Of a stretch of 64,000 bases of DNA, positions 1 through 64,000 are shown in pieces (position 1 is the stretch's first letter; every line of letters begins with the position of its first letter). The position numbers were made by a program, and so were the translations under genes. Location: positions 26,176,116-26,240,115 of the forward strand of contig CM055901.1 in NCBI GenBank assembly GCA_029582155.1, given 5' to 3'. This stretch comes from Panopea generosa. Taxonomy: Eukaryota > Mollusca > Bivalvia > Adapedonta > Hiatellidae. Under the pieces are notes generated by a model. It saw nothing but the letters and a program-made list of their open reading frames with translations. It was not told the origin of the DNA and made no database searches.

Positions 1-94
1 ATATCTAGACAAGATGTTACAAGTTTTAAGTTTGATCCTCAATTTGGTCACATTAAATTCTTTTACAATACAAGTTGCTTGCCGTCTGACGATT

Positions 95-330
95 AACGCT
101 AGTATTGATTGATTGAATATTCATCGAGGGCTAACAGACAATCAGTTAACTTAACCACTCTTTCCTGGGATCCTGGAAGGTTAACCAGTATTTGAGAACA
201 CATATCTCTGCAAATTACTGATAACTGAATCAGCGGTGAGAGACGAGTGATAATGAGACGCCATTCCGTTTATCAATTTTTTACGGAGACTGTGGCCGGA
301 CAGAGTTGAAAGTAAACCCGAATGTATAAT
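95..330 (-). mobile_element. Bivalve-type SINE fragment, family B (3' part)
   Basis: On the minus strand this reads as the body and tail of a tRNA-derived SINE. It has a segment resembling 'acttgcagaga', then 'actggttaacc', then 'agttaactgattgtctg', then 'ttagccctcgatg', and ends in an 'aatcaatcaat' tail. The same ordered blocks occur at 480-650, 27915-28130 (partly), 37660-37840 and 61740-61960. The tRNA-like head is not visible here, so the copy is 5'-truncated or diverged. The family assignment rests on similarity between these copies and on my recollection of widespread bivalve SINEs with this body; the exact family name was not checked. Confidence 0.65.
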
Positions 331-479
331 CCGTCTATGGCATTTTGTTCGCGAAAGTTATTTTGATTCAGGACATTACATAATAATAAGTGTACTTCTG
401 GCTTGACTGGTACTATTATACATTTACATATAGGAACATAATACCTGGCCCAATTAGCTTAGATTGCTATTAAAAATTA

Positions 480-650
480 TTGTGTCTCTTTGTCATTTGT
501 CTCTCACTAATGATTTAAGCAGAACCGTTATCAATTACTTGCAGAGATGGGTGTGCTCGAGTACTGGTTAACCTTCAATGATTAGAGGAAAGAGTGGTTA
601 GGTTAACAGATTGTCTATTAGCCATCGATGGCATAATTATTCAAAGAAAG
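480..650 (+). mobile_element. Bivalve-type SINE fragment, family B
   Basis: This plus-strand copy has the same blocks as 95-330: 'attacttgcagaga', 'gtgctcgagtactggttaacc', 'gtggttaggttaac' and 'ttagccatcgatggcat'. It lies head-to-head with the minus-strand copy at 95-330, about 150 bp away, so transcripts across 95-650 could fold into a hairpin. The tRNA head is absent or unrecognisable. Confidence 0.6.
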
Positions 651-2821
651 AAATGAACCTATGCAGTGTTTCATCTCCTATTTGATGTCCTTTTAATATG
701 TAAAATACAAAAAAATGGAGAATGTATATTCTACTGAATTCAGACATTGCCGTATTCATAAAAATCCACTACATATTTGAATCAGTATCGTCACAGTTGT
801 TCTACAACATTTTGAATAGAGTGATTCAATTGTCATTGCATATATCATATGATTAATGTCATCTGAAGTGATTTGTCTATAATGATATCATCTATTAGAA
901 TGATTGTATAGAATTTACCACGAAGGCATGGATTTGCATGTAAACAAATACAGTAATACTGAAACGAATAAATATCGGTCCATTTTACTAGAATAAAAAA
1001 TGAAACTTGAATGAAATTCAAATTCTTTTATAGACTGAAGATCAACCCGTAATTTGATACGACACCCACTGATATGTTGACAAACTCACATGGCCTATTA
1101 TAAGTAAGCCTCTATCAAATTAATACAATTAAAATATAAGATAATATGATAGAAAAATTATGTTAGTATCATTAGCTATAAGAAACCATTGTTAATGTCT
1201 TTTGCAACTGAAACGTCCGTGTGGGGTTAAGTTAAATTACATCTAAAATTGTGTAATTTGTTTGTAATCAATGATTTATATCAGATTACATTCCTCTGTT
1301 CTACGTGCTATAACGTATGATATCGTTGTAAAGGTAAAGATAGGTTTCTGTCAGGTTTAATTGAATTACTTGTTTATATTAAACAAACTCTTCCATTATA
1401 GTGTTTTGAAAGCTTGTGTAAGATGCCTACCAATGGTCCTGAAAGATATCAAAATGGTGTAGATTACATTCGGATAGATATGCCCTTCATACAGCGAATG
1501 ACGTATCGCATCATCTCAGACGTTTCATATTATAGGGACTACATAATTTAATTAAATTAAAATGAATACGTTGTCATATTTCGTCAAATAGTTTACGACA
1601 GCAACATGTAATAAAGCGGGTAAACTGCCCTTTATACTTAGGAAGAAGGATTATATTAACTATTTTTCATTCAAAAGCATTTAAATGTGCAGGCCTGTGA
1701 TTGATACTTAGCTGGCGTCTCATATCAGCCGCAACTATCTCGTTATCACGGTAAATTGGTGAAAATGTCAAAATTAAACACAAATTAGATTGAATGATTT
1801 AAATATATTTTTATATATAATTGTGTGTAATTTTTTTCTAAAGCATTACTCTGCACTATTTCTGCTATTTTATTGCCTGTTTACGGACATTAATAATTAT
1901 AATCTGCCCAATTCTGCCACTATTAAATGTGTTAAATTATGCTTGTTTGACACACACATATGTAAAAAAAGCTGCATAAACATCAATAAACCGTTTCAAT
2001 TTTTTTTTGTATGTGGGCGGTTAATATCTTAACAGCCAATTGCAATTTTTTGCATAATAAATGCGTCTGTTACGTTCGATATACTATCTAAAGGTCGATT
2101 TACTCTTGAAAGGTCACACATTGACACGTTGCGTGTCAACGAAGTACATTATATTTTAAAAGAAATTCACTCGGCGTGAAATTTATAATATATAAATATA
2201 TATTCAATACAAAAAGTATGACATAACTCTATCATACTTAATCATACTTTTTTTATCATATCTAGATAACAGGTGTACATGTAAGTGGAAACGTTGCTCT
2301 TATGTGTTATAATTGTTTTACTTTCGATGTGTTCCTTAAGATATTTAGCATGGCCATGATGTTCATAATTATAAAACATGTATTTTATTAATAATTCATA
2401 CAAAACTCAGGCCACCGTCAGAGCTGTCATGATTGCACATGCATCATTAGGTTAGTGAGAAATAGAAAGTTTAACTTTGATGGATGAATTTATGATTATA
2501 TTGCCCTACGTTTAATTTAATTGATTGCCATGCTCGTCATTGGACATATGCTTATTTCTATAAATAACATAATTTGCAATAACTTTACCTTTGCTTTTTT
2601 ATATAAATATATGCAGAAAAGTTTGGAAAAAAATTCATTTGAAATATATTCAATTTCATTCATTGACATGTCATGTATAGTTTGATGCTGTACGTTATAA
2701 CTTAATGAATTAATGCAGAAATTAATTTGACATATGCATCTTTCTTTTTAAAACCGACATTGTGTTTTACAAAATATGGGAGTAATCAAGTCATGTACAT
2801 TGTTATTTGACACTTTATAGT
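651..2821. other. AT-rich region without recognisable gene
   Basis: I see no convincing exon, RNA gene or ordered repeat here. The longest open frame (1790-2032, plus) is 80 codons of low-complexity AT-rich sequence with no family resemblance, and is most likely chance. The composition is uniformly AT-rich with many short A and T runs. Confidence 0.6.
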
Positions 2822-2985
2822 GTATGCACCTGAGGTTGCCGGTTCGATCCCAAGCCCGACCAGATGCCTCCACTCCCCTCAAACCTTCACTCAATTCTGG
2901 TTTTACCAGGAAGCGAACTATACAGAGATATTATGTCAGCTCTGTGCTGAGTTTTCAATCGAGCTAAAACAAATAAGTATAAACT
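2822..2985 (+). mobile_element. tRNA-derived SINE, family A (plus copy)
   Basis: A polymerase III B-box-like sequence, 'ggttcgatccc', lies near 2840. It is followed by a body and a distinctive end, 'caatcgagctaaaac' plus 'aaataagtataaacta'. That end is the reverse complement of the starts of the repeats at 30776 and 31346, so the three are copies of one family. This copy is the most diverged: the A-box half of the tRNA head is degraded. Confidence 0.7.
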
Positions 2986-4705
2986 AAAGTGAATGCACTG
3001 AACGCGTACGTAATTGCTAAGATTAACGTTTTGACCTATTGTTTTGAGCGCATATTTTTTTTTATACAAATACAATTTCTGTGGACTATTTATTAATCCT
3101 GTATCTATTTGCTAGCATATTGACCTATTGTTTGGGACATGTTTCTTTATATATGAAAGCAATATCAATGTCATACATGTATTTACAAATTGGGTATCAG
3201 AAAATGAATATTTTAATTTTGAAAATCTGTTTGCAAAAACTGATACAATTAATGCAAAATTAGTGTTACAAAATAATTAAAATAGTTTTTAATATCTTCT
3301 GTCAGACGTAATATAGTGTGATAAAACATTCAGAATGTTTGATATAGGTAAATGACACACACATATATATTCAAACAAGATTTAATACAAACATATTCCT
3401 ACGAAAAAGTCATCTTTAAAAAATATTGTGATATTAAAAAAAGAAGCAATTTTGTAAAATGAACTATGTGTATTTACCATCAAAATACCGTCCACTTGAA
3501 ATGATATCTGAAGCGATGATTTAGGGCTTTTGTCCATTAATTGTGTTCACAAAAACAACTTAAGCTTTTTTATTGCAACATGTGCCCCAAACATTAAGAA
3601 CGATGTGGGCTTTTAGCATCACACTCAGAAACATACATTAAGTTTTATATTATTTATTTTGAATGCATTACATTGAAATCACGTTAAACATATATGTGCA
3701 GCGAATTCAATAAAGCCAGGCAGCTGAATTTATTATAATGTCCCTTTATCTCCATGTGTCCTCACCGCCGGTTATAATTATTCTAATCAACAGTATTTAC
3801 GAATGCTATATGTTTTGACGAATCTTTCAAAAGATGTAACGGAACAAAGCTACACGGAATCAATTAAAAATCCTCAAGCACATTTAACAATTACAACTGA
3901 AGAAATTTAAGTTGCAAATATGAGCATTTAAACACTATTTCCTTCTTTCTGGCCGTGAAATGGGAACTCATAACAGTAAATCATTAGGAATATCAGTTAC
4001 CGCAAAACAGATAAAATATTAATTATATGGGGCAATTATACAACTGTATTTATCGAATTGAATTAAACAACATAATATTTATAAATATCTGAACATCTGT
4101 TTTGCTTGTATTGTGTTCTATCTTTTAATCTAAAAACTCGTTTCTCCATTTCCTGTTTAAATCAAACATTTCCATAAGTGTTCAATGACGACGAAGCGTG
4201 TTTAATGTAAATAAAACGGCACGCTTCATCATTCTCGCGTCAGAAAAAAAAAACGTCGCGCGCCGGTCTAGAATGTCTCAAATTAAATAATACAAAATAA
4301 CGCTATTTTATAACTAATAGAAATGCACCTCTGAAAGAGTTGGCCTTATTGGGCAATATTTTATTTTTAATTTGACAGACTTTAGATAAGGGTTTCACCT
4401 GCCCTTCTAAACGGTGTAAAAGGTCTCCAACGACAATGACAACAAAGGTATTGAGATGGTCAATTTCATTTTCACTGCTAGTTTTAATTACGGCATGATG
4501 GACAGCTCGCTGGTGTAGGTCAACACAAGAGCCATTAGAATGTCAACGGCTACATGCCCGTCACTTGGGATGAAACATTATATCGACACATCAGCTGAAA
4601 CTGTCGCCGTTACAAAAGAAGACCGACATAAAAAAGAACATTTGTATATTTTATTCGAAATTAAGACAATAAATCAAACAGGAAACGTAGTTTTCAAAGT
4701 AAACA
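2986..4705. other. AT-rich region without recognisable gene, left flank of satellite
   Basis: No gene is recognised. Short open frames at 3081-3263 (plus) and 4540-4776 (plus, running into the satellite) show no domain or conserved motif. A GC-rich patch with 'gtcgcgcgccgg' lies near 4255. The satellite starts abruptly near 4706 after unique sequence that includes 'aaacatgctatgtacatata'. Confidence 0.55.
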
Positions 4706-7700
4706 TGCTATGTACATATAAGACAATAATACCCCAACCCAGACACAAACACTGTAAGAATGTAGTGTACATATAAAATAACATCCCCTCACGACACACA
4801 CAGTGTACGAATACAGTGTACATATAAAATAATAATACCACCAACCCAGACACAAACACTGTAAGAATGTAGTGTACATATAAAATAACATCCCCTCACG
4901 ACACACACAGTGTACGAATACAGTGTACATATAAAATAATGATAACCCCACCCAGACACAAACACTGTAAGAATGTAGTGTACACATAAAATAACATCCC
5001 CTCACGACACACACAGTGTACGAATACAGTGTACATATAAAATAATAATACCCCCACCCAGACACAAACACTGTAAGAATGTAGTGTACATATAAAATAA
5101 CATCCCCTCACGACACACACAGTGTACGAATACAGTGTACATATAAAATAATGATAACCCCACCCAGACACAAACACTGTAAGAATGTAGTGTACATATA
5201 AAATAACATCCCCTCACGACACACACAGTGTACGAATACAGTGTACATATAAAATAATAATACCCCCAACCCAGACACAAACACTGTAAGAATGTAGTGT
5301 ACATATAAAATAACATCCTCTCACGACACACACAGTGTACGAATACAGTGTACATATAAAATAATAATACCCCACCCAGACACAAACACTGTAAGAATGT
5401 AGTGTACATATAAAATAACATCCCCTCACGACACCCACAGTGTACGAATACAGTGTACATATAAAATAATTATACACCCAACCCAGACACAAACACGGTA
5501 AGAATGTAGTGTACATATAAAATAACATCCCCTCACGACACACACAGTGTACGAATACAGTGTACATATAAAATAATAATACCCCACCCAGACACAAACA
5601 CTGTAAGAATGTAGTGTACATATAAAATAACATCCTCTCACGACACACACAGTGTACGAATACAGTGTACATATAAAATAATGATAAATTCACCCAGACA
5701 CAAACACTGTAAGAATGTAGTGTACATATAAAATAACATCCCCTCACGACACACACAGTGTACGAATACAGTGTACATATAAAATAATGATAACCCCACC
5801 CAGACACAAACACTGTAAGAATGTAGTGTACATATAAAATAACATCCCCTCACGACACACACAGTGTACGAATACAGTGTACATATAAAATAATAATACC
5901 CCGACCCAGACACAAACACTGTAAGAATGTAGTGTACATATACAATAACATCCCCTCACGACACACACAGTGTACGAATACAGTGTACATATAAAATAAT
6001 AATACCCCCAACCAAGACACAAACACTGTAAGAATTTAGTGTACATATAAAATAACATCCACTCACGACACGCACAGTGTACGAATACAGTGTACATATA
6101 AAATAATAATACCCCCACCCAGACACAAACACTGTAAGAATGTAGTGTACATATAAAATAACATCCTCTCACGACACACACAGTGTACGAATACAGTGTA
6201 CATATAAAATAATAATACCCCCAACACAGACACAAACACTGTAAGAATGTAGTGTACATATAAAATAACATCCTCTCACGACACACATAGTGTACGAATA
6301 CAGTGTACATATAAAATAATGATAACCCCACCCAGACACAAACACTGTAAGAATGTAGTGTACATATAAAATAACATCCCCTCACGACACACACAGTGTA
6401 CGAATACAGTGTACATATAAAATAATAATACCCCCAACCCAGACACAAACACTGTAAGAATGTAGTGTACATATAAAATAACATCCTCTCACAACACACA
6501 CAGTGTACGAATACAGTGTACATATAAAATAATAATACCCCACCCAGACACAAACACTGTAAGAATGTAGTGTACATATAAAATAACATCCTCTCACGAC
6601 ACACACAGTGTACAAATACAGTGTACATATAAAATAATGATAACTTCACCCAGACACAAACACTGTAAGAATGTAGTGTACCTATAAAATAACATCCCCT
6701 CACGACACACACAGTGTACGAATACAGTGTACATATAAAATAATGATAACTCCACCGAGACACAAACACTGTAAGAATGTAGTGTACATATAAAATAACA
6801 TCCCCTCACGACACACACAGTGTACGAATACAGTGTACATATAAAATAATAATACCCCCACCAAGACACAAATACTGTAAGAATGTAGTGTACATATAAA
6901 ATAACATCCCCTCACGATACACACAGTGTACGGATACAGTGTACATATAAAATAATAATACCCCCAACCCAGACACAAACACTGTAAGAATGTAGTGTAC
7001 ATATAAAATAACATCCACTCACGACACGCACAGTGTACGATTACAGTGTACATATAAAATAATAATACCCCCACCCAGACACAAACACTGTAAGAATGTA
7101 GTGTACATATAAAATAACATCCTCTCACGACACACACAGTGTACGAATACAGCGTACATATAAAATAATAATACCCCCAACCCAGACACAAGCACTGTAA
7201 GAATGTAGTGTACATATAAAATAACATCCTCTCACGACACACACAGTGTACGAATACAGTGTACATATAAAATAATGATAACTTCACCCAGACACAAACA
7301 CTGTAAGAATGTAGTGTACATATAAAATAACATCCCCTCACGACACACACACTGTACGAATACAGTGTACATATAAAATAATAATACCCCCACCCAGACA
7401 CAAACACTGTAAGAATGTAGTGTACATATAAAATAACATCCTCTCACGACACACACAGTGTACGAATACAGTGTACATATAAAATAATAATACCCCCAAC
7501 CCAGACACAAACACTGTAAGAATGTAGTGTACATATAAAATAACATCCTCTCACGACACAAAAAGTGTACGAATACAGTGTACATATAAAATAATGATAA
7601 CCCCACCCAGACACAAACACTGTAAGAATGTAGTGTACATATAAAATAACATCCTCTCACGACACACACAGTGTACGAACACAGTGTACATATCAAATAA

Positions 7701-10700
7701 TAATACCCCCAACCCAGACACAAACACTGTAAGAATGTAGTGTACATATAAAATAACATCCCCCTCACGACACACACAGTGTACGAATACAGTGTACATA
7801 TAAAATAATAATACCCCGACCCAGACACAAACACTGTAAGAATGTAGTGTACATATACAATAACATCCCCTCACGACACACACAGTGTACGAATACAGTG
7901 TACATATAAAATAATAATACCCCCAACCAAGACACAAACACTGTAAGAATTTAGTGTACATATAAAATAACATCCACTCACGACACGCACAGTGTACGAA
8001 TACAGTGTACATATAAAATAATAATACCCCCACCCAGACACAAACACTGTAAGAATGTAGTGTACATATAAAATAACATCCTCTCACGACACACACAGTG
8101 TACGAATACAGTGTACATATAAAATAATAATACCCCCAACACAGACACAAACACTGTAAGAATGTAGTGTACATATAAAATAACATCCTCTCACGACACA
8201 CATAGTGTACGAATACAGTGTACATATAAAATAATGATAACCCCACCCAGACACAAACACTGTAAGAATGTAGTGTACATATAAAATAACATCCCCTCAC
8301 GACACACACAGTGTACGAATACAGTGTACATATAAAATAATAATACCCCCAACCCAGACACAAACACTGTAAGAATGTAGTGTACATATAACATAACATC
8401 CTCTCACAACACACACAGTGTACGAATACAGTGTACATATAAAAGAATAATACCCCACCCAGACACAAACACTGTAAGAATGTAGTGTACATATAAAATA
8501 ACATCCTCTCACGACACACACAGTGTACGAATACAGTGTACATATAAAATAATGATAACTTCACCCAGACACAAACACTGTAAGAATGTAGTGTACATAT
8601 AAAATAACATCCCCTCACGACACACACAGTGTACGAATACAGTGTACATATAAAATAATGATAACTCCACCGAGACACAAACACTGTAAGAATGTAGTGT
8701 ACATATAAAATAACATCCCCTCACGACACACACAGTGTACGAATACAGTGTACATATAAAATAATAATACCCCCACCCAGACACAAATACTGTAATAATG
8801 TAGTGTACATATAAAATAACATCCCCTCACGATACACACAGTGTACGAATACAGTGTACATATAAAATAATAATACCCCCAACCCAGACACAAACACTGT
8901 AAGAATGTAGTGTACATATAAAATAACATCCACTCACGACACGCACAGTGTACGATTACAGTGTACATATAAAATAATAATACCCTCACCCAGACACAAA
9001 CACTGTAAGAATGTAGTGTACATATAAAATAACATCCTCTCACGACACACACAGTGTACGAATACAGCGTACATATAAAATAATAATACCCCCAACCCAG
9101 ACACAAGCACTGTAAGAATGTAGTGTACATATAAAATAACATCCTCTCACGACACACACAGTGTACGAATACAGTGTACATATAAAATAATGATAACTTC
9201 ACCCAGACACAAACACTGTAAGAATGTAGTGTACATATAAAATAACATCCCCTCACGACACACACACTGTACGAATACAGTGTACATATAAAATAATAAT
9301 ACCCCCACCCAGACAAAAACACTGTAAGAATGTAGTGTATATATAAAATAACATCCACTCACGACACACACAGTGTACGAATACAGTGTACATATAAAAT
9401 AATGATAACCCCACCCAGACACAAACACTGTAAGAATGTAGTGTACATATAAAATAACATCCTCTCACGACACACACAGTGTACGAACACAGTGTACATA
9501 TAAAATAATAATACCCCCAACCCAGACACAAACACTGTAAGAATGTAGTGTACATATAAAATAACATCCCCCTCACGACACACACAGTGTACGAATACAG
9601 TGTACATATAAAATAATGATAACCCCACCCAGACACAAACACTGTAAGAATGTAGTGTACATATAAAATAACATCCTCTCACGACACACACAGTGTACGA
9701 ATACAGTGTACATATAAAATAATGATAACCCCACCCAGACAGAAACACTGTAAGAATGTAGTGTACATATAAAATAACATCCCCACACGACACACACAGT
9801 GTACGAATACAGTGTACATATAAAATAATAATACCTCAACCCAGAAACAAACACTGTAAGAATGTAGTGTATATATAAAATAACATCCACTCACGACACA
9901 CACAGTGTACGAATACAGTGTAGATATAAAATAATAATACCCCCAACCCAGACTCAAACACTGTAAGAATGTAGTGTACATATAAAATAACATCCCCTCA
10001 CGACACACACAGTGTACGAATACAGTGTACATATAAAATAATAATACCCCCAACCCAGACACAAACACTGTAAGAATGTAGTGTACATATAAAATAACAT
10101 GCTCTCACGACACACACAGTGTACGAATACAGTGTACATATAAAATAATGATAACCCCACCCAGACACAAACACTGTAAGAATGTAGTGTACATATAAAA
10201 TAACATCCTCTTACGACAAACACAGTGTACGAATACAGTGTACATATAAAATAATGATAACTTCACCCAGACACAAACACTGTAAGAATGTAGTGTACAT
10301 ATAAAATAACATCCTCTCACGACACACACATTGTACGAATACAGTGTACATATAAAATAATAATACCCCCAACCCAAACACAAACACTGTAAGAATGTAG
10401 TGTACATATAAAATAACATCCCCTCACGACACACACAGTGTACGAATACAGTGTACATATAAAATAATAATACCCCCAACCCAGACACAAACACTGTAAG
10501 AATGTAGTGTACATATAAAATAACATCCTCTCACGACACACACAGTGTACGAATACAGTGTACATATAAAATAATAATACCCCAACCCAGACACAAACAC
10601 TGTAAGAATGTAGTGTACATATAAAATAACATCCCCTCACGACACACACAGTGTACGAATACAGTGTAGATATAAAATAATAATACCCGCACCCAGACAC

Positions 10701-13700
10701 AAACACTGTAAGAATGTAGTGTACATATAAAATAACATCCTCTCACGACACACACAGTGTACGAATACAGTGTACATATAAAATAATAATACCTCCATCC
10801 CAGACACAAACACTGTAAGAATGTAGTGTACATATAAAATAACATCCCCTCACGACACACACAGTGTACGAATACAGTGTACATATAAAATAATAATACC
10901 CCCACCCAGACACAAACACTGTAATAATGTAGTGTACATATAAAATAACATCCTCTCACGACACACACAGTGTACGAATACAGTGTACATATAAAATAAT
11001 AATACCCCCAATCCAGACACAAACACTGTAAGAATATAGTGTACATATAAATTAACATCCCCTCACGACACACACAGTGTACGAATACAGTGTACATATA
11101 AAATAATAATACCCCCACCCAGAAACAAACACTGTAAGAATGTAGTGTACATATAAAATAACATCCTCTCACGACACACACAGTGTACGAATACAGTGTA
11201 CATATAAAATAATGATAACCCCACCCAGACACAAACAATGTAAGAATGTAGTGTACATATAAAATAACATCCCCTCACGACACACACAGTGTACGAATAC
11301 AGTGTACATATAAAATAATAATACCCCCAACCCAGACACAAACACTATAAGAATGTAGTGTACATATGAAATAACATCCACTCACGACACACACAGTGTA
11401 CGAATACAGAGTACATATAAAATAATAATACCCCCAACCCAGACACAAACACTGTAAACATGTAGTGTACATATAAAATAACATCCCCTCACGACACACA
11501 CAGTGTACGAATACAGTGTACATATAAAATAATAATACCCCCAACCTAGACACAAACACTGTAAGAATGTAGTGTACATATAAAATAACATCCACTCACG
11601 ACACACACAGTGTACGAATACAGTGTACATATAAAATAATAATACCCCAAACCCAGACACAGACACTGTAAGAATGTAGTGTACATATAAAATAACATCC
11701 TCTCACGACACACACAGTGTACGAATACAGTGTACATATAAAATAATAATACCCCACCCAGACACAAACACTGTAAGAATGTAGTGTACATATAAAATAA
11801 CATCCACTCACGACACACACAGTGTACGAATACAGTGTACATATAAAATAATGATAACTCCACCCAGACACAAACACTGGCAGAATGTAATGTACATATA
11901 AAATAACATCCCCTCACGACACACACAGTGTACGAATACAGTGTACATATAAAATAATACCACCTCACGACACACACAGTGTACGAATACAGTGTACATA
12001 TGAAATAATAATACCCCACCCAGACACAAACACTGTAAGAATGTAGTGTACATATAAAATAACATCCCCTCACGACACACACAGTGTACGAATACAGTGT
12101 ACATATAAAATAATGATAACCCCACCCAGACACAAACACTGTAAGAATGTAGTGTACATATAAAATAACATCCACTCACGACACACATAGTGTACGAATA
12201 CAGTGTACATATATAATAATGATACCCCCAACCCAGACTCAAACACTGTAAGAATGTAGTGTACATATAAAATAACATCCACTCACGACACACACAGTGT
12301 ACGAATACAGTGTACATATAAAATAATAATACCCCCAACCCAGACACAAACACTGTAAGAATGTAGTGTACATATAAAATAACATCCCCTCACGACGAAC
12401 ACAGTGTACGAATATAGTGTACATATAAAATAATGATAACCCCACCCAGACACAAACATTGTAAGAATGTAGTGTACATATAAAATAACATCCACTCACG
12501 ACACACATAGTGTACGAATACAGTGTACATATAAAATAATGATACCCCCAACCCAGACACAAACACTGTAAGAATGTAGTGTACGTATAAAATAACATCC
12601 CCTCACGACACACACAGTGTACGAATACAGTGTACATATAAAATAATGATAACCCCACCCAGACACAAACACTGTAAGAATGTAGTGTACATATAAAATA
12701 ACATTCACTCACAACACACATAGTGTACGAATACAGAGTACATATAGAATAATGATACCCGCACCCAGACACAAACACTGTAAGAACGTAGTGTACATAT
12801 AAAATAACATCCCCTCACGACACACACACAGTGTACGAATACAGTGTACATATAAAATAATAATACCCCAACCCAGACATAAACACTGTAAGAATGTAGT
12901 GTATATATAAAATAACATCCACTCACGACACACACAGTGTACGAATACAGTGTACATATAAAATAATGATAACCCCACCCAGACACAAACACTGTAAGAA
13001 TGTAGTGTACATATAAAATAACATCCACTCACGACACACATAGTGTACGAATACAGAGTACATATAGAATAATGATACCCGCACCCAGACACAAACACTG
13101 TAAGAATGTAGTGTACATATAAAATAACATCCCCTCACAACACACACACAGTGTACGAATACAGTGTACATATAAAATAATAATACCCAAACCCAGACAT
13201 AAACACTGTAAGAATGTAGTGTATATATAAAATAACATCCACTCACGACACACACAGTGTACGAATACAGTGTACATATAAAATAATAATACCCCAAACC
13301 CAGACACAAACACTGTAAGAATGTAGTGTACATATAAAATAACATCCTCTCACGACACACACAGTGTACGAATACAGTGTACATATAAAATAATAATACC
13401 CCCAATCCAGACACAAACACTGTAAGAATGTAGTGTACATATAAAATAACATCCCCTCACGACACACAGACAGTGTACGAATACAGTGTACATATAAAAT
13501 AATAATACCCCAACCCAGACATAAACACTGTAAGAATGTAGTGTATATATAAAATAACATCCACTCACTACACACACAGTGTACGAATACAGTGTACATA
13601 TAAAATAATGATAACCCCACCCAGACACAAACACTGTAAGAATGTAGTGTACATATAAAATAACATCCACTCACGACACACATAGTGTACGAATACAGAG

Positions 13701-16700
13701 TACATATAGAATAATGATACCCGCACCCAGACACAAACACTGTAAGAATGTAGTGTACATATAAAATAACATCCCCTCACGACACACACACAGTGTACGA
13801 ATACAGTGTACATATAAAATAATAATACCCCAACCCAGACATAAACACTGTAAGAATGTAGTGTATATATAAAATAACATCCACTCACGACACACACAGT
13901 GTACGAATACAGTGTACATATAAAATAATAATACCCCCAACCCAGACACAAACACTGTAAGAATGTAGTGTACATATAAAATAACATCCTCTCACGACAC
14001 ACACAGTGTACGAATACAGTGTACATATAAAATAATGATAACCCCACCAAGACACAAACACTGTCAGAATGTAGTGTACATATAAAATAACATCCCCTCA
14101 CGACACACACAGTGTACGAATACAGTGTACATATAAAATAATACCACTTCACGACACACACTGTGTACTTATACAGTGTATATATAAAATAATAATAACC
14201 CACCCAGACACAAACACTGTAAGAATGTAGTGTACATATAAAATAACATCCACTCACGACACACACAGTGTACGAATACAGTGTACATATAAAATAATAA
14301 TACCCCCACCCAGACACAAACATTGTCAGAATGTAGTGTACATATAAAATAACATCCCCTCACGACACACACAGTGTACGAATACAGTGTACATATAAAA
14401 TAATACCACCTCACGACACACACAGTGTACGAATACAGTGTACATATAAAATAATAATACCCCGACCTAGACACAAACACTGTAAGAATGTAGTGTACAT
14501 ATAAAATAACATCCCCTCACGACACACACAGTGTACGAATACAGTGTACATATAAAATAATAATACCCCCACCCAGACATAAACACTGTAAGAATGTAGT
14601 GTACATATAAAATAACATCGACTCACGACACACACAGTGTACGAATACAGTGTACATATAAAATAATAATACCCCACCCAGACACAAACACTGTAAGAAT
14701 GTAGTGTACATATAAAATAACATCCTCTCACGACACACACAGTGTACGAATACAGTGTACATATAAAATAATAATACCCCCAACCCAGACACAAACACTG
14801 TAAGAATGTAGTGTACATATAAAATAACATCCACTGACGACACACATAGTGTACGAATACAGTGTACATATAAAATAATAATACCCCCACCCAGACACAA
14901 ACACTGTAAGAATGTAGTGTACATATAAAATAACATCCTCTCACGATACACACAGTGTACGAATACAGTGTACATATTAAGTAATGATAACTTCACCCAG
15001 ACACAAACACTGTAAGAATGTAGTGTACATATAAAATAACATCCCCTCACGACACACACAGTATACGAATACAGTGTACATATAAAATAATGATAACCCC
15101 ACCCAGACACAAACACTGTAAGAATGTAGTGTACATATAAAATAACATCCCCTCACGACACACACAGTGTACGAACACAGTGTACATATAAAATAATGAT
15201 AACTTCACCCAGACACAAACACTGTAAGAATGTAGTGTACATATAAAATAACATCCCCTCACGACACACACAGTGTACGAATACAGTGTACATATAAAAT
15301 AATGATAACCCCTCCCAGACACAAACACTGTAAGAATGTAGTGTACATATAAAATAACATCCCCTCACGACACACACAGTGTACGAATACAGTGTACATA
15401 TAAAATAATGATAACTTCACCCAGACACAAACACTGTAAGAATGTAGTGTACATATAAAATAATATCCCCTCACGACACACACAGTGTACGAATACAGTG
15501 TACATATAAAATAATGATAACCCCACCCAGACACAAACACTGTAAGAATGTAGTGTACATATAAAATAACATCAACTCATGACACACACAGTGTACGAAT
15601 ACAGTGTACATATAAAATAATGATAACCCCACCCAGACACAAACACTGTAAGAATGTAGTGTACATATAAAATAACATCAACTCACGACACACACAGTGT
15701 ACGAATACAGTGTACATATAAAATAATGATAACCCCACCTAGACACAAACACTGTAAGAATGTAGTGTACATATAAAATAACACCCCCTCACGACACACA
15801 CAGTGTACGAATACAGTGTACATATAATATAATAATACCCGACCCAGACACAAACACTGTAAGAATGCAGTGTACATATAAAATAATACCACCTCACGAC
15901 ACACACAGTGTACGAATACAGTGTACATATAAAATAATAATACCCCACCCAGACACAAACACTGTAAGAATGTAGTGTACATATAAAATAACGTCCACTC
16001 ACGACACACACAGTGTACGAATACAGTGTACATATAAAATAATGATAACTTCACCCAGACACAAACACTGTAAGAATGTAGTGTACATATAAAATAACAT
16101 CCTCTCACGACACACACAGTGTACGAATACAGTGTACATATAAAATAATAATACCCCCAACCCAGACACAAACACTGTAAGAATGTAGTGTACATATAAA
16201 ATAACATCCACTCACGACACACACAGTGTACGAATACAGTGTACATATAAAATAATGATAACCCCACCCAGACACAAACACTGTAAGAATGTAGTGTACA
16301 TATAAAATAACATCCTCTCACGACACACACAGTGTACGAATACAGTGTACATATAAAATAATAATACCCCAACCCAGACACAAACACTGTAAGAATGTAG
16401 TGTACATATAAAATAACATCCCCTCACGACACACACAGTGTACGAATACAGTGTACATATAAAATAATGATAACCCCACCCAGACACAAACACTGTAAGA
16501 ATGTAGTGTACATATAAAATAATACCACCTCACGATACACACAGTGTACGAATACAATGTACATATAAAATAATGATAACCCCACCCAGACACAAACATT
16601 GTAAGAATGTAGTGTACATATAAAATAACATCCCCTCACGACACACACAGTGTACGAATACAGTGAACATATAAAATAATGATAACCCCACCCAGACACA

Positions 16701-18310
16701 AACACTGTAAGAATGTAGTGTACATATAAAATAACATCCCCTCACGACACACACAGTGTACGAATACAGTGTACATATAAAATAATGATAACTTCACCCA
16801 GACACAAACACTGTAAGAATGTAGTGTACATATAAAATAACATCCCCTCACAACACACACAGTGTACGAATACAGTGTACATATAAAATAACACCACCTC
16901 ACGACACACACAGTGTACGAATACAGTGTACATATAAAATAATGATAACCCCACCCAGACACAAACACTGTAAGAATGTAGTGTACATATAAAATAACAT
17001 CCTCTCACGACACACACTGTGTACGAATACAGTGTACATATAAAATAATACCACCTCACGACACACCCAGTGTACGAATACAGTGTACATATAAAATAAT
17101 AATACCCCCACCCAGACACAAACACTGTAAGAATGTAGTGTACATATAAAATAACATCCCCTCACGACACACACAGTGTACGAATACAGTGTACATATAA
17201 AATAATAATACCCCAACCCAGACACAAACACTGTAAGAATGTAGTGTACATATAAAATAACATCCCCTTACGACACACACAGTGTACGAATACAGTGTAC
17301 ATATAAAATAATAATACCCCCAACCCAGACACAAACACTGTAAGAATGTAGTGTACATATAAAATAACATCCACTCACGACACGAACAGTGTACGAATAC
17401 AGTGTACATATAAAATAATGATAACTTCACCCAGACACAAACACTGTAAGAATGTAGTGTACATATAAAATAACATCCCCTCACGACACACACACAGTGT
17501 ACGAATACAGTGTACATATGAAATAATACCACCTCACGACACACACAATGTACGAATACAGTGTACATATTAAATAATAATACCCCACCCAGACACAAAC
17601 ACTGTAAGAATGTAGTGTACATATAAAATAACATCCTCTCACGACACACACAGTGTACGAATACAGTGTACATATAAAATAATGATTACTTCACCCAGAC
17701 ACAAACACTGTAAGAATGTAGTGTACATATAAAATAACATCCCCTCACGACACACACAGTGTACGAATACAGTGTACATATAAAATAATACCACCTCACG
17801 ACACACACAGTGTACGAATACAGTGTACATATAAAATAATAATACCCCACCCAGACACAAACACTGTAAGAATGTAGTGTACATATAAAATAACATCCTC
17901 TCACGACAACACACAGTGTACGAATACAGTGTACATATTAAATAATGATAACTTCACCCAGACACAAACACTGTAAGAATGTAGGTGTACATATTAAATA
18001 ACCATCCCCTCACGGACACACACAGTGTACGAATACAGTGTACATATAAAATAATACCACCTCACGACACACACAGTGTACGAATACAGTGTACATATAA
18101 AATAATGATAACCCCACCCAGACACAAACACTGTAAGAATGTAGTCTACATATAAAATAACATCCCCTCACGACACACACAGTGTAACGAATACAGTGTA
18201 CATATAAAATAATAATACCCCACCCAGTCACAAACACTGTAAGAATGTAGTGTACATATAAAATAACATCCACTCACGACAAAACAGTGTACGAATACAG
18301 TGTACATATA
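4706..18310. repeat. 106-bp satellite array, copy 1
   Basis: About 13.6 kb of head-to-tail units of about 106 bp. Each unit has two related halves of about 53 bp that share 'agtgtacatataaaataa'. Half A begins 'actgtaagaatgt' and continues 'catcccctcacgacacac'. Half B begins 'gtgtacgaataca' and continues 'ataataccccaacccagac'. Recurrent variants are cccctc, cctctc or ccactc after 'cat' in half A, and acccc, gataacccc or gataacttc in half B. At least ten short units containing 'accacctcacg' are hybrids that drop one half-unit, mostly beyond 11.9 kb. The minus strand is nearly stop-free in all three frames, giving long repetitive open frames rich in Cys, Tyr and Val. Because 106 is not a multiple of 3, these shift frame each unit and are not credible proteins. 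Confidence 0.97.
5880..9780. repeat. Higher-order duplication within the satellite, period about 1.915 kb
   Basis: Rare unit variants recur at a constant offset of about 1,915 bp (about 18 units): 'ccccgacccag' at 5900 and 7815, 'atatacaataac' at 5937 and 7852, 'agaatttagtg' at 6031 and 7947, 'ctccaccgagac' at 6750 and 8665, 'tacgattacag' at 7030 and 8946, and 'acacaagcactg' at 7187 and 9102. Past about 7.4 kb the offset drops to about 1,807 bp (for example 'catccccctcacg' at 7757 and 9564), so one 106-bp unit is missing from the second copy. This is a segmental tandem duplication inside the array, not independent homogenisation. Confidence 0.85.
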
Positions 18311-18401
18311 AACATGACATTATTTAATATCGGAGGCAAACACACACCCCCTCTCTAAAAAGAGAGAAAAAATAATAACATTTGTCCATCAATGCAATGA
18401 A
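18311..18401. repeat. Array-edge unique flank, inverted copy of 45033-45125
   Basis: The 91 bp between the array end and the N gap contain 'atcggaggcaaacac', 'ccccctctctaaaaagagag' and 'catcaatgcaatgaa'. Their reverse complement matches 45033-45125 almost base for base, differing mainly by a 2-bp indel in a GT run. Base 18401, the last before the gap, pairs with 45033, where contig B continues into further unique sequence. Confidence 0.95.
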
Positions 18402-18901
18402 NNNNNNNNNNNNNNNNNNNNNNNNNNNNNNNNNNNNNNNNNNNNNNNNNNNNNNNNNNNNNNNNNNNNNNNNNNNNNNNNNNNNNNNNNNNNNNNNNNN
18501 NNNNNNNNNNNNNNNNNNNNNNNNNNNNNNNNNNNNNNNNNNNNNNNNNNNNNNNNNNNNNNNNNNNNNNNNNNNNNNNNNNNNNNNNNNNNNNNNNNNN
18601 NNNNNNNNNNNNNNNNNNNNNNNNNNNNNNNNNNNNNNNNNNNNNNNNNNNNNNNNNNNNNNNNNNNNNNNNNNNNNNNNNNNNNNNNNNNNNNNNNNNN
18701 NNNNNNNNNNNNNNNNNNNNNNNNNNNNNNNNNNNNNNNNNNNNNNNNNNNNNNNNNNNNNNNNNNNNNNNNNNNNNNNNNNNNNNNNNNNNNNNNNNNN
18801 NNNNNNNNNNNNNNNNNNNNNNNNNNNNNNNNNNNNNNNNNNNNNNNNNNNNNNNNNNNNNNNNNNNNNNNNNNNNNNNNNNNNNNNNNNNNNNNNNNNN
18901 N
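18402..18901. other. Assembly gap, 500 N
   Basis: Exactly 500 unknown bases. The second gap (58151-58650) is also exactly 500, so both are fixed-size scaffolding placeholders. Real distance, and even adjacency or orientation, is not established across them. Confidence 0.98.
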
Positions 18902-19640
18902 ATGTATTGTTTTATACTGTATGTACTTATGTATTGTTTTGTACTGTATGTACTTATGTATTGCTTAATACCGTTTGTGCTTATGTATTGTTTTATACCG
19001 TATGTACTTATGTATTGATTTATACTGTATGTACTTATGTATTGCTTTATACTGTTTGTACTTATGTATTGTTTTGTACTGTATGTACTTATGTATTGTT
19101 TTATACTGTTTGTACTTATGTATTGTTTTATACCGTATGTACTTATGTATTGTTTTATACCGTATGTACTTATGTATTGTTTAATACCGTATGTACTTAT
19201 GTATTGTTTTATACTGTATGTACTTATGTATTGCTTTATACTGTATGTACTTATGTATTGCTTAATACCGTATGTACTTATGTATTGCTTTACACTGTAT
19301 GTACTTATGTATTGCTTTGTACAGTTTGTACTTATGTATTGCTTTATACTGTATGTACTTATGTATTGCTTTATACTGTTTGTATTTATGTATTGCTTAA
19401 TATTGTATGTACTTATGTATTGCTTTATACTGTATGTGCTTATGTATTGCTTTATACTATATGTACTTATGTATTGTTTTATACCGTATGTACTTATGTA
19501 TTGCTTTATATTGTATGTACTTATGTATTGCTTTATACTGTATGTACTTATGTATTGTTTTATACTGTATGTACTTATGTTTTGCTTTATACTGTTTGCA
19601 CTTATGTATTGCTTTATACTGTATGTACTTATGCTTTGCA
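18902..19640. repeat. 27-bp minisatellite
   Basis: About 27 tandem units with the consensus pieces 'atgtattgctttatactg' and 'tatgtactt'. Variation is mostly C/T at fixed positions (tgttt or tgctt; actgt or accgt; tatgt or ttgt). Since 27 is nine codons, several frames stay open on both strands and give artefactual repeat proteins. The left edge is cut by the gap, so the true length is unknown. It decays into unique sequence after 'atgctttgcacattg'. Confidence 0.95.
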
Positions 19641-20049
19641 CATTGTGAAACTGAGTATTGAATAAAAATTGAACTGAATAGAATTTAATTGAATTGAAAA
19701 AACAAAGACGAAGGATCCATCCATTTGCCGGATTTAACTGCTAAGTGGCAATTTTGCGAGAAATTCGTTCCAAGACAGTGACTCATGTGGCTTCATATAT
19801 TTCTTTTAGTTATACTTGTAGCCAAAGAGAGCGCGAAACAAAGTTTTTACCTCACCGATAGTCATTAAACATTTTTTACATCCTTATGAACAGTATTGAC
19901 ATTGTAAATTTAGTAATATACATTTTATTTAGGAATTTCAGTTTTCGAAGTGTTCACAATATAATACTGAACGAAACGAACTTAGTTTGGTTTACTTGTA
20001 GTCGTCGAGTTTATTATTGTCAATGCACACAATTAATGCAAAAATCAGA

Positions 20050-21070
20050 ACCTCGTTATTGTCAATAAAACATATCTACATGTATATAACTATGGAGCAG
20101 TTATTGTTCAACAATAAAACTTATACATGTATATATATATAAGGAACATGTATATGTTTTATTTACAATAACTGGCTACATATGTATATATACTATATAT
20201 ATATAGTATATATGTTTTATTGACAATAACTGCTGCCATAGGTATATACATGTATCTGTTCTATTGACAATAGCTGCTCCATAGATATATACATGTATAT
20301 GTTTTATTTACAATAACTGCTCCATAGATATTTACATGTATATGTTTATTGGCAATAACTGTTCCATAGATATAAACATGTCTAGGTTTCATTGACAATT
20401 ACTGTTCCATCGATATATACATGTATATGTTTATTTGACAATAACTGTTCCATAGATAAAAACATGTATATGTTTTATTTAAAAATAACTGCTCAATAGA
20501 AATATACACGTATATGTTTAATTACAATAACTGCTCCATAGATATATACATGTATATGTTTTATTTAAATTAACTGCTCCATAGATATATACACGTATAT
20601 GTTTATTTTCATTGTAAATAAAACATATACATGTATATATTTATTGGAGTAGTCGTTGTCTATAAAACATATACATGTCTATATCTATGGATCAGTTATT
20701 GTTCTTAAAATCTATACATGTATATATCTATGGATCAGTTATTGTCTATAAAACATATACATGTATATTTCTATGAATCAGTTATTGTTCCTAAAATCTA
20801 TACATGTATATATCTATGGATCAGTTATTGTCTATAAAAACATATACAATGTACATATCTATGGCGCAGTTATTGTTTATAAAACATATATACATGTATA
20901 TATCTATGGAGTAGTTATTGTCTATAAAACATATACATGTACATATCTATGGAGCAGCTATTACCTGTAAAACATATACATGTATATATCTATGGAGTAG
21001 TTATTGTCTATAAAACATATATACATGTATATATCTATGGATCAGTTATTGTCAATAAAACATGTATATG
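20050..21070. repeat. 43-bp minisatellite with orientation switches
   Basis: Units of about 43 bp contain 'tacatgtatatgttttat', 'caataactgctcc' and 'atagatata'. From about 20140 to 20610 the units read in this sense. From about 20615 to 21070, and in a short block at 20050-20135, they read as the reverse complement ('aaaacatatacatgta', 'ctatggagcagttattg'). The central turn near 20600-20630 ('gtttattttcattgtaaat' followed by 'aaaacatatacatg') makes a near-perfect inverted repeat with arms of several hundred bases. The other turn lies in an (AT)-rich tract near 20190-20210. Confidence 0.88.
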
Positions 21071-24000
21071 AAAAATATACAATTATGAGTTTACATGCCA
21101 TTCTAAATAAGATTAAAAGAGACTATATATTATACTTTAAGAGAACGTTTTATCTTCCATAAATTGACCAACAATAAATATAATATTATACACAAGCTTA
21201 AATAGTTTAATTTAAATAGTGTGTAAGTGTTATCATAATGTACATTCTATTTATGTATTATTATGTAACCATACGCCTTTCATACGTCTAAAAATGCACC
21301 AAAAGTTTAACGTTTCATTCTTTTCCTTGTTTCAATGATATTTGTTGGAGAAGATAAATAAGGACTATATTACTATGTTTTTTCTAAGTCCATATTGCTA
21401 TCAACAATATTACTATTTCCCTACGACCATAATGACATATAATGACCATAATGACATAAAACCGTATAGCTTATTCATAGATGATGCCAACGAATGCCTC
21501 TGTAGGAAAAAGTTTGTTTTTTTTTTGTTTTTGGTCATATATGCATTGTGTTACTCATAATTATTTTTGTCTTTAATTATCTTATTTCTCATTATACATA
21601 TACATACAAGTATAAAACAGCAACGCATTGTACAGAACACAATAAGAAAGATTAGCGTGGATATTATACTAAGCATGTTAAGATATATATCTGATATACA
21701 AGTCCAGTCAGGCTATGTTTATATATGTTAATAATAAATATTGTAAGTGTTTTTATAGTCGAGCATTGTGACAATGGTCTATATAAATATTTTATGCCTT
21801 AATTTTTTAATCATAATTACAACATTTATATTAATTGTGTCGACCTACTTTGTTGCCTGTGTCCGTTGAATGTTACGTCCCTTTGATAATACATTCGTAT
21901 GCTGTCTAGAACCGTGCAAAAAATTATAGGAGCGTAGGTGTTTCTTTCTGTGTTTACCCACCCGACATCTTACTATGCTTGCCTATAGTCTTTAATTATA
22001 TCAGTTCGAGGAAATGAAGTCTGAAGAAAATACAATCAAGTATGTAAATTATATTTTATCTTTATTTTTTTGTCTATATCAAACACTCTTAAGAAAATTA
22101 TATTCAAACTTTCTTTATATGCTTTATATGTTTTGAAATTATTAACATAGACCCAACTTTGGAGAATTGTGAAGAATTAATAAAATATTATCACTATCTC
22201 AGGGTACTCAGTACGTCTAAACACGTAATCTAATTAGCATAAATGAGAGAAACATATCCAATTAAATGTATATTAATCATTTGCAACTAAACTGTTTACA
22301 AACAACTAAATGAAGCACAATCTCTAAATAAAACTATGAAATAGTAGCACATATGTTTTCAGTGATATTTAAGATAAATTGTGAAACAAAAAGCTATAGA
22401 ATTTGCTTATTGCAGAAAATAAGATTAATGAGGTAGACAGGATAACGACTTAACATCGATATTGTATTTCAGAACCACCGTTCAAAACTTAATTATACCT
22501 TATCGGTAGGAAGTTAATGTGAAGACATTATTTAGTGAAATAAATCCATAATTAAAATGCAACAAGCATTAACTTGTGTGTCAAAAAAGGACTTGCCGAC
22601 GCTTTTTTCTTGTATCAATTATATGAAAATAAATATAATATTAATATAAACTATTTGTTGACAGATAATTATACGAGGGATGGTCCGAATTACTTTGCAA
22701 CAAAAGTACTAGATTTCGCTCTTTCAAAATGAAACTTACACATATTGAACTTTGACTTTAATGCGGCAAAATATTTTTTTATCGTTTCTACAAAATAAGA
22801 GTTGTTATAACATATATGCATTCGCGGGGCAGTTCGGAACGATAATACTTTAAGACTTTACCACAAAACTGTATCTGCCGCTGGAAAGATATCTAAACAG
22901 CCCATGTGCCATTTTCGACATCATCAACGTCAACTTGTGTATTTTATTTACTATATCAAAGAATAACGCAGTTTGCTTAAGAACATCTTCTCAGAATGAC
23001 GTCAAGCCCATTCAATAAGGCAGCACGTTATAATAATTCTTAATGAAAGCCGTGACAAACGCCAAAGCAGGCGGGATATATGTTACACCATGCTGTTAAT
23101 AAACTAGGAGTATCGCAGGCTCTCGTTCAGAAGAGAATAGTGTTTCCGTTTGTCTGTTTTAAACTACTAAAATTGAAGTCGTTTATGGAGGGAGCTGTGA
23201 AATGTATATTGTCTGTAACCATGATAAAGCAGTACTCCGATTGGCAATTTTCTGTATGTTCGTAGCGTCCTTTTTGTTTTGTGTTAGTGCATTTGTCAAT
23301 TGAATGCTTATTTATATAGTTTCTTACCGTGTGTGTATTTATGAACAATGTGCATGCAAATCCTTATACAACATCCACGATATACGGCAATACATGTCGG
23401 CCTAAAATGTAAAGGTTTCTAGTCATAGATATGTAAAAAAGTGTATATGCTGAAGCATAAGACAATAATGGATGGAACAATTGGGTCAGTAATATCAGGA
23501 AACTCCTTTTGGACAATCCAGTACGTACATTTTAAAAATTTTAAAAGAGAAAACATTTTAACCATATTTTTCACAAGTCTTCAAGATCAGTTCTAACAAA
23601 AAGTGGAAAGAGTCAGTCAATAACTCGTCTAAATAGAGCTTTTACAATCGTTTTAAAACCAGGCTATGAATTGTATTTCAATTTGTCTCATTTAGGATTT
23701 CGGACATTCAATTGCTAAATATAGAACTTCTTCCCAAAATTAAAAAAAGTGGAAAGTGTGAGACATCAAAATTTTGATAAGTATAATAAGTTTGATACTA
23801 TGCTGTCCTTACTTTATGTTGAGAACTCAAAAATATACCAACAAAAAAGTTTTAAAACCCTGTGCACATGTATTTAATATTATGCTTTTGTCTTCAAAAA
23901 CATGATAAACTTATCTCAGCAGTCCTCTGTTATATATATTCTGTTTTTTAATAAAAACTTATTAAGAACTAAAACAATAGTGTTACAATAAATATGCCAT

Positions 24001-24699
24001 TTTTCTTTTCATAACATTAGATCATTGTATGTTATCTAAATGAACATAAATTGAATAATTCTAATATGATTTCAGTAATTGTTTGTTTAACCTAAAATAA
24101 TCATTGACACATCATATATTTTATGTAAGTAACAACATTGCACAATATAACCTATCCAACGTTTCATAATACATGTATGCTTACCTTGTTTACTATATGT
24201 TTTGAGACGAATGTCTTACATTTCACAATAAACTGTGTATCTTGTATTTTGATTTACAAGTTATACTGCACACATATTGTCAGAAAAAACAAGATTTTAG
24301 TTATTAAGGTTACGACAATACTAATTTATCAAGGACAAATATCCAGCGCCTCCATCCATGTAACACTTTCGGTGTGGGGGGACTCACCAGCATTGAGCCA
24401 TTAGCTCTTCCGGTTGTTGCACAATCAAAGAACAAGCGTGATTGGCATCCGCAAAAGGGTCATCATTTACAAACATACATCTCGCTGCTAAATAAGATAA
24501 TTATAGATTATTTCAATATACGCATTTTTCCTGGTATGATTAGCAAACAAGGCTTTAATGTGACACTTTATCAGGATCTTACAAAGCTTGTAAATTTCAT
24601 CAATGTAAAAAGAGTGAGGTTACATCTGAAACTGAAACTGCTTTATTTGATAAAACGCCCATTTCTATACAAGTTCATATTCAATGGCGTTGTACATTA
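21071..24699. other. AT-rich region without recognisable gene
   Basis: I see no convincing exon. Short open frames at 21342-21560 (plus), 23080-23265 (plus), 23127-23348 (minus), 24138-24404 (plus) and 24374-24700 (plus) show no recognisable domains. The segment from about 22672, starting 'acgagggatggtccgaatta', resembles the terminus of a mariner-type transposon, but I found no matching inverted end or transposase, so it is not annotated as an element. Confidence 0.5.
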
Positions 24700-24822
24700 A
24701 GGTATAAAACATAAAAACATAAGTATAAATCTGAATAATTACAACGTATAAAAATGTTCAAATTACATAAAATCATTGCATAAATTTCAAATAAAAATTG
24801 AAATAAACCAGACTGTTGTGCC

Positions 24823-26847
24823 TTAAAACAATGCATAGAAATCTCGGAAATAAAATGTTTTCAGATTCTTTTTAAAACTTTCTACAGATTTGGACATCTT
24901 TATGCTCAATGGTAGACTGTTCCACAAGCTAGGACCTACTGTACCAAAACTTCTGTCACTAAAACACCTTATTTTGTTAAATGGAATAACAAAGCACCTA
25001 TCTGTGGAGTATGAAGACCTCAAACCTGGTCTTTTGGGAATCGATTTTGTTAACAACTCAGACAAATAGATTGGTGCATTGCCGATAGAGCAATTGTACA
25101 TGAAAGAGAGTAATTTAAATTTAATTCTAGCTTTGAAAGGTAACCAATGCAAGTCATATAGAGCTTGCTTAGAACTGTCAAATTTTTTCCTGTTTAAAAC
25201 AAGTTTTGCACACATATTCTGGATACGTTGCAGTTTGCCTATTTCCATTTCTGCTATACCATATAAAATAACATTACAGTAGTCCAAGTGAGAAATAACC
25301 AATGACAGAACAAGAATTTCTATGGCTTCCTTAGTTAAATATTTACGTATACTCTTAATCCTTAATAAATTTAACATAGCTGTACGACACTTCCTTTTGA
25401 CATGTTCTTTGAAATTAAATGTTTCATCTAGAAAAGCACATAAATATCTTATACAACTGTCAGATTTAATTTTATCACCAGCAATGTTTATTTCTTTTGT
25501 ACTACATTTATTCAACTGTGCTCTTCTACCAAGCATAATAAACTCAGTTTTTGAAGAGTACATCATTAGTTTGTTCTCATTCATCCAGTGGTTAATTGTG
25601 TCTGCACATTGTTCAAGTTCTTTTATCGCATGTATTTCCTTGTTGACTGATGTTGGTTGGAAACGTTTATTTGCAATATGATCATCTGCAAATCCATAGA
25701 CTGAAATGCTTGGTGGAATAACATCAAATAGCGTTCCCGCGTAAGTAAGATAGAGCCAAGGACCCAAACAACTTCCTTGGGGGACACTACATTGTAGCAA
25801 ACGTGGGTATGATAAGGTTGAATTTACTCTCACTCGGCAGCTACGTGGTCTGAGATATGAGTCAACCCAACATAGCGCTTTTCCACAGACACCATACTGG
25901 CTTTGAAGAACATCAAGAAGTATAGTATAGTCAACAGTATCAAAAGCTGCACTAAGATCGATTGCGATCAGTGCATATATCTCTTGTTTCTCCATTCCGT
26001 CAAGCAAGTCATTAACCAGTCTAAGTAATGCCGACTCACATGAATGAAAGCGCCTATAGGCTGATTGATTCTTGAGAAGAAGATCATAAGTATTCACATG
26101 AATATTAAGTCTGAAGAGAACAGCTTTTTCAATTAATTTAGAGAGAAATGATAGGTTTCTCACTGGTCTATAATTAGAAAATTCAAGTTCAAGGCCCGCT
26201 TTCTTCAAAAGAGGTCTGACGATTGCCTGTTTCCATTTTGATGGAAATATACCTTGACGCAAGGAGAGATTAACTAATTTGGTGATGGTAGGCAACAATT
26301 TTTGTAAATATGATTTTAGCAGATTAGTTGGTAACATGTCTAACTCTGAGGATTTGGTATTGAGTTCACCGATAAGGGTTTTTATTTCATTCTCAGTAAG
26401 ATCTTGGAACTGATCGATACACGGCACGTCTTTCATCTGCGGTTTAAAATTTTGAAACTCATTTAGTGACTCCCGTATTTTTGCGATTTTATTCATAAAA
26501 TGATCAGCAAATTTGTCTGCAAGTATATTCTCACTCTCTCCACTTGGCATAGGATTCTCAGACTTGGTTTCAGTCAATTCAGACACCAAAGAATACAGTT
26601 TTTTCGAGTCACCTTTGGCACTAATTACCTTATTACTGAGAGTCGATCTTTTCTCACGGTTGATTTCATACTTATATCTGTTGCGTGCTGCTTTAAATGC
26701 TTCTAACGGATATGATTGTCCGTACTTCCTCCATAGGCTTTCTGATTTTCGTAATACACGTTTGAGATGAAGTATATCTTCTGTAAACCATGGTTTCGGT
26801 GCTCTGCATATTTTCGTTTTTTTCTTTAAGAAGGGCATGTTTATCAA
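24823..26847 (-). CDS. Reverse transcriptase ORF of CR1/L2-like LINE
   Basis: This encodes the reverse transcriptase that would copy element RNA at a nicked target. Visible in order: an N-terminal linker with 'APKPWFTEDI' (about residues 16-25); 'FPSKWKQAIVRPLLKK' (201-216) and 'NYRPVRNLSFLSKLIEK' (225-241), typical of fingers motifs; motif A 'IDLSAAFDTVD' (296-306); motif B 'SVPQGSCLGP' (354-363); catalytic motif C 'FADD' (386-389, DNA 25681-25692); and 'SSKTEFIMLG' as motif D. The C-terminal part has 'LDYCNVILYG' and 'LHWLPFKARIKFKLL', the typical tail of L2/CR1-type proteins. Both catalytic aspartates are kept. The first Met lies just downstream of a frameshift, so this is the 3' part of a longer original ORF2 and is probably not expressed as such. 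It ends at a stop near 24823, before an A-rich 3' region. Confidence 0.85.
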   Translation of the reverse strand: MINMPFLKKKTKICRAPKPWFTEDILHLKRVLRKSESLWRKYGQSYPLEAFKAARNRYKYEINREKRSTLSNKVISAKGDSKKLYSLVSELTETKSENPMPSGESENILADKFADHFMNKIAKIRESLNEFQNFKPQMKDVPCIDQFQDLTENEIKTLIGELNTKSSELDMLPTNLLKSYLQKLLPTITKLVNLSLRQGIFPSKWKQAIVRPLLKKAGLELEFSNYRPVRNLSFLSKLIEKAVLFRLNIHVNTYDLLLKNQSAYRRFHSCESALLRLVNDLLDGMEKQEIYALIAIDLSAAFDTVDYTILLDVLQSQYGVCGKALCWVDSYLRPRSCRVRVNSTLSYPRLLQCSVPQGSCLGPWLYLTYAGTLFDVIPPSISVYGFADDHIANKRFQPTSVNKEIHAIKELEQCADTINHWMNENKLMMYSSKTEFIMLGRRAQLNKCSTKEINIAGDKIKSDSCIRYLCAFLDETFNFKEHVKRKCRTAMLNLLRIKSIRKYLTKEAIEILVLSLVISHLDYCNVILYGIAEMEIGKLQRIQNMCAKLVLNRKKFDSSKQALYDLHWLPFKARIKFKLLSFMYNCSIGNAPIYLSELLTKSIPKRPGLRSSYSTDRCFVIPFNKIRCFSDRSFGTVGPSLWNSLPLSIKMSKSVESFKKNLKTFYFRDFYALF

Positions 26848-27553
26848 AAATTATCTCAATTTCTGATTCGAACACATTTACAAAGTCATTTGCATCTTCG
26901 CAGTCAACTGTTATTTCCCTCAAATCATTTGCAAATTCAGATTGATCAATCTCTTTAAAATTTCGGAAGGCCACTGTTTTACTAATGATATTTTCTTTTG
27001 TCACGTTAATAACAATTTTAACAACGCAGTGGTCAGAAACAAATGGATCAGCCACACATTTAAGTACTTCTACGCTATTAATTACCTCTGTTACAACTAA
27101 ATCTTAACTTTTTCCACCGATGTGAGTCTTGAAATTGACGTGCTGTTCCAATCCCATGGCAAGAAGAGAATTATTAAAATTTGATATTGCATTGTTGTCG
27201 TCATGGATATGTAAATTGAAGTCCCCCATTACCATCAGGTTAGAGTATTATGGAAGTATTCCTTCAATAAAATCTGAGAAATCTGAAACGAACTGACCAC
27301 AAGTGGATAAAGTTGGAGGTCTATAAACACCGATTACATGTAGAGTAATATTTTTCAGTACCAGTTTCCATATACCGTACTCAAAACTTCGAGATGTCCC
27401 ATTAGTAATTTTGTGCATGTTGATTTCATTTCTACACGTTATTGCAATGCCCCCACCAATTTTGTTTCGTCGATTTGCAACACTTATTTTGTAGCCACAC
27501 TGATTCAAATCAGATGTTTCATATTCATATTCACATCGTAGAAGTGTTATCAA
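26848..27553 (-). pseudogene. Degraded apurinic-type endonuclease domain of the LINE
   Basis: The minus-strand reading gives C-terminal features of the EEP endonuclease: 'GGGIAI', 'VIGVYRPP', 'MGDFNLHI' (catalytic Asn/Asp region, about 27205-27229) and 'VSDHCVV' (catalytic Asp-His, about 27020-27040). The N-terminal catalytic part ('N' and 'ETW' motifs) is missing because the element is 5'-truncated near 27553. Two in-frame stops interrupt it (27248-27250 and 27104-27106). Near 26815-26850 a frameshift at or beside a 7-T run separates it from the reverse transcriptase frame: 'FDKHALLK' continues in one frame and 'KKKTKICRAPKPW' in another. It is non-functional as it stands. Confidence 0.85.
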
Positions 27554-27914
27554 ATTCGCGAATTATTTACAACTGAGAGTCGCATTACGGTAGTAGAATT
27601 AAGATAAAATATGTATTTTGTGATAATGGTATTCTTGTTTTAATGTTTCTTTTAATACAATGTTTATCAATATCCGCAAACAGAGTTGTGTCCTCTATAC
27701 TTATTAAGCGAGTTGGGAAATATAGACCCTATACTATGTAGCGCGGTGTACATCCCTATCCAAATGGAAAACATTGAGTATATCGAGAATCATGTATTTT
27801 GTCATATATTTTGTTACCTGTAAAAAAATGACTTATAGGAAATGTAAATTAGGAAAGCACATGTATCAATAAAAATATCCCAAGTATAGTTATTGTTCCT
27901 ATTGAGCAACGCGT

Positions 27915-28130
27915 AGCCGGAACCGGCTAGCTCAATAGGATAAACATCTGATTGTCAATCTAGAGGTCATGATTCCGAATGCACACCCTGCAAAATACAC
28001 TGTGATATTTGTTCTACCGTCATTATTCTCCAACATGATTGTGTGGGGAAGTCATCAGTGACTTGCGGAGATAATATGTGTTAACTACATGTTAATTGTC
28101 TAGTGGATTCCTGATTAGGTGATCGACGCG
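27915..28130 (+). mobile_element. tRNA-derived SINE with recognisable tRNA-like head, family B related
   Basis: The head 'ctagctcaataggat' near 27927 resembles a polymerase III A box ('TAGCTCAATAGG'). It is followed by 'attgtcaat', placed like an anticodon loop, and a degraded B box 'ggtcatgattccgaat'. The body has 'gtgtggggaagtcatcagtg' and 'acttgcggaga', matching the body of family B elsewhere in the window. It is not a functional tRNA: the T-arm is broken and no acceptor stem closes. Confidence 0.6.
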
Positions 28131-29926
28131 GTATAATAAAATTACTACAAAATTCATTTTAACTTTTTATGCCGATTCGTAACGATTATAAACACTGTGT
28201 TATTTTGGATTTTCAATATGTTTCTATCCAAACAGATGCTATTTAAGATTGATTTACATCCAAACTATCAACAAGTGTCCGATTGTTACCGTCCATTGAC
28301 ACTGAAAATCTTCTAGCCGTTTTTGATCATCGAGGTGTCGTGAAACATTATTTTTAACGGGCTTTGGTTCAACAGCCAGAGGACATTTTCCTTACTGGAC
28401 ATGGGCATATACCTATAGATGAAAGTAACAGTTTAAAAGATACTTATCTAGTTTATTGAATGTAGCCCCATATCCGAGAAAGATATTATTTGAGAAATTG
28501 TAAAGAAGGTTTATGATATTGTCAGCACCATTGTGTGTATGCTCATTTCTTCGTATGAACAATCTGCTAACAATGCCATATCGATCTGATAGGATCGACC
28601 TTTGCGTTATCTTGATAAGAAATATGTTAATAAATTCTAACGTACTTAGAACCTTTCTAAACTTCCGAACATCTATGGGTGATAACGAAGTGTGAAACAT
28701 TCAGGGTAAAGGTCTTGTTCAGGTTGATATATGTTGCCCCTTTATCGTTTTTTATTGCAATTAAACGGTTATGTGTGACGAAATGATTTGTTGCATTGTG
28801 GGAAATACATAGATATCATTCACAGTAGAAATATAATTTTATCGAAATGGTGTATAATGTTTAGTTTTGGAAACAATTATAGTCAATAGGTGAGCCCCCG
28901 TGGTCTTTTTATTGCTTGAGTGTGACACTAGATCAAAATAAATGTAAAAAATAGGACATTTATTTTATGGTAGTTATATATCAAATTTATGTTGTATGTA
29001 TATGAATTTATGAATTAATTTTTATTATTCCGGACAACTTCATTGGCGATGAATAGCTTTCTCCTAACGGTTTAAATTAACTGATATAATATGAATAAAA
29101 AAACAGCATTGTAATAAATAAATACATTACCATCCTCAATAAAAACGATGAATTGTAAACAACATACATTTAAAAGAAACTTCAAACGGGACTACCTTGC
29201 ATTACACTAAACAGTTAAACTCTCCCATCAGTTGGATTCACAGCTGCCGGAATGTAATAAATAAATCATTGATATACAGTAGAGTTTATCGGTGACAGTC
29301 ATTGTTCTATCCTAACTATTACCACGTAGGAATAAAGGGAATAGGGTCAAATGTTATACTACACCGTTATGTATCTACATATTTATGTTATTTATTAAGA
29401 TGTTCAATCGCAGACACCATCATGAAGTAAAGCTTCACGTATTGAATTGTTTTTAAACACAACACACACACACACACACACACACACCCGTACACTCTTT
29501 GTTGAAAATGTGATGGTCATTCGAAAAACATTGAGGTTCATTCTCAGGTTGCTTAAATCTCTGCCTTTTTTTTAATTGCTGCCATACGCTAAGATGTACT
29601 ATAAAGTTTACAAAGACAACACATATAGTTAAACTTTATTGCCTCAAATAATGGACAGCAGCTGGAACACAAAATAAAACACTGTTCTTGTCTTTCTCGG
29701 CTTAAACATGATATGTGTTATATACGGAAACCACGAACCTTAATTACTAGAACTTTGAACTAAATAAGTGATCTCGTTTTCCCTATGTTGTTACAATAGA
29801 CTTGTCAGTCAAATAAGTTGAGAATCAAATCAGCGATCGATAATGTTTCCCGGGTTACCATTTTCCTAAGACAAGCAAACGGTATCTAAGTAAACAATAC
29901 ATTGTATTTACTTGGACAAAGTACGC
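28131..29926. other. Region without recognisable gene
   Basis: No gene is supported. A minus-strand open frame at 28413-28700 (95 codons) and its plus-strand shadow show no recognisable family. A dinucleotide (AC) run lies at about 29462-29487. Confidence 0.5.
29462..29487. repeat. (AC)n microsatellite
   Basis: About 13 AC dinucleotides, flanked by 'tttttaaacaca' on the left and 'ccgtacactc' on the right. Confidence 0.9.
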
Positions 29927-30010
29927 CATGTGGCCAGTGATGGAGCGATAATCGCGGTGACGTCAGGTCATGTGGCCAGTGACGGAGCGATAATCGCTGT
30001 GACGTCAGGT
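29927..30010. repeat. 42-bp direct duplication carrying two CRE-type palindromes
   Basis: Two adjacent 42-bp copies (29927-29968 and 29969-30010) differ at only two or three positions. Each contains 'catgtggccagtga', the palindrome 'gcgataatcgc' and the perfect octamer TGACGTCA (29958-29965 and 30000-30007). TGACGTCA is the consensus CREB/ATF binding site. No promoter or exon is recognised nearby, so a regulatory role is only a possibility. Confidence 0.85.
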
Positions 30011-30775
30011 CAGTTAATCGCTCAAGCCAATACCTGGCGTGTGTATGATCGAATTCGCACTGTACAAGCAAATAACTAGCATTAAACAGTTACTATAGTG
30101 ATTTCTCGTTTTTTAATAGTGAGATACATGTATTCAATAGCGCGAACAATTTATATAATTTAATGAAATACTATGTTTTTTTTATATTCATTTTTATACT
30201 AACAGACTGTTCGATCAAATGTCTTAGCGTCGTGTAATAATGCCTACGTGCTTTCTTCTGCTTGTTAGTATTGCACGTTGTATCATAGCTCATAAATACT
30301 GTGTCACAATGTCAAAGATCATAAATGACAAACTAATCAATATGAAATACATAAATAGATTGCGTGTTGGTTTAAATATTGACTTAACATAAATAATATT
30401 TAGAATATTTTCGAATTTTGATTTTATATTTTTAATCAAGACCATATGAATTATTAATAATGACGGTCAAAATGCATAAAAGGTGTTATCGATGTGAATG
30501 TTCTACGAAAATTATACTTATTTTGATGTCTGACAAACTTAAAAGTTGTCTGTAAATTCTTAGATCATTTTAGTTCAGAATGTATCTTTAAACTAGTTGT
30601 AGATGCGGAAACACTCTATGTTTACAAGAATTAAAACCTTTGTGAATGTTTGCACCGAACCTACGAAGAATATAATCACAAAGGAGACAGTGACACGTAC
30701 ATTTTCATTATGAAAAAAAAAAGAGTGAGGTTCACGTATGTTGGGTCTCGTTTATTGATTACTGTATATCTGTAC

Positions 30776-30968
30776 TAGTTTATACTAATTCATTTTAGCT
30801 CGATTGCGATGAAAGCTCAGAGCTTATATGAACCGTTCTCGAGTCCGCTTCCTGGGTACAACCAGTTCTGAGTGCTTTTTTATGAGAGGCATCGGGTCGA
30901 TCTGGTGATCGAACCCGCAACTTCTGGCGTGAGCGGCCAGCACTCTATCTATTAGACTACCGCCATCT
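30776..30968 (-). mobile_element. tRNA-derived SINE, family A (minus copy 1)
   Basis: On the minus strand the head reads 'ggcggtagtctaatagatag', then 'agtgctggccgctcacgcc' and 'gcgggttcgatcacc', giving A-box- and B-box-like signals about 35 bp apart as in tRNA. The body is GC-richer than its surroundings and ends 'aatcgagctaaaatgaat' plus 'tagtataaacta'. It matches 31346-31528 over nearly its full length and 2822-2985 at the tail. Confidence 0.85.
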
Positions 30969-31345
30969 GTATTAAAAGACGTACAGTGCAACCTAAGATT
31001 AAAAAGTTGTAATAAATCTACCAGTATTTATCAAAACATTTGGCCTGGCTCCAATAAATCATTTCAAAATTCAAAATATCAAAATTCTAGTGACTTGTAA
31101 CAAATCACTTAATCAGCAATTATATGGACGCTCCTCATGCTGTACGTATTAAGATATTAGTTTTGCCACAAAACTTAGAAAGTTTGCAATGTGTTCTCCT
31201 TTAAAAGGCGTAGAGATTACACACCATGCATTACACTACTACATTGTATTCCAATTTATTTAACCGTCAATGAATAGGCTACAAGTCAGATGTAGTTTGA
31301 CTGTTTTTACCTTATAAGTAGAAAACAAAGGCAACAAATGACGTT

Positions 31346-31528
31346 TAGTTTATACTTATTTGTTTTAGCTCGATTGCGATGAAAGCTCAGAGCTTATATG
31401 AACCGTTCTCGAGTCCGCTCCAGTACTGAGTGTTGTTTTATGAGAGGCATCGGGTCGAGCTGTGGATCGAGCCCGCAACCTCTGGCGTGAGCGGCCAACA
31501 CTCTTTCCATCAGACTACCGCCCCTGCC
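31346..31528 (-). mobile_element. tRNA-derived SINE, family A (minus copy 2)
   Basis: This shares with 30776-30968 the long block from 'ttagctcgattgcgatgaaa' to 'cgttctcgagtccgct' and the tRNA-like head with 'aacctctggcgtgagcggcc'. It lacks a short internal segment (the 'cctgggtacaacc' block) present in the other copy. The two lie 377 bp apart in the same orientation. Confidence 0.85.
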
Positions 31529-32716
31529 GTTTTAAGGTGGACAAATATCTAGATCATTATTGAAATAATGTAAAGGCAATATTTCAGTGTTTTATAAACG
31601 TTTAATTACATTCTTAATGGTGTATTAGAAGATATTTTAGATATAGAATTAACTGTTTTTACTACTCATCGTATAATTTTACCGGTTTTTATTTACTTCC
31701 TGAATATTGTCTGAATATACTGACGCCAGCAACGTTATAATGTAAACAGACTACTGTTGGAAATGATTAAGTCTATATGTATTTGAAAGCTGCCTAGAAA
31801 ATGATATTTCGATGACAATCTGAAATATACAAAATGTTGATAATGATTTATTTCACATAACTCTTGGCAACCCATTGGCGAATTTCTGTAATGGAAAATT
31901 GGGTAACTCTATGTAAAGACTAGTTCCAAAGAGCCCATTGCAGTACATCTATATAAACTACCGATACACTTTTTTGTCATTTTTGATAAAATAACTCATG
32001 TTTGCTCATGCTTACTCGCAGTGTCAAATGTGATCATATAGAGATCGTCCACGTGAACCATTCTTCTAATATTTGTCGATATGCATATGTCATAACGAAA
32101 TTAATAGTTTTGTACGTCGTATTTAAAACGGTATCTTATTTGACGTATAAAATTATGAATGAGCAAATTTCATCTTTCGCTGGACTGACAAAATGGGTCG
32201 TTTAAATTCAATTTCAATTCAATGTTGACCTCCGTGTTTCAACACGCAAATTATCCTCTCTTTTAAAAAAAGGTACTTAATCATTAAAAGTCATTAGTTT
32301 TTGTTTACAATGTGGACAGTGGTATATATATATTGATATAGAAGACATACATAGTTGTCATAATATAGATTAATAGCAAACATATAAATCATGGCATAAC
32401 CTTTGTTGAACTGTATAAACGGTCCATAATATTAAATGGTTTTAAAAGTTATTATTTATTAAAACATGTTTTATCTCAACAAGACCTTTCATATGTTTAT
32501 TATTCAATATGATTGTCTCCAACAATTAAAGGTTAGCGGCTATTTTGTGAATAAGAATACGTTGAGTTGAATTCGTTTGAGTGTGGTTTTTTTTCGTTTT
32601 GGAGTGTCATTTTCTTCTTTGTCATTTTTTTTGTTGTTGTAATTGTTGTCGTTTTGACATTCATCAGCGAATAAGTGAATTTGCTGGTTTAGAATTTATG
32701 ATTATTTGGCTTTAAC
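31529..32716. other. Region without recognisable gene
   Basis: I see nothing beyond AT-rich unique sequence. The open frame 32002-32205 (plus, 67 codons) has no recognisable motif. Confidence 0.5.
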
Positions 32717-32788
32717 CAGGTGCGTAACTGGCCTAAGTTGGATGTGTAGGTACGAGCAATGTAGGAGAGGGACTGGGGACACCCCCCC

Positions 32789-32820
<32 letters not shown>

Positions 32821-33115
32821 GTTTAAACATGAACTTGAAATAGTGGAGTCTTGTGCATTTCAAGACATAGTTAAAGATTTTAATCATGGGCCATAAGAGG
32901 ATTTACGAAATATACGTTTACATGCAAAAATACACAGAAACTTATTTTACAGCAATATCAAATACAATAAAGACAACTTTTCACTACATTTTACCACTCG
33001 GGCATATCCTTCAATGAGTTTTTATTGCATTTTTTTTTGGCGTTTTTATTTTATAGAATTTTCGGAGAAATATGTAGGCCCGAGCCCACGCGGCCTTAAG
33101 GCAGCTACGCCTCTG
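32717..33115. mobile_element. Candidate hAT-like MITE
   Basis: The left end 'caggtgcgtaactggcctaa' and the reverse complement of the right end, 'cagaggcgtagctgccttaa', match at about 16 of 21 positions, and both start CAG as hAT ends often do. The 399-bp interval has no coding capacity. It contains a run of 24 C (32782-32805) followed by a short (CA) run. The flanking octamers do not match, so a target duplication is not supported and the boundary call is tentative. Confidence 0.35.
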
Positions 33116-34239
33116 ATGACAATTATATTGACGTAACTGTCGGCGTATGTAATTATACGAACTGTTTGATTAAGCTTCATTGTTTCCTCGTTTCCTTTTA
33201 AAAGATATACATAATTGCTTTATACAAGAAAATATTGAATAAAATATATTGAATGTGATTCGATTTGAATCTATATATTTCCTTACTGATTCAGCAGGTC
33301 AGTTGAGACCATTTTTTTTAATGTAAGAAATTATATGACTAACATTTAAATGACACAGCCATCTCAGCAGTACATACACAAACATTGCACCTGAATTATT
33401 AGGAGAGGAAAACGTTACCAGTATGCAGAAGTAATGATAGCGAGTACTGTTTCGGGACACTTCAATATTCTACACTTATATATAATAAGACGTAGAGAAA
33501 AGTGTGAATGCTTATTTTGTTTTGTTTGATAAAATTATTTCTATTTTTTGTACATTTATTCAGCTTTTAACATTTTAGTATAACAGCAAAAAAAATCAAT
33601 AATTCTTTTATCCCTTCTCCTCTAACAATAACCATATTTGAGCACCAATTAGAAAAAACATGTAAGTTATAATACAACATTAAACTACCCTGCATAATTC
33701 TTTCAAACATTTTTTTATATTTGATATACAAATAAATACATATTAATACCTTTTATATTTATTAACTGATACTCTGTGTTTATTATTGTGGAAATAAATT
33801 CAAAGGAATAAACTTAATAAATGAACATAAAAAAAACATAAAATAAAATAGAATTTTGCATTTAGACGTTTACTCTAATGTTGATACGAATGATGCCACG
33901 TGAACTTTGACAAATGTATTGTGACGTAGCAGTAGTTCAGCATTGGCTGGTTCTATGTCGATACAGTTACAAACAATGTACCAGAGAGGCCCTCCAAGGG
34001 ATTTTGGAGATCTGGAGAACATGGCCATCTATTTTCAGAGATCTGGGGAACATTGGCCATTTCTTTCAGAGATCCAGGGATTAAATGCCTAATTTTAGAG
34101 ATCTAGGGATATTGTCCTTAAAGAAAAAAAGTACCGAATTTGATCAGTTTTATCAGAGACATGTAAACAGAGATAGGCAACTGGAGGCACGTGTTTAAAT
34201 TTCAGGTGGCACATCTGGCTTTTTCTAGTTTAGTTCGAA

Positions 34240-34395
34240 ATTATTTATTTTACTTCAATTGTGAAACAAGTTCCTACAACTTAGACAAATCACGCAATGT
34301 GGAAACAGTGTCTTGCTCAAGGACAAAAACATAGTCGTGGCGAAGGATCGAACCTACGACCCTCCGATCGTGGGTCCGTTGCTTTACGTTTGCCA
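34240..34395 (-). mobile_element. tRNA-derived SINE, family C, nested in the DNA transposon
   Basis: On the minus strand it reads 'gatcggagggtcgtaggttc', then 'gatccttcgccacgac', then 'gtccttgagcaagacact', then 'cacattgcgtgatttgtc'. The same blocks in the same order occur on the plus strand at 44521-44695. The block 'tccttgagcaagacact' is a widely shared motif in animal SINE bodies (compare Meta/V-type SINEs). Its position inside 33987-35957 suggests later insertion or hitch-hiking. Confidence 0.7.
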
Positions 34396-35399
34396 GCTGG
34401 TGTTTTATAAATCATGGAAACACACATCCTCCGGAACCAAACAGCATATATTTGTGATTATGGTATAAAAAAGAGCTTGATTGTAAATTTGAACATTAAT
34501 TTTTTTTTTAAATTTAAAGAAATGAAGAAATTTTATGCTTAAAATTTTTTTGTGTGATTGTTTTTTTCTCTTTTAGCCCATTTTTTGATGTTAGAAATAA
34601 GAAAAACGAATTTAATGAATATCATTATGAAACTTTCACCACCGATGGAAAACTTACTTCTTCTTCTTTCTACCTAATATTTCTATTTGTATTGTGTTTT
34701 GTTTAAACGTATTTGTTAAATCAAGACTACCTTTTTTTGTTAAAAAAAATGTTGATGTTTTTTTTTTCGTGAAAATTTCAACATATTTCGATTTCAATTC
34801 GTTATTATTTAAATTCAAAAGAAAAATATTAAATAATTTATAATTAGAATTAGTCATCATTTTTATCAGCTTTACTTTGGTACCAAAATTGTTTAATCCA
34901 GACACAGATTCGACGAGTTATTACAGAAAATACTAAAAGTGCCGTGTACATTATATTGCTACTCTGTAATTAAGTCACTGATTTTATGTATAATTTCTAA
35001 AGACTACGTATACTTGATCATAAATTCACTTTTAAAATGAGATATTGACTGCTTGAAACAGCTTTTGACAGCTGTGGAGGTTTCTTACGTGTTAGTCTGC
35101 ACAGTTTCATTCCATAACCGTATGTACCCGAAATAAATTTTGGATGGTAATTCCGAACAAAGATATATTTACAGTTTAGATGCTTACAGGCAAATTGTGC
35201 AGTGGTTGTCATTATCGATTTCGGATCGTAAGGACAGGTGTTTAACTAGGCATCTAACTTTTATTTTATTTATTAGATCGTGTTTACACAATAAAGTCAA
35301 TTATTTGTGTTTATGTGTTGCCTCTCTTAGATTAACCGTTCAGCTGTTCAAAATTGTTTTTGTTTCTTATGTCCTTTCTTCGATATCTTCTTTGGCTCT

Positions 35400-35600
35400 A
35401 CTTGCCAAAGGCCAGCAGGGCTTATGTAGTAGTAAATTGTCCGTCGTCCGTGCATTAACCTTTTTCGTGTAGAAGCGATAGCATCTCCCACATTTTTCAA
35501 AGAATCTTAACCAAACTTGCACAGCATTTGTATAACCACAAAATCTCGGTTCTTGAACCAGCGTGGTTGAACCACAAATGCTCCCTGCCACAGGTTTACA
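35400..35600. repeat. Dispersed molluscan-type repeat fragment
   Basis: This segment runs from 'aaaggccagcagggcttatg' through 'aaattgtccgtcgtccgtgc', 'atctcccacatttttcaaag' and 'aaccaaacttgcacagca' to 'cacaaaatctcggttc'. I recognise it from general familiarity as a repeat common in bivalve genomes; I cannot name its class. It lies inside the DNA transposon. The open frames across it (35140-35472 and 35367-35591) are not credible genes. Confidence 0.4.
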
Positions 35601-35965
35601 AGCATATTTTAAGGAAACTTAAAAAACACCTGCTCTCTGAAAATTCAAGCCATAGACCATATATATTTAAACAAGGAAAAGAAGACAGTGTATGAATTTT
35701 GCTTATTATGATGGTGTGTGAATGATAACAGAGAAGACTATAGTAGACATTTTACTTAAGGGAACACTATTTGGTACTTTCAGGGAACTATGTTTTAAAC
35801 TTTTGGTGATCTAGGGAACAGTGGAAATACTTTAAGAGATCTGGGGAACAGGGACAAAATATTTTTGGCGAACTCTGGCAAATACTTTTGGAGATCTGGG
35901 GAACAATAGGCATTACTTTAAGAGATCCAGAGAACAGGGACCCCCCTGGGAGGGCCTCACCAGAG

Positions 35966-37659
35966 TTGACTATATTTTCGGGATCGGTTATGATTTTGAT
36001 ATAAGGGAGTTTAAAGAAATATTTTTTTTTAACTAAACTTACTACGATTCAAAAGCATTCGCGTGCGTGTGATTTTGTTTTTAAAATTGTATTTGTTCCT
36101 ATTTATAAAGATGTTTAATGGCAATTATGCAAGCGTAGACTGCCGCTCGGTATAGTCTATCTAACAAAGCAGTGACGTTCATGTTAACGTGTATTGTATG
36201 ACGTGCGTACAACCTATAATTCTATTGATTCCATATCATGAATATAGAATGTTTGTTTCGCCGTATTGTTTGTTGTAACTTTTCAAACTTTAGTTATTTT
36301 CAAAATGAGTTGCCGCATACTGTTTACATAACCAAGTGTACTCAAAGTCTATCGAAGCACAACTGGTACAGTAAGCCATCGACATAAGTACAGCATAGGC
36401 ATGCAGACATGTGCTGAAATTACTGTGCCATTAGTAAGTATGAGTACGAATGTAACGTTATAAATTGTCAAAGAAGGAAATTAATTATATCTTGACACGC
36501 CGGCTTTTAACAAACGTAAACATAGCGTTTGACTCTTCTATTCAACTAACGTGTCAACATGGTTCCTCCCACAATTCACTTCTATGTTATTTAATTCCAA
36601 ATCATAATTTTCGTATTTATATCATCTTTTCGAACAATGTTCTACATTAATAAATTGTATTAAATTTTGAAAATATGACGAGTGTATTTACTTTATTCAT
36701 AACAGGAATGACTTGGGCGGGACAACTGCTCATTTTACGGCATTTGTCAGATAGTGTGAACAATGAAAAAATCTAACAATTTTTATAAAAGTAATATATT
36801 TATTATAATGTATCTATCTGTCAAAAGTAGAAATGTAAATACCATTTACGTAAAAGCTTGTAAACATCCTTTCACACTTTCCTATTAGCAATGCACATTC
36901 AATCGAATGTTAAACGATAGTTTAAAGGTATCGATGCATTTAAAATGTCCTACTTGAGCGAATGGCCCAAAGCGTTCCCCCAATATCATTTCTCTCTCAC
37001 AACAAAGGCTGGCCAACTCCGTCCCAATATTGCATATAAAACGTTCGCCATTTTTTTTTTTTTTTTGGCGGGGAGGTATAATGTTCTGCTAATAATCATG
37101 TTTTAGTCACCCGAGTTCTATTGTTTTTTAATGGTTTTAACGCCATTTTCTACACAGTCCAGTGTATATATTGTAAACGGTATTTTTGGTGGACGATAAC
37201 TTCAGAGTTTATCCAATTAAATCTGCATTTCCTTACGCTATTTATTTACCCAAAACAACAGCGGTGAAAAGTAAATAACCTTGAGACGGGATCTAAACCG
37301 CTCGGACATGGAGATATACGAACATCAATAAAACATGATGCCATATGGTAATAACAAGAACATATTACTATGTGTGTGTTTGAATCATTTTTAAGACATT
37401 ACTAGGCTATTTATAACATCATTTTTTTATTACTTGAAGAATATATCATATGCGTATTACAGAATCAGTCCTGGTTAAAGTAATAAGCATCGCCCGAGAC
37501 AACTCTCAGTAACTGTATATATATATTTGGTTTGTTAAATGTAGGTATTGTCTAGCATATGAGACATTTTATGAGCATCGTACATAGAGCTTATGAGGTA
37601 TACAACACCCTTACGTTCAACAACAACCACCCGACCTCCAAACAACCCTCTCTCCGATG
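35966..37659. other. Region without recognisable gene
   Basis: No gene is recognised. A run of about 18 T precedes 'ggcggggaggtat' near 37050. The piece 'ggttttaacgccattttc' near 37130 matches 'gggttttaacaccattttc' at 61759 and is probably the end of another SINE copy. Confidence 0.5.
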
Positions 37660-37840
37660 AAACACTTCGTTAGGATCAAGCAGTATTCTATTAAAGCTGA
37701 TTCAAGCAGTTACTTGCGGAGACGAGGTGTGCTCGAGTACTGGTTAATCCCAGGAATCAGTGGTTAGGTTAACTGATCGTCTGTTAGCCCTCGATGGCAT
37801 AAAAATGACGCTAAATATTCAATCAATCAATCAATCAATA
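37660..37840 (+). mobile_element. Bivalve-type SINE fragment, family B
   Basis: The blocks 'ttacttgcggagacgaggtg', 'tgctcgagtactggttaatc', 'agtggttaggttaactgatc' and 'gttagccctcgatggcat' are followed by an (aatc)n tail at about 37818-37838. This is the best-preserved family B tail in the window. Confidence 0.75.
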
Positions 37841-38715
37841 AAAACCGTATTTCAGTCGCATTATATTTGATTTTTTTCATATATTTCATTGGAGTTATGA
37901 CAATGTTGCTATTCTGTTGCAATGTCATCGATATGTTACAGTACCTTTACCTTCGCATGTTAGTCAGTACATGTAGATAATTGTACGTGGTCCCGGAATG
38001 AAACGCTGCATAATTCCTTTCATTCATTCATATTAATAATGCATGCATTTCTATATGTAGCTAATCTGCAACTGTTGAACATGCAAGCCACTGTGTAAAA
38101 TACAAAGAAGATTTTGTTTAGCAAACCCGGTGAGTGCTTTTTAAAATTCTAAAAAATCTGTATTATCATTTAATATAATACAACAAAACAGAATCTGTCT
38201 GTAATTGTACACAGTAGCAAGTCTATATTTAAACTGTTACATGTAAAAAGATATGGTATCGTTTGGTAGCAATTTGGTATAAAAAATGTATGAGGAATTT
38301 GTAAAACTGCAAAATAATACATAAATATGTTTGGTTTCTGAACAAAATATGAAATGTGATTATCCTAATTATTAAATATTTGAACACGAGAAACTTACAC
38401 GTGAATTTTAAAACAAAATGAAAAACACAGTTTGACAGCAAAGCTATCAAAATGACAAACTATATGTATTGTTAATAAGGAACAAAATTCTTTCCAATTG
38501 GAAATAGTATCAATAAAGTATAAAAGATACCAGAACAGTATTAACACACTTGCCACATAGAATGATAGAGACAAATGAACTACATTTACAGAAGGGACAA
38601 AAGGGGTACCGCTTTGATAGGTCAGCCAGTGACAAACTGCTAATATGGGGCTGACCCGATACACGTGTGTATACAGCATCGACGTCCCTCGTCGTTACAT
38701 TATAAGACGAGACAC

Positions 38716-38826
38716 GAGTGCAAATAAAGGCATACAGTGTAAATTACAAGGGTGCAGCTTAAATATGGTAGACTGTCAATAAAGGTACACGGTGTAAATA
38801 AAGGCGCACTGTGTCAATAAAGGTAC
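38716..38826. repeat. Short degenerate tandem repeat with repeated AATAAAGG
   Basis: Four to five units of about 22-27 bp built on 'gtgtaaataaaggcacac' and 'ctgtcaataaaggtaca'. Each intact unit contains AATAAA by composition; there is no sign that this is a polyadenylation region. Confidence 0.6.
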
Positions 38827-39539
38827 CCCAGTCAAACTGCTCTCTTACATACATGGTAGCAAAACACATCACGTATCACAAATTCGTTTAGATAAATTAG
38901 AACTCCTTGATAACCAAAATGTGTTAAAAGTAAATTTGATACTCATGTGATACTTTGATAACGTCTTTAAATAAGATGACAGTTTCATATTTGAAATTGA
39001 TTATATTTTTGCCACGCCTGATATGATGCTACGTGTAAAATATATAGGTGGTCTAAAATAGATTATATATATCCGATCTCATGCTGCGCTTGTATCTAAA
39101 GTTACTTTTATTTACGAAAACCTGTAGCCTTTTTCACGCGATCAAAAGACTGAAATCTTTACCATTTTTAAATTTCAATTACGATTTGGAAAACATATAT
39201 TAAAAGATGTGAAGTTTGCTACAGTTTATCTGATATACAATGAATCATGTATCATTGGTAAACTAACAACTGTGTAACTTATAACAAGTTGATGAGAAAG
39301 AAAAATTAAATCACATTTTTCATTCACTGTATGTGTTTAAGAATAATTGTTGTTTGAATAAATAACATCTACAGCGATTGAGTTGAAGCCGGTGTAGCAA
39401 AGAAGATGAGACATATTATGGGAAGAAAGTATCAAAGTAGTACAATTCTGCTGACAAACTTTAACAAAATTAACATGTTTTATGGTGTAAGGATTTCTAG
39501 ATTTACTGAGCAATATATATTTTAGCTTCAAAGTGATAC

Positions 39540-42500
39540 ATTTGGTACTGATTATATTGGCACTGATTATACTTAAACTGGTTATATTTGAACTGATCAT
39601 ACTTGAACTGGTTATATTTGAACTGATTATACTTGAACTGGTTATATTTGAACTGGTTATATTTGAATTGATTATACTTAAACATGTTATATTTGAACTG
39701 GTTATATTTGAACTGATTATATTGGCATTGGTTATACATGAACTTGTTATATTTGAACTGATTACACTTGAACCGGTTATACTTGAACTGGTTATATTTG
39801 AGCTGTTTATACTTAAACTGGTTATATCTGAACTGATTACATTTGAACTGGTTATACTTGAACCGGCTATATTGGCATTGATTATATTTGAACTGATTAT
39901 ACTTGAACTGGTTATATTTGAACTGATTATACTTGAACTGATTATACTTGAACTGGTTATATTTGAACTGGTTATATTTGAACTGGTTATACTTGAACTG
40001 GTTATATTTGAACTGGTTATATTTGAACTGATTATACTTGAACTGGTTATACTTGAACTGTTAATACTTGAACTGGTTATATTTACACTGGTTATGCTTG
40101 AACTGGTTATACTTGAATTGGTTATATTTGAACTGGTTATATTTGAACTGATTATACTTGAACTGGTTATACTTGAACTGTTAATACTTGAACAGGTTAT
40201 ATTTGAACTGATTATACTTGAACTGGTTATACTTGAACTGGTTATATTTGAACTGTTTTTACTTAAACTGGTTATATTTGAACTGGTTAAATTTGAACTG
40301 GTTATACTTGGACTGGTTATATTGGTACTGATTATAATTGAACTGATTATACTTGAACTGGTTATAATTGAACTGATTATACTTAACTGGTTAAACTTGA
40401 ACTGGTTATATATGAATTGGTTATAATTGAACTGGTTTTACTTAAATGGTTATATTGGCACTGATTATACTTGAACTGGTTATACTTGAACTGTTTATAT
40501 TTGAACTGTTTATACTTAAACTGGTTATATTTGAACTTGTTATATTTGAACTGGTTATACTTGGACTGAATATATTTGAACTGGTTTAATTGGCACTGAT
40601 TATACTTGAACTGATTATATTGGCACTGATTATACTTGAACTGGTCATATTTAAATTGGTTATATTAAAATTGATTTTTTGGCACTGATTATACTTGAAC
40701 TAGTTATATTTAAACTGATTATATTTGAACTGACTATATTTGAACTAGCTATATTTGAACTGATTATATTTGCACTGGTTATACTTCAACTGGTTATATT
40801 GGAACTGATTATACTTGAACTGGTTATATTTGGACTGATTATATTTGCACTGGTTATACTTGAACTGGTTATACTTGAACTGGTTATATTTTGACTGGTT
40901 ATATTAGCACTGGTTATACTTTAACTGGTTATACTTGAAATGATTATATTTGAATTGGCTATATTTGAACTGATTTTATTTGCACTGGTTTTACTTCAAC
41001 TGGTTATATTGACACTGATTATACTTGAACTCGTTGTACTTGAACAGGTTATATTGACACTGATTATATTTGAACTGGTCATACTTTAACTGGTTATATT
41101 GAACTGTTTATATATGAACTGGTTATATTTGAACTGGTTATATTTCAACTGATTATATTGACACCTATTATACTTGAACTGGTTATATTTGGATATATTA
41201 TATTTGCACTGGTTATACTTGAACTGGTTATAATTGAATTGATTATATTTGAACTGGTTATACTTTAACTGAATATATTTGAACTGGTTATATTGGCACT
41301 GATTATAATTGAACTTATTATATTTGAACTGATTATACTTGAACTGATTATACTTGAACTGGTTATATTGAACTGATTATATTGGCACTGGTTATATTGG
41401 CACTGATTATACTTGAACTTGTTATATTTGGACTGGTTATATTTGATATTTAAACTGATTATATTCTTACTGATTGTATTGGCCCTGATTTTACTTGAAC
41501 TTGTTATAATTGAACTGATTATATTGACACTGGTTATGCTTGAACTGGTTATATTTGAAATGGTTATATTGAACTCATTATATTTGAACTGGTTATATTT
41601 TAACTGGTTATATTTGAACAGATTATATTGGCACTGGTTATACTTGAACAGGTTTTATTGGCACTGATTATATTTATACTGATTATATTTGAACTGATTA
41701 TATCTAAACTGGTTATATTTGAACTCATTATATTGTCACTGGTTATACTTTAACTGGTTATATTGGCACTGATTATATTTGAACTGATTATACTTGAACT
41801 TGTTATATTTGAACTGGTTATATTTGAACTGATTATATTGGCATTGGTTATACTTGAACTGGTTATATTTGAACTGATTATATTTGAACTGATTATATTG
41901 GCACTGAGTATACTCGAACTGGTTATATTGGCACTGATTATACTTGAACTGGTTATATTTGAACTGGTTTTATTTGAACTGATTATATTTGTACTGATTA
42001 TACTTGAACTGGTTATATTTTAACAGATTATATTTGCACTGGTTATACTTGAACTAATTATATTGGAACTGATTATACTTGAACTGGTAATACTTGAAAT
42101 GGTTATATTTGAACTGTTTAAACTTGCACTGGTTATATTTAAACTGTTAATACTTGAACTGGTTATATTTGAACTTGTTATATTTGAACTGGTTATACTT
42201 GGACTTAATATATTTGAACTGGTTATATAGGCACTGATTATACTTGAACTTGTTATACTTGAACTGGTTATATTTGAACTGATTATACTGGAACTGGTTA
42301 TATTGGCACTGATTTTACTTGAACTGGTTATATTGGCACTGATTTTACTTGAACTGGCTATACTTGAACTGGTTATACCGTAACAGATTATATTGGCACT
42401 GATTTTACTTGAACTGGCTATATTTGAACTGTTTTAAATTTGAACTTGTAATACTTGAACTGGTTATATTTGAACAGTCCTATACTTGAACTGGTTTTAT

Positions 42501-42740
42501 TTGAACTGGTAATACTTGAGCTGGTTATATTTGAACTGGTTATATTTGAACAAGTTATACTTGGATTTAATATATTTGAACTGGTTATATTGGCACTGAT
42601 ATTACTTGAACTGGTTATATTGGCACTGATTATACTTGAACTGCTTTTATTGGCACTGATTATACTTGAACTGGTTATATTTGAACTGGTTATACTTGAA
42701 CTGGTTATATATGAACTAGTTATATTTGCACTTATTATAC
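39540..42740. repeat. 15-bp minisatellite
   Basis: About 3.2 kb (roughly 210 units) of a 15-bp unit, 'gaactggttatattt', with frequent variants (gaactgattatactt, ggcactgattatatt). Because 15 is five codons, the plus frame stays open for almost 300 codons (39533-40426) as a monotonous Glu-Leu-Val-Ile-Phe protein, and the minus strand gives Lys-Tyr-Asn-Gln-Phe repeats. Frame breaks occur wherever a unit gains or loses a base. These are artefacts of the repeat. Longer patterns such as alternating 'ggttatatttgaact' and 'gattatacttgaact' suggest local higher-order units. Confidence 0.95.
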
Positions 42741-42744
42741 AAAT

Positions 42745-43510
42745 ATATCCTAATGTATCTAATATTTCATCCCATATAAACACTAATATATACTAAAAAA
42801 TCTAATATTTCCTCCCATATTAACACTAAGATATACCAAAGTATCTAAGATTTTCTCATATATTTACACTAACATATACCAAAGTATCTAAGATTTTCTC
42901 CCATATTAACACTAATATATATCAAAGTATCTAAGATTTCCTCATTAATTAACACAAATGTATACCAAAGTTTCTTATATTTATTCCTATATTAACACTT
43001 ATGTATACCAAAAATATCTAACATTTCCTCCTATATTACCACAAAGATATACCTAAGTATCTTAGATTCAAAGTTTCAAAGATTTTCTCCCATATAAACA
43101 CTAATATATATCAAAGTATCTTATATTTCGTCCCATATTACAATACCAAAATATTTAAGATTCCTTCCTATATTCACACTAACATATACCAAAGTATCTA
43201 ATTTTTCCTCCCATATTAACACTAATATACACCAAAATATCGAAGATTTCGTTCCATATTAACACTTATATATACCAAAGTATCTAAGATTTCCTCATAT
43301 ATTAACACTAATATATACAAAAGTATCTAATATTTCCTCCCATATTACCACTAAGATATACCAAAGTATCTAAGATTTCCTCATATATTAACACAATATA
43401 TACCAAAATATCTTAGATTTTCTCCCATATTAACACTTATATATACCAAAGTTTCTAAGATTTCCTCATAAATTAACACTAATATGTACCAAAGTATCTA
43501 TAAATTTCCT
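42745..43510. repeat. 43-bp minisatellite adjoining the 15-bp array
   Basis: About 17 degenerate units of about 43 bp built on 'cactaatatataccaaagta', 'tctaagatttcctc' and 'ccatattaa'. It begins directly after the 15-bp array and has no sequence relation to it or to the other 43-bp repeat at 20 kb. Confidence 0.9.
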
Positions 43511-43683
43511 GCCATGACAACACTAATCGACAGGAAATCATCTATAACAAAAAGTTAAACTTCATATATTGACTTTCTTGAAAAAAATAGCAGTACTACC
43601 AAGTTTGATAATGTTCTACTTGCATTTGAATTAATCTTGTGTAATAATACTAATAAACTATAGTATATGTTTTTTGTTTGCAG

Positions 43684-43745
43684 CACCGCTCTACGCCGGC
43701 ATTCAGTGATACGTACGTTGAAAACTGCCGACTGTCGAAACACAG
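43684..43745 (+). other. Possible short coding exon (weak)
   Basis: A 62-bp segment with about 50 percent GC in AT-rich surroundings is preceded by 'tatgttttttgtttgcag' and followed by 'gttagcc', giving plausible acceptor and donor sites. One frame is open throughout (beginning His-Arg-Ser-Thr-Pro-Ala-Phe). The opposite strand is also open, so this is weak evidence. No family resemblance is visible and no partner exon was found. Confidence 0.2.
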
Positions 43746-44520
43746 GTTAGCCTGGTAAATAACGTAAAGATAAAGCAATGAAACTTAATCAGGCATATTA
43801 TCTTTAGTTCTTCAGAATATGAGATTTATTTGAACATGTTGCATCGATTCAAGGATATGAAATGTACATATTATACAGAATATAATGTGAAAAGTAAATA
43901 AGTTTACAGGAATTATTAATATATATTATAGACAACTAACACTAAATACATTTAATGATGATAAAGATCACATACAGGGAGAGGGGTAGATAGGGAATTG
44001 ATTTATACATAAAGTCAGGTGTACAACATTTTTCTCATATTGAAATAGAATTGGAGTATAATAATAATAGAATCTCATAGTTAAGCTTAATTTTTATCAA
44101 ACTATTTAAAATCGTTGGCAATAAAATGTATTAATACCTCGTGAGTGGGCTACTGCTCTTACTCGGTCAATTCTCGCAGACGCTTAATGATGATCAGAAT
44201 TATTAAATGCATAAATCATTGTAGTGAAATATCTATGTATCAACATATCTCATTTTGTACAACTAAACTGAAATAAAATTACAAAAAAAATATACTAAGA
44301 TTGAACCTCACATAATATATTATACTCGTTTTATAAATTTAATAATAAATTAATACTCCTGAGTGATCTTCTATATAGGTTCATTAAACTGGTCTAACGA
44401 TCATTTCCTAAACTATTCAATATTGAACTCAAATTACCGGACTAAGCCGATGTTCTCAAATACAGACTTGGTTTCACTTTCTCGTCAAATATTTGTTCAT
44501 AGTAAATAAGAAGATGAGTT
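43746..44520. other. Region without recognisable gene
   Basis: AT-rich unique sequence; I see no gene, RNA or ordered repeat. Confidence 0.5.
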
Positions 44521-44695
44521 CGGGTTGTAAAGCTACGCAATGGTAGTGCATCTGACTCGGGATCGGAGGGTCGTGAGCTCGATCCTCCGCCACGGCTGTG
44601 TGCGGTGTCCTTGACTAAAACGCTTTATTCACATGTGCTTATGCTAGTTTTTACCCAAGAACACATCGAGCGTGATTTGTTTCATAATCAAAATA
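44521..44695 (+). mobile_element. tRNA-derived SINE, family C
   Basis: A tRNA-like head contains 'acgcaatggtagtgcatctg' (A-box-like) and 'gtcgtgagctcgatcctc' (B-box-like). It is followed by 'tgtccttgactaaaacgc' and 'gagcgtgatttgtttcat'. It matches 34240-34395 (minus) block by block. It is too diverged to be a working tRNA. Confidence 0.75.
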
Positions 44696-45032
44696 TTATA
44701 AAAAATATGAAAAGTGTCACCGCCTTGAAACGTTCAATATCGGCAAGACGTCTCCGAATTAAACGTGGTTAATGAGTGCTACCAACACAATAAGATTTAA
44801 ACTTAAATTTAAGTAGTATGTAATCACGATGTGAAGATAAAAACTTATTTAAAATTACAGTTATCTGTGAACGAGTCACAAATAAAATAAACTGTATTGT
44901 TGAATTTAAAAATAAATAAACTTATTTTCAAATAATGGAATGTGTAATTATGCAAATGAATTCCTTTTATTGTATGTACTGATTGTTTTCAAAATGTTAC
45001 TATTAAAAAAAGGGCAAATTTAAACACCTTCT

Positions 45033-45125
45033 TTCATTGCATTGATGGACAAATGTTATTATTTTTTCTCTCTTTTTAGAGAGGGGGTGTGTATGTTTGC
45101 CTCCGATATTAAATAATGTCATGTT
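45033..45125. repeat. Array-edge unique flank, inverted copy of 18311-18401
   Basis: The reverse complement of the right edge of contig A. To the left of 45033 the sequence continues as unique DNA, whereas the partner at 18401 runs into the gap. This is the key evidence for an unmerged overlap between contigs A and B. Confidence 0.95.
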
Positions 45126-48100
45126 TTATGTACACTGTATCGTACAGTCTGTATTTATGTACATTCTTACTGTTTGTGATGTATTATATTTTATATGTAC
45201 ACTGTATTCGTACACTGTGGTGCGTGAGGGATTTATTATATGTAGACTACATTCTTACAGTGTTGTGACTGGTGGGGTATTATTATTTTATATGTACACT
45301 GTATTCGTACACTGTGTGTGTCGTGAGGGGATTATTTTATATGTAACACTATCTTACAGTGTTTGTGTCGGGGGGGATCATTATTTTATATGTACAACAT
45401 TCGTACAATGTTGTGTCGTGGGTGGTATTATTTTATATGTACACTGTATTCGTACACTGTGTGTGTCGTGAGGGATGTTATTTTATATGTACACTACATT
45501 CTTACAGTGTTTGTGTCTGGGGGGTATATTATTTATATGTACACTGTATTCGTACACTGTGTGTGTCGTGAGAGGATGTATTATTTATATGTACACTATT
45601 CTTACAGTGTTTGTGTCTGGGGGGTATTATTTTATATGTACACTTTATTCGTACACTGTGTGTGTCGTGAGGTTATTATTTTATATGTACACTGTATTCG
45701 TACACTGTGTGTGTCGTGAGGGGATGTTATTTTATATGTACACTACATTCTTACAGTGTTTGTGTCTGGGTGGTATTCATTATTTATATGTACACTGTAT
45801 TCGTACACTGTGTGTGTCGTGAGGTGATTATTTTATATGTACACTACATTCTTACAGTGTGTGGGTGGGGTGTATTTTTAATATGTACACTGTATTCGTA
45901 CATTTGTGTGTCGTGAGGTGGTATTATTATTTATATGTACACTGTATTCGTACACTGTGTGTGTCGTGAGGGGATGTATTTTATATGTACACTACATTCT
46001 TACAGTGTTTGTGTCTGGGTGAAGTTATCATTATTTTATATGTACACTGTATTCGTACACTGTTGTGTCGTGAGTGGATGTTATTTTATATGTACACTAC
46101 ATTCTTACAGTGTTTGTGTCTGGGTTGGGGGTATTATTATTTTATATGTACACTGTATTCGTACACTGTGTGTGTCGTAAGGGGATGTTATTTTATATGT
46201 ACACTACATTCTTACAGTGTTTGTGTCTGGGTTGGGGTATTATTATTATATGTACACTGTATTCGTACACTGTGTGTGTCGTGAGGGATTATTTATATGT
46301 ACACTACATTCTTACAGTGTTTGTGTCGTGGGGGTATTATTATTTTATATGTACACTGTATTCGTACACTGGGTGTGTCGTGGGGTATTATTTTATATGT
46401 ACACTGTATTCGTACACTGTGTGTGTCGTGAGGGATGTTATTTTATATGTACACTACATTCTTACAGTGTTTGTGTCTGTGGGGATCATTATTTTATATG
46501 TACACTGTATTCGTACACTGTGTGTGGGTGAGGTTGTTATTTTATATGTACACTGTATTCGTACACTGTGTGTGTTGTGAGGGGATGTTATTTTATATGT
46601 ACACTACATTCTTACAGTGTTTGTGTCTGGGTGGTTATCATTATTTTATATGTACACTGTATTCGTACACTGTGTGTGTCGTGAGGGGATGTTATTTTAT
46701 ATGTACACTACATTCTTACAGTGTTTGTGTCTGGGTGGGGTTATCATTATTTTATATGTTCACTGTATTCGTACACTGTGTGTCGTGAGGGATGTTATTT
46801 TATATGTACACTACATTCTTACAGTGTTTGTGTCTGGGTGGGTTATCATTATTTTATATGTACATTGTATTCGTAACTGTGTGTATCGTGGGGATATTAT
46901 TTTATATGTACACTACATTCTTACAGTGTTGGTGGGTGGGGTTATCATTATTTTATATGTACACTGTATTCGTACACTGTGTGTGTCGTGAGGGGATGTT
47001 ATTTTATATGTACACTACATTCTTACAGTGTTTGTGTCTGGTTGGGGTAGTTATTATTTTATATGTACACTGTATTCGTACACTGTGTGTGTCGTGAGAG
47101 GATGTTATTTTATATGTACACTACATTCTTACAGTGTTTGTGTCTGGGTGGAGTTATCATTATTTAATATGTACACTGTATTCGTACACTGTGGTGTCGT
47201 GAGGATGTTATTTTATATGTACACTATTCTTACAGTGTTTGTGTCGTGGGGATTATTATTTTATATGTACACTTTATTCGTACACTGTGTGTGTCGTGGG
47301 TGGTATATTTTATATGTACACTGTATTCGTACACTGTGGTGTGTCGTGAGGGATGTTATTTTATATGTACACTACATTCTTACAGTGTTTGTGTCTGGGT
47401 GGGGTATTATATTTATATGTACACTGTATTCGTACACTGTGTGTGTCGTGAGGTGTTATTTTTATATGTACACTGTATTCGTACAGTGTGTGTCGTGGGT
47501 GGATGTTATTTTATATGTACACATTCTTACAGTGTTGTGTCTGGGTGTATATTATTTTATATGTACACTGTATTCGTACACTGTGTGTGTCGTGAGTGGA
47601 TGTTATTTTATATGTACACTACATTCTTACAGTGTTTGTGTCTGGGTGGGGTATTATTATTTATATGTACACTGTATTCGTACACTGTGTGTGTCGTGGG
47701 ATGTTATTTTATATGTACACTACATTCTTACAGTGTTTGTGTCTGGGTTGGGGTTATTATTTTATATGTACACTGTATTCGTACACTGTGTGTGTCGTGA
47801 GGGATGTTATTTTATATGTACACTACATTCTTACAGTGTTTGTGTCTGGGTGGGGTATTATTATTTATATGTACACTGTATTCGTACACTGGTGTGTCGT
47901 GAGGTGTATTATTTTATATGTACACTGTATTCGTACACTGTGTGTGTCGTGAGGGGATGTTATTTTATATGTACACTACATTCTTACAGTGTTTGTGTCT
48001 GGGTGGGGGTATATATTTTATATGTACACTGTATTCGTACACTGGTGTGTCGTGAGGTGTGTTATTTTATATGTACACTGTATTCGTACACTGTGTGTGT

Positions 48101-51100
48101 CGTGAGGGGATGTTATTTTATATGTACACTACATTCTTACAGTGTTTGTGTCTGGGTGGTTATCATTATTTATATGTACACTGTATTCGTACACTGTGTG
48201 TGTCGTGAGGGTGTATTTTATATGTACACTACATTTTACAGTGTTTGTGTCTGGTGGTTATCATTATTTTATATGTACACTGTATTCGTACACTGTGTGT
48301 GTCGTGAGGGGATGTTATTTTATATGTACACTACATTCTTACAGTGTTTGTGTCTGGGTGGGGTTATCATTATTTTATATGTACACTGTATTCGTACACT
48401 GTGTGTGTCGTGAGGTGGATTATTTTATATGTACACTACATTCTTACAGTGTTTGTGTCTGGGTGGGTTATCATTATTTTATATGTACACTGTATTCGTA
48501 CACTGTGTGTGTCGTGAGGGGATGTTATTTTATATGTACACTACATTCTTACAGTGTTTGTGTCTGGGTGGGGTATTATATTTATATGTACACTGTATTC
48601 GTACACTGTGTGTGTCGTGAGAGGATGTTATTTTATATGTACACTACATTCTTACAGTGTTTGTGTCTGGGTGGGGTTATCATTATTTTATATGTACACT
48701 GTATTCGTACACTGTGTGTGTCGTGAGGGATGTTATTTTATATGTACACTACATTCTTACAGTGTTTGTGTCTGGTTGGGGTATTATTATTTTATATGTA
48801 CACTGTATTCGTACACTGTGTGTGTCGTGAGGATGTTATTTTATATGTACACTACATTCTTACAGTGTTTGTGTCTGGGTGGTTATCATTATTTTATATG
48901 TACACTGTATTCGTACACTGTGTGTGTCGTGAGTGGACGTTATTTTATATGTACACTACATTCTTACAGTGTTTGTGTCTGGGTGGGGTATTATTATTTT
49001 ATATGTACACTGTATTCGTACACTGTGTGTGTCGTGAGGTGGTATTATTTTATATGTACACTACATTCTTACAGTGTTTGTGTCTGGGGGTATTATTATA
49101 TTATATGTACACTGTATTCGTACACTGTGTGTGTCGTGAGGGGTGTTATTTTATATGTACACTACATTCTTACAGTGTTTGTGTCTGGGTGGGTATATTA
49201 TTTTATATGTACACTGTATTCGTACACTGTGTGTGTCGTGAGGTGATGTTATTTTATATGTACACTACATTCTTACAGTGTTTGTGTCTGGGTGGGGTTA
49301 TCATTATTTTATATGTACACTGTATTCGTACACTGTGTGTGTCGTGAGGATGTTATTTTATATGTACACTACATTCTTACAGTGTTTGTGTCTGGGTGGG
49401 GTTATCATTATTTTATATGTACACTGTATTCGTACACTGTGTGTGTCGTGAGGGGATGTTATTTTATATGTACACTACATTCTTACAGTGTTTGTGTCTG
49501 GGGGTTATCATTATTTTATATGTACACTGTATTCGTACACTGTGGTGTCGTGGGGATGTTATTTTATATGTACACTACATTCTTACAGTGTTTGTGTCTG
49601 GGGGTTATCATTATTTTATATGTACACTGTATTCGTACACTGTGTGTCGTGAGGGATGTTATTTTATATGTACACTACATTCTTACAGTGTTTGTGTCTG
49701 GGTGAAGTTATCATTATTTTATATGTACACTGTGTTCGTACACTGTGTGTGTCGTGAGGGGATGTTATTTTATATGTACACTACATTCTTACAGTGTTTG
49801 TGTCTGGGTGGTTATCATTATTTTATATGTACACTGTATTCGTACTGTGTGTGTCGTGAGGGGATGTTATTTATATGTACACTACATTCTTACAGTGTTT
49901 GTGTCTGGGGAAGTTATCATTTTATATGTACACTGTATTCGTACACTGTGTGCGTAGTGGATGTTATTTTATATGTACACTACATTCTTACAGTGTTTGT
50001 GTCTGGGTGGGGGTATTATTATTTTATATGTACACTGTATTCGTACACTGTGTGTCGTGAGAGGATGTTATTTTATATGTACACTACATTCTTACAGTGT
50101 TTGTGTCTGGGTGGGGGTATTATTTTATATGTACACTGTATTCGTACACTGTGTGTGTCGTGAGGATGTTATTTTATATGTACACTACATTCTTACAGTG
50201 TTTGTGTCTGGGTGGGGTATTATTATTTTATATGTACACTGTATTCGTACACTGTGTGTGTCGTGAGTCGATGTTATTTTATATGTACACTACATTCTTA
50301 CAGTGTTTATGTCTGGGTGGGGTATTATTATTTTATATGTACACTGTATTCGTACACTGTGTGTCGTGAGGGGATGTTATTTTATATGTACACTACATTC
50401 TTACAGTGTGTGTCTAGGTCGGGGATTGTTATTTTATATGTACACTATTCGTACATGTTTGTGTCGTGGGTGGTATTATTTTATATGTACACTGTATTCG
50501 TACACTGTGTGTGTCGTGAGGGATGTTATTTTATATGTACACTACATTCTGACAATGTTTGTGTCTGGTGGGGGTATTATTATTTTATATGTACACTGTA
50601 TTCGTACACTGTGTGTGTCGTGAGTGGATTATTTTATATGTACACTACATTCTTACAGTGTTTGTGTCTGGGGGATTTATTTATATGTACACTACATTCT
50701 GACAGTGTGTGTCTGGTGGGGTATTATTTTATATGTACACTGTATTCGTACACTGTGTGTGTCGTGAGGGGATGTTATTTTATATGTACACTACATTCTA
50801 CAGTGTTTGTGTCTGGGTGGGGTTATTATTTTATATGTACACTGTATTCGTACACTGTGTGTGTCGTGAGAGGATGTTATTTTATATGTACACTACATTC
50901 TTACAGTGTTTGTGTCTGGGTTGGGGTATTATTATTTTATATGTACACTGTATTCGTACACTGTGTGTGTCGTGAGGGATGTTATTTTATATACACTACA
51001 TTCTTACAGTGTTTGTGTCTGGGTTGGGGTATTATTATTTTATATGTACACTGTATTCGTACACTGTGTGTGTCGTGAGGGATGTTATTTTATATGTACA

Positions 51101-54100
51101 CTACATTCTTACAGTGTTTGTGTCTGGGTGGGGTATCATTATTTATATGTACTGTATTCGTACACTGTGTGTGTCGTGAGTGGATGTTATTTTATATGTA
51201 CACTACATTCTTACAGTGTTTTGTCTGGGTGGGGTTATATTATTTTATATGTACACTGTATTCGTACACTGTGTGTGTCGTGAGGGATGTTATTTTATAT
51301 GTACACTACATTCTTACAGTGTTTATGTCTGGGTTGGGGTATTATTATTTTATATGTACACTGTATTCGTACACTGTGTGTGTCGTGAGGGGATGTTATT
51401 TTATATGTACACTACATTCTTACAGTGTTTGTGTCTGGATTGGGGTATTATTATTTTATATGTACACTGTATTCGTACACTGTGTGTGTCGTGAGAGGAT
51501 GTTATTTTATATACACTACATTCTTACAGTGTTTGTGTCTGGGTTTGGGGTATTATTATTTTATATGTACACTGTATTCGTACACTGTGTGTGTGTCGTG
51601 AGGGATGTTTTATATGTACACTACATTCTTACAGTGTTTGTCTGGGTTGGGGTATTATTATTTTATATGTACACTGTATTCGTACTGTGTGTGTCGTGTG
51701 AGGGATGTTATTTTATATGTACACTACATTCTTACAGTGTTTGTGTCTGGGTGGGGTATCATTATTCTATATGTACACTGTATTCGTACACTATGTGTGT
51801 CGTGAGTGGATGTTATTTTATATGTACACTACATTCTTACAGTGTTTGTGTCTGGGTGGGGTATATTATTTTATATGTACACTGTATTCGTACACTGTGT
51901 GTGTCGTGAGTGGATGTTATTTTATATATACACTACATTCTTACAGTGTTTATGTCTGGGTTGGGGTATTATTATTTTATATGTACACTGTATTCGTACA
52001 CTGTGTGTGTGTCGTGAGGGGATGTTATTTTATATGTACACTACATTCTTACAGTGTTTGTGTCTGGGTGGGGTATCATTATTTATATGTACTCTGTATT
52101 CGTACACTGTGTGTGTGAGGGATGTTATTTTATATGTACACTACATTCTTACAGTGTTTGTGTCTGGGTGGGGTTATCATTATTTTATATGTACACTGTA
52201 TTCGTACACTGTGTGTGTCGTGAGGGGATGTTATTTTATACGTACACTACATTCTTACAGTGTTTGTGTCTGGGTTGGGGTATCATTATTTTATATGTAC
52301 ACTGTATTCGTACACTATGTGTGTCGTGAGTGGATGTTATTTTATATGTACACTACATTCTTACAGTGTTTGTGTCTGGGTGGGGTTATCATTATTTATA
52401 TGTACACTATATTCGTACACTGTGGTCGTGAGGGATGTTTTTATATGTACACTACATTCTTACAGTGTTTGTGTCTGGGTTGGGGTATATTATTTTATAT
52501 GTACACTGTATTCGTACACTTGTGTGTCGTGAGTGGATGTTATTTTATATGTACACTACATTCTTACAGTGTTTGAGTCTGGGTGGGGTATCATTTTATA
52601 TGTACACTGTATTCGTACACTGTGTGTGTCGTGAGTGGATGTTATTTTATATGTACACTACATTCTTACAGTGTTTGTGTCTGGGTGGGGTTATTATTTT
52701 ATATGTACACTGTATTCGTACACTGTGTGTGTCGTGAGTGATTATTTTATATGTACACTATTCGTACAGTGTGTGTCGTGAGGGGATTATTTTATATGTA
52801 CACTGTATTGTACACTGTGTGTGTCGTGGGTGGTATTATTTTATATGTACACTGTATTCGTACACTGTGTGTGTCGTGAGGGATGTTATTTTATATGTAC
52901 ACTACATTCTGCCAGTGTTTGTGTCTGGGGGGTATTATTATTATATGTACACTGTATTCGTACACTGTGTGTGTCGTGAGTGGATGTTATTTTATATGTA
53001 CACTACATTCTTACAGTGTTTGTGTCTGGGTGGGTATTATTTTATATGTACACTGTATTCGTACACTGTGTGTGTCGTGAGAGGATGTTATTTTATATGT
53101 ACACTACATTCTTACAGTGTTGTGTCTGGGTTTGGGGTATTATTATTTTATATGTACACTGTATTCGTACACTGTGTGTGTCGTGAGTGGATGTTATTTT
53201 ATATGTACACTACATTCTTACAGTGTTTGTGTCTGGGTTGGGGTATTATTATTTTATATGTACACTGTATTCGTACACTGTGTGTGTCGTGAGTGGATGT
53301 TATTTATATGTACACTACATTCTTACAGTGTTTGTGTCTGGGTTGGGGGTATTATTATTTTATATGTACTGTATTCGTACACTGTGTGTGTCGTGAGGGA
53401 TGTTATTTTATATGTACACTACATTCTTATAGTGTTTGTGTCTGGGTTGGGGTATTATTATTTTATATGTACACTGTATTCGTACACTGTGTGTGTCGTG
53501 AGGGATGTTATTTTATATGTACACTACATTCTTACATTGTTTGTGTCTGGGTGGGGTTATCATTATTTTATATGTACACTGTTCGTACACTGTGTGTGTC
53601 GTGAGAGGATGTTATTTATATGTACACTACATTCTTACAGTGTTTGTGTCTGGTGGGGGTATTATTATTTTATATGTACACTGTATTCGTACACTGTGTG
53701 TGTCGTGAGGGGATGTTAATTTATATGTACACTACATTCTTACAGTGTTTGTGTCTGGATTGGGGGTATTATTATTTTATATGTACACTGTATTCGTACA
53801 CTGTGTGTGTCGTGAGAGGATGTTATTTTATATGTACACTACATTATTACAGTGTTTGTGTCTGGGTGGGGGTATTATTATTTTATATGTACACTGTATT
53901 CGTACACTGTGTGTGTCGTGAGATGTTATTTTATATGTACACTACATTCTTACAGTGTTTGTGTCTGGGATGGGGTATTATTATTTTATATGTACACTGT
54001 ATTCGTACACTGTGTGTGTCGTGAGGATGTTATTTTATATGTACACTACATTCTTACAGTGTTTGTGTCTGGGTGCGGGTATTATTATTTTATATCTACA

Positions 54101-57100
54101 CTGTATTCGTACACTGTGTGTCGTGAGAGGATGTTATTTTATATGTACACTACATTCTTACAGTGTTTGTGTCTGGGTGGGGTATTATTATTTTATATGT
54201 ACACTGTATTCGTACACTGTGTGGTCGTGAGGGATGTTATTTTATATGTACACTACATTCTTACAGTGTTGTGTCTGGGTTGGGGGTATTATTATTTTAT
54301 ATGTACACTGTATTCGTACACTGTGTGTGTCGTGAGGGATGTTATTTTATATGTACACTACATTCTTACAGTGTTTGTGTCTGGTTGGGGTATTATTATT
54401 TATATGTACACTGTATTCGTACAATGTGTGTCGTGAGAGGATGTTATTTTATATGTACACTACATTCTTACAGTGTTTGTGTCTGGGTGGTTATCATTAT
54501 TTATATGTACACTGTATTCGTACACTGTGTGTGTCGTGAGAGGATGTTATTTTATATGTACACTACATTCTTACAGTGTTTGTGTCTGGGTGGGGTTTCA
54601 TTATTTTATATGTACACTGTATTCGTACACTGTGTGTGTCGTGAGAGATGTTATTTTATATGTACACTACATTCTTACAGTGTTTGTGTCTGGGTTGGGG
54701 TATATTATTTTATATGTACACTGTATTCGTACACTGTGTGTGTCGTGAGGGATGTTATTTTATATGTACACTACATTCTTACAGTGTTTGTGTCTGGTTG
54801 GGGGTATTATTATTTTATATGTACACTGTATTCGTACACTGTGTGTGTCGTGAGTGGATGTTATTTTATATATACACTACATTCTTACAGTGTTTGTGTC
54901 TGGGTTGGGGGTATTATTATTTTATATGTACACTGTATTCGTACACTGTGTGTCGTGTGAGGATGTTATTTTATATGTACACTACATTCTTACAGTGTTT
55001 GTGTCTGGGTGGGGTTATCATTATTTTATATGTACACTGTATTCGTACACTGTGTGTGTCGTGAGGGGATGTTATTTTATATGTACACTACATTCTTACA
55101 GTGTTTGTGTCTGGGTGGGGTATCATTATTTTATATGTACACTGTATTCGTACACTGTGTGTGTCGTGAGGGGATGTTATTTTATATGTACACTACATTC
55201 TTACAGTGTTTGTGTCTGGGTGGGGTATTTATTTTATATGTACACTGTATTCGTACACTGTGTGTGTCGTGAGAGGATGTTATTTTATATGTACACTACA
55301 TTCTTACAGTGTTGTGTCTGGGTGGGGTTATCATTATTTTATATGTACACTGTATTCGTACACTTTGTGTCGTGAGAGGATGTTATTTTATATGTACACT
55401 ACATTCTTACAGTGTTTGTGTCTGGGTGGGGTATTATTATTTTATATGTACACTGTATTCGTACACTGTGTGTGTCGTGAGTGGATGTTATTTTATATGT
55501 ACACTACATTCTTACAGTGTTTGTGTCTGGTGGGGTTATTTATTTTATATGTACACTGTATTCGTACACTGTGTGTGTCGTGAGGGATGTTATTTTATAT
55601 GTACACTACATTCTTACAGTGTTTGTGTCTGGGTGGTATTATTATTTTATATGTACACTGTATTCGTACACTGTGTGTGTCGTGAGAGGATGTTATTTTA
55701 TATGTACACTACATTCTTACAGTGTTTGTGTCTGGGTTGGGGTATTATTATTTTATATGTACGCTGTATTCGTACACTGTGTGTGTCGTGAGAGGATGTT
55801 ATTTTATATGTACACTACATTCTTACAGTGTTTGTGTCTGGGTGGGGTATTATTTTATATGTACACTGTAATCGTACACTGTGTGTCGTGAGTGGATGTT
55901 ATTTTATATGTACACTACATTCTTACAGTGTTTGTGTCTGGGTGGGTATTATTATTTTATATGTACACTGTATTCGTACACTGTGTGTCGTGAGGGGATG
56001 TTATTTTATATGTACACTACATTCTTACAGTTTGTGTCTGGGTGGGGGTATTATTATTTTATATGTACACTGTATTCGTACACTGTGTGTGTCGTGAGGG
56101 GATGTTATTTTATATGTACACTACATTCTTACAGTGTTTGTGTCTCGGTGGAGTTATCATTATTTTATATGTACACTGTATTCGTACACTGTGTGTGTCG
56201 TGAGAGGATGTTATTTTATATGTACACTACATTCTTACAGTGTTTGTGTCTGGGTGAAGTTATATTATTTTATATGTACACTGTATTCGTACACTGTGTG
56301 TGTCGTGAGAGGATGTTATTTTATATGTACACTACATTCTTACAGTGTTTGTGTCTGGGTGGGGTATTATTATTTTATATGTACACTGTATTCGTACACT
56401 GTGTGTGTCGTGAGGGATGTTATTTTATATGTACACTACATTCTTACAGTGTTTGTCTGGGTGGGGTTATCATTATTTTATATGTACACTGTATTCGTAC
56501 ATGTGTGTCGTGAGAGGATGTTATTTTATATGTACACTACATTCTTACAGTGTTGTGTCTGTGTTGGGGTATTATTATTTTATATGTACACTGTATTCGT
56601 ACACTGTGTGTGTCGTGAGAGGATGTTATTTTATATGTACACTACATTCTTACAGTGTTTGTGTCTGGGTGGGGGTATTATTATTTTATATGTACACTGT
56701 ATTCGTACACTGTGTGTGTCGTGAGGGATGTTATTTTATATGTACACTACATTCTTACAGTGTTTGTGTCTTGGTTGGGGGTATATTATTTTATATGTAC
56801 ACTGTATTCGTACACTGTGTGTGTCGTGAGGGATGTTATTTATATGTACACTACATTCTTACAGTGTTTGTGTCTGGGTCGGGTATTATATTTTATATGT
56901 ACACTGTATTCGTACACTGTGTGTGTCGTGAGGGGATGTTATTTTATATGTACACTACATTCTTACAGTGTTTGTGTCTGGGTTGGGGGTATTATTATTT
57001 ATATGTACACTGTATTCGTACACTGTGTGTGTCGTGAAGGGGATGTTTTTATATGTACACTACATTCTTACAGTGTTTGTGTCTGGGTGGGGTATATATA

Positions 57101-58150
57101 TTTATATGTACACTGTATTCGTACACTTGTGTGTCGTGAGAGGATGTTATTTTATATGTACACTACATTCTTACAGTGTTTGTGTCTGGGTTGGGGGTAT
57201 TATTTTATATGTACACTGTATTCGTACACGTGTGTGTCGTGAGGATGTTATTTTATATGTACACTACATTCTTACAGTGTTTGTGTCTGGTGGGGTATAT
57301 TATTTTATATGTACACTGTATTCGTACAGTGTGTGTGTCGTGAGGGATGTTATTTTATATGTACACTACATTCTTACAGTGTTTGTGTCTGGGGGTTATT
57401 ATTTTATATGTACACTGTATTCGTACACTGTGGTGTCGTGAGAGGATGTTATTTTATATGTACACTACATTCTTACAGTGTTGTGTCTGGGTGGGGGTAT
57501 TATTATTTTATATGTACACTGTATTCGTACACTGTGTGTGTCGTGAGAGGATGTTATTTTATATGTACACTACATTCTTACAGTGTTTGTGTCTGGGTGG
57601 GGGTATTATTATTTTATATGTACACTGTATCGTACACTGTGTGTGTCGTGAGTGGATGTTATTTTATATGTACACTACATTCTTACAGTGTTTGTGTCTG
57701 GGTTGGGGTATTATATTTTATATGTACACTGTTCGTACACTGTGTGTATCGTGAGGATGTTATTTTATATGTACACTACATTCTTACAGTATTTGTGTCT
57801 GGGTGGGGTATTATTATTTTATATGTACACTGTATTCGTACACTGTGTGTGTCGTGAGGGATGTTATTTTATATGTACACTACATTCTTACAGTGTTTGT
57901 GTCTCGGTGGAGTTATATTATTTTATATGTACACTGTATTCGTACACTGTGTGTGTCGTGAGGGGATGTTATTTTATATGTACACTACATTCTTACAGTG
58001 TTTGTGTCTGGGTGAAGTTATCATTATTTTATATGTACACTGTATTCGTACACTGTGTGTGTCGTGAGAGGATGTTATTTATATGTACACTACATTCTTA
58101 CAGTGTTGTGTCTGGGTGGGTATTATTATTTTATATGTACACTGTATTCG
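45126..58150. repeat. 106-bp satellite array, copy 2 (inverted, indel-rich)
   Basis: The same satellite as 4706-18310 but reverse-complemented: units read 'tatatgtacactgtattcg', 'tacactgtgtgtgtcgtgag', 'acactacattcttacagtg' and 'tttgtgtctgggt'. Single-base and short deletions are frequent, mainly in runs of G, T and in GT or TAT repeats (for example tcgtgaggatg for tcgtgaggggatg, and attatttatatg for attattttatatg). Copy 1 is largely free of these except in its last 400 bp. The order of rare variants from the shared flank matches copy 1. Open frames across it are artefacts, broken often by the indels. Confidence 0.96.
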
Positions 58151-58650
58151 NNNNNNNNNNNNNNNNNNNNNNNNNNNNNNNNNNNNNNNNNNNNNNNNNN
58201 NNNNNNNNNNNNNNNNNNNNNNNNNNNNNNNNNNNNNNNNNNNNNNNNNNNNNNNNNNNNNNNNNNNNNNNNNNNNNNNNNNNNNNNNNNNNNNNNNNNN
58301 NNNNNNNNNNNNNNNNNNNNNNNNNNNNNNNNNNNNNNNNNNNNNNNNNNNNNNNNNNNNNNNNNNNNNNNNNNNNNNNNNNNNNNNNNNNNNNNNNNNN
58401 NNNNNNNNNNNNNNNNNNNNNNNNNNNNNNNNNNNNNNNNNNNNNNNNNNNNNNNNNNNNNNNNNNNNNNNNNNNNNNNNNNNNNNNNNNNNNNNNNNNN
58501 NNNNNNNNNNNNNNNNNNNNNNNNNNNNNNNNNNNNNNNNNNNNNNNNNNNNNNNNNNNNNNNNNNNNNNNNNNNNNNNNNNNNNNNNNNNNNNNNNNNN
58601 NNNNNNNNNNNNNNNNNNNNNNNNNNNNNNNNNNNNNNNNNNNNNNNNNN
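58151..58650. other. Assembly gap, 500 N
   Basis: A second fixed-size placeholder. It interrupts the satellite mid-unit on the left and resumes in unrelated unique sequence on the right. Confidence 0.98.
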
Positions 58651-59238
58651 AATATTTACTGCATTATAGCAGCATATGCCGAAATTCAGAATACCTCGGT
58701 GATCTCCAATACAGCCGCCACATGCACACAGTAGACAGTGTATAATTAGTGCGTGTTGTTACATTGTTCGAGAGGTGTTATTTGAAAGGATAAGTGATTT
58801 TACTATGATTGATCTGTTGATTGTTTTTAATTGGTGTTTGACTTCTGATTGGCTGCCGTAAACAAACAAACAAACAGATTAAACTTAAAAGACATCATTT
58901 AAAGACCGCCTCAAGATTTTGAAGTTTGAAGGTGTTGTTTATTTGGTAAGTAAATTGTCCTTTTTTTATTATTATAAGCTTGTTAATTTTTTTGTAAGAA
59001 ATTTTAATTTCTTTGTTTATATTGCTCAAAATACAAACTATGAAATTCCTATTTTGAGTCATAACACTTATGATATCGACACACTTGGAAATTATATATT
59101 TTGCCTGGAAATTATGTCCAACTCTCGGGCAATTAAGAGATCTTGGGGATTATGAATTTTTTTAAAAGAGCTGTCATTAGTGAGTCTGACTATTTTTAAT
59201 ATTAACAAATCTTTTTTTTTATTGTCATTGTTTTTCAG

Positions 59239-59435
59239 AGTGTGAGCACAGGTTCTCCACCTTAAAGAGGGTGAAAACAACTCACAGGTCGAGGATGTCA
59301 AACAAGATTCTAAATGCTCTGCTGGCCATCAGCATTCAGGGTCCTGATCTCTCAGACTTCAAGGCTGTCAAAATGTGGCACTATCTCCACCCAAGAAGAT
59401 CTGCGCTTAACAAATGTGTTATGTCATTGTTATAG
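59239..59435 (+). pseudogene. hAT-type dimerisation-domain terminal exon (transposon remnant or derived gene)
   Basis: A strong acceptor ('attgtttttcag', ending 59238) is followed by an open frame from Cys at 59241 to a stop at 59433-59435. It encodes about 64 residues including 'CEHRFSTLKRVKT', 'RMSNKILNALLAISIQGP' and 'FKAVKMWHYL'. The pattern (E)-RxFSxLKRxKTxxRxxM followed by LxxLxxISI is the signature of the C-terminal hAT dimerisation domain. The 'IxIxGPxLxxF' continuation resembles animal hAT-derived proteins of the ZNF862 type. Only the last exon is visible; the catalytic RNase-H part is not in contig C and may lie in the gap. Whether this is a live transposon, a relic or a domesticated gene cannot be told. 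It is listed as a pseudogene because it is incomplete. Confidence 0.6.
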
Positions 59436-60496
59436 ATTGTTATTAAATTTATAAGAAATGCTTGATTTGTAGTTCTTATTTTCCATTCTATTAAAGTTAG
59501 ATTAGACACCACCAGATGTACCCAAAATAGCTGAATTAAGTTTTAAGTTTAACCCCCCCCCCCTTCCCCCACGTACCAAAAATGTCCCAGCCGTTGGATT
59601 ATATCCTGCGGGGAAGCCTGAGGCGTGGATTGGTTTCTATTTGTCAGTGATTCTAATGAAATCATACTTGGAAGAATTTTAAACAATATAGAACTAAGAT
59701 CTGTCAATCCTTCTCTCATTGTTGAAGATGGTCAAAATCATCTGTTGTCTGTATGGTGCCAAAATTGTGAAATTAAAATTTTTTTAATTATCTTTTGTTT
59801 CAGTCTTTCTTTTGTATGATGGTAGATCCAGTGATGTTGTTAGTAGTGATTTCCAGTATTCTTGACAGCCATGGGAATAAAGAATTTTTAAACAGTTCTG
59901 TGCTGCATTGAAATGTCCATAGTTTGTGTGTTATTATCACTTCTTGTACACAGGCTGATACCAGTGAGTTAGTCATCTTCAGGTACAGCCACCAATGCCT
60001 TAACAAATTTATAGAAAAGGACTAGTCAATGATATCGTCGCCACTTCTTCCAAGTGTCTAAACCCAGAATTCGTATCTGTCGCACAACTGTACGCAAACC
60101 TTTTCCAGGGCAGAGATTTGAAAGTTTTTGTTTTTTTTCATAGCAGGAATGTAAACCCACATAAAAATGCACACTAACTGGTAGGTTGACCATGTTGTTG
60201 TTTTTTTTAAAAGAGGGTGCAGTGACGCCCTCAGATTTTATGAAAAAAGAAGTCCTCAAATACTCATAAATACATATCCTGAAATCCTATAAAAGTCTCT
60301 TTTTTGACACCAGTGATGTCTTATTGCAGTATATGCTGTACCAACTTTTGCTCTACTCATCTGCAGTGTGGGGTGGGGAGAGGATGGATGGTGAGGTATT
60401 ACCCCGTTTACATGTGAGTAGGGAAAGAGCAAGCAATCTTTTTATTTAAGAAGTAAGATACCTGTGCTAAAGTTTCTTATTAATTTTTTTTTTCAG

Positions 60497-60677
60497 AAGT
60501 GAAAGTAAGTCGACAAGAAATGATAGATTCCAATGTTGAGCTTAAGAACCGAGGATATTGTGCCCACAAGTACATGGACTTTATGCGCTGTTATATTGAA
60601 ACATCTTATTTTGAAAGATTGACGAAATCAGCTTGTGCACCTGCCAAGCATGCGTGGTTTGACTGTGAATATGAAGA
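60497..60677 (+). CDS. NDUFB7: NDUFB7, internal coding exon (complex I subunit B18)
   Basis: NDUFB7 is an accessory subunit of mitochondrial NADH:ubiquinone oxidoreductase (complex I), on the intermembrane-space side of the membrane arm. The exon follows the acceptor 'tttttttttcag' (ending 60496) and ends at a consensus donor gtaagt (60678). Its first two bases complete a codon started in the previous exon. It encodes 'QEMIDSNVELKNRGYCAHK', then 'YMDFMRC', then 'CAPAKHAWFDCEYE'. The two CX9C motifs (C-AHKYMDFMR-C and C-APAKHAWFD-C) form the twin disulphide CHCH fold imported through the Mia40 pathway. Human NDUFB7 has the same layout (QEMMDAQ, YCAH, HDWDYCEH). The N-terminal exon with the start codon was not found in 58651-60496 and probably lies in the gap or beyond it. 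Confidence 0.93.
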
Positions 60678-60959
60678 GTAAGTATCCATTTTGAAGCATT
60701 TCAGTGTATGAAGTCAGTCATCAGTTGGTATAATAGAATGCTCCCCAAAGAACAAGCATAAATATTATAGCTGCTGCTTTGTCTGTCAGTGGGTGCTAGT
60801 CTCTGATAACTCTTAAAAGTACTATAAGGAATCTGTCAACCGTCTGTCTGTTCAGTTTGTTCAATTTAAGAGACTACGTTTCATTAGGACCCAATAAAGG
60901 GACTTGTATTTTACATAGAAATTCATACTATAGGAAATTAGTAAACTTTCTTTTTCTTA

Positions 60960-61460
60960 TCTATTTGAGGTATTAATTCAATCATCTTGATGTCTGGAGC
61001 ATTGTTGAGTCATAACAATTAGGACTGAGCCCTTTGAATTGGTTTTAATATGTTCATGAGGGCCAGCAGGTTTTCAAAAAGGATTAAAATCGTGAAATTA
61101 CAAAAATATTCTTCTCAACAGCTGATGAGCCATATTTGTTCTTTTTTGTTTTAAATGATCCCTTGGAGAAGGGTTTTCAAGTTTGTTGAAATAAATGGGC
61201 TATTATCGGAAAACATAAAATTATCCTTTCTTCATCTGTTTTAGATATTATTTTAAAATTTTAAGGTCTGGAACATTGTTTAGCCATAAAACATGAAACT
61301 GAGTCCTTTAAAGGTTTTTTATTCAGGCCCAAAAAGGGATAAAATTGTGATTTTTCAAAAATCTTCTTGAGAACTGTCAACCAAATTTGTTCATATTTAG
61401 TATAAACAATCCACATTAGCAGGGATTAAAGTTTGTTCAAATAAGGGGCCAGGTTCCATT
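60960..61460. repeat. Degenerate tandem repeat in the intron, period about 274 bp
   Basis: Blocks recur in order: 'tctggagcattgttgag' (60993) and 'tctggaacattgtttag' (61267), then 'gactgagccctttga' and 'aactgagtcctttaa', then 'aaaaaggattaaaatcgtga' and 'aaaagggataaaattgtga', then 'catatttgttcttttt' and 'aaatttgttcatattt'. There are about two copies, each well diverged. Confidence 0.75.
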
Positions 61461-61739
61461 GTTGGACATGGGAACATACATGTATATAATATATATATAT
61501 ATACTATGGGAAAACAGATAATTCTCATATTTCTCATCTAGAAGTTCTTCATATGCTAAATATACATTTCAAAAATTGAAAAGAAATGACATTTGAAATC
61601 AGGTGAATGACTTAGGTCCTTTTTGGCCTCTGGGGCTTTTGTTTTAAATCCTTATACTGGTGGTTTGAAAAATAAATGGTAAATATACTATTTTCCTGAA
61701 TGAACAAAAACCAAAAAATCGAACATTCATGCTCATTTC

Positions 61740-61960
61740 TCATTGATTTTCTTAATGGGTTTTAACACCATTTTCAACGTGTTCAAGATGTATATATATA
61801 TGGCATACCAAGTTTTATAGGTGGAGGAAGACCTCAAAATAAATCTGAATAGAACCCCTGGTCCTTCCGCAAGCAACTGACAAACTTTCTCACTTAAAGT
61901 TTTTGGAGCAAACGGGACTTAGCGTTGAGAGGTAAATGATTTTAAGACAGGGCCTTAGAT
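61740..61960 (-). mobile_element. Bivalve-type SINE fragment, family B related, in NDUFB7 intron
   Basis: Minus-strand orientation. The plus strand reads 'gggttttaacaccattttca', later 'ggtccttccgcaagcaactg' and 'acaaactttctcac', then 'gaggtaaatgattttaagac'. These blocks parallel the reverse of the family B body ('cagttacttgcggag' and neighbours). The tRNA head is degraded ('gatgactcggccac'). Confidence 0.45.
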
Positions 61961-62557
61961 GACTCGGCCACAAAATTTATAAAACTCATTGTCAAAAATG
62001 ATATGATGCTTGGCAGAGCCTGGTGTAATTTTTTAACTCCTTTAATAAATTCAAAAATTAACAAGCACTCGTACAAGATCATCTATTTAGATGAAATGAG
62101 TGTTCACAAAATTTATGGCTGTCAACACAACATAACAGAACTGGGCGCCTTTTCACTTATGTTCTTAAGTTTACAAACTTTTAAGTGTAAAATTTGAAGT
62201 TATGAAAAAATGTCAGGAGATTCAGTAACTATATAAGTGTTTTACTTAAGTCATTTTACGAACAATCGCTAGCATTGTAAATAGTATGCTTTTTGAAATT
62301 TTGGTAATCCTAGGTGTCACAATTTATTTGTACGAAAATCTTAAGATTTAGGAAGGTGAGTGAAACGAACCCCTGGTTCTTGTAAGGTTAGTTTGGATAA
62401 AACATTTTATTGATAATTGAAACATGTATTTTGAAATTTATTCATCATTATTGATTTGATTTTATTTTTAAAAATGAAATTTGACATGTAATTGGATGTA
62501 TGCTGACTTTGACCTTTTACTCTTGATGTTTTAATTTATTGCTTTGTTCAATTGTAG

Positions 62558-62672
62558 CGTTGTTTTACGGCACAAAGAATATGAAAGAGAAAAACGTTTG
62601 TTGGCAAGACAGAAAAGAAGGATAGCTATGGGATTAGAAGAAGATCCAAATGGGCAGCCAGAGGCAATGTAA
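62558..62672 (+). CDS. NDUFB7: NDUFB7, terminal coding exon
   Basis: The acceptor 'caattgtag' ends at 62557. The first base joins 'ga' of the preceding exon to make Asp, matching the Asp after 'CEHR' in human NDUFB7. The exon then encodes 'VVLRHKEYEREKRLLARQ' and 'KRRIAMGLEEDPNGQPEAM', ending in taa (62670-62672). The basic, Glu/Arg-rich helix (KEYEREKRLL) is the conserved C-terminal helix of the family (human KEFERERRLL). Together the two visible exons cover about 98 residues; the usual family length is near 120-140, so about 25-40 N-terminal residues are missing. Reading frame and splice phases agree exactly between the exons. Confidence 0.94.
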
Positions 62673-62854
62673 TAGTGACAAACTTATAAACGATTTTGTA
62701 TATAACAGAAGACTTGAGAGTAAATTCAGCTATGTGTGTGTGTTGGGGAAAAAACAGTTTTGGATTATTTGGTCGTATAGAGCTGGAAGTTGATTAGATG
62801 TTTTTGATGCATTAAAGGGATGGAACATACAAGTTAAAAATTCTACATTTTATT

Positions 62855-62860
62855 AATAAA
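62855..62860 (+). promoter_or_regulatory. Probable NDUFB7 polyadenylation signal
   Basis: AATAAA lies 183 bp after the stop codon ('attaataaaacgtg'). A second AATAAA at 62912-62917 is an alternative. Choosing between them needs transcript ends. Confidence 0.55.
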
Positions 62861-63439
62861 ACGTGTGCTGGCTGTATGAACATATGTCTATAGTTCTGGT
62901 ATATATTTTAAAATAAATTAAAAAATGTGCAGTTACTTTTTTATTATAATATTTATTATTTAACAATTAAAACAACTTATTAACAGATGGTATATTTAAT
63001 TGTTAGTACATACAACTATTTTTTAAAATGATCACCACAGTCATTGACTTTTAGCTACAATATGATCTAGTGCATGTTTTGTATTGGTTCCATCCTTGTA
63101 CTGCTAAATGTTAGTTTATAGTGTATCCCATTTTAATGATCCTGTCTGAGATATTTATTGAATATGCATGAAGGTATTTTTCACCATTCTTTGAAGGGCA
63201 TAGTTTCACTGTTCTTTGAAAGGCTTAAAGGTATATTAACAGCATCATACGTTTATCCAGCAGGGGCATTAAACTTGTTATTAATTTGATTGTATTAATT
63301 ACATTTTATACAATTGTATTGAAGCATCTAAAATAAAACAATGATGCTGTGATTTAATTGGTGTATGATCTTTATTTTTAATCCCACGCCACTAATTCTG
63401 CAGAGGATATTAAATTGGGCACCGTCCTTCAGTCTGTGT

Positions 63440-63870
63440 GTGTGTGTCTGAATGTCCAAAATTATTTCCGGAGCACAACTTCAAAACCATTCACAAAACT
63501 TGGTACATATGTCCACCTAGTTGTCTAGTAGTGCCTTTTGCTATGAGGAAGTTTCCATTTTCAATATTATTTCTGTTACTATGGATACAAATAACCAAAA
63601 TTACAAAATTCTCTGTTTTCAGGGAACAGTCAAGGTAACTTCACAAAACACATGCTAATTTATTGGTCTAGAAGTGCCTTTTGGTATGAGGGAGTTTCCA
63701 TTTTCGATATTTCTTCTGTTACCATGGAAAAAATAGCCAAAATAACAAAATTCTTCTTATTGAGCACAACTCCGAAACTGTTCATGGTAACTTCACCAAA
63801 TTTTGAACACCTGTCAGTGGTTTAGTAGTGCCTTTTGCTATGAAGAGTTTTCATTTTCAATATTTTTTAA
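63440..63870. repeat. Degenerate tandem repeat, about 150-bp period
   Basis: Three diverged copies share 'gagcacaactccgaaac' or variants, 'ttcacaaaact', 'tagtagtgccttttgctatg' (63527, 63669 variant, 63824), 'agtttccattttcaatatt' and 'tgttactatgga'. Spacings are 142 and 155 bp. It is a repeat type I associate with molluscan intergenic DNA; no coding function is supported. Confidence 0.75.
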
Positions 63871-64000
63871 CTCGACTATTCTATGAATAAGGGAGTTTTT
63901 GTACGCGCACCATCGTCGGCGTGTGCATAGCTTGCAGTTTTATGCATGGAACTTGGAATATTAAGTGTGCATGCTTATACTCTAAGGCAGTGTGTAACAT

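Follow-up and report, generated by a model that had tools for sequence, protein, structure and literature searches.

When a scaffold shows two satellite arrays lying head to head, is a real inverted repeat being seen, or one array seen twice? The question is raised by a stretch of 64,000 nucleotides (the window) of the Pacific geoduck, Panopea generosa, from assembly JAPMAH000000000.1, and positions in that window are used throughout. Going by the sequence, the two arrays are very probably one locus that was assembled twice with one of the contigs flipped, a false duplication plus a wrong orientation rather than biology. That was already the proposal of the preliminary description, and it is supported by a match of dovetail type, by flanks that are found once, by a second copy that is a degraded rendering of the first, and by a similar overlap at another join.

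Layout of the locus

Two runs of N, 500 each (18402–18901 and 58151–58650), part the window into the end of contig A, the whole of contig B (39,249 bp) and the start of contig C. According to the genome paper, the assembly was built from PacBio reads with an N50 of 26.5 kb, using Falcon, Arrow, Pilon and 3D-DNA, its contig N50 is 1.57 Mb and its k-mer heterozygosity 1.37%; the totals given in that paper correspond to exactly 2047 joins of 500 N. The A/B join at 18402–18901, recognised from its N run and those totals, is judged false. At the B/C join, 58151–58650, also recognised as an N run, the array of B runs out.

The array of A (4711–18312, plus strand), as described by TRF, has units of ~51 and ~55 bp and a 106-bp dimer, with a 213-bp period fitting too; its unit lengths have a tight distribution, and a stretch near 5.7–7.2 kb recurs 1915 bp further along, ~99% alike. 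A search of the whole window against Rfam gave no matches at gathering scores. Beyond this array comes a stub of right flank, 89 bases (18313–18401, plus strand), with which contig A terminates. In contig B everything is to be read on the minus strand. Its non-duplicated portion (18902–45032), going by the genome matches of 44400–45186 and of the left end of B, has its proposed place after A, reverse-complemented. There follow the right flank and array edge (45033–45186; alignment and genome match), the copy that runs on into unique sequence, and then the array (45187–58150), which BLAST, 15-mers, alignment and unit statistics identify as an inverted A 6508–18312 that small deletions and smoothing towards the consensus have degraded. 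It stops ~1.8 kb of array before the equivalent of the left boundary in A.

Shared variants in shared order

The check that had been proposed, alignment of contig A to the reverse complement of B, was run, and the two arrays are collinear. Shared unique 15-mers stand in order in 305 of 350 cases, the maximum over 200 shuffles being 40, and no unique 15-mers are common to both arrays on the same strand. Of 10,964 bases aligned in register, 10,870 match and 94 do not; 83 of the mismatches fall in A 6508–15991 (9,194 aligned bases) and 11 in A 16547–18401 (1,770 aligned bases). The match extends to the final base of both contigs, i.e., the geometry is that of a dovetail.

The initial claim that the same rare words occur in the same order in both arrays survives in large part. 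Eleven of 13 words are present in both, at most 3 bases from where they had been placed, but the first two, gtagtctac and cagtcac, beside the flank, are swapped in B. As for cacaatgtacg and atattaaat, both are present in A (the latter 8 bases away from its reported place), but each is split by a 1-base deletion at the matching place in B. Two of the words, moreover, recur: A has cccctcacaacac in two places and cacgatacac in four, and B has the latter in two.

Do the contigs then overlap cleanly, as was first thought? That wording is too strong, as the aligned bases are interrupted by 280 indel events and there is a step in register of ~1.5 kb. Unique anchors jump by that amount between A 15992 and A 16548 because B contains two passages of sequence resembling A 16.2 to ~17.4–17.6 kb, and contig B so carries roughly 1.3–1.5 kb of array twice. 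Alignment and placement scores put the second passage at 46875–48382 (minus strand), the limits being approximate, and the first passage in places beats alternative placements by little, e.g., with a score of 744 against 741. Contig B also has about one extra unit beside the flank, net roughly 50–70 bases. The larger step may have arisen because B was misassembled, because A was collapsed or because two alleles differ in length. Neither it nor the additional unit at the flank edge would be expected of a pure copy, and to that extent they count against one locus.

Flanks outside the arrays

Outside the array, 18313–18401 and the reverse complement of 45033–45123 have 89 matches, no mismatches and one 2-base indel, and it is over these 89 bases only that the right flank is doubled. 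That A ends inside the flank at a 500-N gap, with B continuing past it, was correctly described: A stops 89 bases beyond the array, and B enters unique sequence. The left flank (3700–4705) has one match in the genome. For 44400–45186, with 40 of 2136 candidates scored, there is one full-length match; the remainder are a piece of 114 bp in A and 39 partial rows, weaker, at 75–83%. For the left end of B (18902–20190) a partner was sought in the genome and none was found; matches elsewhere cover its first 0.79 kb only, are mainly to a 27-bp satellite and reach at most 91% (one row of 36 bases has 94%), and from ~1.15 kb onward it matches just nearby places within B itself. With 40 of 3259 candidates scored, the first 2 kb of contig C matches in full only itself, and the remaining 39 rows are partial, at 82–91%.

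Unequal quality, and whether the copies are alleles

Relative to A, B has 252 deletion events (of 1–4 bases) as against 28 insertion events (one of them 45 bases), p 3e-46. Measured against the unit consensus, deletion events number 1.04 per unit in B and 0.05 in A, and substitutions 0.48 per unit in B and 0.99 in A (over units of up to 70 bp, which leaves out 13 of 242 in A and 9 of 243 in B). The array of B is a deletion-ridden, consensus-smoothed rendering of that of A. The count of rare and common variants leaves aside the 36 of the 94 mismatches whose context contains a gap; in the 58 with gap-free context, A has the rare and B the common variant 38 times, the reverse holds twice, and 18 are undecided. 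A second count gave 32 against 3. A real pair of copies, whether alleles or arms, would be expected to split roughly evenly; the one-sidedness speaks against both, although smoothing of B may hide variants private to B.

Of the other explanations, the one that survives best, though we consider it unlikely, is that the array has two parental alleles, truly differing in length, of which A is one and B, inverted by the scaffolder, the other (a heterotype false duplication). It would suit the length difference of ~1.5 kb and the extra unit near the flank, and the reported heterozygosity is of interest in that the VGP text ties higher heterozygosity to heterotype duplication, which is given in PMC9516828 as the main source of false duplication. 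However, B retains 26 of the 58 rare A variants and so, were these alleles, some variants private to B should show too, but rare substitutions found just in B number 3 in 7,608 gap-free columns, a figure from which smoothing may have erased some B variants. The lack of mismatches in the flank also speaks against alleles, but its 89 bases are too short to decide. It is because the private variants are one-sided that the allelic explanation is not preferred. It would likewise mean one locus and a flipped contig.

A genuine palindrome?

Satellites in inverted repeats do exist, and as deposited the copies are inverted within one scaffold, so might this be a real large palindrome, with two inverted copies of the array ~27 kb apart of which the second was assembled less well? 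The preliminary description considered that less likely than a misplaced contig, and we agree, regarding it as most improbable. Gaps cut both arms exactly where contigs should end under the overlap model, and in neither arm is the whole, with its ends, visible in continuous sequence. The ends could hide in gaps, and since the left flank is single and the part of contig C within the window is unlike A (by BLAST at E 1e-10 they share nothing), the outer ends of a palindrome would need to do so. B is, besides, almost without private variants, and an unmerged overlap of the same type is present ~60 kb beyond it. Hardly any more credible is a very recent real inverted duplication, its arms identical save for sequencing error and a 1.5-kb expansion in one, and its ends again in gaps.

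There remains the thought that A and B are no more alike than any pair of arrays from this satellite family would be, the unit being strongly conserved with ~90% BLAST identity even off register; it has practically no chance of being right and is rejected, being refuted by the 15-mer collinearity and by an off-register control in which seven forced placements (shifts −1696, −1272, +1272, +1696, +2120, +2544 and +3816) gave 215–289 mismatches against 83 in register and kept 0–3 of 36–52 rare A variants against 21 of 51. Eight of the 16 placement rows (shifts of 212–848 either way), with end gaps free, slid back to the true register and were excluded as controls.

Other joins in the scaffold

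With N runs of exactly 500 counted as joins and BLAST matches of >400 bp listed, unmerged overlaps were found at 2 of 3 joins, one of them inverted, three being too few for a rate. At the join ~60 kb beyond B, the next but one in the scaffold, 5.5 kb of the adjoining contig ends overlap in correct orientation, with 5,450 matches, 3 mismatches and 37 indels. As at A/B, the terminal sequence of one contig recurs where the next begins, on the far side of a 500-N join, but here the orientation is right, the sequence is mostly non-tandem, identity by substitution is 99.9%, and the indels (21 against 16) have no one-sided excess, so noise like that of B does not mark contig ends in general in this assembly. 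The mismatch rate is 0.055% there and 0.86% for A/B, and that the latter is so far in excess counts against one locus; the excess is probably due to the smoothing of B.

How one locus may have come to be two

If A and B are one locus, how might the deposited order have arisen? There would be a single satellite array of ~13.6–15 kb. Falcon would have stopped contig A 89 bases beyond the right edge of that array and, arriving from the opposite side, would have stopped contig B within it, and with the contig ends so placed both contigs would hold most of the array, a dovetail overlap of ~12 kb being left unmerged. Polishing would then have worked well on the A copy, while in the B copy, presumably of the same haplotype, deletion errors remained and rare variants gave way to the repeat consensus. 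Finally, 3D-DNA would have set the 39-kb contig B beside A in the wrong orientation, with the result that a head-to-tail false duplication looks like an inverted repeat. The corrected local order would be A 1–18401, then the reverse complement of B 45032–18902. The sequence itself says only that the right ends of A and B meet; that B rather than A should be flipped is suggested by its smallness.

Such faults have precedents. The homotype false duplications of the VGP text (PMC8081667) lie near contig boundaries, are about as long as a read and differ in consensus quality, and one example was blamed on a Falcon bug. As in the cases of PMC8081667 and PMC9516828, the geoduck duplicate flanks a gap at contig ends (89 bp separate the A copy from its gap, and the B copy runs up to its own), is on the scale of long reads, is of unequal consensus quality and comes from a Falcon assembly. 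Unlike them, it is a satellite array, its copies differ by the ~1.5-kb step, and the second is inverted, because its contig was, on this account, flipped. The SALSA2 paper (PMC6719893), where 3D-DNA is among the scaffolders tested, has inversions as common with short input contigs, and here too a short contig was oriented with Hi-C by 3D-DNA. In the scaffold the ends that overlap are turned the wrong way, since it is with the reverse complement of the right end of B that A matches by its own right end, and unlike in that paper the inversion is visible in the sequence itself because the unmerged overlap reveals which ends belong together.

What it means for the geoduck reference

For the Pacific geoduck, the outcome would be a reference error that can be located, ~12–13 kb of satellite falsely duplicated and a 39-kb contig misoriented. 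As 2047 joins are implied and two of the three examined have overlaps, the same fault may recur. The approach is reusable, in that rare variants within a tandem array can identify which contig ends belong together. As to the biology, the deposited copies should not be taken for an inverted repeat, a palindrome or additional satellite.

The assembly and its joins

The window's source assembly is JAPMAH000000000.1, in which it is C8:26176116-26240115. As the excerpted description of the Panopea generosa assembly has it (PMC10729735), PacBio Sequel reads (subread N50 26,513) went into a Falcon assembly; Arrow and Pilon were used for polishing and Juicer and 3D-DNA for scaffolding, 2086 contigs with an N50 of 1.57 Mb being joined into 39 scaffolds that total 1,474,161,289 bases and have a chromosome N50 of 76,670,739, the length in bases found for C8. 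Going from 2086 contigs to 39 scaffolds takes 2047 joins, and 2047 x 500 is exactly the difference between that paper's scaffold and contig totals, so that the 500-N gaps at 18402-18901, between contigs A and B, and at 58151-58650, between contigs B and C, are scaffold joins and say nothing of the true gap size. Contig B (18902-58150, 39,249 bp) is small beside that contig N50, which recalls a statement of the SALSA2 authors that short contigs commonly lead to inversions; in the same extract 3D-DNA made more errors than SALSA2 over the simulated contig sizes (PMC6719893).

One order in two arrays

Are the mirror-image satellite arrays two loci or one? Contig A (1-18401) ends in an array at 4711-18312 plus 89 bases of flank, and contig B ends in an inverted array of the same satellite at 45187-58150. 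The most probable answer is one array, assembled in duplicate, with contig B placed backwards. Among the 15-mers unique in each array and common to both in reverse complement, 305 of 350 are collinear, the best of 200 shuffles giving 40, and none unique in each is common to A and B on the same strand. The preliminary description had relied on 13 rare words; 11 are present in both arrays at the places given or at most 3 bases off, while single-base deletions in B break cacaatgtacg and atattaaat. Its claim of a shared order holds apart from the first two words, gtagtctac and cagtcac, which are swapped in B, and two others, [sequence] and cacgatacac, are not unique. Within array A the stretch 5706-7205 recurs 1915 bp further on at 7621-9120 with ~99% identity, probably through recent duplication; the rare word ccaccgaga from this repeat is doubled in B too.

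With array A paired in order with the reverse complement of array B, A 6508-15991 aligns to B 58150-48940 with 9,111 matches and 83 mismatches, and A 16547-18401 to B 46875-45033 with 1,759 and 11. Seven forced off-register placements gave 215-289 mismatches as against the 83 in register, and kept 0-3 of 36-52 rare A variants as against 21 of 51. Between the two blocks B is longer than A by ~1.5 kb: sequence resembling A from 16.2 kb to 17.4-17.6 kb comes first, after which B goes back to A 16.2 kb and continues as far as the flank. For part of the rows the margin of the first passage over other placements is narrow (744 against 741), and for B 47800-47000 the rows are ambiguous. This step may reflect an assembly error in B, a collapse in A or a difference between alleles. 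Beside the flank B also exceeds A by about one unit (net roughly 50-70 bases).

To the left of the array, a stretch of 1,006 bases (3700-4705) was matched in the genome once, by itself, from one candidate. For the query 44400-45186, of which contig A carries just 114 bases, there was one full match among the 40 of 2136 candidates scored, the other 39 rows being partial matches at 75-83%, a dispersed repeat. The assembly has a single left flank, belonging to A, and a single right flank that goes on, belonging to B, which is the pattern expected of one locus.

Other elements in contig B

Contig B begins with a 27-bp tandem array (18902-19633), whose relatives, found on 15 further sequences of the assembly's 39, reach no more than 91% bar one 36-base row. 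Inside contig B, away from its ends, are two adjoining 43-bp tandem arrays (20197-20604 and 20618-21070), whose consensus units appear oppositely oriented, a small inverted pair. A minus-strand open frame of 675 amino acids at 24823-26850 has a reverse transcriptase domain (PF00078, E 6e-20) and is probably a LINE-type retrotransposon, and at 39547-43510 a 15-bp array of ~3.2 kb precedes a 43-bp one of 0.77 kb.

Unequal quality and the allelic alternative

With A as the reference, deletion events of 1-4 bases in B number 252, as against 28 insertion events, one of them of 45 bases (p 3e-46). Set against the unit consensus, deletion events run at 0.05 per unit in array A (229 units) and 1.04 in array B (234 units), and substitutions at 0.99 in A and 0.48 in B, longer units having been dropped (13 of 242 in A, 9 of 243 in B). 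Insertion events in A reach 0.32 per unit near 17 kb; since they are also raised at 12-13 kb (0.21-0.38), the rise is not specific to the contig end. Gap-free context is found for 58 of the 94 mismatches: in 38 a variant rare in A faces the common base in B, in 2 it is the other way round, and 18 are undecided. Counted a second way, B keeps the rare A variant at 26 sites and has lost it at 32, whereas a rare B variant is shared by A at 30 sites and is B's own at 3. From two alleles, or from the arms of a genuine palindrome, private variants would be expected on each side, and the palindrome we consider very improbable. It looks as though B is A's sequence after poor consensus, with small deletions left and rare variants washed out.

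In the part of PMC8081667 that treats them, false duplications of the same haplotype occur near contig boundaries, are about a read long and are distinguished by unequal consensus quality; one example was attributed to a Falcon bug, since fixed, and in polishing, reads are drawn to falsely duplicated sequence. A gap between copies is a mark of false duplication in an extract of PMC9516828, where, however, the main source is allelic duplication and sequencing errors are minor, which as a prior favours two alleles. A further 500-N join, outside the window at C8:26293904-26294403, 59,138 bases right of C's start, serves as a control: across it the adjoining contig ends have an unmerged 5.5-kb overlap in correct orientation (5,450 matches and 3 mismatches in 5,453 aligned bases, 37 indels). 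Two differences of this control count against one array having been assembled twice: its mismatch rate is 0.055% as against 0.86% between A and B, and its indels show no one-sided excess (21 against 16). Counting runs of exactly 500 N, there are three joins in the 264 kb around the window; two have unmerged overlaps, inverted at the A/B join only.

A proposed corrected order

The B/C join has no overlap >400 bp, and the window parts of A and of B have no sequence in common with C (BLAST, E 1e-10). After a flip, B's left end, with its 27-bp satellite, would face C; no sequence overlap for or against that join was found. What sequence alone shows is that A's right end meets B's right end, and no more than that. 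Flipping the small contig B rather than A is the simpler choice, and, if one array was indeed assembled twice, A 1-18401 would, in the corrected local order, run on into B 45032-18902 in reverse complement.
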